64,000 bases of DNA from Magnolia sinica. Lineage: Eukaryota > Streptophyta > Magnoliopsida > Magnoliales > Magnoliaceae. Positions 1-64,000 of this stretch are shown one piece after another. A program made the translations under genes and the position numbers. The notes beneath the pieces are model-generated. The model had not been told where the DNA came from. It searched no databases and was given only the letters and a program-made list of their open reading frames with translations. Positions within the stretch are counted from its first letter, which is position 1. Each line of letters starts with the position of its first letter. The stretch is from the NCBI RefSeq assembly GCF_029962835.1, contig NC_080582.1, positions 19,166,032 to 19,230,031 of the forward strand, read 5' to 3'.

Positions 1-229
1 AAACATTCATTGATATTGCAAAATATCAACAACACATGATATTTCACCAAGAAACCATCAACAATTGGAAAGGAAACAAAAGATTGTGGTCTCAATATCT
101 CGCATGTTGTAATATCAATGATATCGAGATATTATCAATATTATCATTGACAAATTGAACACTACATACAATCATGTGCCCATGAATTATTTTTTTTTGA
201 TGATATCAATACGTTAGTGAGATTATTGA

Positions 230-425
230 AATATCGTCGGTACACTTATGATACAAGTATTACCTAGAATTTACATAGTAACAAATATTGGCGATACATT
301 GGTGATATTGATGCATTGGGAATACAAGTGACGCCTAAAATTTACATAGTTGAAAATATTGACGATTACATTAGTGATATTGATACGTTGGTGACACATT
401 GCTAATACCTGGAATTTTTTTATAC
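230..425 (+). repeat. ~71 bp AT-rich tandem repeat
   Basis: Units containing TTTACATAG, AAATATTG and GTGATATTGAT recur with a period of about 71 bases, just over two copies. The surrounding 1-450 is rich in GATAT motifs like those in the hAT-like element at 42.2-44.3 kb and may be a remnant of a relative. Confidence 0.55.
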
Positions 426-454
426 TACTAGCATTATCGGTATCGCTACCAGTG

Positions 455-660
455 TGGGAGGGAGGAGGCTGCATGCATTGAGTGGGTAAGTGCAGGAAGG
501 AGGGAGGGTGGGAGGAGGCTACATGCATTGAGTGGGTAAGTGTGAGAGGGTGGAGGCTGCATGCATAGAGTGGATAAGTGTGGGAAGGAGGGAGGGTGGG
601 AGAAGGCTACATGCATAAGTGTATAAGTGTGGGCTACATGCAGGGGGGGAGAGACGATGC
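455..660 (+). repeat. ~45 bp G-rich minisatellite
   Basis: Four to five units around GGAGGCTRCATGCATTGAGTG and GGAGGGAGGGTGGGA. Apparent minus-strand proteins rich in Pro and His come from this repeat. Confidence 0.75.
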
Positions 661-2029
661 AGGCTACTCGCATAAAAATGGAAAGGAGTAGCTAAAATCA
701 TGGGAAGGAGGGATGGAGGGAGGCGACATGCATAGAGACACGCGGGGAGGGGAGAGGCAAAGTAGGCTACTCCCATAAAAATTGGGAAGGATTGGCCAAA
801 ATCATCACTGCTTATGGTTGGAAGCGGAGGTTGATAAGCACGTACAAATATTAAATGACTTAAATGCCCTCTATTTTCCAAATCCACTCTCCTTAAATAT
901 CATGCTCAAATATGGTAGGGAGGAGCGATAGCGAAGGCATGGTTCATCCTCTCAGAGAGAGTAGATGATTAAACAACCTAAGTACCCTCTATTTTACAAA
1001 TCTGTTCCACTCCCTTGAAATCTTTAATTTCACGTTTCTCCTATGACTAACTGCATGGGTAAAATTGTCCGAAGACAGTCACGTTATATATAGTAGAGAA
1101 TAAAAGAGATTTGTGTAAAAGATACCTGATTGCATGAAACGACATACCTTGTAAGGTTATTGTTTATAATCTTTCAGGCTCTTACCTTCTAAAGATTCTT
1201 CATCCAGAATGTTAAGCATAGTAAAACATTGAACTCTACTTAGACATACAAGAATTATAATAAATATCTAAGAGGATGGTTATCATCATCATCACTGCTT
1301 TGTCCCAGATATTTAATTTCGTTTTCTTTTCTTTTTTTCTTTCTTTTAAAAAAAATGGTTTTGGTTGTAGAGATCCTATTTCACCAATCATTCCTGTGAA
1401 GGGCATCATATCCCTTACTGCCCCGAGGTGATGTAGCAAATAAGATGAACTGAATCAACCAGAGATAAAATGAATATTAGCTAAGCTGATAGAGACATGA
1501 CCCCATGAGGGACTAATCTGAGCTTCAAGCCTCACTTGCCTTACTTTTCCATGTCTTGGATATCACTCTTCCAAGGCTACCAATAGGGGGAAAAAAAAAC
1601 ACTCCGCCTTTCATTGTAGCAGGGATTTTAGAGGAAGAAATAAAGGTAGACTGTAGATTCTCATCACAGGATAGAGGTCTGAGTTAGGAGAAATCTCACC
1701 TCTAAGCAATGGTTCCTATCTCGGAACCACAGGATAGAAGAAGAAGAAGCCTTTCATTAATTGGGTTATTTTCTATTCTGTGCTTCTATGTATGTATGGC
1801 ATCTATATATGGCTTTTCTATACAAAATCCCCAATACAACTAAAGTCCTAGTTCCTTATTTTGTAATTGGTCCATACTTAGGATCTATTTAGGCAGGTAT
1901 CCTATGAAATCATGGTTAAGCAATCTTTGATTTTGGTAGGGCCCATGCTCTCTCGCCGCACTAAAGTGGCATTTTCTATGCATAACTGCAATGACCCAAG
2001 TTTAGAGAGTTAGTGCAAGAATGCTAAAC
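661..2029. other. no recognised gene
   Basis: Low-copy-looking sequence with CT- and A-runs. Two minus-strand stretches (1345-1440 and 1180-1240) look slightly exon-like, but no family could be named. Nothing else was seen. Confidence 0.5.
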
Positions 2030-2455
2030 TCTGTGAGGCCCACCGTGATGTATGTGTCCTATCCAAGCTGTTTACCAGCTCCTTCTGGGGCACAAGAATA
2101 CAAGTGAACCATATCTAAAGCCCAATTGGACCACACCAGAAGAAAAGGTGTGAATTGAATTCCTTGTGTTGAAAACTTCTTGGGGGCCACAAGTTTTGGA
2201 TCAAGCTGATATATAATTATTATTTTCCTTCATCCAGGTGTGTAACATTATGAACAGGTTGGATGACAAATAAACATCACTGTGGGCCATAGGAAGGTTT
2301 TCAATGGTGGACGGCATTATCCCCACTGTTTCCTATGGTGTGGTCCACTTGAGCTTTGGATATGCTTCAATTTGGTGATCATGCCCTAGAATGAGCTGGG
2401 AAATGGATGGATGGTGTGGATAAGACAAATGCATCCAAGGTGGGGCCCATGCTTT
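2030..2455 (+). mobile_element. inverted-repeat element, GGCCCACC family
   Basis: The left arm (GTGAGGCCCACCGTGATG) and right arm (CCAAGGTGGGGCCCATGC) are mutual inverted repeats. The interior has the family core CAAGTTTTGGATCAAGCTGA and CAATGGTGGACGG. No coding capacity. GCTAAA recurs symmetrically outside the shared core. Confidence 0.7.
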
Positions 2456-3249
2456 AGCTTACTGAGTTACTGAGCACGCAATCTGCTTCTGAATGCAACA
2501 TGGGGAATGGGGTCCACTAAAATGGACCCTTTAACGTTTTCCTGAATTAAGTCAAATAACCCATATGCTGTGATACACCGAAGGGGAGAAAAATCATAAT
2601 CTACTAACCCCAATATACACACCCAAATGAGTCCATGGGGCTGCATATGTGCACAAAACCTGAAATAATATCTAGGGTGTACAAACCTAAAATGACTGTC
2701 AATTGGACCTATGGATCCCAGTCCTGTTTGTGGCCATATGACTGGATATGGCCTCACCCCACCTTTGATTTGTCCCTGTTCTTCAATTGGCCACCACCTG
2801 GGTTAATGTTGGCCTCTCTCTGTATAGTAGTGAACTGATTCAATTCATCTGCATGTGTTCTCCTCTAATCTGTAGCTGTAATTTTATTGTAGAAAGCTGC
2901 TAATGTTCCAGATGTAGATTTGCATGCGATGCATCATGTTTGTATGTAAACCTTCAGAAGGCCGAATTTGGCCCTTCCATTTGATTTTGTACAACAATTA
3001 CCAGGAGCCATTGTTGTAACATATTCTAAGGTCAGATTTATTTTTATAAAGTGTGGTTTGCTAGACTCATGCAAACCTACATGGCGCACTTGCAAGTGCA
3101 TAATGCGGCGCCTGTCATACACTCATCAGATGGTCCACCCCTATAAAAAATGACTATATGGTTTTGAAATAGCTTGCCAACAGTCCATCTTCAACACACA
3201 AGTGTGGCCTATGATCTTTGCATATGTTGGTCTTCACAGAGCTGATTGC

Positions 3250-3615
3250 GTATTAAGTGAACTCTGTGTGGGGCCACTATCATGTCCAAAATTGAAGCAT
3301 ATCCAAAGCTCAAGTGGATCACTCCACAGGAAGAAAGTGGGAATTGAACGCCTACTGTTGAAAACTTATTGAGTGCTAAGTAGAAGTTTTGGGTCAACCT
3401 GATATTTGCGTTTTCTCTTCATCCATGTCTATGTGACAAAGATGCATCATTGCGGGCACGAGGAAAGGTTTCAACGGTGGATGCCATTATCCCCACTGTT
3501 TCATGTGGTGTGGTCCAATAGAGCTTTAGATATGCTTCACTTTTCAGCTCATGACCTAAAATAAGCTTGCAAAACAGATGGATAGGGTGGATGAGACATG
3601 CATCACAGGCAGGCC
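3250..3615 (+). mobile_element. inverted-repeat element, GGCCCACC family, shortened left arm
   Basis: CTGTGTGGGGCCACTATCATG on the left and GGTGGATGAGACATGCATC on the right, with the family core between them. The left arm lacks the CCGTCCATCCA segment. Confidence 0.6.
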
Positions 3616-4235
3616 TACTTTCAATCAGTAGTGGGTGTTTTAATGCATATTTTGTCATTGTGGTAGAGGAGATGGGGGTTGGCAAAGTGCATCCAAACGC
3701 ATGATAACTGCTATGTGGAGCACTTAAATTTGGTTCTACCATCATGTGTCCTTGAAAGTCCATAGCTTATATAATTCTCTAGAAACTAAGAAACTAAGGG
3801 CCCATTTGGATACAATTCTTGTAAGTGCATCCAAACGCACAAGATCAATGGCCCACGTGGTTGCTGTAAATGATCTGAACGGCCTGTCTTTCGGAGTCGT
3901 GCTACAAGCTAAATGTATGATTCTCACCGTTACTATCTATCAGATGCATTTAGAAAATTGAAAAAAAAGAATTTTCAATGGCTCACATTCAACCTCCCAA
4001 ATCGAATGTTAGAATCATCATTAAAGCTTGATTTAAGTATGACAGTGAATTGTACTATAGCACCCAGAAGATGGATGATTCAAGTCATAGAACTATCTCA
4101 GCATGAATGGCCCCATTTGAATGTGGGTCCCAGATGGGGCCACACATGCTGATGCTGGTGATCCCCAATCGTGACTGAGAAAACAAACTCGTTTTATCCG
4201 TTCATCTGACGGACCCAAGTAAAGCGGCTGGTCTT

Positions 4236-4622
4236 GCTCTGTGGGGCCCATTCTACTGTCTAAGGTAAATCCACTCCGTCCATCCATTTCCGTGAGCCCA
4301 AACATGAGGCAGAACTCAGGTGGACCAAATGACGGGAAACAGTGGGATTGAGATGCCCACCACAGTTTAAAGATTCCTGGGACCCATGTGTATGTGCCTT
4401 CCAACCGGTTCGCGAGCTTATTCTCACTGAAATGAAGGGAAACACAAATATAAGCTTGAACTAAAGGTTTCAATGGTGGGCGTTTCCATCCCACGCTTTC
4501 ATATGGTGAGGTTTGCCTGTGCTTTGGATCTGCTTTATGTTCGGTATCAGGGCCTCAAATGAGGTCGCAAAACTCATGGAGGGAGTGGATGCAACTCAGA
4601 TGTCACCGTGGCCCAGAGAGCT
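4236..4622 (+). mobile_element. inverted-repeat element, GGCCCACC family
   Basis: GCTCTGTGGGGCCCATTC with CCACTCCGTCCATCCATTTC on the left, and GGAGTGGATGCAACTCAG to GGCCCAGAGAGC on the right. The core is diverged. Confidence 0.6.
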
Positions 4623-4647
4623 GATCCTGATGGCATACTTACACGGT

Positions 4648-4840
4648 TCTCTGTGGCCCCACGATGATGTATGTGTTTTATCCACGCCGTCCATCCATTT
4701 TGGATCATTATTTTAGGTTATTAACCCAAAAATGAGGCAGATGCAAGTTCTAGGTGGGCCACACCACAGAAAAATAATGGTGATTGAAAGACATCCATTT
4801 AAAGCTTCCTAGGGCTCACTACAGTGGGAGCGGATGTGGT
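4648..4840 (+). mobile_element. partial GGCCCACC-family element
   Basis: A left arm (CTCTGTGGCCCCACGATGATG, CACGCCGTCCATCCATTTTG) and part of the core. The right half is replaced by the next copy. Confidence 0.55.
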
Positions 4841-5220
4841 GTTACCCTTAACGTGGGGCCCACCTTGATGATGTGTTGTATGTCTAGGCGGTCCATCCGT
4901 TTCTACAGCCCATTTCAGGACGCGTTCTTATTCAGTTCCAAATCTCAGGGACCACACCCCAGGAAACAGTGATGATGGAGTGCCTCCCCATTGAAATTTT
5001 CAAAGGGCCTAAGATCAACTTGATCGTTTTTGTTGCCCACCAAAAGTTTTTAATGGTCGTTCATCACTGTTTCCAGTGTTATGGTTCACATGAGATTTGG
5101 ATCTTCTTAAGTTTTGGGATCTCGTCCTAAAATGAAATGGAAAAACAAATGGACGGCGTGGATATACAGTCAATACATCAAGGTCGGCCCCACACGGTTG
5201 GGTAACACCCACTAAGGTGT
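4841..5220 (+). mobile_element. inverted-repeat element, GGCCCACC family, GGTGTTACCC tips
   Basis: Complete arms: GTGTTACCCTTAACGTGGGG on the left mirrors CCCCACACGGTTGGGTAACACC on the right. The tips differ from those of other copies but match each other. It is inserted in, or fused to, the preceding partial copy. Confidence 0.65.
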
Positions 5221-5396
5221 TAGTGGGTGAGGGCTAATTTGCTCCCCACGGTAACGTTCCTGCAATGCAACGCTGTGTGTAGCGACTGCGGTGCTTCTGT
5301 GTAATCTGCCGTACGTTTAAACCGTCCATGTTAGGATTAGAGCAAAAAATTAAGTAGATACAATTGTTTACACTTATTTTCAGCACTCAAAAGGCC

Positions 5397-5580
5397 ACCA
5401 CATGTTGACAATAGCAAAATGTAATTGGCGCAAAACATACTCTCATTCGATAATATCCTCATTGGTATTTTCTTTGATGATAAATGTAGAGACATAAGCC
5501 CTCAGGCTAATCTTTAGGAGCATGAATCAGCATAAGCCACGTGCCCAAGTTTATCATGCCCATCAATAAAGCAACGTTCA
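5397..5580 (+). repeat. fragment related to 30731-30930
   Basis: Shares AAAACATACTCTCA, ATCAGCATAAGC and intervening order with 30731-30930, with roughly 30% difference by eye. It is probably a fragment of the same LTR family. Confidence 0.45.
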
Positions 5581-5584
5581 CCAA

Positions 5585-5897
5585 AAAAAATAAAAAAAAG
5601 AAGAAGAAGAAAAAGAAGAAGTTAGTTTCTTAAAAAGAAAAATGAAAGTAAATTAGTTTCTAAAAACAGATTAAAAAAATTTCTAAAAACAAATTAGGAA
5701 AGTTTCTATATAGAATTAGAAAGTAAATTAGTTTTTAAAAACAGAAAAAGAAAGTTTCTAAACATAGAAATAGAAAGGTAAGTTAATTTCTAAAATAATT
5801 CAGAAAAAATCCTAACTTAAAAATAGAAAGTAGAAAAACCCTAATCTTAAACTAATTTCAAAACTAGTTAATCTCAAAAAAATGCAACCGGTAGTCT
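5585..5897 (-). repeat. leader remnant of the Athila/Tat-type fossil
   Basis: AT-rich, with repeated TTTCTAAAAACAG and AGAAACTAA motifs, typical of the untranslated leader behind the primer site in this lineage. It ends in an A/G-rich run near 5585, beyond which a different repeat begins. Confidence 0.45.
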
Positions 5898-5918
5898 CCG
5901 GTAACGACATCAAAAACT
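5898..5918 (-). promoter_or_regulatory. primer-binding-site-like sequence (tRNA-Asp type)
   Basis: On the minus strand, right after the LTR end, the sequence resembles the TTGGCGCCGTTGCCGG site that Athila/Tat elements use with tRNA-Asp. It is diverged. Confidence 0.5.
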
Positions 5919-8900
5919 TGTTCACAACCCCAAGTGTAAAGTCGCAATGCAGTAATAATTTCGATGAGACCAAGGTCGAATCCACAGATACTAATCTCGT
6001 GTGTATTCTAAAAGCAACTACAAGTAGATTTAAAAAAAGATATGAATTTAAATATGGAATTAAAGGAAGTAATTGTGAAGTGTGTAATTAGAAACTTAAG
6101 AATTCAAATGTGGAACTAAGGTTTTCGAGGATCCACTTGTAGCAATCAGAGTGATTCCTTACTTGATTTAAGTAACACAATTGGAATTGGAGTCATATCC
6201 TATCCAATTAGAAGATATAATAATTAAGATCAAATCTGAACTTCCTTTGACCTGATTCTTAAAAGAGGAGAATTGTGATAATTGGCAGGGATTTCATCAC
6301 CAAACCATGCCCATGAGACGATGACAAACAATATGATTTACCAATTTCATAATCTCAAAACAAGAAAAGAAACTCAAAGCTATTGCAATCTACTATAATT
6401 TAAGTCACAATAAATCATTAAAAACTGAAAGTATTCCTTAAATATCAAGCTAGAATCAAAGTAAGTTCAACATAAACATGAATCGAAGCAATAAAAACAT
6501 CTCATCACTCTACAAGCTTTACCTCTTAGCCCTACCTAAGAAGTTTATCCAACTATAGACATGATTGGACCAAAGTCTCTTAAAAAAACATGAAAACAAC
6601 TAAGGAAGAAGAAAAACTCTTGGCGACGGCTTCTCTACCTTTTTTCATCACTCCTTAAACCCTCGAAGATGCCTAGGAACATCCTAGGGAGTCCCATTTA
6701 TAGTTGTGAAACTCCAACTTTCGCACCTAGTTGGAAAACTCTAGAAACCGCATCAAATTTACACAGTTTGTTAAAATATACTTTACTCTGCGTAGTTTTT
6801 CAAAATAGACTTCACTCTACGCAATTTCACAGAAGGACCTAGAGTTTCAGAATATGCTTTTTCAGGACGATTTTAGAATACATTTTCTTCACTTCAAATC
6901 TTTGATTCTTTTCATTACTCACTTGGTTTTCTTCAATCTTTGGTATGTAAATTATTTAATCTTGGTCTCTTAAGATCCATCTCTCGCATTGGTGATTCTT
7001 GAGCATCAAATCCATGATTTTAGCACCCTTTTCAATCCAAGCTCTTAAATTCACCTCGCGACATAGACATGAGTAAAATAGAACATTAAACATTATCATG
7101 TTTATAAAATCAAGATATAAATGGGGGATTGTAACGTTTCAAAAAAATCTGTATAAAGGCCCGAGTACCACCTCAGGCAGAAATCACGAAGTACCGTATT
7201 TTGTGGAAATTAGACGAAAATTAATTAAGTACTAAACTAAATTAATCGGTGAATTAACTTAAACCACTATCTATATAAACGGCAAGAACCAAAACCATCA
7301 AAATCGCAGAGTCAACATTACTTAAAAACCTAGGAGGAATCCCAAAAGTCAGTCGCTCTCGGGAGCACATTGAAACTCCATATCGGACCTGAACCGCACG
7401 TCGGAAGTCCGATGACCGCGAAACTATAGGGTTATGTGGGCTTGACAACTATCGCGAGAATCGATGTAACACCCCGTACCTCTGATACTCGGTGTTACCT
7501 TTTAAACCCACAATTATTAAAACTTGGGACCCGTCAACCTAACAACTTAACGTAACACGCCCAGAGCAGGATTTCCTAAGCAGCATTGAGACCATCTGCC
7601 ACGACTCGGGAGACTCAACTTACGTTCCACACCAATCAAAGAGGTAAGCATGATCAAATAACCTAAGCTAGATCAATTTTTAAGACAACTTGTGTTGGCA
7701 TTATTTCAAGGACTAAATCCTCGAGAGTCGGCGGATAGCCAACAAGGTATCTTTACGTTGAAGACACATATTTAACCGTTGAAAACAAGTATCAAACTCC
7801 CTTGACCAACAGATCACATCATTCGAGCCAAATTCAGCCCTAAAAGGCATGATACGACCCACCTGGGCCTCGGCCCTGCCCCAAACTGGGCCAGGACCCT
7901 TATGACCAGTCCCCAAGACAATCGAATGGGGCGGATCAAGCACCAGAGTCGTGATAAGCCCCCAAGCTTGGTGCATATACACCCCAAAACACTAGTACAC
8001 GATGAACGCTGGACGACCACTTGTGGTCAAACAGTGTTTGACCGAACTCAAATACAAAATTCTCAAAACCATTCCCGCCAACACCCTATTTGAAAACGTT
8101 GGCCTTTGAGCTTTAAGTGGGCCACCATAGCCATTTTTCAGACGATCCAAGCCGTCCATCTTCCTCATGGGGTCCGCCCGGCCAAAACGGTATAGCGATC
8201 CGGCCCCACGCATAGGGACTTGGGATTTGTGTCCCAACCTTCCATTCCCTTCACTAGCAGATAGGATCAAGAGAGAGGAACCATCCAGTGGCGTGAGAGG
8301 CAAGCCACCGCCCCCCTATCTAGAGGACTAAGGTCTACACCGAACCAGCTGGGGAGAGTCCCCTCATAACCGACAATGGCTGAGAAAACCTTAAATGTGA
8401 TTTTCATTCCGGCGGCGGAAGGCTGACACTGTAAGACCCGTATCCTAATCTGTACTATTCCGTTGACTCTCGCGATCCTTCCTGTTGAATTCCGGCAACC
8501 TGCGACCTATGATCGACGTTTGCGCACGATCCTAAGTCGTATCCTATAGATTTGAGTCGGCTTAATTTGAGACGTATACCATTGCGACCGCACCGTCGCC
8601 GCGGTTCCAACACCGCGACTCGCGCATTGACTCGATACCCAGGTCAAAAGATGTGGGCCCATGTTTATTTCGAGAAAACACCACGCGTTTGCAATCCCAA
8701 GAGAATCTCTATAACAAGTCAAATCAATCCAATCAATCACCTCACATGTCAAGTACATGTCTCATCCCCAAAAGCAACCTCAAAGTCAACTCTCTCCCTC
8801 TCTCTCTCTTACACACCCATACATGTCAAGTACATGCCCATCACCCCATCACTCACTTCCCATCACTCCATCGCTCCATCACACATCACCTCTCCTTACA

Positions 8901-9479
8901 GCCCTCTCTCTCTCTTTCTCTCCACATTTTCCAAGCAACACCAAAGAGAGAAAAGAGTGTGGACGTCCAACATTTCTAAATAGAGAAAAGTGGTTTTTGT
9001 GTGGCCCACTTTCCCAACCCAAATCTTTCATCCTATCTAGTCAAACCTCATCACCCTCCATCAAAGAGAAGCACAAGGAGATCAACTTTTCAACGGACCA
9101 AGAAGATCGAACGGTGGGTGCTTCTATAGGCTAGTTTTCATATTTTTATGATGGGCCAAGTGAGGCCTACCGATCGATGGTATGGATCTCACTTTGGACC
9201 CTAAGATGTGGCCGATGGCCCATCATAATTATCAATATCATTCCATGATGGGGCCATTCTCCATGGACCCCATCATGATGTTTACTTTCTAGTTTGAAAA
9301 GGGGTCATCTAGACCCTCTATTTCAGTGGAGAAAGGATCTCCACTGTTGATTTTGATCGATGGGCCTATATGAAATGGGATCCACTTGATGTACATTTTA
9401 AATCATGCAAGGGAGGGCCCATAGTGCCGGGGTCCCTCCATCACTTGATCTCTCTCTTTCTCTCTCTCCCTTTTCTTTG

Positions 9480-10725
9480 TAATGATGTAGTTGTGTGACC
9501 CACTTGGATGGACCCCACTTTGATGTATGTATTACCCACGCCATGGACCCCACTTTGGTGTATGTATTACCCACGCCATCCAACCTTTTTTTTTGGTGGC
9601 CCATGTCCATGGGTGGGGCCCACCTTAAATGTATGTGTTGAGCCCAAATCGTCCAGCGTCCAGGGACGCTGGACGTGAAATGGAAAATACAAATATTAGC
9701 TTGGTTCCACAAGCTATTTAGGAGGGTCGCTTGTGTAGGCCCCACCTTGAGGCATAAATTTAATCCACACCATCCATCCTTTTCCCCAGACCATTTTAGG
9801 TGTTGAGCCGAAAAATGGGGCCAATTCGACTTTCTAGCCCGTCATAACATAACAAACAATGGCTTTACCGTTGAAATTCACCCTGACGTTTCTGTACCCC
9901 AAAATATATTGAATATTGGGCTCGTTTGGCTTGTCTTGAGCTATGGGGACCAATGGTGGGGTCGGATTTCCCTGATGCGGGCCCCACCTGTGAAAACCTC
10001 AGGAAACAAAAATAATAATAATAATAATAATAATAAATACATGCAGCAGTTGACGCTGCTGCTGTCAGAGGCGCAGGCAGCGCTTGTTGCGCTGGCGGGC
10101 GGACAAGCAGGGATCCACGGTCCCAGCCGTGGGCCCCACCATGATGTGTGTTTATGATCCACACCGTCCATTTTGTGGACCCCTTAGGGCCGAGGGCTAT
10201 CCCCAAAAATCAGTCATATACACAGCTCAGGTGGCCCACATCGTAGGAAACAGCGGTGAATGAATGTTTACCATTGAAACACTTTTTGGGTTCACAGAAG
10301 CTTTGGATCAAGATGAAATTTGTTTTTCCCTTTTCATCCAGGTCCGTGTGACCTTACTAACGGGTTGGATTGCAAATAAGCATTATGGTTGGCCCTACGT
10401 GGGACTCACAGTGATGTATGTGTTTCATTCACACCGTCCACTAACCGTGGACGGTGGAAACCACCATGATTTATGTGTTCTATCCGCACCGTCCACACTG
10501 GACGGTGGGACCCACCGCATGTGTGGGACTGTAGTGTGTGTGTGTATATAAATATTATATAATATTATATTGTATATATTATATATAATATAATATAAAC
10601 ATGATGGTGGGACTTCATGTGGACCCCCACCATGATGCATGTGTTGCATCCAGTCTGTCCAACCATTTTGAAAGCTTGTTTTAGGGCTTGAGGCTAAAAA
10701 TAAAACAGACCTATAGTTCAAGTGG
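9480..10725 (+). repeat. GGCCCACC-type inverted-repeat sequence inside the 5.9 kb solo LTR
   Basis: Several arms with CCCACCATGATGTGTG and CACACCGTCCA occur at about 9500-9620, 9737-9830, 10130-10445 and 10600-10720. They are fragments of the family found throughout the window. An (AAT)n run lies at about 10010-10037. Confidence 0.6.
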
Positions 10726-10739
10726 ACCCCACCTTGGTA

Positions 10740-12620
10740 TATGTATGAGGCTCATCTTGATTTATTTGTAGCCTTCCGTTGAGGCCTACCTTGATATATA
10801 TATAAGGCCCATTTGAGGAGGCCCATCTTGATGTATTTATGGCCTTCCATTGAGGCCCACCTTGATGTATACAAGGCCCATTGTGATGTATTCAAGGCCC
10901 ATGGGTATGATCCATTGCAATGTACATAAGGCCCATTGGTGCGGCCCACTTGACCAATATAAGGCCTGTGTGATGCGGCCCATTTGATGTATCTAAGGCC
11001 ATGGGTCAGGCCCAACGGGATGTCCTTAAGGTCCATTGCAATGTGTGATTCTTCCATGGTTCGTGTAATGATGTTTTATGGCGGGCCATGCCTTGGGAGC
11101 AATGCTAGTTTGACATCCACATTGTAAGATTAATGTTGGTTAAATGTCCGCATTGTCACTCTCCCTAGGGTCCATTGATAAGCCCAACTTGTTGTGTATG
11201 AGGCCCCTGTGCAGGGCCCATCTGTGATGTATATTAAACCCAGGTGTAGGGCCCACCCATTGTGCATTAAGGCCCATGGGTTGTGGCCCATTATGATGTA
11301 TTTTCGGCCTAGATGGCAAGGCCCGATGTTATGTATGAGAGGCCCGATGTTATGTATGAGAGGCCCATAGGATGTGGCCCAGGTACGAGGCCCATTGTGA
11401 TATATTTAAGACCTATGGGACGTAGCCTAGTGTGGTGTATTTGAGGCCCATGGGATGTGGCCCATTACGATGTGTTCGGGGCCATGGGATATGGTCCATT
11501 GTAATGTACATGTGGCCCGTATATGGGGACCATTATAATGATACATATGGCCTTGTGTGAGGACTAATGTGATACATGTGAGGCTTATGTGATGAGGCCC
11601 ACTTGACCTGCGAGGCCCATTGTGATGTATTCAAGGCCCATGGGCGAGGCCCATTATGATTTATTGGCCCAATATGATGCATATGTGGCCCATGAGTGAG
11701 GCCCATAGCGATGTATGTTAGGCCCTTGTGTAGGGCCATGGGCCCACTATACGTATGGCTCTATGTGGACCACTCCTTGGGGAGCGATGTCGGTTAAATG
11801 TCCATATTGATGGGTAATAGTGGTTGAATGTCCACATTGTGACCTTTCCATAGGCCTTGTTTGGCCGATTCCGATTGTCGAGGTCGAGTATCGAGGCCGA
11901 TTCTGATTTATCGAGGCCGATTCTAATTGACGTGACCGATTTGCCAATTTTGATTATTGATCGATCTCGATTGTCGTGGCCGATTGCCGATTATGATTGA
12001 CGTGATCGATTTGCCGATTCTGATTATCAAGGCCAAGTATCTTGGCCGAGTCAGATTGCCGAGGTCTAATGTAATGCATATAAGGCTATGGAGCCCTTTG
12101 TGATGTATATTAGGCCTGTGTTAGAGGCCCATTGTGATATATATGTGGCCCGTGTTAGAAGCCCATTGTGATGTATATGTAACCCATGTGATGCGACCCA
12201 CTTGATGTATATGAGGCCCAATGTGACGTATCTATGGTCATCCATTGAGGCCCATCTTGATGTGATGCATAATGGACTCGTGTGAGAGGCCCATTGTGAT
12301 GTACTTGGGACCCATGGGTTGTGGCCCATTGTGATGTATTCGGGGCCCATGGGACGTGGCCCATCCGATGTATATAGGCCCATGTGATGCAGTCTATGTG
12401 ATGCATATTAGACCCATGTGACGCGGCCCATTATGATTTTATGAGGGTCGTTGTGGTGTATTTGAGGGCTAGGCTATGAAGCCCATTGTGATGTATGTTG
12501 GGCCCATGTGAAAGGCCCATCGTGATGTGTATTAAGCTCTTGAGTGAGGCCCATGGTGTTGTACATTTGGCCCTTGTGTGAGGTCATGGGTCCACTATAT
12601 GTTAGGATCTATGTGGGTCA
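10740..12620 (+). repeat. degenerate GGCCCAT minisatellite with higher-order structure
   Basis: Dozens of irregular units of about 35-60 bp reading roughly AGGCCCATTGTGATGTAT. They form about three blocks, each closing with a GGTTAAATGTCC-type segment near 11130, 11790 and 12640. It lies inside the 5.9 kb solo LTR and accounts for much of its size. All open frames here are repeat shadows. Confidence 0.8.
11860..12065 (+). repeat. CCGATT minisatellite
   Basis: Short units around GAGGCCGATTCTGATT and GACGTGACCGATTTGCC, repeated about ten times with variation. It is inserted between GGCCCAT blocks inside the solo LTR. Confidence 0.7.
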
Positions 12621-15009
12621 TTCCTTGGGGGCAATGTTGGTTAAATGTCCACATTGTCGAGGTTGATTGTCGATGCCGGTTATTGATACCGATTATGAAT
12701 ATGTGACAGCATAGCATCATGATACATGCTCATTCGCATCATCTGCAAGTTTGTTATGAGATGTGGTTGATCATTGCATATGTCATTGAGCATGTTGTTA
12801 TGAGACTCCCTGATAGGCGAAGGTTATCTCGCATGAGCGCACGGTAAGCGCAAGATTGATGCATGACTGGATTGTATGACTCATGCACCTTGCATTATGA
12901 TTACTGTACGCCCTAGTGACATCAGGGTCGTAGCCTCCACATGCATATCGTGGATGGCCAGACGGGACACCGAAAATTTATTTTAGTATCGGGCTGCCAT
13001 AGATGGCCCTGGGTGAAAATTCCTAAACCCTCTTGGTATCAAAGGATGCCCCAATGTCGAGACCGAGTGGATACATGAGCGCCCGAGTGCCAAATACCAG
13101 GAGGCAGCGTCTCCCACTGTGTCGTGGTTGGTTGGGAGGGGTTATGGCCTTACCCGCCCAAGCGTAGGGGGCATTGCTAGGCTGAGTTTGACCAGCTCGT
13201 GAATGGGTCCGCTATCGACGTGCCGGATAGGTATTGGCAGACTATTGGCCAGACAGATAATGAGGTTTCTTACGCTCACTTGGACTGTGCGGCTGGGAGA
13301 GCGGCAGTGCCATTTGGAGTGTACTAAATCCCGGTGATGATCCCAGAGATGAACCGTACTGATATGTTGACTTATTGAGCAGGGGTTGCATACTCATTCA
13401 ATCATTCATTCACTATCCACTCGGGCTGGTAGTGCGCAACTATTTGTTACGTGTACCTTCGCATGACCAAGATTTCGGTTGAGCTCGCGACTAACCTGAG
13501 ATCAGGAGTTTACTACATTGAGTCTGACTTTCCAAATTTATGTATGCGATTGGTTTGGATAGGAGTCCTTGGTGGTGGACCCCGTAGCTTGCGATACTAC
13601 GTACTATCATCCCCGACTTCACACTCCAGTATGGTCATTCCATTCGCACCGCATATTGCATTACATCCATGGCATATGACATTTTGGGTTACTGTGTTTC
13701 TGTATTATATGGTCTAGATACGGCTGATGCTATTCGTGGACTCATCAGGAATTGCATATTGCATCGCATCCTCGACATCTGATATCTGGCTCTTTATGAC
13801 TCCTCATTTGCATAGTTGTTCTATATTGCGTATTCTGATATTGATTGATTCATGATCTTGTCAGTATTTTCGCTTATTCCGATGATGTATGGTTTATGGG
13901 CTTTATGGTATACTTGGCACTTATCTTGTGCACACACTTTCACCACCCTCTAAGTTTTTGTAAACTTATGCATGATAAATGCGTGCAGGTGGCGTTAGGT
14001 TGCAGCAGCGTTGAGCTTGAAGCGTGCAACTGTCCTCTGGAGCTTTGATTTCGATATATGTATTTCCCTTTCAGCATTGTATTCAAATGATTATATTAGT
14101 AGATATGTGATGAAGATGTTGCCTTTATGATTTGGGTATACGTGCGGTTATGCTTCTTATGAGACAAATATATGTTGGAAAATCCTCCTTGTAGGATCCC
14201 AAGATCGGAACCTAGTGTATGTACCCCGGGGGCCGAGAATGGGGTACTACGAATGCTGTCGGCACCGAGTTCGGTGATCGGGATTCCTGTGAATCCGATT
14301 TTTGGATTTGGGGCGTGACAGACACAGCCGTCGAAGGTCTCCATTTCCGGCGGTGAAAGGCTGACACAGCCATCAAAGGTCCCCATCCTTTGCCTAAAAA
14401 AGGAGCATTTCTGCCCTTTAGCTCCCTCACTGAACGGAAGGAAACAAGGTGAGAAAAGAGAGAGAAAATAGGGAGAGGGAGAAAACAGAGAGAACGAGAG
14501 CATCCTTGGTGAGCTTGGAGCACACTGCCCCAACTCAGTCTGTGAAAACCAGACCGAGCCGAGTCAATGTGGGACCACAGCAACACCATCTGAGAGAGAA
14601 AGAAGAAGTAGGTGAGAGTTGTGGGTGTGTGCGTGTCAGCCCAAGTTCGGGTCGGACCCATCTGTTGGAGGTGAGACCTTCTTTTCCATTCCTTTTCTCT
14701 TTAAAGATAAACCCAAAACCAAGGCCCCATCACACTTCACCCACACCTGTTCATGGTTGAAAACACCCATCACCAGGGACCCTTCATGAAGCCGGAAACA
14801 GGCTCTGTTTTGAAGATAAACATGCCCCGTGTTTTAAGACCAAAAATCAAACCGTCCATATATGGACATTATAGTCAGACCGTCCACCCTTCTCGTCAGA
14901 CCCTGCACACTTTAAGAAAAGAAAAGGAAAAAGAAAAGGAGTATATATGTGTATACATAACACATGTACTTAAAATTTTATGATAATAAATGATATCATA
15001 CTAGTATAA

Positions 15010-15215
15010 ATGGTGGGTCCCATACGTGTGGACCCACCTGTGGTGTGTATGGCTGGAGTACTCTCCAGCAAGTATAATATATATTACATATATATTAAAT
15101 GGGTCCCACATCGACGTGGGACCACCTGTTGTATGAACGGCTGGAATACCCTCCAGTACAAGTTAATATAATAAAATGCCATATGGGCCCCACATGCACG
15201 TGGGATCCGCCAGGT
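15010..15215 (+). repeat. three ~80-90 bp units in the 5' LTR
   Basis: Three related units carry a GTGGGNCCCAC hairpin and GGCTGGARTACYCTCCAG. The matching region of the 3' LTR is 23826-24010, with one unit shortened. Confidence 0.6.
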
Positions 15216-17250
15216 ATAAATGTGATTACATAAACACATAATATATGTGTGTGCCACATCATGTGGGAAAGCATCGGTGGTGGGCGTGCTCCATCCCAGC
15301 CGTCTGTCCATTTGATGACCTTGTCCATACATCGGTGGGCCACGAAGGGACCTCACCCTAATACATATGATTCATCCAGGTCATCCGTCAACACAGTAGG
15401 TCCCACCATGGTAGAGTGCTTCATCTGCACCGGTTGTACCATATATCCCAGCCTAATGTAAGTATTCACGCCACTCATATGATGGTTAGGCCTACCATTG
15501 ACCCATGTGCCCTTCATCCACACCGTCCAATAGGTGCTGGACAATGTTTAGAAAAGTGCCTAACTGCTTTTAAGCAGTACTGAACTACCTGCACTGCCAT
15601 TGGGCGGTGCCAATTCACATAAACAACATTCAAACAACACTAGTTTACATGTGACAACGCTAATCATCATTAATAAGCCATGTGCCCCAAAAGGGTAATA
15701 GAGCACAGTGACACACATGGAAACCTCTCTTCGCGTAAACCAACCCTCACCTGAACCCAACCATGAGACCCACCAGGTACATATGGGGTCCATTTGGGAG
15801 GACCAATCCAACCCCTGGTGGTAAGGATGAGCTGAAATCCTGTTAGATCACCTTGTTGAAATACATGGCATGCCTAACACAAGCCTAGAAGGCCTTGTGA
15901 TGTACCCCTTTGAACTTTTGTTAGATGTACAAAGCCATACCTGACAAAGATAAATTGCAATCTTAGGAGATTCCTTGAGCAACCGCAAGCCACAAGAAGA
16001 CCCGGACCGAGTACGTGGACACTATCATACAGGTGATGACTTTCCCCTTGGGCTTTCCATTTCTAAATTAGCTAAACCTAGTTGTACTAGATCACCATTA
16101 TTATGATACTTGTCCACATGCTAGTTAATCCTTGATCACTATTCACAAGACTTGGTAATATATCCTCATTAGTTATTAATTCATGATGCTTCCTTTCATG
16201 CCTTATTTGAAGTCATATATTGTCACATGTTAACATGATTTGCTTCCGTACATAACCTTTTTATGCTACACATGGAGGATATCATGATTGTATGCAAGCC
16301 ACAGTTGGAATTTAATTAGACAAATGTGTGGGAAATAGGGACCTTGAACTGGTGTCATTTTGATCAAGGTATCCTATTAGAACATCCTAAGGTGGAGGAC
16401 CTCATGAGCCGGGGATGGTGGTAATGGGACACTATGCTCGAGCTGTCGGCCTACGCTGGGTGTTGAGCCCCCCTCCCCCCTAGTGACCATTAAGTTACTT
16501 AAATTAGCTGATTGTAATTGGATTAATAACGGCTGGCTAATCATGCATTCATAACATACTGGCGATGAAGGATGGCTAATTCTAGATGTTGTAGCACGTA
16601 CCCCAGAGTTGTTGGGGTATCGTTTTGCTAGCTCTCAGACCATCGACTATCGACCCCTGTCCGACTGGATGATTTTTTCAGGTCGATGATTTGCATGGGT
16701 GACGAGCTCAAGTCCGGCTGGATGTGCATCCCCAGGCCGATGTGCATTCATGCATCCATCTAATAAGACTGCATATTGCCTATGTTGGATTACTGCTTGT
16801 TTTTCCTTTTAACTATGTTTGCTAAGGCGAAGATGTGTAATCTTGAGGGGAATTCACACTGAGCTGGCCACTCATCCATCGACTATCCAACCGTACAAAA
16901 CATGTAAGGACGGATGTAGAGGGCGTCGGTGCCAGCCTTGATGATGCCACCGTGGAGCAAGAGGAGGAGTATTATGAGGACGAGCCGCATCAGGACGCAA
17001 CAGCGTATTTTGGCGTTAATCAGTAGCTTGAGATTTTAACTTTAGTAGTTTGATATTTTGAAAACTTTTGGAAACTTTGCAACTAAGACCCCTTGCTGAG
17101 CGGGTCAAATATTGGGCTCTCATGAATATACATGCTTCTTTTGGCTATTGCACTCTGAGTTTATATTCTGCTGTTTCTCTGATTTATAAACTCCTGAATT
17201 TCTGAAAACGAGTCTCGTACTCAGGCTTTAGAAATCAGGGTGTTACAAGT

Positions 17251-17262
17251 TGGTATCAGAGC
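17251..17262 (+). promoter_or_regulatory. primer-binding site (initiator tRNA-Met type)
   Basis: TGGTATCAGAGC begins three bases after the 5' LTR ends. It is the usual plant retroelement primer site, complementary to the 3' end of initiator tRNA-Met. It is not a tRNA gene. Confidence 0.85.
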
Positions 17263-17859
17263 GGAGTCTGAGATAGCCTGGCTGTGGGATCTAAGTATAC
17301 AAAACCCTTAAGTAAATAACGTAGGACAAACATAGAGATTTCCCTTAGAAAGTAGTTAGGGTGAGCAAATGTAGAAACCAAAACACATAAGACCCCTTGA
17401 GAAACATCAAGACATTCATATGAACTTAGAAACAGAAATCTTAGCCTCCCCTCAGAAAAAATTCAACCAGGGACAGCCCTCAGGCACGCCCGCGATAGTC
17501 AAGTAATGAAATAACTAACCTTGACACAACTTCGCGGACGATTAAGGACATTCCCCCAAACAACTGAACCACGAATTTTGACTTCTCAGGGAATCATGCC
17601 GCCGGTGTTGGGATCACATCTTACTGACACGGTCAATATCCACCCTATCCCCTCAAGTGAGCACCGAAGAGAGCGCAATCCGGAGTATACCCTAGGCCTT
17701 CCATCGGGCATCGCAAATACAGACAACGCGTCAGAAACGGTGGGGGATTCTCCTTCCCCATGGGACTTCACCATCGGGCTGTCATCCCAATACTTCGCAT
17801 AAGGGACGCCGACCGCTGGAGCATCCGCAAGAGATCAGACTGGGGCTGCGGCCTTTGTA

Positions 17860-18790
17860 GCCGTTGAGCAAATGGTTACAGCTATGCAGCAACAACAAGA
17901 AGTATTCATGCGCCAACAACGGGATATGCATAATCTCTTAATGGAATCCTTGGGAAACAGAGATGGCGGGGAGGCATCCCGAGAAAGATACAGTCAAGGC
18001 GCGGACATTTTTGAAAGGTTTCTAAAGCTCCGACCGCCAACGTTTAAAGGAGCGCCAGACCCCGTACAAGCGAAACATTGGCTAACAAGGATTTCCAAGA
18101 TTATGCGGCCCCTGGAGTGCACCGATTCACAAATGGTAAACTTAGCCATGTTCCTGTTGGAGGGTGAGGCGGAGAACTAGTGGCAGGGCATATAACGGAG
18201 TGTCCCGCCCACATATGTATGGACATGGGCAGGGTTTAAGACGAAGTTCCTCGAAAAATACTTCCCTCGATCATGTAGGAATGAGAAGATAGCTCAATTC
18301 TTAAAGCTGGAGCAGGGCGGTCTGACCGTCGCCCAATATGAGACCCGGTTCGATGAACTTTCTCAAAATGTGCCGAAAGCCCTGGAAGATGCTGAGTACA
18401 AACTATAGAAATTCAAGGAAGGGCTCAGGCAGGGAATCCAGTCACGACTGTGTGCTTGGGACTTTGAAGACTTCGTCAAGCTGGTGGATAAGGCTATGAG
18501 AGTCGAAAAGGATTTTGAACGCGCCCTAAGGACCCGTTCCTCAGCTAGGGAAGCCCCAGTCAGGCCCAGACAAGCGCCTCCGTCCCCATCTGCATCGGAA
18601 AAGAGGGCTAGGGTCATGCCTGCAGGTGCACCCCCCATGCCTCCTATAAAAGGCTGCGAGTATTGCCACAAGACCGGGCACTCTGCACGAAGTTGTTTCA
18701 AAAAGATGAGAGACGAAGGCATCGCTCCACCAGCAGGTCACCCTCAGACAGGACCAGTAGCTGTCAGGCTAGCACTAAGGCCGCAGATGC
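17860..18790 (+). pseudogene. gag region of the Tekay-type fossil
   Basis: Contains a retrotransposon gag domain (FERFLKLRPPTFKGAPDP and following) and a zinc knuckle of the CX2CX4HX4C class with CEYCHKTGHSARSC. The region is broken and is a fossil of the 7465-26096 element. Confidence 0.85.
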
Positions 18791-18829
18791 AGAGATCGGA
18801 CCTCCAGTCCACCAGAGGGCCCCTACTCA

Positions 18830-21800
18830 GGTATTCGTTGTAACCGCGGCAGACACCGAGGAAGACCTCCATCAGACCATTCGCGATACCACTCACATCC
18901 ACGGTACCCCTGTCTTTCTCTTATTTGATTCTAGTGCAACCTGATCTTTCATGGACTCTACTATTACAAATAGACTAGAGCTGAACATAACTCGCATACA
19001 TGCTCCCTTAGTTGTAGTATCCCCCATGGGTAAATTCATCGAAATAGACAAGATATGTAAAGATTGTCCCCTAAATCTCGCACACCATGAAGTGGCTGTG
19101 GACCTAATCCTCATGCCTATGAAACAATTCGACATCATCCTCGGGATGGATTGGCTTTCTCGAGTCCAGGCAGTAATGGATTGCCACAACAGAACGGTCA
19201 CCATAACCGTCCCTGGGCAGGCCTCCTTCACCGTAAAAGGGAAAAGTAAGCACGGTACGCTGGAAAGTTTACAAGCTCTGAAAGAATCAGAATCAGTCGA
19301 ATCCGCTGTGAGCCAAATCCCAGTAGTGCGGGAATTCCCTGAGGTATTTCAAGAGATACTAGGACTACCCCCAAGGCGAGTAATAGATTTCTACATCGAC
19401 CTCAAACCAGGAACTGCCCCTATATCATTACCACCGTTCTTAATGCCCCCGTATGAAATGGAAGAGGTTAGGAAGCAGATAGATGAGTTGCTGACCCAGG
19501 GTTTCATTCGCCCCAGCGTCTCTCCTTGGGGAGCACCGGTCCTCTTTGTAAAAAAGGACGGATTGATGCGCCTCTGCATAGATTACCGGTGGTTGAATGA
19601 AGTGACAATAAAGAATAGATATCCTCTCCCGCATATTGACGACTTGTTCAATTAACTCAAGGGCGCCAGATATTTCTCAAAGATTGACCTACGATCAGGA
19701 TATCACCAGCTAAGAATCAGGGATGAGGATATCCCTAAAACCGCATTCAGGACTCGTTATGGGCACTACGAGTTCCTAGTAATGTCCTTTGGACTTACAA
19801 ATGCTCCGGCGGTATTCATGGACCTCATGAACTGAGTCTTCATGCCATACCTAGATTGGTTTGTGATCGTGTTCATCGATGACATCTTGGTTTACTCTAA
19901 AAGCCAGGAGGAACACGAACAACATTTGCACACGGTCCTAAATACGCTGAAGGAAAATCAGTTGTATGCCAAGCTATCAAAATGTGAGTTCTGGGAAAGG
20001 GAAGTAAAGTTCCTAGGGCATATAGTGAATGAAGAAGGCATCGTGGTCGATCCCGCTAAAGTCGAAGCAGTGTCCAAGTGGGACCAGCCCACCACAATCA
20101 CCGAAGTTCGAAGCTTTTTAGGCATGGCAGGATACTATAGGCATTTCATCAAGGAGTTCTCTAGGATCGCGCGACCACTCACCCAACTAACGAAGAAGAA
20201 CGCTCGATTCACATGGGACGAGAACACAAAGGCAGCCTTCTAAGAGCTAAAAATGTGGCTGACATTTGCACCAATACTCACCCTCCCACAAGGAGGAGAA
20301 CAGTTTGTGGTGTATAGTGACACCTCGAAGATGGGCATTGGCTGTGTTTTGATGCAGAACGACAAAGTGATTGCTCGCCAACTGAAGAAGCATGAAGAGA
20401 ACTACCCAACCCATGACCTGGAGTTGGCAGTGGTAGTCTTTGCCTTAAAAATATGGAGGCACTACCTATACGGTGAGGATTTTCAGCTATTCTGCGATCA
20501 CAAGAGCCTGAAATACATATTTACGCAGAAAGATTTGAATGTGCGCCAGCGCAGGTGGATGGAGACACTCAAAGATTTCCACTTTAATATCTCGTACCAC
20601 CTTGGTAAAGCGAATTCTGTAGCTGATGCGCTGAGTCGGAAGAAGAAACATGAGCTGGTGGCCACTCTAATGATCAAGGAGTTGGAAATGATGGAGTTCA
20701 TACAGGATTTCAACATCCAGTTTACCCTTGACAAACTCAATGCGTATGTAGCCTTGTTAACTGCAGAGCCGACCCTGGTCCGACATGTGATCTCCACCTA
20801 GGACCAGGATGAATGGCTCATCAAGATGAAAGAAAGATGCAAGAGCGAAGAGATACCGGGCTGGAGGGTTGGTAGCGATGGCGGCCTTCGGTATCAAGGG
20901 CGGGTGTGCGTACCCAACAATGCAGATTTAAGGAAAGGAGTAATGAAAGAAGCACACCACTCCAGAATGGCCATACATCTGGGGAGTACAAAGATGTACA
21001 ACAACATAAAAAGGCAATACTGGTGGAGTAATATGAAAAGGGACATAAGCAGTTTCGTAGCAAGATGTATGGTGTGCCAGAAGATAAAAGCCGAGCACCG
21101 CAAACCCACAGGCCTTCTTTAGCTCCTACCCATAGCTGAGTAGAAGTGGGACAGCATCTTTATGGACTTCATCGTTGGACTTCCCAGGACTCAGAAAAAG
21201 CATGATTCGATTTGGGTCATTATGGATAGGCTGATAAAGTCTGCTCGATTTCTTCCTATTTGGACGACAGATTCGACTGACAATCTGGCTTGACTCTATG
21301 TCCGTGAGGTAGTTCGGTCATATAGAGTTCCTCGGGAGATCATATCAGATCGCGACTCCCGCTTTATGTCTACCTTTTGGAGAAGGTTGCAGGAGGAACT
21401 CGGCACAGAACTCAAGTTCAGTATAGCATTTCACCCCTAGACAGATGGACATACAGAAAGAGTAAATCAGGTCCTGGAGGATATGTTAAGAGCTTGTGCC
21501 TTTGACTTCAAGAAAAATTGGGACGACCATTTGGCCCTCGCCGAGTTTGCTTACAATAACAGCTTCCAGTCCAGTATAGGCATAACACCATACGAAGCTC
21601 TATATCGCCGCCCCTGTCGAGCCCCGCAGTGTTGGGCTGAAATAGGAGAGCGAAGTTTGTTAGGACCTGAGCTCATTCAGATTACCACCTAAGTAATCAA
21701 TGTCATTCGGAAGCGTTTGCGTACCGCTCAGAGTAGACAGAAAAGTTATGCAGACAATCGACGACGCGATCTGGAGTTTGCAATAGGCGATCACATATTT

Positions 21801-22215
21801 TTTAAGGTCTCTCCTATGAAGGGTCTGATGAGGTTCAGACAAAAAGGGAAGCTTGCACCTCGTTTCATCTGGCCTTTCGAGATCCTGGATCGTGTGGAAG
21901 CCGTAGCATATCGCCTTGCACTACCGACTGCACTGACCAGCATCCATAACGTCTTCCACGTATCTATGTTAAAGAAATACATGCTAGACGAATCACACAT
22001 TGTTAGCTGGGAGCAGATTGAACTTACCGATAATGCTTCTTATACCGAAGAACCCATTCGTATCTTGGACCATAAGGAGCAGATCCTCCAAACTAAGACA
22101 ATACCCTTGGTCAAGGTTCTTTGGTCACATCATGGAGAAGAAGAGGCGACGTGGGAGCGAGATGCCGAAGTTAAGGAAAAATATCCCCACCTATTCAGTG
22201 ACACACTATAGGTAA
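18830..22215 (+). pseudogene. pol region of the Tekay-type fossil (protease, RT, RNase H, integrase, chromodomain)
   Basis: Domain order is that of Ty3/gypsy: aspartic protease (about 18.9-19.2 kb), reverse transcriptase with FIDDILVYS (about 19.4-20.2 kb), RNase H with [18 protein letters not shown] (about 20.3-20.6 kb), integrase with an HHCC zinc region (about 20.95-21.12 kb) and catalytic core, and a C-terminal chromodomain-like segment ending KEKYPHLF near 22.2 kb. The region is broken by several interruptions and is inactive as it stands. Confidence 0.88.
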
Positions 22216-22228
22216 TTTCGAGGATGAA

Positions 22229-22247
22229 TTTTTTTTTAGGGGGTAGG
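22229..22247 (+). promoter_or_regulatory. polypurine tract before the 3' LTR
   Basis: A T-run followed by AGGGGGTAGG lies directly before the 3' LTR start at 22249, in the usual place for plus-strand priming in this class. Confidence 0.6.
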
Positions 22248-22248
22248 C

Positions 22249-25200
22249 TGTAACACCCCGTACCTCTGATACTCGGGTGTTACCTTTTAAACCCACAATT
22301 ATTAAAACTTGGGACCCGTCAACCTAACAACTTAACTTAATACACCCAGGGCAGGATTTCCCAAGCATCATTGAGACCATCGGCCACGACTCAGGAGACT
22401 TAACTTACACTCATTTTAAGACAACTTGTGTTGGCATTATTTCAAGGACTAAATCCCCGAGACTCAGCGGATAGCCAACAGGGTATCTTTGCGTTAAAGA
22501 CATATATTTAACCGTTGAAAACAAGAATCAAACTCCCTTGACCAACAAATCACATCATTCGGGCCAAATTCAGCCCTAAAAGGCATGATACGACCCACCT
22601 GGGCCTCGGCCCCGCCCCAAACTGGGTCGGGACCCTTATGACCAGTCCCTAAACAATTGAACGGGGCGGATCAAGCACCAGAGTCGTAATGAGCCCCCAA
22701 GCTAGGTGCATATACACCCCAAAACACTAGTACACGATGAGCGTTGGACGACCACTTGTGGTCAAATAATGTTTGACCGAACTCAAATACAAAATTCTCA
22801 AAACGATTCCCGCCAACAACCTATTTGAAAACGTTGGCCTTTGAGCTTTAAGTGGGCCACCACAGCCATTTTCCAGACGATCCAAGCCGTCCATCTTCCT
22901 CATGGGGTCTGCCCGGCCAAAACGGTATAGCGATCCGGCCCCACGCATAGGGACTTGGGATTTGTGTCCCAACCGTCCATTCCCTTCACCAGCGGATAAG
23001 ATCAAGAGAGAGGAACCATCCGGTGGCGTGAGAGGTAAGCCACCGCCCCCCTATCCAGAGGACTGAGGTTTACACCGAACCAGTTGGGGAGAGTCCCCTC
23101 ATAACCGACAATGGCTGAGAAAACCTTAAATGTGATTTCCATTCCGGCGGCGAAAGGTTGACACAGCCGTCGAAGGTCTCCATTTCCGGCAGCGAAAGGC
23201 TGACACAGCCATCGAAGGTCCCCATCCTTTGCCTATAAAAGGAGCATTTCTGCCCTTTAGCTCCCTCACTGAAAGGAAGGAAACAAGGTGAGAAAAGAGA
23301 GAGAAAATAGGGAGAGGGAGAAAACAGAGAGAACGAGAGCATCCTTGGTGAGCTTGGAGCACACTGCCCCAACTCAGTCCATTAAAACCAGACCGAGCCG
23401 AGTCAGTGTGGGACCACAGCAACACCATCTAAGAGAGAGAAGAAGTAGGTGAGGGTGGTGGGCGTGTGCGTGTCAACCCAAGTTCGGGTCGGACCCATCT
23501 GTTGGAGGTGAGACCTTCTTTTCCATTCCTTTTCTCTCTACAGATAAACCCAAAACCTGTTCATGGCTGCAAAACACCCATCACCAGGGACCCTTCATGA
23601 AGCCGGAAACAGGCTCTGTTTTGAAGATAAACATGCCCTACATTTTAAGACCAAAAATCAAACCGTCCATCTATGGACATTATAGTCAGACCGTCCACCC
23701 ATCTCGTCAGACCCTGCACACTTTAAGAAAAGAAAAAGAAAAAGAAAAGGAGGAGTATATATGTGTATACATAACACATGCACTTAAAAATTTATGATAA
23801 TAAATGATATCATACCACTATAAATGGTGGGTCCCACAAGTGTGGATGGCTGGAGTACTCTCCAACAAGTATAGTATATATAGTAATATATATTAAATGG
23901 GCCCCACATCCATGTGGGACCCACCTATTTTATGAATGGCTGGAATACCCTCCAGCACAAGTTAATATAATAAAATGCCATATGGGCCCCACATGCACGT
24001 GGGATTTGCCAGGTATAAATGTGCTTAGATAAACACATAATATATGTGTGCCACATCACATGGGAAAGCATCAGTGGTGGGCGTGCTCCATCCCAGCCGT
24101 CTGTCCATTTGATGAGCTCGTCTATACAGTGGTGGGCCACGAAGGGACCTCACCCTGATACATATGATTCATCCAAGCCATCCATCAACACAGTAGGTCC
24201 CACCATGGTAGAGTGCTTCATCTGCACCGATTGTACCATATATCCCAGCCTAATGTAAGTATTCACACCACTCATATGACGGTTAGGCCTACCATTGACC
24301 CATGTGCCCTTCATCCACACCATCCAATAGGTGCTGGACAATGTTTAGAACAGTGTCTAACTGCTTTTAAGTAGCATTGAACTACCTGCACTGCCATTGG
24401 GCGATGCCATTCACATAAACAACATTCAAACAACACTAGTTTACATGTGACAATGCTAATCATCATTAATAAGTCATGTGCCCCAAAAGGGTGATAGAGC
24501 ACAGTGACACACATGGAAACCTCTCTTCGTGTAAACCAACCCTCACCTGAACCCAACCATGGGACCCACCAGGTACATATGGGGTCCATTTGGGAGGACC
24601 AATCCAACCCCTGGTAAGGATGAGCTGGAATCCTGTTAGATCACCTTGATGAAATACATGGCATGCCTAACACAAGCCTAGAAGGCCTTGTGATGTACCC
24701 CTTTGAACTTTTGTTAGATGTACAAAGCCATACCTGACAAAGATAAATTGCAATCTTAGGAGATTCCTTGAGCAACCGTAAGCCACAAGAAGACCCGGAC
24801 CGAGTACGTGGACACTACCATACAGGTGATGACTTTCCCTTTGGGCTTTTCATTTCTAAATTAGCTAAACCTAGTTGTACTAGATCACCATTATTATGAT
24901 ACTTGCCCACATGCTAGTTAATCCTTGATCACTATTCACATGACTTGGTAGTATATTCTCATTAGTTATTAATTCATGATGCTTCCTTTCATGCCTTATT
25001 TGAAGTCATTTATTGTCACATGTTAACATGATTTGCTTCTATACATAACCTTTTTATGGTACACATGGAGGATACCATGATTGTATGCAAGCCACACTTG
25101 GAATGTAATTAGACAAATGTGTGGGAAATAGGGACCTTGAATTGGTGTCATTTTGATCAAGGTATCCTATTAGAACATCCCAAGGTGGAGGACTTCATGA

Positions 25201-26096
25201 GCCGGAGATGGTGGTAATGGGACACTATACTCGAGCTATCAGCCTACGCTGAGTGTTGAGCCCCCCCCGTAGTGACCATTGAGTTGCTTAAATTGGTTGA
25301 TTGTAATTGGATTAATAATGGCTGGCTAATCATGACCATTGAGTTGCTTAAATTGGCTGATTGTAATTGGATTAATAACGGCTGGCTAATCATGCATTCA
25401 TAGCATACTGGCGATGACGGATGACTAATTTTGGATGCTGTAGCACATACCCCAGAGTTGTTGGGGTATCGTTTCGCTAGCTCTCAGACCATCGACTATC
25501 AACCCCTATCCAACTAGATGATTTTTTCAGGTCGATGATTTGCATGGATGACGAGCCCAAGTCCGGTTGGATGTGCATCCCCAGGCCGATGTGCATTCAT
25601 GCATCCATCTAATAAGACTGCATATTGCCTGTGTTGGATTACTGCTTGTTTTTTCTTTTAACTATGTTTGCTAACGCGGAGATGTGTAATCTTGAGGGGA
25701 ATTCACACTGAGCTGGCCACTCATCCATCGACTATCCAACCGTACAGAACATGCAAGGACGGATGTAGAGGGCGTCGGTGCCGGCCTTGATAATGCCACC
25801 GTGGAGCAAGAGGAGGAGTATTATGAGGATGAGCCGTATCAGGACGCAACAACATATTTTGGTGTTAATCAGTAGCTTGAGATCTTAACTTCAGTAGTTT
25901 GATATTTTGGAAACTTTTGAAAACTTTGTAACTAAGACCCCCAGCTGAGCGGGTCAAATATTGGGCTCTCATGAATATACATGCTTCTTTTGGCTATTGC
26001 ACTTTGAGTTTATATTCCGCTGTTTCTCTGATTTATTAACTTTCGAATTTCTGAAAACGAGTCTCGTACTCGAGTTTTAGAAATCGGGGCGTTACA
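22249..26096 (+). repeat. 3' LTR of the Tekay-type element
   Basis: Starts TGTAACACCCCG and ends GGGGCGTTACA, followed by the ATCGA duplication. A strong TATA-like box (CTATAAAAGG) lies at 23233-23242 and marks the likely U3/R transition. A local duplication of about 60 bp at 25273-25394 is absent from the 5' LTR, so it arose after insertion. Confidence 0.92.
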
Positions 26097-28849
26097 ATCG
26101 AGCCTAGATGGTGTCCCGAAACGCACAACTTGAGCCCTGAGCGAAGTGTGTGAGAAACGCGAATATTCTTAGAAAAAGTATTGAAACCTAAGTGCATTGG
26201 ACCATTGGCTTGCGGGCGAAATTGAAGACTTTGGACTGTCAAATTTTAACAGAACTTCACCCATGGATCAGGAAAATTTTCCTGCACATATCTGTATACT
26301 TGTGGCCCTGATCAAGCGACAACGACCGTTGATCTGATACAGGTCCGTCATGGTTGATCGGCCTTTCTAAACGCGCTGAAATCGCATCCTTGCCTAGATC
26401 CATTGTCAAAGAACTTACTCTATGACATAAACAGGTAATAGACCCCCAGATGAGCCCCATTCGTCAGAAACAGCTGCCCTTTGATTATAACCTAAGTATA
26501 CCATGGCCCTGGGGCCATTGACACCAGTTCTGGGCCTATATAATGCCCTTAAACTACCCCGTTTTTATTCCATATGAATTTCTCTAACCCTAGGAGAGAG
26601 ATGAGAGAAAAGAAGAGAAAAGAGTGAGGAGAAGAGAGAGAGTTCGGGAGATTGTTGCCGGGATTCACTCACATTACTCCTCGAGCTGATTCGCCTTTCC
26701 ACATCTCTACACGACTCATTTCAACTACGATTTGGATAAGAAATCTTAACCCTAATCTTGATTTAGGAATCCAAATAGAGTAATTAATGAAATAGCTAAC
26801 CTATTTCAATGTTTAGGTAACCGTTATTCTGTATATGGGAGCGTAGGATTCGAACCGAGTTCAAAACGAGCAATTCGACAAAAGGTGTGGACTATAGACA
26901 TTTAAGTTATGGTTTTCAAGGATTTCAATGTTAGCTAATGATTTATGTTTGACTTGATTGCTGCCATATGATCTTAGTTACGACGTTTTCGATAAATTAT
27001 ACATTTGTGAACTATGTTGAATATAAGATACATTTCATGTGTTTGTTGAAATGTTTGAATGAGTGTAAAATCCTGATTTGTACTTGTCATGATTTCTAAT
27101 CTAAGATCCATGTATGTTATATGCTTTATAACTGATGTTGTGTAATGAATTGTCATGGTTCATGTCGTAACTAATCTAGTCTATGTAATTAGTTATGTGT
27201 AGTCTAATTGTTTGATAAAATGTCTGAATGAGAAATTGTTGATGAAATGTATTAAATAAGGGTATTGAAATGAAATTCTCAATTACTTTAGACATATGTA
27301 TAGTTCCTTCATGAAATCTTAATTTCGACCACGCAATTTATGAATGAAATGCAATGTTTGGTAACATGTTCAAATATGCTTGATAAAGCTTAAATGAGAT
27401 ATTGATTTGAATTGTTTGTCAAATGCTGACATGACTTTCACATATATTTACATGCTACATCTGAGTAAGATTGAGACTGCAACGTAGTCCAGGCAAGTGG
27501 TAATGATTTTCGTTGAGTGGCTAAATTCGTCTCACCACATTTGATACGTTCGGTGAATCTGGGTCGTACGACGATTGTCGACAGTGGTTAGGCCAGGGGA
27601 GTGCTTACACGCTCCATGGCGATTAATTCGGTGTGTGCTCGTACCAATGGAACTTGTCTAATAAACCGATTGGCCTATTGTGTGTTTACCATGTATGGAC
27701 ATCACTGCTTGAATCTAAGGTACCACTTACCAATGTAAAGGCCTATCTCAACCATGGTAGCATGATCCATTAAGACTCATGAGCTGAACATGGTGGTATA
27801 GGACACCATGGTCGAGTTGTCGGCCTACGCTGGGGTGATGAGCCTCCCCGTAGTGACTAGTGAGCAACCCAAACTCGTGAGCCGAATATGATGGTATAGA
27901 ATACTGTATTCGAGCTATCGGCCTATGCTGAGGTGACGAGCCTCCTCGTAGTGACCTCGAGTATAAACTCTTGAATTTGCATATTCACTGCTTTCATTAG
28001 GGACGATGCCCTACAATTTGTCTATCATATGTGATTAATTAGGATTAACAACCTTAGATGGATCCCTGTTTGGGTTAATGATGTAAAGGGAGGTACCTTA
28101 GCTTCCCAAATCTACTGTATGCACCGTATTACATGTAAAGCCTAATTAAAACATTCTGAGGGAGCTTTGTGCGAGAGCATGCATCATTATTGCACACCAT
28201 CCTTGCATTAACAAGAGTAGCTAGGAAGTGATTGTTGTATTGCTTTATCATTACTACTTGATTGAATTGATAATATGTTAACCTTTGCCTTATAGTACCA
28301 CTGAGTTGATCACTCACTCCCACTCTAGGACGGTGTTTTAAAACACCAACCAGACTCTATTATAGACGCAAGTGATGAGGATGTATATGCGGCGAAGTTG
28401 GACTTCGTAGACGAGGAGGAAGAGTTCTCCTATGTTCAGCTCTCTGGCAGGTCTATGTAGACCTCGTGTTGTTTCGATGAGATTACAGGGATACACAGAT
28501 TAGCTGGATACTCCACATTTTGACATTTTGTTTAGTTTGAACCAATACATGTATAAATTTCAGCCCGGTTATATGATTATACTCCAGAGGTTGTTGAACC
28601 CTTGCTTGTTCAGATATATATGTGTTTCAGTCTGCTGCTTGCTAAATTTAATTATATCTAGAGTATGATGTGTTGTTTTAGTATAATCCCCCTCATGTTT
28701 AAGGCACTAATATGGACAACATTTAAACATCATTATCTATGTTGCATAAGTGATGTGTTGGATCTCTGGAGTTGAGCTTTGCTCAACCCTCGAAATCTAG
28801 GGCGTTACAGGGATAATATGCAATATTTGATCCTTAACAAATTGCCCCT

Positions 28850-29710
28850 ACGACCTGAGAAATTTCACCCTTGTTTGGTGAAAGATGCGCCAGGTTAGCA
28901 ATTTCGAGAGATAAATATTGAAAATCCCAGTTATCTTTCCACAAAGCTTGAAATTCAGGGACCCTGTATGGCTGAAGCAGCACAGAATATGGAAAACGTA
29001 AAATTATTGGCCATTTCTTATGCTCATCCCGAATTGAGTCAAGTTCATTTTGGGACTGAAAGTGTTTCCTCGAAAGTGGGTGAACATTCTTCAAAGAATA
29101 ATAGGGAGGAAGTGGGATCTCCTAAGCTAGGCCAAATTGTCGTGCATACAAAATGACTAGATAAAAATTGATACTAATTTTGGGATTGAGATTGTGAATA
29201 GGGAACGCCCCGCCATATGAAAAGGTCTCACAAAATAGAAAAAAACTAGCCCACAGATGACACACAATTTCTAAACTTTTATAATTGAAAGGGTTATGCC
29301 GGAAACACCTAAACCAACGTGGGCCTTAAAACATTCCAAAAAGGGGGAAAAAGACTCATCTAGGAAGTTTCTCAGATTGACCATAAAGAAATGTAGATAA
29401 TCTTCAAATGATTGCTCTTTAAGTTGGTAATACATCAATTGGCAAAAACCATAAGTAGGGGGGACCAAGAAGGAGCATTATTTGAAGTAAGAAATCTAAA
29501 TGTAGAAAAGTAGTCACAAAGCCACAATCGAAGAAGCCATGAGGGCAGATGAAGATTTTGGAATGCCAGATTGTGAAGAGGGTGATAGAGGTGAGAAAGG
29601 AGAAAAGGAGCGAGGGCTATATGTTGACCATTGGCTAAAGACTCGATTAACTCAATATGTTCTTTAGTCAGAAGCCAACCTAAACACAAAAAACAAACTG
29701 GCACAACGAC
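28850..29710 (-). pseudogene. plant mobile domain (PMD) relic next to the Athila/Tat-type LTR
   Basis: Minus-strand protein fragments resemble the aminotransferase-like plant mobile domain: IALAPFLLSHLYHPLHNLAF then WLLRLWLCDYF, and farther on YGFCQLMYYQLKEQSFEDYL. Such domains are known both in host proteins and as extra reading frames in some Ty3/gypsy elements. The relic is broken and lies directly before a purine-rich tract (RC of about 28840-28856) and the LTR start, so it probably belonged to the element. Confidence 0.5.
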
Positions 29711-30680
29711 ATCAACAAGAAAGAAAAATGTTCTTGATGTGGCATATGACCCTGATTCATTTCCTCTTGTATATAAGAGTACACAACAATCGCTCGTTAA
29801 TTATCGAGAGTTGTAGAAGACTACATGGTGGACGGTTCAATATATTCACCAAGGGTAGGGAGACTAATCAATGCACAAATGTCAAGGACTATTGGACTCA
29901 CGAAGTCCCGAGGGAAGTGAAAACAATTGGTGGAAGAACCCCATAAACAGACAACCACTGCTAATAACCAAAGGTAAATAGATGTCCCAATTCGAGAAAA
30001 TTGAATGCAACTGAAGGTCCCAATGCTCCTCCATTGGTCGTCATATGCAGGCTCGACACAATCTAACTAGATAATCCAATCCGCAGTTGGGCAGGGCCAT
30101 GATTGATTATGTGAACTGACATGTTTCCATTGAGAGAAAGTTCAAAGAATGAGCTTGTAAGAGGAGCTTCTCATGTGGATATAAAAGAAAGAAGAACTGA
30201 AGAGGAGAGAATTCTTCAGTGGAAGCATGAGAGAAGGTCAAACCAAGCAGGTACTAACTCAACTCACCATCCTCATAACAAGTGAGTGTTCGGGAGAATA
30301 AAATCGGCCAAACCCTCGATGGTGGTTGTGCTAGATTCGAGGATGCAAAAAGCCATGTCGACTTATTCAAATTCAGGGTGTGAATCATTGGAAGAAGAAG
30401 TCATTGTACAAAGAAGTCACAAAATCAAGAAAAATGAAGATACTGAGGGATAAGGAAGTACCAATTTCGATGGAAAATATAATTGTATATAAGTGGAATG
30501 AAACATCGCAATTCGTGTCCGCAATAAAAGCGAGTAATCATGCTAGGCGAAATCTGACGTCTAGTAGAGTCATACAATGGTCAAAGCACAAACCCTGTGC
30601 TGCTGCATGTCATACGTTGGAATGACTGCCGAAAGCCCGATCGTCACACGTCTCATTATATCTCTCGATACAAAGAGACA

Positions 30681-31880
30681 TGGGGGCATTGTTTACGCCA
30701 ATTTCAACACCTGATATGGGCCAATCAAAGGCCGCCGTGTGTCGACACTACAAAACTATAACTAGCGTAAAACATACTCTCACCCGAGAGTATCATCGTT
30801 GGCATTTCCTTCAACGATAAGTATTATGTGATAAATACGGAGGCACAAGCCCCTAGGCCTGCCTTTAAGAGAGTAAATCAGCATAAGCTATGTGGCCACA
30901 ATTATCGTGTTCATTAATGAGGCAAAGTGTCCACTATGTCTATAAGTGACGTGCTGAGAGATTAAATCTTATCACAAATCTGGTGATGATTCCCTCGGTA
31001 AGGCCATCTCTTATAGTCCTTCCGAAATGGGAGATCTTCCCAAAGACATTCGAGAAGACTGTAGCGTTCGAGAAGATTGAAAGATTGGACCGATGTCCAA
31101 GAAAACCCAACTATGGCTCGGACCTAGATTAGGAGAAACAGACACATCGTCTAGGTTGGGTTTAACCATGCCACAATTAGAACAAAAATAATGGGTAACG
31201 GGCTCGAAGAAGGATATTATCTGCCTGATAATATATTGGTATCAGATGAATCTGGCCCATTGTCGGGAACAAACCCATAGTAGTGTCAAATCTCACTCTT
31301 TCAGTCAAGAATTAAGTATCCTAGACTAGGTTACTCAGATGAACGACCGTGATTAAGCGAAAGATACTCCTAAAGAGTCTAATAAGGGAGCATCTACGTA
31401 TAGGAGGGGAAATATGAGATCCGATGTCTTCGTATTTTTTAGAGACATTCCTGATTGAGAGTTTATAGATCTTCCTAAAGAGATTTTCTTATTTAAAAAG
31501 CCAGCGACGTGAACGTGAAGAATCTAAAAGCAGTAAGGAAACTCTAATGAGTGTTTAATTCTTTCGATGATATATAAAAAGAGCAATCAAAGAAGAGCTT
31601 GAGCTTTATGCTAAACACATCAATATATATTTTATTTATCTTTTCTTAACCTAGTTTAATTGTTGCCTAGCAGCTCTCGGTGAAGTACCTTAGCAGTAGA
31701 GTTAGTTTAGATCGTGATTCTTCTAAGTTCCGATTTGGTTGGTTATACCCACATCGATTCATCTGTTTCAATAGGTGTATTAGGTATTTATTCATTTTCA
31801 TTTTTGTTTTTTTATTTGGTTGTAATAAACATTATTTTACAATACTTAATGAAATTAGGAACATTTAGCCTTTATTTAAT
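30681..31880 (+). repeat. probable LTR remnant of another family
   Basis: Begins near TGGGGGCATTGTTTACG and has a TATA-like TATATAAAAAGAGC at 31571-31584, then a leader-like GGTGAAGTACCTTAGCAGTA. The stretch 30731-30930 resembles 5397-5580. The ends are not clean, no target duplication was found and no coding region is attached. Confidence 0.4.
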
Positions 31881-31927
31881 TTGAATGTGTATCTCTATTA
31901 ATTTGAAAAGTATTTTAAACTTAAAAG

Positions 31928-34012
31928 TGTAATGCCCACATTTTTTAATAAAATTTTAAAATTTTAAATTGATTTTGAGTGAGAGAGAAATCCGTCGATC
32001 TCATCTCATCACTCCTCTTATTTCTCATTATTCAAATTATTCATCGTATCTCGTAATCTCCCAACGAATCTCCGCTCTTAAAAAGTGAGTGTGTGAGAGC
32101 GAGTTCCTATCAAAACTCAAATAACCAAATAAAGAAACTTGTAGAAAAAAAATAAAAGGGAAAGTAGGAAGGAAGTTTTTAGAATTCGTCTATTCAGGTT
32201 AGCGTAATATTTTTTTCCTTTGTTTTCTTTATGCAGTAGTTAATTTGGCATTGATCTACACATTGGATGGATTAGATCAATCAAACATCTATTGTGTAGG
32301 TTTAATTCATTAATGTGGAAAGGTACATTGATGCGCATGACTTTAGGACTGATGTGTAGAATGTGAGAATTTTTCCATGATAAACAACGATCAATATGAT
32401 ATGTACAGTTTATGGGTTTTATAAGACTCAATTATATAAATTTTTTAAAAATCAGACCAACTCGACACCTCAATAAACTGTACCGATCATGTATCTGCAA
32501 AGATTCTTCCTTAATCTAAATAAACTGAATTAATACTGGAAGAGTAATTCTCTGCGTAAAATACAACTTGACACAGAGAATTATATGACATAATCTGAAA
32601 TATATTATTAAATCTTCATCATTCATTAGATTCTTAAGATTAAAATAAATTAAAATCTTAAATTTCAAACCGATCAGATCATTGGATGGGCTGTATCGAT
32701 CTGAAGAAATAGTAGATAATGAACTATATGTTGATTCGTTAAGTGGAATTATAAGATTAAAAATAATTCTTATTTATTTGATTTTAAGAAATCTTAATTC
32801 AAATCAAACTATTGGTTCACAGAATCATCTCTATTGTATCAAGCTGAGTGATCTTGATGTGTTTCCCATCCATCAAGTTAAAATATATTGATTGTTTGAT
32901 ATGTTGTATACTTACCCTGATATAGTTGCTATGTACTCTTATTTGATTTGGATGAACATGTGATTTTTGTATTAATATAGTAATCATGATATGATTTGAT
33001 TAATGTGTTAGTATAATCAATTATATGAGTTATTATATTAATGCAACCTATATGTTGAATTACTGACTGGACATGAATTAAATGACATACTGATATTACT
33101 AGATAGTATGTGACTATGTTGATTTAAATGTGATAGTTAAAATGATCTATATAATACATGATTCACGATTATTTGATATGCTTGTACATCTATTAATTAT
33201 ATGGGCAATATGTGCTGAATTCTTGGAGACCTCCCTGGATAGTATACCTGGTATAATCGTTACCAGAAGCCCACTATACTAGTGAAAACCTACTCAAGGA
33301 GTAGATGCGGGCCTTGACAATGCCTATCAAATGGTATAAGCTTGCCAAGGGACAGATGTGGGTCGATGGGTTTCCAATTCAAGCAAGTGGACGGATTCCC
33401 ATTTGATGCAATCATGCATTGCATAATATTTGCATTTTGTTTTTAAAATTATATTATGTATGATTATTGACATTTTATTATAATTTGATATGAAGAACTA
33501 TGTCGGGAATTCTTATTAGGCCCAGTGAGCTTACCCTGTATTGATGTAAAATCGTACAAATGTGGTTGAGGGTGAGTTGGTGGCTCGAGAACAGGAATAC
33601 GTAGTTGAGCCGAAAAATGACTCAAGGGATACGTGGTCCTACTTGACAGAGGAAGAAGTTACTCCCTTAAACTAGTTATGATTTTATTTTTTTTTTTACT
33701 TTAATTATATTTGATGTTCTTAGATTGTTAATTATTTCTTTTAAATTGTTGGATAAATATTTATTTCATTTCATAAAATTCCAAATGAAAGGGTCCTTAA
33801 CTATATTCATAACTGATGATTGCAATGGGTAGTCGATTTCTTACTTATGAAATGTTGTTGATTATGAATGAAACATATAATTATGGTGGAACTACTAGCA
33901 TGGCGAATTATTATAAGCATATCTAATAGTTTAAGTACACTCAATGTACAAATCATGACATGGATCTTGGGCCTGAAGTAAACGCCAAGTATCCGAAATC
34001 TGAGTCGTGACA
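31928..34012 (+). mobile_element. 2.1 kb probable solo LTR fossil
   Basis: Starts TGTAATGCCCACA and ends GAGTCGTGACA, with flanks AAAAG and TAAAG, a near 5 bp duplication with one difference. The layout, with a tail end coding-like and rich in acidic codons, resembles the other long LTRs in the window. No internal region is present. Confidence 0.6.
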
Positions 34013-34805
34013 TAAAGTGTTGGTGAAAGAACAAGTCCTTAAGGCCATAAACCTACGTCTTTATTGCAAGGCAAAAAGAACTCATTCAGAAGGATTAGTC
34101 TCATTTCCTTTCATTGGTTGCTTTCGCGGAGCACAATTTTAGTTGCCAAAAGATTCTAGATTTTCGACCCTAGTCTCGAACATGTCAATCTTTGCTAAGG
34201 GGACAACAACAATTCAATCAACTCTTGAATCACGCATACTCCGAGACACCCGCGCATTCTACTCATACACAGAAAAGTCCAAAAAAATCCAATCTAGACC
34301 CTCGGTCACATGAGTAAGAGGTTTGAGCACGCCATGCATCCTACTAACGCACATACATATCTAATCTAGACCGTGGTTATATAAGTGGTCCTATTTAATT
34401 GAATTGGAGTGCAACAACAAAACCCAAGTAATCGACACCATAAGAAATATCAGGTATTTAAGGTGGATCATTAGAACCTTCTCTCGGCCCATGGAAGTCT
34501 GGGATTGAGCTGATATTTGTCTCTTCCCTTCGTCACGGTTGGAATCACTTCATGAAAAATGCTGGATGGATGGGCACACAGTCATCACAGTGGACCGCAT
34601 TAAGCGTTGATTTGCTGTAATTCCCTGTAAACTAGTGTTACAGAAAACTCGCATCCTGTTATCGCTGTGCAAATGCCCGGCATCTCTCACGTGTGACCGG
34701 CCAGTACGTGTACTGCGAATCGTACCTTCAATCTCTCATCCCGCGAATCGCCCTGTCGGTTCTCACTTCTCAAGCTATTCACCTAATAATTGCAACACCG
34801 ACGCG
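34013..34805. other. no recognised gene
   Basis: Unique-looking intergenic sequence between the 2.1 kb solo LTR and the inverted-repeat elements upstream of IMP3. Nothing was identified. Confidence 0.5.
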
Positions 34806-35240
34806 TAAAACACCCAAGCTTATGGGCCCCACCATGATTTATATGTAAAATCCACTCCGTCCATAAGGTCCTGCTCTCTATTCTAGGATCGAGGAAGAAA
34901 AATCAGCAAGATAGGATATTCAGGATGGCCACGCCATAAGGAAAATTGGGGATGGGATGGCAACGGTAGGTTTGCGTGTGGGGCCACCATGGTGTGTATC
35001 TTTCATCAAACCGGTTAATCACGTGTAACTCACCAGAACGGAGTAAAAATAAAAAAAATCCTGCCCGATACAAATATCAGGTTTGAGGAGTAGTTTTATG
35101 TTGTTCTCACTGGATTGGCTGCTAATAGTTTTTATGAGGCAGATCTTTTGTGTGTACGGTTAAAATAATGTTTATTACACGATAAACGGAGTGGATTTGC
35201 ATCTTATACATGGTGGGACATACATAGCTTGGGTGTTTTT
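34806..35240 (+). mobile_element. inverted-repeat element, GGCCCACC family, AAAACACCCAAGCT tips
   Basis: Left AAAACACCCAAGCTTATGGG mirrors right CATAGCTTGGGTGTTTTT. CCACTCCGTCCATAAGG on the left pairs with GGAGTGGATTTGCATC on the right. No clear target duplication. It lies about 0.7 kb upstream of the IMP3 ATG. Confidence 0.65.
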
Positions 35241-35293
35241 GGCATCCGCAGGAAACCTGGTGGTGTGGACGGTCCTCATTTTCTTAGCAGAGT

Positions 35294-35752
35294 AACAGCT
35301 CAGTGGGTGAGGCCCACTTACATGTATGTTTTATATATATCTACGCCGTCCATCCGTTTTCCAACATCATTCTAGTACATAGTCCAAAAAATAGGTACTT
35401 CTAAATCTCAGATGGACCACACAGTAGAAATTGAATCCTCACCATTAAAAACTTCCTACGGACCAAAAAAGTTTTGGATCCAGCTTCTATTTGTGTTTTC
35501 CCTTCATCCAGGTTTTTGTGACCTTATCAACAGGTTGGATGGTAGATAAAAATTACAGTGGGCCCTAGGAAGTCTTTAATGGTGGCGTTCAATTACCACT
35601 GTTTTCCTGTAGTGTGGTTCATTTAAGATTGGATCTGCATAATTTTTGGGATTCTGATATACACTTAGTTGGAAAAACGAATGGACGGCGTGGATATATA
35701 AATAACACATCGAGGTGGCCCCCACGGTCAGGGCCTCACGCACTGAACTGTT
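35294..35752 (+). mobile_element. inverted-repeat element next to the IMP3 promoter
   Basis: Left tip AACAGCTCAGTGGGTGAGG mirrors right tip CGCACTGAACTGTT with a GAGG/CCTC inner step. The arms hold ACGCCGTCCATCCGTTTTCC and its complement. The right arm carries GTGGCCCC at 35715-35722 and the left GAGGCCCAC at 35309-35317, both site II / TCP-like. It ends about 37 bases before the telo-box and about 170 bases before the IMP3 start codon. Confidence 0.7.
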
Positions 35753-35788
35753 GCCTCACCAAATCCACGCCCTCCCTCCTGGCACTTT

Positions 35789-35801
35789 GTTTAGGGTTTA
35801 A
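35789..35801 (+). promoter_or_regulatory. telo-box in the IMP3 leader
   Basis: TTTAGGGTTTAA lies about 125 bases upstream of the IMP3 ATG. Telo-boxes (AAACCCTA) are known in plant promoters and leaders of ribosomal-protein and rRNA-processing genes, where they act with site II (TGGGCY). A long CT-rich stretch (about 35803-35890), typical of plant 5' leaders, follows. CTCTCAG at 35884-35890 could be the acceptor of a leader intron, but I cannot show this. Confidence 0.6.
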
Positions 35802-35923
35802 GTCTCTCCCTCTCTCTTTTTCTTTCTCTTTCTCTGAGGTTTTAAGAGCTTTTCTATCTCATCATTCTCTGGTCTCTCTCTCTCTCTCAGGGTTTTTTTC
35901 TTTGGATTCTTGAGTGAAGGAGG

Positions 35924-36057
35924 ATGAGGAAGCTGAAGTATCACGAGAAGAAGCTTCTGAAGAAGGTGAATTTCCTGGAATGGAAGACAGAAGGCGGTCA
36001 TCGGGAAGCCCTTGTCATGCGCCGTTACCATGTTGTCGCCAGAGACGATTACAAGAA
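35924..36057 (+). CDS. IMP3: IMP3 exon 1
   Basis: Encodes residues 1-44 and two bases of codon 45, ending in DDYKK. The donor is AA|GTACGC. Reading through the donor gives an unrelated hydrophobic tail, which supports the splice. Confidence 0.93.
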
Positions 36058-39000
36058 GTACGCGCTCCCCATTTCTACTTCCTTTCTCCTTTTCTTTTTA
36101 ATCGCATTCTTTTCAACTATCAACATGAATCCATAGACAAAGATTAATTACAGATTTTTTCTATTAATTCTCTGATGTAGATGTAATGTAAGTTCATCTG
36201 GTGCGTCGCACTTAATTAATTCGCACAGCACGATATTTCATGATCTGGACCGTTCATCAGGATGGTAGGATGATCTCAATGATCGGATGAATTTGACTTT
36301 CTGAATGGTGAGTTATTAATGGACAGCAGAAACAATTATTGGAAATGGTCAGTAACGAGTAGGATTATCCATTCCATTCTCATCCATGGTGGGACCTGAC
36401 CTATCGAGGTCCATGACCTGGACCATTCATCAGGTGTGTCCTTGCCATGGATGGGCTGCTAGTTGAAAATCGAATGAAATGACTGATACAGGCCGTCCAC
36501 TTGGTGGGCCTTTTCCTGTCGATGCTGGTGCCTGTGCCAATATGCATTCTTAGGGTTTTGATTGGATATGGTGCCCCGAATCACAGTTACTATACGGGGA
36601 CAAGTTTTCTCCATTGCATTGCATCCTAGATGGATAAGGCGGGGAGTCCAAAGTGGTTACTGGAGGATGTCGGTTACACTCAATGTCTCACACTCCAAAA
36701 AAAAAGAAAAAGGCATGAGAATATATGTAGTTATATGATGCTCTAGCTGCAGATGATGCTTGATACATATGCACTGAGAAGTTCTCATGGTATAAATTAA
36801 CTCAAAAGTAAACCACCTGAATTGTGGAAGTCACTGTAACTAAGTCAGAAGCCCAAAATCAGCTTGAACAATCCTAACACTCTGATTCGAGAATACTCTT
36901 TTGATGAAATAAGACCATACTCTTTTGATGAAATAAGACCATTGGGTATTTTTTATTTCAACCGTCCAATAATCGTCCACCGTTTGAAGATTTTTGAGGC
37001 AGATACCAATGACTGTAGTACCCATGTATCCTGTAACAGTGGGTGGAGAGTATGGCAGGAGCAAACATAATTTTTTAGCTTATAAGAAAGACGAGTTTTC
37101 TTTTAGTTTTACCTCTTCTACTTCCACTTCTCCTCCTTCCTTTTTTTTTAAAAAAAAAAAAGAAAAAAGGAAAAAAGAAAAAGAAAGGGAGAATAGAAAA
37201 TTTATTAGAACACATGCTAAAAGGTGAGAAAAGAATACAACCCAACTCTATATCTCAAAAAGAGGAGAGGCTAGCAGTCTTTGCTTTATTTACAAAAGAA
37301 GCCCAATCCAAAACGGAACTTTTAATTTCTCTAATTACTTCTTCCACGGAAGATCCCTTGTTCCGAAAGCAACAACTATTATGATCACCCAAATATATCA
37401 AAGGATTGCCATAATTAGAAACCTCCAAATTGCCTTTCTAGATTTCCCAGTTCTACCCCCTCACCAGGCCCAAAGAAGATCCTCTACCGAATTGGGCATA
37501 ACTTGATTGGTATGAAGAATGCTGAAGAAGTCCCAAACCTTTCGAGCAAAAGAGCAGTGGATGAATAGATGTTCAATCATCTCCACATTCTCCATGCACA
37601 TCAAGCATGTATTCGAAAGCACAAGAGACCTTTTTTGCAAGTTGTCAGTCATTAGCATTCTTTTTCTTCCCACAAGCCACACGAATTTCCTGGATCGGTG
37701 AGCTTTCCTGACCATCTGATTCCATCTTCAGACGAAGGAACCACATTCTTAAATAAATCCAACAATCCTGTTAATTCCACAATTTCATCTTCCAAAAGAT
37801 TCCTATGGCAAGGAGGGAGGATGGTCAATATGTGTTGCCCCTTCTTTAAAAAAAAGTGTTGTCCTATTAGGGCTGACATGTTGAGAGGTATGATAATGTC
37901 AACCTTCCACCTTCTTGGTGCTATCATAAGTAAGCCATGATCCCACAATCATGCTTCAGTGACAATACAATCCTTCGAGTAACAAACCTGAATGTAGGCC
38001 ATTTAAAATATTCTTTTAGTGACATAAATTCATCTACAGATAATGATGGTCAGAATAATCCTCTTAGCATATGTTTCTTACAATGGCCCTAATAGCATGG
38101 AATCCCGTACGTGGGAAGTTCTGATCATGATACCATCTAAACATGTGGGGCCCCATGGGTCAAAACATGCTAGGATCCTGAGTTGCTGTATGGGCAAAAT
38201 GAACTCATTCTGCATTGAGGATTTCAAGATTCTCACCAGCCTGATTTTTTTGGAAGTGTGAAGGTTGAAGGTGTGTAACCAGCATCCTCCAGTTACTACT
38301 GTAGCTGCCGCATCATGTGTCTAGGGTGCATTCTGACGGTGGGAACCCACACTTGTTTGGTTGCTGTGATACATGGCACCATATCCTATCAAAATCTGCT
38401 TTCTTATTGGGCTTCCAATCGAGTCCAATCCAATTGCTTATTAAAAAAAAGGAAAGTAAAAAAAAAAGGTGCTTTCTTACTACCAATTTGTAAATCACCC
38501 ATCAGATTTTTAAGATCATTTGTTCAACGTTATTTCTTTAATGTGATTGAGCAAAACAATAGTTTCCACCAAATCAACGGTGGAAGATCACAGTAAGGAT
38601 CACCGGTGCACCAAATAGATAACCTCTTAATTTGAAATGTTTTTTCTAGCTGAGCCATGGACTATGGAGGCAGTTATATAGATTTTTCTTGTGTCTTTGA
38701 TTTTCAGATATTCAAGTATATGTCGGATGGTGCAAAAGCTCGTAAACGTTTTGAAGCAAATCGATCCAAGAGACCCTTACAGGATTGAAATGACTGATTC
38801 ACTGTTAGAAAAGCTGTGAGTTCTTTTTTACTTGATGAAGCATTAATTAGCATATGAACACTAATATTTTATTGACGATTGTATTCTTTTATGTGTGGCA
38901 GTTTCTTTTTCTTTTTAATTTTTCTGCTAGTTTTATGTACAGAAGTCAATCGTGAGTTCCTGAAACAATTATATGAGTCTCTATGTGCTGAATTAACTTG

Positions 39001-42000
39001 CTTAAATTAGAGAAGATCCAAACCCATGTGCCATGCGAATGCTTTAATATCACATTCAGCCCATGTGACACATGGCATATGTGTATGATGGACGGACCAT
39101 TCATCTGGTAGGCCTCATAGTGGATTGGTCGTAACCCAAAATACATGTTGGATGGATGATCCTAACTATTTCACTAGAAGCATCATTAGAGAAACTGTAA
39201 AAAAGTTCGACTATTGTTTCACTTTTGATGAATAAAAGTTCTCCTGCCTGGTAATTTAGGATCATTTGGTGTATTTGTTATGGAATCAGCAATCCATGTT
39301 GGAGTCCTTGAATGAGCAGCCCAGATGTTATATATTTGAGGAGATGGCGATGGACCAGGTTGGCCCATTACTTTTGCGTTCCGGCTATATGTCAAGGTTT
39401 GGCCTGTAATAGAGGCCTGCAGATCAGTTAGGGGTCGTTTGGCACCATGAATTTGGGGGGATTTCAAATCCCGTGTCTGTTTGACACCATAAAGTAAGAG
39501 AGGGTTTGAAATCCAAGGTGGAAGCTAGGATTACTTCTTGAAATCCTCCCATGAGTCGCATGCGTAACATGTGTGTCACTAGGCTACTAATCTATTGGGC
39601 ACATGGCCTGCTGATGATATCTCCAAACAATTAGATTATCAACTGCATCACTAAAATTACTTTAATAGGATGATCTGTGCGGTCCAAACATTGTCCATGT
39701 AAATCAACGGTTAAAAATCGTTGGTTAGTCGCTCGGATGTGATCCTATGCTTGTGGCCCATCCAGGACTTGGAATTTCATCATTTTTGGCCAAAGTATAT
39801 ATTTCAACGGGCTTATTACAATCATTATGTCAAACATTACATATGTATACTAATTAGGGATATTAAAATTGATTTAGTAATTAAATTCAAACCCCTGTAA
39901 ATATACCATGCACAACTACTTTTGGATTACAGGGGTTTGTGAATCCAGGGCGCCAAACACAACCGGAGGATTCCAAATCCAGGGTGCCAAATGAGGCCTT
40001 ATGGGCCTGATTTTGAAGTTAATAAACAGGACATTCACGGGCTTTGGTTTTGCAAAGGATCAACTCAAGCTGGAGAGCAGAGCCGTTTAGGGTGTTAATG
40101 GCTAGGCTTGGGCGCAAAATCAAAGGCCTGGTTACTGAACCTTCGTGCACTGGCCTGACTTCTAGACCTCATTAATTTAGGTTGGGCTCGGGGAGACCTT
40201 GTTATGGCCCAGATGTGACCCATTGCCCCCCTATATGGGATATCCTTATATTCCTAGGTTTTTCCTTTTTACTGTTTACGCGATTTTATGCTAAAGGGGC
40301 ATGATCCTGACGGAATGACCTCATCTTTGTGTTGAAATTTACCTAATCCCTTTGATTGAATTCGTGTATTTATTTGAACATTTTTTAACTTGATTATACG
40401 TGCATCTAGGATTAGGTCATCACATGTCCCTGCATCAACATGTATGTCACGTAGCCCCATTTGAATTTGTGATATTGTGCATGCAATGTTGCCTTTCCTC
40501 TACTACAATATAAAGTTAGTTTCTCTTGGCCTATTAATTCTCTCAAAATTGCTTGCATGTGAGAGCACTCACAACTCTTTTTTCTCTTGTATTCTCTTTA
40601 TAATGAATTGATTTTTATTTAACCATATTGGTAGTCTTAGACATTCCTAATACAAACTCTCACATAATGGTAAACTATCACAAAGTGGTTAGGACACTTG
40701 TTCCGTCATTTTTGAACACCTCTGTCTAATTTGGGAATGGAGTGCTCATGCATCACTTATTGCACACAAGTTCAATGGAACATCGTAAATGCGTACAAGA
40801 TCTGGAGAACTCATCTGGCAGGCCCCAACGTATAGGCCAGGGTCGAAAAAGAGTTATGTGATGGCTCACAGCTTGCCTGGAACAATACAAAAAATATCGA
40901 ATGGTTTTTCTTTCAATGAGGCGGTTAGGATAATTTGATTGGCCTGGTTTTTTAAGCCTGCCCATACATGGTGTAGACACCTGATGGATGGTTTGAATCT
41001 TGTGTATGTATATTCATATAAGGTGTGGGGAAACGTGCCATAAGTCATGTGCAATTATTCCTCTGCTCAATGAGCTAAGAACTACAAGAAGTGCAGCAGA
41101 AACAGTTCATTTGTTAAGGGTTGCTTCACAGCCATCTACACTAATGCCATGCATCAAATGTATTCTTTGTCATAAAATTCCACACTGACGTGTCTTGGTT
41201 GACTCATCTATCTCTGTTGCTGTGAGAGTTCTTTGCGCTATTATGACACTCCAGAAGAAGATAACCTGCCACTATTCTATAGACTTGGACATTGAATTGA
41301 ACGATTATGCTGTCCAGTTGCTTTCATAACTACTTGCAATTCATTGGCACTTACCTCTAGCAGGATTTGTCGAGACTTGGGGGCGAAAGAGGTTCAATAA
41401 AAAGAAGAGAATTTAAAGGTGAGCCAGGCATGCGACTGAGACGTTTGGTCTTTATGCCCCTTGCCCAAGTCCTAGGCAAGCTTGGAAAATCACAGGTTGT
41501 TAGAGTCTTCATGTTGGACCGTGACTTGCCGGAGTCAAACCTATTTTTCTGCCACGCCAGGTAAAAGGTGTAGACCCAATGAAGCTAAACGTCTACATGA
41601 GTCAGGCGAGTCTGAGTTTTTAGTGGTGCGGTGACTCAACTAAGTCAAGAGAAACCCATCTGAGTCTGTTGACTTGTTTTTGTTTTGTTCTTAGTGCTTG
41701 GTAAGGGGCTTTGCCAAACCCCAACACTCATCACCATTGATTAGAGGTTCCTTGTCCAATCAGAGAACTTTCTTTCCCTCTTTCTTCTGGTCTTATAAAG
41801 CAGCGTGTAGCTGCTGGCAGGAGGGAGAGTCTTGACAGTGGACAATCTCCAATGGCGAGGTTTTGTTCTCCCTAACATCTGCCTCCTCTGTCTTCACAAC
41901 TCAGAATCCATTCCTCACCTTATCCTCCACCGTTCTTTTGCTGCTGAAGTTCGATCATCCATCTCCTGAATTCCATGTTCCTTGGGTGATGCCAGACTTG

Positions 42001-45000
42001 ATTCAAAGCCCTCCTTTTTGCTTGGAACGGCTTAGATCTTGGGAAGAATTCCAAGGCTGTTTGCAAGATAGCAGTGATGGCTACTCTATGGGCCCTTTGG
42101 AAAGAAAGGAATAAGCACTGTTTTCGAGATCTCTCTTCCTATTCCTCTTCTTTCTCAAATCTTATTATACAGTGTTAGAAATATCGGTATCGCACAATGT
42201 ATCGCACCCTTGGGATACAGATACGTATCGGTTATCGCACGGGATTTATCGTTTGTATCGCATAGTTTATCGCACTTTTTGGGAAACATGGGGAAACATT
42301 GGGAAAATGGTTGAATTTTTTAATGAAACTTTGGGGATTGTTAAAAAAGCCCTTAATACACACTTTTAAATCATAAAGTTTCAAAAAAGAAGTGTACATA
42401 ATAAATTTCCTTTGTATAAGGTCCCAAGCTGTGCGCTGTCCGATTGAACTAAAACAACTATATTCAGTATCAACCCCGTTCATCCATTTTTCCATATCAT
42501 TTCAAGACATTATCTAAAAAATAAAACAGATCCAATAATTAGGTAGACCATACCATAGGAAACAATGGTGATTGACCATTAGTGGGCCACAAAAGTTTTG
42601 GTTCAGGCTAATAATAGTTTTTTCTCTTCATTCAAACCATAAATTTATCTGGTAAAATGGATGGACGGAGTGGATAAAATACATGAATTATAGTTGGCCC
42701 ACAAAGTTTACAAAGTACACTACTCATTAGGGGATCCACTTCCCACCACACTGGGGGTGGGGTGCTGCTACCAAGTTCCTTCGCTCAAAACCTATGTGGG
42801 GTCCACTATGATGTTTGTAAGAAATCCACCTTGTCCATTCATTTTTTGAGATCATTTTAGCACTTGAGAGCAAAAGTGAGCAGAATCCAAGACTAAAGTG
42901 GGCCGCACTAAAGGAAAAGGTGGGTAGGAAAATTCCTATTGTTGAAACCTCCTTGGGTCGTAGGGCCCACGATAATGTTTATTTTCTATCCAATCTATTA
43001 ATTAGGTCACACAGACCTGACCTGAATGAAGAGGAAAAATAAATATCATATTGATCCAAAACTTCCGTGACCCTCAAAAGGGTTTCAATGGTAAACGTTC
43101 AATCTACCACTGCTGTTTGCAGTGTGGTCCAGTTGATCTTTGGATCTGTCTTATTTTTCGGCTCAAGCCTTACAAAGAGCTCGCCAAATGGAGGAACGGC
43201 CTGGATATAACAAATACCTCATGCTGGGACCCACAGAACTTGGTGACGTCAACACAGTTCGGTCGTGCGCCGTGCGCGCATACTCGATTACATTAAAAAA
43301 AAAAGGGGCGGGATTAGCTGAGTAGCGAGACTCGCTACTGAATTGACGTCACCAAGTTCCGTGGACCCCACCATGATGTATGTTTTGTATCCACACCGTC
43401 CATTAATTTGTAGAGAACATTTTATGCCATTAGCCTAAGAATGACTAAGATTCAAAGCTCCAATGGACCCCACCACAGAAAGCAGTAGAGAGAGTGACGC
43501 CCACCATTAAAAACTTCTGAGGGCCACAAAAGTTTTCGATTAAGCTGATATATTTTTTCCCCTTTTATAATGCCTTTTTTAACTTATTAACGGGTCGGAT
43601 CTCAAATAAACATCACGGTGGACCTTAGGAAGGTTTCAACGGTGTATGTCACTTTCTCCACTGTTTTCTGTAGTGGGGTCCATTACAGAATTTTATCTCC
43701 CTCGTTATTTGACTCATGTCCTAAAATGATATCTCCAAATGGATGGACCGTGTGGATATAACACATTCATCATGGTGGGACCCACGTAACTTGGTGACGT
43801 CACTTCAGTAGCGATCTCGCTACTCAACCTGTCAGTAGCTAATCCGCGTCCGAGAAAAAAGGCTCGAACGGCCTTTGGTTTTCAAACAGAGAGGGTTCCG
43901 GAAACCAGAACCCTAAAATCTCCCCCAAATCTCATCGGATGTCGCCGGATTTCTCTCCAAAATCGGAGATGTTATTTGCGGTAACCCAGGAATGGCGCTT
44001 CAATTCGAATGGCCCACCAAATGGAAGCTTCCGATCATGGCGATCTCTTCTACAAGTACCGAAATCCACCCTCTATTTTTTTTTCCCGATTTTTTCGGAT
44101 GATGACGTCGATGTCCGACAATAATGGAGAGGAAATCGCGTGATATCGTCAAAATATCGTGCGATATCGACGATATATCGGCCGATATCTGGATTTTGAG
44201 TTTTTTGGTATCTTCCGGGGGTTATCGTGACTGTATCGTCTCGCAGGGGTGCGATAACGATAATATCGGCCGATATATCGGCCGATAGTATTGATATTTC
44301 GAACACTGTTATTATATGGGATCTTAAGGATCGGTCGTTTAGTCCAAAACTTATAGACAAAATTATCATCTCCTTGATCTTGGATTAGTGTTGTTGCTTC
44401 CTGGAAGCTTGGTCTCGGGTAGTATAGCTGTTTTTTTTTTCCTGCTGTTTCCTTTGGGCGTTTTGCCTCATTTAATACATTTCTTTTCAATCTTCCAAAA
44501 AAAAAAAAAAAAAAACCATTGTGTTGTTGGTAAAAAGGCACATAAAAGCTATGTAACATATCATATTTCTAGTATCCTTTAAAGGAAAAAATTATACTAT
44601 AAGTCTATAATTATTAATATTATGAGTATATTATTTTAGCATGATATATAACCTTCTTTTAGCTTGGTGTCTCTGCTTGTTTTATTTTTCACTTCTCTGT
44701 TTTTCAGTTTTGGCGTGCAAGTTTAGTGATGCCAAGGTATTATGCAATGGTAACGGCCGGTGTATTGGCCAGCTTGTTGGCAGATATGATATCGGTTGTA
44801 CCAGCCAACACTCTTTTGTGGGAAGAAATCTAAAAAAATTATTGGTAAATTTCCCTCCAAGAAAATGCGAGGATTCTAAATATGTATTCTTTTTCGTTTC
44901 GAACACGTATTTGATGGTGTCACGGACCACTTTGGTAAGAATGTTGTCTGTCAGGAAGTTTTAATTTGACCTGCTGAAAGTCGACCAAATAGGCCCTAAT

Positions 45001-48000
45001 CACAGACGAGTGAAGCATGATTTTGGTGGATTAGGTTCTGTTACATACAAGTACAACAAAACGAAGATGGTAAAATGAACGAAAAATGTGACAGTACCCT
45101 TATCGATATTTCCTAAAATGATCCAAGCCCCTTTGATTCATAGAATCCCACTCAAATTTGTGTTTTGATCCTCAAAACAGTCATACATCTAGTTTAAACT
45201 TAGTTTCTAAGTTTCTTTCATGGTTGACATGAATAGAAAGTGAGAAAATGAGAGAAAAATTGAAAAATAAAAAAAATTCAAAATGGACCGTTTTATAATT
45301 GTATCAGTCTGTAACGGCATTATCGGCCTCATAATGGTGCCGATATGACCTTAAAAAAAAATAATAATAATGGACTGATTCGCCCTCGTATTGCATAATG
45401 AGGTTCGACTGTTTCCTTTACATAACGGCCTTTACAACCGTAATGTAACTGTTTTTAAATGCCGTAAGTGATGCCCAGAGCTAACTCGGGCAATCAAACA
45501 AGAAATGATGAACAAATATAGATGCAGCAATTGAATGAGTGAGAAGAACCGCTACAGACTTGTGTTTAGCATTCGACTATGTGACAGTTGATAATTGTCC
45601 TGGATGTGCAATATGTTGGCATATGTCGAGTGCTCTAGTCTTTGCGATTAAACTAACATGACTCATTAATTTATCATCAATCTTTTGTATTTTTTTAATA
45701 TGCATATGTAGTTTTATAATTATAAAATAATGTAATTAGGAAAACATGAGTGGCCAGAGTCATTGTATTGAGCCGTTGACCAACCCAAGTCAAATAGGTT
45801 GTCTGAATTCCGAATTTGAACCTTGGCTTTAGGCAAGGTGCATAGGTGAGGTGTGTGCCAAGTATGCTCTTAGCACGTTGGCTCAAATGCATTAGGATTG
45901 GGAGCAGATCTGGATAGGACAATCCTAACAGAAACAACCTTTTATTTGTGGCCTATGAATAGATAGTTGAAAGGAGAAATCCAACAATGGCATTGAATTG
46001 AAAAGGCTCAAGATGCTTGCTTGGATTTTCCGATCTGTGGATTATTGGGCATGGTCCATCCACAACGGGATGCTTACTTCTCAGAAGTGAAAAGCAGAGT
46101 CTACTGTGCTAAAGCCTCAGGTTGAAGGTTCTGTAGTTCCTCTTTAAATTAGGCCAACCTGTTCGTACTTTAGAGGGCATAATACTGGGCCCTGCCCAGT
46201 TAATCATATGGCCCAAAATCTCAGGTGCCGGCCCAGACCATGGGGATACAGACTCTTGTACAATACAAAACAGAGTGTCCTGCCCCAGTTGTGACTGTAC
46301 TTCCAAAATAACACTCAGTGTAGAGCCTATATCTTAGAACTGCATCTGAAAACAGTTGGTTGCTTTATATAAGCAGTCCTTTTAGTAGTAATATTAAGGA
46401 TACTCTTGCAGATATTTACAGAAGCTGAAAGCTCATGTTAAGGATATGAACTAGGGTTACAACTCAGGCTGGTTGGATCAAGTTGAGGGTCAACCCAACC
46501 TACCTAGCCCAAGCGTAACCCAAGGTATTGAATATTCATCCATAACGTGATTAACACCTACAACTAATAAACTAACACATAAAGTCAAACATCTAACTGT
46601 CAAATAACACCATTAAATTAATTCATGTAATTACCAAAATAATACTAGCAAAATAAAGTCTACAATAAACATTCTTTGTTCCGCTAAGAAGAGCCTTTGA
46701 ATTGAGTGGCTGGATTCTTCTAGCTTGGGAGACCATTGAACAACTGCTTACCATGGGGGCCATAAAATCAACCATTTGAGTCATTGAGCCGCATGACTCA
46801 CTTGTATACAACCATTACTATCATAAATAAGCTATTGATACATAATCACAAAACTATTATTTTTAATGCTCAAAATTCATCTAAAGATGGTGAAGATCAT
46901 CCATTCATCATAAATTTGTTATTGTGGCCTGCATGTCATAGAGATCACAAGATGGATGGTTTTGATCATTGGATCACTCAGCATGTGGGCCCGAGGTCAA
47001 TTGTTATTATGAACCCTATTTCTATGCATGGACTCGTGATTTGTGAACTATACAGCATAAGAGTCAAAATTATGCATTCAACATATTTTTTTACTGTGAC
47101 CCGCATGTCATTAAGCCCACAATATGGATGGTTCCTATCACCATACCACTCAGCATGTGGGCCCCAGGTCAGTTCTGATTGAACCCTATTTTCTATGCAT
47201 GGATGCATGAACCCTATATAGCATAGAGTTGCATGGATGATCATCTCTATTTGCGATGCAGGCCATAGTTTTATGTTTATCTCATGTATGCTAGTCATAA
47301 CTCTTAACTTATATGTATACATAAAACTTATAAGGTCGGGGTGCCTGAGGCCTCAACACAAATCCAACTCAACCTTGGTTGGTTGAGGCTTGGGTTGAGG
47401 ATTTTCGGCACAACCTCAATCTATTCTAACCTAAAGTTTTGGTTGGGCCAATCGGGTTTGGGTTGACCCAACGCAAGTTGCAGCCCTAATACGAACTCAT
47501 ACATCTTTGTTGTTGCTATTTCATTTTTTTTTTACTGCATAGGAATATTCATGGAAATAATTCATGAGTCTTTTTTTTTTTTTCTACCTTTTGACATTAT
47601 TCCCACTTCGATACCAGGTACAGTATTGGTGTCATTGCAACAAGAAAGAGCTTGGCTTTGTGTGAGCGCTTATCGGTTTCGTCATTCTGCAGGTATGGAA
47701 GCTACTACATATGCCTACTCATATAGCATGGATGTTTAGAGACATTCCTTCACAGCCTTTTTCCTGAAATAAGAGCAATCATAGTATCTGCTGCAGCTAA
47801 CCAATGAATTCACAAAATCATCCTTTGTCTTTTGCCATAATTTTACATCATAGAAAGAGAATACTCTGTTTAGTTGTTCACTCTAAAAACAAGAAGCCCC
47901 GATATGGCCACAAGTGAGAGTAGCACCTTGAATCCTACTTTCCAACATATTCTAATGAGAGATCCAGGCTTTCCAGGTCTTTGCTGTGAATTGTTACTTG

Positions 48001-51000
48001 GACCGAAAACTAGGCCAGTCTGGTAATTGTGTGGGCCACAGGCATACATTGGGTGTAGACATTGGTACCTACTTTTTAACTGTCCATTGTTTGGTACACG
48101 TGACCCACATGTTCTCCAGACTGGCCTGATTTCTGGCAATGATGCATATGCAACAGGGCCCACATGATGTTCAGCCAAGATCTCAAACACCTACTCCGAA
48201 TTATATGGGAGAGAGCAGGATGGTAATCCTACTCTCATGAGCCGCCTTTACAACATCGGACAAAATAAAGCACATCCTAATTCACTAGCCTGTATTTGAA
48301 TCAACTGTTCATATGAATTGAAAATATTAATTCATTAGGAAGTGACCAAATTGTAATCATGTCAATAGTAGTCACCATGAGGTAGTAGCCTTCAGGTTAC
48401 AGTTGCATTCCTTTCAACTTCAAGTTCCACCCGGTATCAGATCCTTACTCTTGCTCCGTTGGTAGACTCTCGGGAGTTTTAACACCCGGTCAAGGGTTTG
48501 AGTATCCATAGGTGGTGAAATCCCACTGTGGTGTGAGTATGTGAGGGTGTGCAAAAAGGTTCCACCCGGTATTCTAAGATAATTGCAATTTGGTTATCTC
48601 CACTTTATTGAACAATATATTGTGATTATAGTGTATGCAAATACTGCTTTAATTTCTCCTTGTACCCCCCTCTTTTCAATCTCCGGGAATAATGTTTATT
48701 ATAAAATCTTTATTTTCTTGAAAAGTGGCAAATTTTTTATTAAGCCAAGCAGCAACAGAGATGAGCTAGAATGTAAAATTGATGTTGGCCATTACTGTTT
48801 GTCATCATCTTTATCTAATATCCCAAGCAATTAGGGTCAGCTACAGGAATCCTGGTCCCATTTTTGGTTTTATCAAGGACCATTTCCTCAGTTAAACCAT
48901 TGGTCTTTTTTTTTTTTAAAATTTTTTGAAAGGTGCAAATTTTATTGGGCAAAAGCCAAAAAAAGAAAAGGAGAACAAAGCAAGAAAACAAACCTAAGCT
49001 AAAAGAAAGAGAAAAAACACTGATACAAGTCAACAGAAACCCCAAAGAACACTGAACAAACAGACCCTCAACTCAAGGAGCCCAATCCCTGAATTACAGA
49101 GCAGCTCTATTAAATACATTGTTTGCCGAGAGACTCTTGTCACAAAAACATCAGTTGTTTCTCTCCCCAAATAGCCCAAATGGTAGTGGGAAGAATGACC
49201 CTCCATTTCTTTCGACTCAGTGATCCTCCATCCGCTGTATGCCACATGAGCAGAAAATCTCTGATGGCAAATGGCATGACCCAACAGATGTTAGCTAGGG
49301 AGAACACCTTGTACCATATGACAGTCAAGAAAGGACAGTGGAGAAATAGGTGTTTGACTGTCTCTTCACAGATATTCGGGAGAATCATTCCCCTCTTCCT
49401 AAGGTTTTCAATGGTGAGAATGCGACCCGTTCCCACCAGCCACCAGTGTCATTATTGTTTGTCCTCATCTTTATCTAATATCCCAAGCAATTAAGGTCGG
49501 CTACACGAATCTTGTTCCCTTGTTCGGCTTTATCAAGAACCATATCCTCAGTCAAACCACTGGTCATTATTTTTTTGAAAGGTCCAAATTTTATTGGACA
49601 AAAGCCAAAAAAAGAGAAGGAGAACAAAGCAAGAAAACAAACCTAAGCTAAGAGAAAAGAGAAAAAACAATGATACAACAACAGCGCTCCTGTGTGTCAA
49701 CAGCATCTCCAAAGAACACAGAACAAACAGACCCTCAACTCGAGCCCAATCCCTGAATAACAGAGCAGCTCTATTAAATACAACGATCGCTAAAAGACTC
49801 ATGTCATAAAAACATCGGTTGTTTCTCTCTCCCCAAATAGCCCAAAGGGTTGTGAGAAGAATTATCCTTTGTCCACTGCATGCCACATGAGGAGAAAATC
49901 TCCAATGGCAAATGGCACGACCCAAGAGATGTTGACTAGGGGAACACCTCGGACCATATGACAGCCGAGAAAGAACAGTGGAGAAATAGGTGGTTGACTG
50001 TCTATTCATCTCCTTGTCACAAGGCACATATTCAGGAGAATCATTCCCCTCTTCACAAGGTTGTCAAAGGTGAGAATGCGACCCCTTCCCACCAGCCACC
50101 AGTCATTGGTCGTTATTGCTCCCAGGGAAAAGAAAGAAAGAATATAAACTCAAAGGTTACAATAAGGATTGGATTTACACTCTCACATCACTTAAAGCTC
50201 TCTCGATGCAACAGATCATCTCATTGCTCTTCTTCGAGTACCAATTCACAAGGCACCCATACGGACTTCATCTGACCATGCCTTTCACTCTTTGCCACCT
50301 TAGCGAGGAAAACACTTAAAACCAAACAAGACCTCTACCTATCACCATTGAGGTGACTCCTTGTTGTTCCAGTCCGTCAGTGCCTGCTTGCTTTTGGAGA
50401 TTCTAACCTTACTCCTGTTCCAGAGGTGCCACAAAATTGCACAATGATCATATTTTATAGGATGCTTGCCCTTTGTCTGAAACACGCCTTCTGCCCATCC
50501 CTTGATTAACTGCTTCAGCGACCCTTCAAGAGTCCAACACGGCCCAAATAAATAAAAAAAGATCCCAGGTTGTCTGAACTCCTCATCCTGCCTACATATA
50601 ACATGTCGAGAATGTAAATAGTGAGGGTCTTATTTGGCTAGTAACCCAAACGAAAGCTTTACCTCTTGTCAAAGGAGGGTTTTTCCAAACTTTAGCACAT
50701 TTCTGATCCCATCCTACTAACAAAAGTCTTTGGAAAATGATTTATGGTAAACAATCCATTAGGAAGCATTTCCAAATCTTCTTAGATTCAACCAAGGGGT
50801 CTACAAGAGCCTCTTTAAGAAATTCGAGGAGCCATCACCTTTAAGAAGAAGAAGAAGAAGGCATCTAGAACTCTTTTCTTCTTCTTCTTCTAGTTGAGGT
50901 TTGATTGGATATGCGTTCTAGGGAGACAAAAGAAAATTCAAAGAAGAGAGATTGGGGAAAGTCGAGAAAGAGAAAAGAGAAGAGAAGAATGAAGATAATA

Positions 51001-53869
51001 CCTTATTGAGAAGAGTGCAAAGTAAAAAAAATAACTAGGGAAGAAAAGAGTTCTAGATGCCTTCTTCTTCTTCTTCTTCCTCTTTAGATTCTAGGAATCT
51101 CCAAAAGCCAGCCCAATGACGCATCGAATCTCCTTCTAGTTGACCGGCGGCGTTTTCTGCAGGGAACTTGATGCAGGACAACTAGCCACTTACTCTAAAA
51201 GCTCGAACTGATAGAGCATGCTGAATCAATCCCTTTATCTCATAGCCCAGGCCCCACATCCCATGGGTTAGGACCTTGGCTGAACCCCCCTCACGGTCCC
51301 TACTTCACATGGGTTCTGCTTCACACAAGCCACCCGCTTCACACGGGCCACCCACTCCGAGTTTGCCCCTGCGTTCCACAGGCCACCCCACTTGAGCCCG
51401 ATGTGAAAATGCCCTTGCATTAGAACTCCAGTTGCACCAATAAATACAGAGAACAAAAGATTATGATGTAGGATGGAATGATCTAACCTAACATGATGCC
51501 GTGAAATTAAAAGACATATTAACTAGAGTAACGGAACAACAAAATAAAGCTAATTTACCATAAATTCAGATTCATGATATGTCCAAATTCAAGCCTACAA
51601 CAGTCCTGCAATGCAAATCTCATAAATTACTGATTAACTAGGACCTATGGGAGATAAAACCCCCATCATAGCATAGCGTTAAATCTGACTTTAATGAAAA
51701 TCATGTGTCTTGTATGAGTTTGGACATGTTAGGGCGGTTTAAAGGCTAGGGAATGTGGGAAATGGGTTTGGGGTATCTAGGCTTAGATGAATTAAGGTTG
51801 AAGCTTAGGGTTGAGGTTTTAGGTTGGGATTTCAGATTTGAGGTTAAGGGTTTTAGGACTTGGGGTTTTTAGAATTAGGAATATGGGTTTCAGGTTGTGG
51901 GAATTAGGGATTTATGATTTAGACAAGGGATTTTAAGATTTTGGTGATTTGGGTTTGAAAAAAATTGAGGGTTTTGGAAATTAGGAATATGGGTTTCAGG
52001 TTGTGGGAATTAGGGATTTATGATTTAGACAAGGGATTTTAAGATTTTGGTGATTTGGGTTTGAAAAAAATTGAGGGTTTTGGAAATTAGGGTTAGGGTT
52101 TGGTTAGGTTGAGGTTTGATTGGATATGCGTTCTGGGGAGACAAAAGAAAATTCATAGAAGAGAGATTGGGGAAAGTAGAGAAAGAGAAAAGAGAAGAGA
52201 AGAATGAAGATAATACCTTATTGAGAAGAGAGAAAAGTAAAAAAGATAACTAGGGAATCGCTCCTGTGGTTTTGCACCACCAATCCAATCATAGGATAAT
52301 TTTTTTTTTGCTCAATCTCAAAGCAAAAGTAGAAAAATCTCTTTCATTGATAACATGCATAATGGCTAGGGTGGGGACGCCCAACCCTTTGTAGTCTAAA
52401 AAAAAAAAAAACTTTTTTACAAAAAGCCACTCTCAAATAAGATTCTCAACATAAAAATGCTTAAAGAATTAAGAGTTATTCCTAACTCCATAATCTCAAG
52501 ACAAATACGAGTCATACAAAAAATAACGAAACGTGTAAACAAACTAAACAACTAAACTATTTCGTGGCCCATGGGGGTCCACGATCAAGACGTCCAATGA
52601 TGATGATCCAACTGTCAGAATGGTCCACAATCAAAATCCAACGGTCCGATCACCATATTAACTTGATCCAACAGTCTGATGTGTCCATCAAGCTCATATA
52701 TGGAGCCCATGTGCATCTCTCCTGTGTGGGGTCCTCAAAGATGAACAGACATGCACGAGGGGTCTTCAACGTGGCTAGGAATGTGAATTGGGCCAAGTGG
52801 GCCCCATGTGATGGTCGTCTAGCCATAAGGAGACTGGCTCGGCCCTCCTTTGGTATGGTCCTCATCAGATCAATCGTTTTTTTTAACATTTCAGTTAGTA
52901 TAAGTTGGTCCCATGGTTCAGTGATTCACACTATTGATATGACAGGCTCCACCATGGCCCATGCTCCATAACTCCCTCGCATGGAAGATCTAGTCATGAC
53001 ATCTTTGGCCTTTTCTGGTTGAATGTGCACTGTTCCTGTATTGGATATTTTCGTTATTAACTGTCTAATTTATTGGCCACCAATTAAGGCTTAGGATTTT
53101 CCTGTCATTACTCTTTCCCCATCCTGGAGACTCTGTGCATGGCCCATCCATAGTGGACCCCACTTTTTTACAAACTGCAAACCAGAATGTAATGTTCAAA
53201 CTACAAACTCTTGGCCCAGGAATTGTGTTACAGCATCGCTGATCTACTGATGCCCAACCTGTCATGTAACACTAATAAATGTAATGCCCTTTTTCCTTAG
53301 AAACATGCCCCTTTTTTGTTAATTAACACTATATCACATTAGGACATGATATGGTGGGTCTTTTTTTCTTTTTCACTTTGTCATTTCTGAATTTTCCTAA
53401 GCCCACATGCATGATGCAATAAAGCTCATGTACATGCCACACATGCTAGAATGGAACACATTTTCTTTCCTGTTTGAGATGTCTATTATAACTTAGATGA
53501 CAGTGGCCGTTGGCCAGTTCTCAGCACTGATGGTGAGGCCTTTATTTAAGCTGCACTGAAATTCTGTGATTCTTGAAACACTAACCATGGAGAAATCAGT
53601 CATCTCATCAACTTTGTATATGCATTTTTACCCGCAGGCGTAGGTTATCAACGATTCTGGTGAAGTTGAAGTTTGCAGAGCACTTGAGAGAAGCCGTTAC
53701 ATACATTGAGCAGGGCCACATCCGAGTGGGCCCAGAAACAGTTACAGATCCTGCGTTCCTTGTGACGAGGAACATGGAGGATTTCATCACGTGGGTAGAT
53801 TCATCGAAGATAAAGAGGAAGGTGTTGGAGTACAATGAGAGATTGGATGACTATGATGCAATGAACTGA
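35924..53869 (+). CDS. IMP3: IMP3, U3 snoRNP protein (four exons)
   Basis: Nucleolar U3 small nucleolar ribonucleoprotein IMP3. In known systems it joins MPP10 and IMP4 and helps U3 snoRNA pair with pre-rRNA for 18S processing. I assembled four exons: 35924-36057, 38708-38815, 47618-47692 and 53638-53869. Every intron has GT-AG ends, and the joined length is 549 nt, giving 182 residues plus stop, close to the usual ~183. The N-terminus [20 protein letters not shown] is the family signature. The S4 RNA-binding domain covers about residues 107-165, including [20 protein letters not shown], and the C-terminus is acidic. Introns are 2650, 8802 and 5945 bp and full of transposon remnants, yet no exon shows a disabling change. 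The ATG at 35924 starts the conserved N-terminus directly. Identity is very secure; the exon borders come from reading frame, splice consensus and family recall. Confidence 0.95.
37140..38030 (-). mobile_element. L1-type LINE 3' fragment in IMP3 intron 1
   Basis: The minus strand encodes the end of LINE ORF2: first [20 protein letters not shown], then, after small frame breaks, the zf-RVT zinc-binding region with [18 protein letters not shown] and SFARKVWDF. The 3' tail is A/T-rich and ends in a homopolymer run near 37140-37160. 5'-truncated. Confidence 0.75.
38708..38815 (+). CDS. IMP3: IMP3 exon 2
   Basis: Follows the acceptor TTTTCAG and ends at the donor GTGAGT. It encodes residues 45-80, reading [20 protein letters not shown] and continuing to [10 protein letters not shown], a strongly conserved IMP3 stretch. 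It is too short to stand out as an open frame. Confidence 0.93.
39431..39998 (+). mobile_element. PIF/Harbinger (Tourist-like) MITE
   Basis: Terminal repeats GGGGTCGTTTGGCACC and GGGTGCCAAATGAGGCC are flanked by the 3 bp duplication TTA (39428-39430 and 39999-40001), as in the PIF/Harbinger superfamily. 568 bp, no coding capacity, inside IMP3 intron 2. Confidence 0.8.
42455..42715 (+). mobile_element. short GGCCCACC-family copy inside the hAT-like element
   Basis: CAACCCCGTTCATCCATTTT on the left pairs with AAATGGATGGACGGAGTGG on the right, with a shortened core between them. Confidence 0.55.
42775..43265 (+). mobile_element. inverted-repeat element inside the hAT-like element
   Basis: The left arm has GTGGGGTCCACTATGATG. 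The right arm has CTGGATATAACAAATACC and GGGACCCACAGAACTTGG followed by a TGACGTCA palindrome. The core contains CAAAACTTCCGTGACCCTC. Confidence 0.6.
43310..43845 (+). mobile_element. long-TIR inverted-repeat element carrying paired TGACGTCA sites
   Basis: The arms are symmetric over about 80 bases: a GGATTAGCT/AGCTAATCC outer step, an AGTAGCGAG hairpin, then TGACGTCACCAAGTT and the family's CCCACCATGATG. TGACGTCA occurs at 43344-43351 and 43795-43802. The core is family-like. No coding. Confidence 0.75.
46452..47488 (+). mobile_element. non-autonomous hAT-like element before IMP3 exon 3
   Basis: Tips TAGGGTTACAACTCAGG and CAAGTTGCAGCCCTA are imperfect inverted repeats. Flanks ATATGAAC (46444-46451) and ATACGAAC (47489-47496) match 7 of 8. 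Inside, a 171-base period direct repeat (46924-47230) holds CAGCATGTGGGCCC twice. No transposase. It ends about 120 bases before exon 3. Confidence 0.7.
47618..47692 (+). CDS. IMP3: IMP3 exon 3
   Basis: A 75-base exon between acceptor ATACCAG and donor GTATGG. It encodes [20 protein letters not shown] then VSSFCR, the family block before the S4 domain. Its phase fits both neighbours exactly. A hAT-like element ends about 120 bases upstream. Confidence 0.92.
48440..48575 (+). mobile_element. tRNA-derived SINE-like sequence
   Basis: CTCCGTTGGTAGACTCTCGG resembles a pol III A box and GGTTTGAGTATCC a B box, spaced as in tRNA-derived SINEs. A GTGAGTATGTGAGGGTG body follows. The ends were not fixed. 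Confidence 0.4.
48791..50104 (-). repeat. 660 bp tandem duplication containing a LINE 3' end
   Basis: Two consecutive units (48791-49447 and 49451-50104) each begin with an ATCCCAAGCAATTAGGGTC-type segment (Au-SINE-like) and then a minus-strand LINE tail. The LINE part encodes zf-RVT sequence such as [16 protein letters not shown] and [11 protein letters not shown]. Both units share the same LINE truncation point, so the segment was duplicated as a block in IMP3 intron 3. Frames carry small lesions. Confidence 0.75.
50845..51082 (+). repeat. fold-back structure with ~36 bp arms
   Basis: AAGGCATCTAGAACTCTTTT on the left and its complement on the right, each edged by GAA/TTC triplets, enclose about 160 bases. 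The interior recurs as a direct copy at 52108-52250, about 95% identical by eye. Confidence 0.7.
51875..52086 (+). repeat. perfect 106 bp tandem duplication
   Basis: Two copies (51875-51980 and 51981-52086) appear identical base for base, so the duplication is recent. It sits in a G/T-rich block of degenerate TTAGGGTTT-like motifs (51730-52110) in IMP3 intron 3. Confidence 0.8.
52108..52250 (+). repeat. direct copy of the fold-back interior
   Basis: Matches 50895-51045 almost base for base, from GAGGTTTGATTGGATATGCG to AACTAGGGAA. It lacks the inverted arms. Confidence 0.7.
53638..53869 (+). CDS. IMP3: IMP3 exon 4
   Basis: Starts after acceptor CCCGCAG and encodes residues 106-182: the whole S4 domain, then [20 protein letters not shown], then TGA at 53867-53869. 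This is the most conserved part of the family. Confidence 0.95.
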
Positions 53870-54855
53870 GTGCTTGTTCTTTTCCTCCCAAAATGAAATA
53901 GAAAAAAGAAAAAAGAAAAAGGAACTGATGGTAGTTGGGAGATGATTTTTGAATATTTCTTTGTTATTTAAACAGTGGAACCCCTTGCTGTAGCTATGGA
54001 ATGCCAGTTTGTGTGTCTCTGTCACAGTGACACATTACAGCAATTGGAGCAATTGAGCCATGAATTGGATCCACCATTGGAGTAGCATTTCAAACACAGC
54101 CTGTTGACGGTGAAGATCCCACTAGTTGTATTGTATGTATTATGCCAAGCATTTTTTTGAATGTAGAGGCTTTCCAGAGATGGAAAGTTGATTCACTGGT
54201 ATGACAGAGGATGAAGGCTAGGCAATTGGATGGATGTCGTGATCCTGCTCTGTTTGGGCCATCAGAATCCGATGAATTTTCTGGAGCCTTGGCCAAGTTT
54301 TGAGCCATTCTACTTGCATTGCTCCATTTTATTCTAAATTTTCAGCTTCTGATAAACTTTGGCATATCTGATGTCGGAGATGTACCAAATGCAAAAAACA
54401 TTACTCTTTATGTCATTCTGGTTACATTCAGTTGATTAGTGCTGCACGCCTCACCTTGGTAAATTGCCTTGAAAAAAACCACAGGTGCACATTTCACCTT
54501 GTTCACTGTAATATTTGGTTCTTGGTCCAAATCTATCTAGATTAAGATTTGAGTGCTTTATTTTGTTTATTAATAATTGTATTTGTTACATGTTAGTATA
54601 TTTTATGTATCAGAAATTTGAAGGGTCTCTTTTTAAATTTTGTTTTTACTAATCTCTAATGTCTTCAAAAATGTTTACTTCAAAGTAAAAAACTTGAAAA
54701 AGAATGTTGTTAAGATCTAAGGATCAAGGACTCCTATCAATAGGTAATGTTGCTCCAATACCTAAGCTAAAAACTATTGCAATACCATTAAAAAATATTG
54801 TAGCAGCTACTGGATGATGAAATGGATTTTGAAATTTATTAACATTCTCCAAAAA
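53870..54855. other. IMP3 3' flank, no further gene recognised
   Basis: Probably contains the IMP3 3' untranslated region. No clear AATAAA signal was found. Nothing else was recognised. Confidence 0.5.
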
Positions 54856-54859
54856 GGGT

Positions 54860-56095
54860 ATTGTTAACCTGGTTCACGAGTTCTCTCCAGAAAGATTCCC
54901 AAAAGAAATCAACAATCAGCATGCTAAATTTCAAAAGAGGCATGATGACTACCTTTTTTTTTCTTTTTCTTCTTTTTCTCTCTGTATTTGCTACTCGTTG
55001 GATTTGTCCCAGACATTTCGTGTCAAGTGATTTATATGAATCATTAATGTTCCTTTCATGGAGACCATTGGTCTATGTAATGTTATGTATAGAATTATTG
55101 CTAAAAAATCCACCTAACCGTCTCCATCCTATCATCTGCACCTCAATTTCCCCCTCCAAGCTGCCTTGTCCTAATATAGATTCATGACATATATTCAAAT
55201 TGGATATTCCTAAAGCTTATGATAAGTTGGAATGAAGTTTTATTAAAAAGGTCATGGAAAGAATGGGATTTCATCATAAATGAATTAGATAGAGAATGTT
55301 GGAAGCCTTTTCTGTTGCCATTTCTGCCATTTCGAATAATACTTTTAGAAGGTTAATTATAATTAACTTGGTGAGTTTGTCCAGGTAAAAGCTGAAAATC
55401 TCACACCTCAAAAGTCTCGAATGATTTTTTTTTTTCAGGAAAAAGGATTTTGCCATAGCTGATGCTTGGGTTCTTTAAAACTTTTGGAGGCAAGCCCAGG
55501 CATGGCAGCCTTAAAGATTTACTGGAGAATCTTAGCTCCAGATCTCAATGATGGAAGAGTAGGCTCCTTTCATAGTCTGGGTGAGATACTCTAATTAACT
55601 TGGTCATTGCGGGCATATGCAAATACACTTAAATGTACCCTCATGCTTGTGAGCAGTACTATTAAGGATATTGAGCATTACCCAGTACGGCTTTCTTTGG
55701 GACTGTTGAGAAGGGCATGGGCCAGCCCAAATCAAATGGGAGACTATTACCAAGCCCAAATACCTTGGTGGCATTGGTACCAAGCCCCTTGAAACCATCA
55801 GTAGAGCTCTCCTCATGAAGCCTGAATTAAGGCTGACCAAAGCTGAAAAGGAGACATGGGCAGCTGTCCTTAAGAGCAAATACCTTAGCGGTGATGATTT
55901 CTAGCAATTCAAAGTAGCCACTAGTCCGACCCATGTTTTGAAGGCATCCTAAACTCCAAGGAGGATCTCAAAGAAGACATTAGATGTGTTGTTGGCAATG
56001 GCGCTGAAATGGATGTGTGGAAAGACGGCTAGTTTCCTTTGGCACACTTGCAGGCCTTAACCTGTGGACACATGATTGAGAATCCAGCGGACTAA
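54860..56095 (+). mobile_element. decayed L1-type LINE (reverse transcriptase part)
   Basis: Plus-strand fragments follow LINE ORF2 in order: an LCNVMYRIIAKK-like block and NRLHPIICTSISPSK near 55.08-55.16 kb, FKLDIPKAYDKLE and SFIKKVMERMGF (RT motif) near 55.19-55.27 kb, KPKYLGGIGTKPLETISRAL near 55.76 kb, and EDIRCVVGNGAEMDVWKDG near 56.0 kb. Multiple stops and frame changes; an old copy. Confidence 0.7.
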
Positions 56096-56189
56096 ATCAC
56101 ATTGCAAACTTGATTCTCCCTGTAATTGACATAATGCACTATTAAATATGGACCTGGAGTAAAGCATCATGTCATGAGAAAACAGATGT

Positions 56190-56365
56190 GCCCTGAAAGT
56201 AAATAGCAAGCTGAATTAAACAATTGAATCAAATATATTCAGATGTATATTTTTATTCTAATGTCATATGAAAACAGATGTTGATTTATATTTAGATGAG
56301 TAATGAAACAGATGTAGATTTTTATTCGGTTATGTTGTAAACCAGATATAGATTTGTATTCAATA
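56190..56365 (+). repeat. ~55 bp AT-rich tandem repeat
   Basis: Three to four units around ACAGATGTAGATTTTTATTC with spacing near 55 bases. Confidence 0.5.
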
Positions 56366-56379
56366 ACTTCATGTCGTTT

Positions 56380-57110
56380 GGACACGGCCCCACATTGATT
56401 CGACACAGTCCATGTCAATTTGGGCAATAGGTTAAGAAAAACACTAAACCCTAAAACCATAATTGCAAACCACAATCACATCAACCCCATGTTGAATCAA
56501 CAACAACCCTAACTACATATTCTATTAGAAGAGCCCCATATTGATTGGCCACTTGTGAATTTTTGCAATTGATAAAATCAAAACCCTAAACCCTAAGTGT
56601 AAACCAAATTCACAATAGTCCTATGTTGAATTGGGCAATGGGTTTGAGCAAAATACAATTGCAAACGAAATTCAGAAGAGCCCCATGTGGAATCGACAAA
56701 GCTCCATGTCGATTCACCCTATGTTAAATCGATCGATTCATCCTATGTTAAATCGGTGGATTGAAGTAAAACCCTACTGCAAGTTGAATTCAGAAGAGTC
56801 TCATGTCAATTTGACAAAGCCCTAGGTTGAATTGGGCAATGGATTGGAGCAAAACCACGTTGTAAATCAAATTCAAAAGAGGCCCATGTGGAATCGAGAA
56901 AGGCCTATGCCGGTTCAATAAAGCCCCATGCCAATTAAACAAAGCCCTATGTTAAATCAATGGATTGGAGCAAAACCTCATTGCAAGTTAAATTCACAAG
57001 AACCCTGTGTTGAATTGACAAAGCCCCATGTTGAATCGGGTAAAGTAAAACCCTAATGTAAAGCCTAATGAAAATCCCATGTTGATTGGGCACTACCTCA
57101 ATTTGAATTG
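56380..57110 (+). repeat. degenerate ~80-130 bp tandem repeat
   Basis: Units carry GGGCAATGGATTGGAGCAAA, then CAAATTCAGAAGAG, then CCCCATGTTGAATCG, five or six times with variable spacing. Confidence 0.7.
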
Positions 57111-57255
57111 AGCATTCAATTATAAATTAAGAGATGTGAGAGGTATGCTTCCATACCAAATGACAAAGAAAAGATGTGGGAGGTGTGAAGGTAGTGCAAA
57201 GGACTGAGTTGAATATTGAATTCTTTTTAGTGGAAAGATGAAAAGGAGATGTTAG

Positions 57256-57256
<1 letters not shown>

Positions 57257-57298
<42 letters not shown>
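57257..57298 (+). repeat. (GA)n microsatellite
   Basis: About twenty uninterrupted GA units. Confidence 0.95.
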
Positions 57299-57299
<1 letters not shown>

Positions 57300-57749
57300 C
57301 AAATGTAAAAGGCTTTGAATTGACCTTAAGGATATACCATACATATCTACTTTAGATGGTAGATAATTATTTGACCTTAAGGATAATTTTGACTTAAAAA
57401 AAAATACAGTTTATGATCATTTACCATACGTATCTACTTTAGACGGCAGACAAATATTTGACTAACTTTTTCAAATTATAGGCACTAATTTAGAAATACC
57501 TTAAAAGCAGGCTTTGAATTGTTGTTGGCCTAAAAGATAAGAGGTTATACATGCAAATTTCAAAGCGGTTCAATGAGTTTAGGAACTAATATATCTTTAC
57601 CAACTCAATCTCACCTCAGTAAGGGAAGGGTGATTCAACCTTATGTATGGTGGCAAATGTAAAAGGCTCAAAAATGATTTTCTTTGAAGATTAATGTGTC
57701 ACATGTAAGGATATCATTACAGTGACCAAAGTTGTGGTCGGCGACACCC

Positions 57750-57890
57750 TGATCCATAGCTCAAGTGGTAGATTGAGTGAAAGATACCTTGTTTCAACAC
57801 TAAGGTCTTGGTATCGATTCCCTAGTGGGGTGGCTAACACTGATGTGTGAATTGACAGTGGGGTGTACTAACAAGCTAACAAAAAAGGAA
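57750..57890 (+). mobile_element. tRNA-derived SINE-like sequence
   Basis: TAGCTCAAGTGGTAGATTGAG (A-box-like) and GGTATCGATTCCCTAGTGGG (B-box-like) are spaced as in a tRNA-derived SINE, followed by a GTG-rich body and a short A-run near 57882. Confidence 0.5.
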
Positions 57891-57939
57891 GAAGTTGTGG
57901 TTTGTGATATTTGTAACATTCATGGACTCAAACATGGTG

Positions 57940-58185
57940 GAGAGTTATTAACTTCAAAGCTCTCGAAGAGGGGACCAAGCTTACTTGAAATGTTTAGAGA
58001 GTCCTTCAATTTCGGAGAATTGGAATCCCCTAAGCTTGTTTGGATTAACTTAAATGTTGATGGGTCTTCAATTGATGATCCACTAATTGATAGTTTGATA
58101 AAGTCATTTATAGTGCCTTTCTAGCTGGTTTGCGTGGAGTGATCTTCTATCAATAAACTTAGATAAGACCTTTCGTTAAAAAAAA
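57940..58185 (+). mobile_element. possible retroposon 3' fragment with RNase H-like residues
   Basis: The frame reads KLVWINLNVDGSSIDDP, like the RNase H part of some plant LINEs, and ends at an A-rich tail near 58170-58190. Weak. Confidence 0.3.
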
Positions 58186-58189
58186 ATAA

Positions 58190-58560
58190 AAATGCACTCT
58201 ATCCATTAGGTGCACCCACTTCATTTGTACATGGATTCCAAAAGCTAGTGTGATCCAAACTTACGTGGGCCACACCACAAGGAACAATTGGGACCCACCA
58301 TTAAAACATGCGTAGGCCATTGTGCTGTTTTGTTTTTTAGTATATCATCTAATCCATTCAGAGGATGCTCACCACAAGGATGAATGGTGGGTCATGTTGT
58401 ATGATTTTAGAGGTTTTAGGCATGATTTTACATTGTCTGACTCACTTGGGGCTTGGATCACGCTTACTTTTGGGATCTACAGATAATATAAGCAGGGCCG
58501 CATGATGGATGGACAGGACTTGCACTCAACATCATGGTGGGCCCTGGTCAATGGATGGAT
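58190..58560 (+). repeat. possible inverted-repeat element of another family
   Basis: ACGTGGGCCACACCACAAGG and ATCATGGTGGGCCC edges with an ATTAAAACATGCGTAGGCC interior resemble a diverged relative of the GGCCCACC group. Confidence 0.35.
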
Positions 58561-59889
58561 TAAGATCATTCACTGTGGGAAATAGGTCATTTTCAGGTTT
58601 TGGAGTGTCCTAGACGATGCAGGTGGCGTTGAAGATTTGGTTTTGGAGATGTTCTTAAACCAGCCAGCCAGCTTCAAAACGTATGCGCGCTAGCGTGCCT
58701 GTATTGATAGTCGTTTTCCAAATAGTCACTGGAACAGCAGAACGTCTGTCCCATCCAAGAGAATCAAAAGAGAAGACTTCATCAACATTGTCCATGGATG
58801 CGGATGGATTAGCGTTGATAATTCCAGATTTCATCAATTCTCAACAAGTTCAAGCCTAGTATTTTTTAGGGCCGGGGTTGGCTAGGCTTTGGGCTTTGAG
58901 CTTGGCCTAGCCTGTCAATTATACCTATGCATCATGCGTGTGGGACATCTGAGCCGTGAAAAAGATGGGCACAACACGAAGGCTATAGAGAATTGTGGAT
59001 GCTCTGATTGAGTGTCATAGATGATACAAAGGCGTATACCCAACGTACCCGTAATTCAAATTAAACCGTCCAAGTTATGGATTCCATTTTAAATGTATCA
59101 TCTACCAAAAAGTTAAGCTTTTTGATTGTCTGAATACCGTATTAGTGGACATTTATTGGACGGTCGGTCCAATTTCAACAAACAAGTGTCCACACAAATA
59201 AGAGGCTAGGATATCTCAGTCAATTTGATTTTGGGACACTGGCTTAGGGACAGTGGTTTTTACAATCTACTCTGTTTAGTTTGAGTTAGTTAGGAAAAAA
59301 TTAGCACCGTAGACTCTTCCATACTATGCTTTTTTATTTCTTTCGACACCCAAAAATTTATGCTACCAAAGTAGATTCGTAGAGTATGGTAATAGAGTCT
59401 TGAACAAAAATACTCTTAATCTTTAGACAAAAGCAGTTGGAAAAGTGAGGGTATTTTCATCTCTATGAGTTCGTCCGTATGGATAGAAGTTTGAATTAGC
59501 GTGTACCACGATTCACATATTCGGAGTGCTTGTACGGTGTGCATCGAGTGTCATCTTCTGCCAGAGCACTAATAAAGTGGGTGAAGATTACCTAGGCTGG
59601 ATCAAGTCATTGGGTGGCCCACACCTGTAACTGTCCTCTGTACATTGATATCAGCATCATGGGCCTGCTCGATGAGCGGTTGCACCGTGTTTATCAATTG
59701 ATACTAAAATCAGGCCCGTCCAACCAGTAAAATAGGCCGCATATTTATTTTGATGTTGCGTTTCCATTGATAAATGGATCTGATCGATTTTCATATTAGA
59801 TGATCATCATAGTATGGCCCACCTTTTCCATGGATTGGATATTCTACTACGTGGCATCTTTGGACTCGGATTGCACACTATAGCTAACA
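58561..59889. other. no recognised gene
   Basis: AT-balanced intergenic sequence without a long frame or recognisable element. Confidence 0.45.
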
Positions 59890-60055
59890 TCACCCACTAT
59901 CGGTACTGTGCGCACTATGATGTATGTATTTTATCAACAACGTCCATCCATTTTTTCCAACTCATTTTAGGGAATGATCCACCGCTTTCTTGTGGTTTGG
60001 TCCACTTCAGATTTGGAGATCTTGAAAAATAGATGAACGGAGTGGATAAAACAAA
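59890..60055 (+). mobile_element. internally deleted GGCCCACC-family copy
   Basis: A left arm (TATGATGTATGTATTTTATC, CGTCCATCCATTTTTTCC) and a right arm (AGATGAACGGAGTGGATAAA) with most of the core missing. It abuts the next copy. Confidence 0.55.
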
Positions 60056-60500
60056 TACAGTGATGTATTTGTTTTATCCACGCCGTTCATCCATTTTGAA
60101 AGATAATTTTAGTGATTGATCCCAAAAATGTGGTATATATAAATCTCATGTGGACCACATCATGGGAAAACATTAGTGACTGAATGTCCACCATTAAAAA
60201 CCTCCTAGGGCCCACTGTAATGGTTATTTGACATCTAACCTGTTGATTAGTTCATACAAACTTGGATGAAGGGAAAAAATATATATCAGCTTGATCCAAA
60301 ACTTTTGTGGCCCCAAGAAGTTTTTAATGGTAGATGTTCAATAAAAACTGTGCGGTCCACTTGAGATTTGGATCAACCTCATTTTTGGGCTCGTACCATA
60401 AAATGATCTGGAAGAATGGGTGGACGGCATGGATGAAACACATACATCATGGTGGGGTCCACAGAGCACCGACCACTAGCCATTGGCTAGTGGCAGGGTC
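60056..60500 (+). mobile_element. inverted-repeat element next to the S21 promoter
   Basis: TGATGTATTTGTTTTATCC and CACGCCGTTCATCCATTTTG on the left mirror GGGTGGACGGCATGGATGAA and ACATACATCATGGTGGGG on the right. The right tip contains GGGTCCAC (60455-60462, a TCP class II-like site) and a perfect hairpin with CCACTAGCCA arms (60473-60493). It ends about 160 bases before the S21 start codon. Confidence 0.7.
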
Positions 60501-60657
60501 AGTAGCGAATCCGATTCCGGCAATCCGTGTGTCGAGGAAAGAAATGCTGTACGATGGCATACAGAATAGCAGCTGTAGGTGTCTGTTCTCCTCCTCCTCT
60601 CCTCTAGTTTTGTAACTGAAAAACCCAAAACCCCAAAGGACAGAAGCATAAGCCTCA

Positions 60658-61038
60658 ATGAATTTCGTCAGTCGGCAGTTATCAACTGCTCTCTTCCGAC
60701 GCCCTAACACCATCACCATAGGCTCTCTCAGTGGATCGTCCTCCTTGTGGTGGGGCCCATCTTCATCGGTGGTAGGGCCCCACTACCAGCATCACCAGCT
60801 GCAGGCGAGCCGAGGGATTCGTGTTAGAGTCTTGAACGGAAACCTGGAGCAGGCTCTAGCTGTGATGACCCGGAAGATGGTCTCGAGCGGCATCGAACGG
60901 TTGATAAGGCGCCAGCAGAGACACCATATCAAGAACTCGGAGAAGCGGGTCCTTGCCCGCAAGAGGCTTGAACACCGCATCCGTTCGCAAGATCTCGCCC
61001 GCAAGCTTAGATCCATTCTCATCAAGAAAGTCAGGTAG
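60658..61038 (+). CDS. ribosomal protein bS21 family, probably mitochondrial
   Basis: A 126-residue member of the bacterial-type S21 family, a small basic protein of the organellar small ribosomal subunit. Residues 1-50 are rich in Arg, Ser and Thr with few acids (MNFVSRQLSTALFRRPN), like a mitochondrial presequence. The S21 core spans about 54-126, with IRVRVLNGNLEQALAVMTRK, a conserved SSGIERL, then a basic Arg/Lys helix with HHIKNSEKRVLARKRLE. The ATG at 60658 is the only one giving a sensible targeting peptide. The frame ends KKVR-TAG, but the last codons read GTC AG|GTAG, a possible splice donor. Homologues as I recall them end KKVRGL, so an intron joining to a tiny last exon is an alternative. 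The plastid S21 paralogue is a less likely identity. Confidence 0.85.
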   Translation: MNFVSRQLSTALFRRPNTITIGSLSGSSSLWWGPSSSVVGPHYQHHQLQASRGIRVRVLNGNLEQALAVMTRKMVSSGIERLIRRQQRHHIKNSEKRVLARKRLEHRIRSQDLARKLRSILIKKVR

Positions 61039-61789
61039 TTTCTCTCTCTCTTTCATTCAATCAAAATCCTAAAATGAAATCATAAACCCTAGCTCTCTCT
61101 TGCTATCTGATTAGGCTGTTAACGGAAATGTTCCAGTCGGGTCCTTGTACCCGGGCTGACCCTGTTTGGGTCTTGATGGGTCTCGTTTTAGACATCCCGA
61201 AACCGGATCCGAGTGGGTCTGGTTACCTTGATGGTTATCAATGTGGTCTTTGGACCTTGGTTTCGAGTCGGGTCCGGTCCATCCGGGTCAGATAATTCAT
61301 TTACATGGTCGGGACCACTCAATGGATGGATTAGATTGCACACAAACACATGCTTCTTTGACACATGCATCTTATGTAATTGGGCTTTCTTATACGCATC
61401 TGGCGTAGCAAACCTCATTACTATTACTAGATTTAATTAATAAATAATGTTAGTAATAGAATTAATTGGATCCAATCCGACCTGAATTTTAACTGGGTCT
61501 AAGATGGTGGACCCAACCTGAACCCGACTAAACCTGACCATTTAACTTTGTTATTTGAGTCCTTTTTTCAGAGGTGTAAGTTTATTGATTTGAATAGGGA
61601 TATCCTTGCCATTTTGTTTGTTTATACTTTAATGAGTAGGTCTCAAGTCCAACTTGTTGGACTATAAGCTACGATCCATCTAGTGGATGACTTCCAACCT
61701 TTCATGTGTGTGCGACATCTTGGTGCCATTGTGAGGATTGCCTTGTGCAAAAATCAGCAACATCCGCTCATTGAGTGGACCATAGTTGT

Positions 61790-63205
61790 ATTTTGCTATT
61801 TATCAATGCCGGCTATCCATCATTGGTATAGGGTGATTGAAAGAATAGAGAATACTCTCTCTAAATGGAGAAGCCAGTTTATTTCTCTTGGAGGCCGGAT
61901 CACTTTGATTAAAACAACATTTTCAAATATGCCCCTATACTTTATGTCTTTATTCAAGTGCCCTCAAGTGGTGCTAACGAGGCTGGAAAAACTTAGAAGA
62001 GATTTCCTCTGGAGGGGCTCAGAAGAAGGATTTAAGTTTCCTTTGTTGAAATGGGAGGAGGTTTGTAAGCTTCTCCATCTAGGTGGGGCAGGACTGCAAC
62101 CTCTCAAAACAATGAATTTGGCTCTTCTCGGTAAATGGCTTTGGAGATTTGGTACGGAAGAAGGCATCATGTGGCGCGAAGTCATCTCCTCTAATTACGG
62201 AACTTCCACTGGGGGTTGGGAAATTAAGAGGTCTTCTTTGTATGGATGCTCATATATTTGGAAAGCGGTAATGTCATTGAGGGATTTGTTTCAGCAAGGC
62301 GTGGCCTTCTTGGTGGGGGACGTGACTAGAACTCGTTTTTGGGAGGACTGTTGGTGCGATGGTAACACGCTTCGCTCCGATTTCCCTTTGTTGGTGAGTC
62401 TAGTGCCTTTCCGTGACATGACGGTGGTAGACTGCTTTTCTAAGATTGGATCTTCGGTTGTGTGGGTCCCCCCTTCTAGGAGGAACCTGTCTGACGAAGA
62501 GGCTGCTCTTTTGGGTAGGCTGCACTTGGTTTATCTGCAAGGAGGTCCCGACTCTTGGTGTGGATGCTGCATAGTTCAGGTCGCTTTTCGGTTAAGTCGT
62601 TTTATGGTAACATGCAGTCTCGTCATTCTATTCTCCAGGATCGGCATGCCTTTCATTTTTGGTTGTATGGGGTGCCTCCAAAAGTTGCTTCTTTTACTTG
62701 GTTGGTGGGCTGGAAGAAGGTCCTTACGATCGACAACTTATAGAAGAGATCTATGTTGATCCCTAACATGTGCTGTATGTGCAACCGTGATGAAGAAACC
62801 GGGGATCATCTTTTCATTTTCTGCTCATTCGCGAGAGAGATTTGGGATTACTTTCTTGCGGAGTTTAGGGTGAAGTGGGTGATGCTAAGGACAGTTCCGG
62901 ATCCTCTTTGGGTGTGGCACAATGGAGGTTGTGGGATTGTTAATCATTCCAATTGGCTTCTTGCTCTGCTAGCTATTTGGTGGGCCTTGTGGGGAGAAAG
63001 AAATGTGAGGCGCTTTCAGAACTTGTCTAGATCTAAGCGAAATGATCATTTTTGGAGTCATTTCGTTGTTATTGGATTGGGTAGGGATGCAACCCCTTTG
63101 TTCTTTTCGTTAGTCTTTGTTGGTTGTAGTTTGAGCTGTGTATTCTCCGTTTTCTGTTTCTTTTTAATAAAATTTTCACCCTTAAAAAGAAAAAGCCTGC
63201 ATATT
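61790..63205 (+). mobile_element. 5'-truncated L1-type LINE
   Basis: Encodes the C-terminal half of LINE ORF2: WYRVIERIENTLSKWRSQFI, SLGGRITLIKTTFSNMPLYF, a LHLGGAGLQPLKTMNLALL block, FWEDCW, then, after a frameshift near 62.55 kb and a TAG near 62.74 kb, the zf-RVT region CCMCNRDEETGDHLFIFC and WWALWGERN. It ends in an AATAAAATTTTCACCC tail near 63.2 kb. It is among the best-preserved LINEs here. Confidence 0.85.
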
Positions 63206-63308
63206 GTTTTCTATGGTTTGAACCACCTGAGTAGATGGGGCTGATTTTTGCACTAGTTGATCCTCATGGTGGGGCCAACCTATTGGCAGGGTTGGATGTC
63301 ATTGGAAG

Positions 63309-63890
63309 CAGTGTTTTAAATAGCGAATAGCGTGTAGCATAGTGTTTGCCCCTCTGAAGTGTGAGGTGTAAGCTGCATGCTACTAGACTTCTAATTAAGG
63401 TTCTTGGTTGCACCAATTTCATGATATTCAGTACTAAATTAGACTGATTAATAATGAAATTTAACAAAATTTCATGATATTTGGTTAATCAAAAGTAACA
63501 AGAAAGGGCAAGGATTAAGTATGAAGGTAAAGAAAGAGCAATGAAACTGATTTAATATTGTTATTTATATTATATTGCTAAAAGCATTAAGAAGGTTAAC
63601 TAATTCTTATTTGAAATAGAAAAATGTAACAAATTATTAAAAAAAATCCATTAAAAGTGTTAACTAATTTTTACTAGAGATAGAAAAATGTAACAAATCA
63701 TTGAAAACATCATATGAAGTATGTAGCACGTATCGTATGCAAATTATCATGTAGTGTAGGTTACACCTGACTTAAGCTATTTTCATGAGCTACATTGTGT
63801 TAAGGCCATGCTATGTTATGTGGCGTTAAGGTTATGCTACGTTACGTAGCGTAAGCTAGACGCTACATAGCGTAGCTATTTAAAACACTG
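63309..63890 (+). mobile_element. small non-autonomous hAT-like element
   Basis: Tips CAGTGTTTTAAATAGCGAAT and AGCTATTTAAAACACTG are inverted repeats with the hAT CAGTG end. Flanks ATTGGAAG and GTGGAAAG agree at only five of eight positions. Subterminal ACGCTACGTAGCG-type palindromes are present. 582 bp, no coding. Confidence 0.7.
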
Positions 63891-64000
63891 GTGGAAAGTT
63901 ATCCACTGGGTGGATTGTACCTTATAGTCCAACTAGTTGGACTTGAGACCTCTATTTTAATTAGGTTTAACATCTGTGTACTTGTAGAATTTTTAAGAAG

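What the first reader, a model, noticed from the sequence alone, without database searches (positions are those of the whole stretch)
35294..60500. Promoter-proximal inverted-repeat elements at both ribosome-related genes carry site II / TCP-like motifs
Both host genes belong to the class usually controlled in plants by site II (TGGGCY) and telo-box promoters. Each has a GGCCCACC-family element ending 160-170 bases before its start codon. The element ends contain GGCCCA, GTGGCCCC or GGGTCCAC, which fit site II or TCP (GTGGNCCC) consensus. For IMP3 a telo-box lies only about 37 bases past the element. The family may spread ready-made TCP/site II sites, or insert preferentially near such promoters. 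With two genes this could be chance given how common the family is.
Basis: partly seen in the sequence, partly recalled or inferred. Interest (0 to 1): 0.72.

Follow-up and report, generated by a model that had tools for sequence, protein, structure and literature searches.

The report
Jumping-gene remnants fronting ribosome genes
In this plant genome, remnants of one abundant family of small jumping genes sit right in front of most of the ribosome-related genes examined, and they carry ready-made growth-regulator binding motifs, though whether the plant uses those motifs is untested.

Summary
The elements are real. Each is a ~0.5-kb palindromic, non-autonomous DNA transposon: a Mutator-type MITE with 9-bp target duplications (10 of 33 two-ended copies with at most 1 mismatch, shuffled pairings 0.015). 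The gene-side edges are about 35772 and 60518, so 152 and 140 bases before the ATGs of IMP3 and a bS21-type ribosomal protein gene. A TCP/site II-like palindrome lies ~55 bases inside each TIR of the family consensus.

An element overlaps -300..-100 in 7 of 8 intact intronless ribosomal-protein genes (RPL12, RPL27, RPL27a), 2 of 19 Ras-family genes and 2 of 13 histone genes (Fisher p = 1.3e-4; 6 of 7 after collapsing one tandem pair, p = 4e-4). Insertion appears to have recurred. This best fits known Mutator behaviour: insertion at start sites of highly expressed genes and persistence in proximal promoters. Retention of the motif in gene-facing arms (9 of 10) is not clearly above the family background (52-78%), so exaptation is possible but unproven. 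The sample is small: three ribosomal-protein families.

The parts
35288..35772 (.). Element A: Mutator-type MITE in the IMP3 promoter, with its outer right TIR included
   Evidence: core profile 395 bits (this copy was among the 30 training rows); family alignment
35294..35315 (+). left arm of the 22-nt, 91% complementary inverted repeat (inner part of the TIR)
   Evidence: I4
35731..35752 (-). right arm of the same inverted repeat
   Evidence: I4
35311..35316 (+). site II-like GGCCCA in the left TIR
35715..35722 (+). TCP-like GTGGCCCC in the gene-facing TIR, -209 from the ATG
35792..35799 (-). telo-box (TAGGGTTT), about 20 bases past the true element end
35924..36058 (+). IMP3 first coding exon (45 codons matched)
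34818..35227 (.). second, more diverged element of the same superfamily directly upstream of element A
   Evidence: 41 bits; I5, I6
60058..60518 (.). Element B: Mutator-type MITE in the bS21 gene promoter, with its outer right TIR; a rearranged left part runs from about 59862
   Evidence: core profile 496 bits for the merged stretch 59862-60518 (this copy was among the 30 training rows); family alignment
60455..60462 (-). TCP-like GGGTCCAC (GTGGACCC on the other strand) in the gene-facing TIR, -203 from the ATG
60658..61035 (+). first coding exon of a bS21-type ribosomal protein gene

Best explanation
Both elements are old copies of an abundant non-autonomous Mutator-type (MULE) MITE superfamily. 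Such elements insert at or just upstream of transcription start sites of genes highly expressed in meristems, and insertions in the proximal promoter survive because they seldom harm expression. Ribosome-related genes are among the most active meristem genes (recalled), so in this genome they have repeatedly gained one such element close to the start site. The terminal repeats contain a TCP/site II-like palindrome about 55 bases from each end. Because the element is a palindrome, either orientation places such a motif upstream of the gene, here mostly 150-270 bases before the ATG, near where plant ribosomal-protein promoters carry native site II sites. Shown: element identity, 9-bp TSD of the family, motif in the TIR consensus, enrichment in the small RP sample. 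Likely: repeated independent insertion. Inferred: the targeting mechanism, tolerance, start-site positions, and that the motif is at most a bonus.
For: 9-bp TSDs: 10 of 33 two-ended copies with <=1 mismatch (L049 and L057 share one flank, so 9 separate sites), shuffled mean 0.015; other lengths 0-2 of 33. Overlap with -300..-100: RP 7 of 8, Ras 2 of 19, histones 2 of 13, one-sided Fisher p = 1.3e-4, or 4e-4 with one tandem pair collapsed; RP stays 7 of 8 at 15, 50 and 100 bit cut-offs. RP near edges -88, -95, -142, -145, -168, -176, -210, -339. A random 200-bp stretch of the window, the two focal elements left out, overlaps an element 10.7% of the time. RPL27a paralogues: elements 62% alike, no closer than the C11 copy is to the IMP3 copy (69%). 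Maize Mu prefers sites at or slightly 5' of the TSS, hotspot genes are more expressed, TSDs are 9 bp (PMC2774946, passages). Mu targets highly expressed genes, and old MULEs are purged less efficiently from proximal promoters (PMC7337890, section 10 and passages).
Against: Histone genes are also strongly expressed in dividing tissue (recalled), yet 0 of 13 have an element overlapping -250..-50 (the nearest edge is -251), so expression alone may not be enough. No transposase gene was sought. Automatic search found no clear TSD for the two window copies or for the proximal RP copies; L080 shows 8 of 9 matching bases by eye. Expression and start sites are not measured. The RP set is three families chosen because they were expected to be intronless.
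Confidence: 0.62

Rival explanations
1. Exaptation: copies in ribosome-gene promoters were kept because their TIR supplies a working TCP/site II site at the right distance from the telo-box, replacing displaced native sites, so the element has become part of the ribosomal regulon's promoters.
For: Within -300..-1, 6 of 8 RP genes have a site II or TCP-like match inside the element and 3 of 8 (all among those 6) have one outside it; both window genes have theirs only inside. Gene-facing motif intact in 9 of 10, or 8 of 9 with the tandem pair collapsed. Site II and telo-box lie close together in Arabidopsis RP promoters (PMC3212954, passages).
Against: Family background of intact motifs is 52%, 75% and 78% at 70-80, 80-90 and 90-100% inner identity, so 9 of 10 is not clearly above it. 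RPL12 L080 has lost the motif, and L084 has none within 300 bases.
Confidence: 0.2
2. Chance: the family is so common that two promoters in one window are unremarkable, and the RP excess is a small-sample accident.
For: The elements cover 9.1% of the window. Ras and histone genes have one within about 750 bases in 5 of 19 and 7 of 13. Counting all five dropped L7Ae rows as RP misses gives 7 of 13 against 4 of 32, p = 0.007.
Against: With an assumed background of 14%, P(>=7 of 8) = 7e-6; even at 33% it is 0.0024.
Confidence: 0.1
3. The insertion machinery is guided to site II/TCP or telo-box promoters by bound proteins (true sequence or factor targeting).
For: All 8 RP genes have a telo-box within 300 bases of the ATG, always outside the element, and most elements end near it.
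Against: Among 58 family copies picked by similarity alone, only 1 (L037) has a telo-box within 200 bases of either end, so the family as a whole is not aimed at telo-boxes.
Confidence: 0.08

Closest known systems
Maize Mu / Mutator-like elements (MULEs) and Mutator MITEs
   Same: TIRs, 9-bp target duplication, position just upstream of genes
   Different: No transposase link shown here; the outer TIRs GGGCG(C/T)GGATTAGG and GGAAACGGATTGG are this family's own; the word stem 'ribosom' does not occur in the main text of the two Mu papers looked into
MITE-amplified transcription-factor sites (E2F in Brassicaceae; TCP15/23 in tomato; bZIP60 and PIF3 in Prunus; from passages of the review PMC12595863)
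   Same: A MITE family carries and multiplies a TCP-type motif
   Different: Here the motif is part of the TIR, and copies lie in the proximal promoters of a coherent gene class
Rice OsRpl6-1, whose 5'-UTR came from a PIF/Harbinger element (PMC2631504, abstract and section list)
   Same: A ribosomal-protein gene whose 5' region derives from a transposon
   Different: One gene, another superfamily, UTR rather than upstream promoter
Site II / telo-box module of plant ribosomal-protein promoters (PMC3212954, passages)
   Same: Telo-box near the start, site II/TCP motif upstream of it
   Different: Here the upstream motif lies mostly inside a transposon

Membership tests
Mutator-superfamily MITE | 9-bp target site duplication | tested here: met
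   10 of 33 two-ended copies with <=1 mismatch at length 9 (9 separate sites), shuffled mean 0.015; none found automatically for the two window copies
Mutator-superfamily MITE | terminal inverted repeats, short, high copy number | tested here: met
   outer 60 bases of the A consensus 59/60 complementary; the B consensus as cut gave 14/60 in the same call, apparently because it runs one base past the end, and its ends pair by eye; median span 526 bp over 58 loci; 2,601 exact core-pattern hits, 0 in the reversed control
Mutator-superfamily MITE | no coding capacity; mobilised by a related MURA transposase | not tested
   no autonomous relative was sought
Mutator-superfamily MITE | insertion bias to gene 5' ends | tested here: inconclusive
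   overlap with -300..-100 in 7 of 8 RP genes, but only 2 of 19 Ras and 2 of 13 histone genes
TE-dispersed TCP/site II sites | motif present in family consensus | tested here: met
   palindromes GTGGGGCCCAC and GTGGGCCCCAC at consensus positions 53 and 450 (A), GTGGGCCCCAC and GTGGGGTCCAC at 56 and 459 (B)
TE-dispersed TCP/site II sites | motif bound by TCP proteins and used | not testable with these tools
   needs DAP-seq or ChIP and reporters; the TCP consensus used is from the finding and from recall
Site II/telo-box ribosomal promoter | telo-box close to the start | tested here: met
   8 of 8 RP genes and IMP3 within 300 bases of the ATG; not the bS21 gene

The most novel reading that the evidence does not exclude
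In this lineage a Mutator-type MITE superfamily has re-founded the upstream promoters of much of the ribosome regulon. Independent insertions placed a TIR-borne TCP/site II palindrome upstream of the telo-box in gene after gene and took over from native site II sites, so a transposon end became a shared control element of ribosome production.
Probability: 0.2. Interest if true: 0.82.

Novelty: new variant of a known kind. Interest (0 to 1): 0.6.

Why it matters
Ribosomal-protein promoters are held up as conserved modules. Repeated transposon insertion at nearly the same place in them, each bringing a candidate TCP site, would be a natural experiment on whether a regulon can swap its upstream control elements without losing coordination, and on whether selection or targeting fills promoters with transposons. 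Both can be tested from annotated genomes plus one DAP-seq or reporter series.

Tried and rejected
Rejected: GGCCCACC as the family signature; it is a short motif widespread here (22,186 genome hits of GGCCCACCNNNNNNGG against 913 for the reversed pattern). Rejected: comparison with paralogous promoters of the two window genes. The IMP3 exon-1 peptide has one match; the bS21 protein has one strong match and nine others at E 0.2-0.6. Rejected: L071-L077 as random background (200-bp overlap 0.32), because a query containing the motif-coding stretch brought them in. The first, flank-including profiles could swallow flanks and were replaced by core profiles for the counts. With the first profiles telo-box proximity from the transposon side was 0 of 58, with core profiles 1 of 58.

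Selection of rows. RP: of nine full-length matches without inner stops (RPL27a 3, RPL12 4, RPL27 2) eight were fetched. The RPL27a place on C36 was left out as a presumed duplicate of the C11 one, which was not tested. Fragments and copies with stops were not fetched. L7Ae: 5 of 22 matches fetched, all dropped from the RP count: L086 (RPL7a retropseudogene), L088 and L090 (RPL30 retrocopies), L087 and L089 (RPS12 exon 2, ATG not in view). Counting all five as misses: 7 of 13 against 4 of 32, p = 0.007; with the tandem pair collapsed 6 of 12, p = 0.015. Ras: 19 of the 20 matches that begin at profile position 1 (140 matches in all). Histones: 13 of 83 matches (7 H3, 6 H2B). L122 (ATG uncertain) was kept; without it p = 1.5e-4.

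The -250..-50 interval (RP 7 of 8, Ras 1 of 19, histones 0 of 13, p = 3e-6) was chosen after seeing the data and is not the headline test; one histone edge lies at -251. Motif-retention test inconclusive. Literature calls with malformed terms failed.

Full report
Setting. The window is G000:C10:19166032-19230031 of a 1.84-Gb genome in 127 contigs. Contigs C1 to C19 are large in those seen (69-142 Mb), which suggests a Magnolia-like plant with n = 19. That inference rests on recall; no name is given.

What the elements are. Element A lies before IMP3 and element B before a bS21-type ribosomal protein gene; gene identities come. The two elements are 73% identical over about 400 bases. Genome searches scored the 40 best of 11,623 and 11,726 candidates: A relatives are 76-80% identical, B relatives 89-93%. 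A-type copies end GGGCG(C/T)GGATTAGGTGAGG..., B-type copies end GGAAACGGATTGGCTAC.... Median span is 526 bp over 58 loci. Where both ends could be recognised (33 of 60 loci), the flanks repeat over exactly 9 bases in 10 of 33 with at most one mismatch; L049 and L057 share one flank, so these are 9 separate sites. Shuffled pairings give 0.015, and lengths 5-8 and 10-12 give 0-2. That is the signature of the Mutator superfamily. The single strand of A folds far better than shuffles (z = -11.1). Fetched A copies are a median 81% and B copies 92% identical to their consensus; these are the copies most like the query, so the true spread is wider. A-type insertions are old.

Corrected anatomy. With core profiles (0 hits in the reversed window), the gene-side edges are 35772 and 60518, which is 152 and 140 bases before the ATGs. 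The IMP3 telo-box at 35792 is about 20 bases beyond the element. TCP/site II-like palindromes lie at consensus positions 53 and 450 of the A element (514 positions) and 56 and 459 of the B element (527 positions): GTGGGGCCCAC or GTGGGCCCCAC, and GTGGGGTCCAC at the right end of B. The motifs are thus a regular part of the TIR, not a peculiarity of these two copies.

Testing the association. I located intact, intronless ribosomal-protein genes with single-protein queries: RPL27a (2 fetched of 3), RPL12 (4, in two neighbouring pairs) and RPL27 (2). Controls were Ras-family genes (19) and H3/H2B histones (13). Elements overlapping -300..-100 were found in 7 of 8, 2 of 19 and 2 of 13. Fisher one-sided p = 1.3e-4 against all 32 controls; with the one pair that shares its insertion (L082/L083) collapsed, 6 of 7, p = 4e-4. 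Reversed promoter sequences gave 0 hits with the first profiles. Any element within about 750 bases: 8 of 8, 5 of 19, 7 of 13. So the controls are not poor in elements; they lack them close to the gene. Raising the cut-off to 100 bits leaves RP at 7 of 8, with Ras 1 of 19 and histones 1 of 12, L122 left out. The two window genes raised the question and are not in these counts.

Were insertions repeated? The RPL27a elements on C15 and C11 are 62% alike, less than the C11 copy is to the IMP3 element (69%). The C3 RPL12 neighbours L080 and L081 align only over their gene-side part (68%, including shared promoter), although elements end at -176 and -168 in them, so they appear to carry different copies at almost the same place. 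The C5 pair L082/L083 is 92-96% alike and shares one insertion. In RPL27, L085 has its edge at -210 and L084 at -339. Very old inherited insertions could also look this diverged, so independence is likely rather than proved. L080 shows CTCCAGGTT/CTCTAGGTT flanks by eye. Automatic search found no clear TSD in the proximal RP copies except L091-like and L084 patterns that fall inside repeats, and none in the window copies, as expected for old insertions.

Motifs in these promoters. In -300..-1, 6 of 8 RP genes have a site II or TCP-like match inside the element, 3 of those 6 also one outside it, and 2 of 8 have none; all 8 have a telo-box outside it. Both window genes have the match inside the element only. 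Ras: 1 of 19 inside, 3 of 19 outside. Histones: 1 of 13 inside, 2 of 13 outside. The gene-facing TIR motif is intact in 9 of 10 ribosome-related promoters (8 of 9 with the pair collapsed), plus for L082, whose inner TIR is deleted. The family background is 52% (70-80% inner identity, n = 44), 75% (80-90%, n = 117) and 78% (90-100%, n = 87). This neither shows nor excludes selection to keep it.

From the transposon's side. Of 58 copies picked by similarity alone, 1 has a telo-box within 200 bases of an end (L037). The family at large is not aimed at telo-box promoters. Ribosome genes are a small part of where it lives, but a part that it fills.

Mechanism. Mu elements of maize insert at or slightly 5' of the TSS, favour expressed genes and open-chromatin marks, and make 9-bp TSDs (PMC2774946: passages, abstract among them). 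A later comparison finds Mu at start sites of highly expressed genes, notably in meristem-enriched tissue, and old MULEs persisting in proximal promoters while purged from 5'-UTRs (PMC7337890: section 10 and passages). In that paper GO terms of Mu hotspot genes were general and explained by expression level. Those facts predict what is seen here if ribosome genes are hot targets. The histone result is the main point against expression as the only cause: 0 of 13 overlap -250..-50, though one edge lies at -251. Histone promoters may simply not tolerate insertion so close (inference).

Known context. MITEs that spread TF sites are known, TCP15/23 in tomato among them (review PMC12595863, passages). 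A rice ribosomal-protein gene took its 5'-UTR from a transposon (PMC2631504, abstract). Site II and telo-box sit together in Arabidopsis RP promoters (PMC3212954, passages). A 207-genome MITE survey includes four 'magnolias' and gives Mutator 41.5% of MITEs; the word stem 'ribosom' does not occur in its main text (PMC12550479, passages). The listings of searches showed no report of this association; they cover open-licence papers only, and most listed papers were not opened.

Limits. Three RP families, one genome, no start-site or expression data, no relatives, ATG-based distances. Ras genes may have longer leaders. The profiles come from two subfamilies and may miss others, in all groups alike. 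The enrichment is a strong lead, not a genome-wide result.

Noticed in passing
G000, (places on C8, C19, C6, C10, C1, C9, C12, C7, C85, C18, C15): A C-terminal piece of RPL27a (from about residue 78-99 to 146) recurs at 14 places, 62-75% identical, 9 of 14 with a 77-aa frame: possibly a gene fragment spread by a transposon.
   Followed up: no
G000, (C16, C12, C7, C9, C18, C10, C1): The N-terminal 33-43 residues of RPL12, start codon included, recur at 10 places, 64-91% identical: possibly a captured first-exon fragment.
   Followed up: no
window 34818-35227: A second, diverged element of the same superfamily abuts the IMP3 element on its far side.
   Followed up: partly
window 60750-60783: The first exon of the bS21 gene itself contains GTGGGGCCCA (60750) and GGGCCCCAC (60775), upstream of the conserved domain; the profiles do not call an element there.
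   Followed up: no
L086, L088, L090: Retrocopies of RPL7a (L086) and RPL30 (L088, L090); both RPL30 copies keep a telo-box in the shared leader, so in RPL30 the telo-box seems to be transcribed.
   Followed up: partly
G000:C15:6.2-8.7 Mb: Fourteen partial histone-profile matches (positions 21-61 or about 71-116) cluster in about 2.5 Mb.
   Followed up: no
window 18951-22211 and 61683-63244: Frames that look like a Ty3/gypsy-type polyprotein and a LINE-type reverse transcriptase (from reading the translations only).
   Followed up: no
L037: An A-type copy chosen by similarity alone ends about 12 bases from a telo-box, with a CT-rich leader and what reads as an open frame beyond it: the same layout as the RP promoters.
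   Followed up: partly
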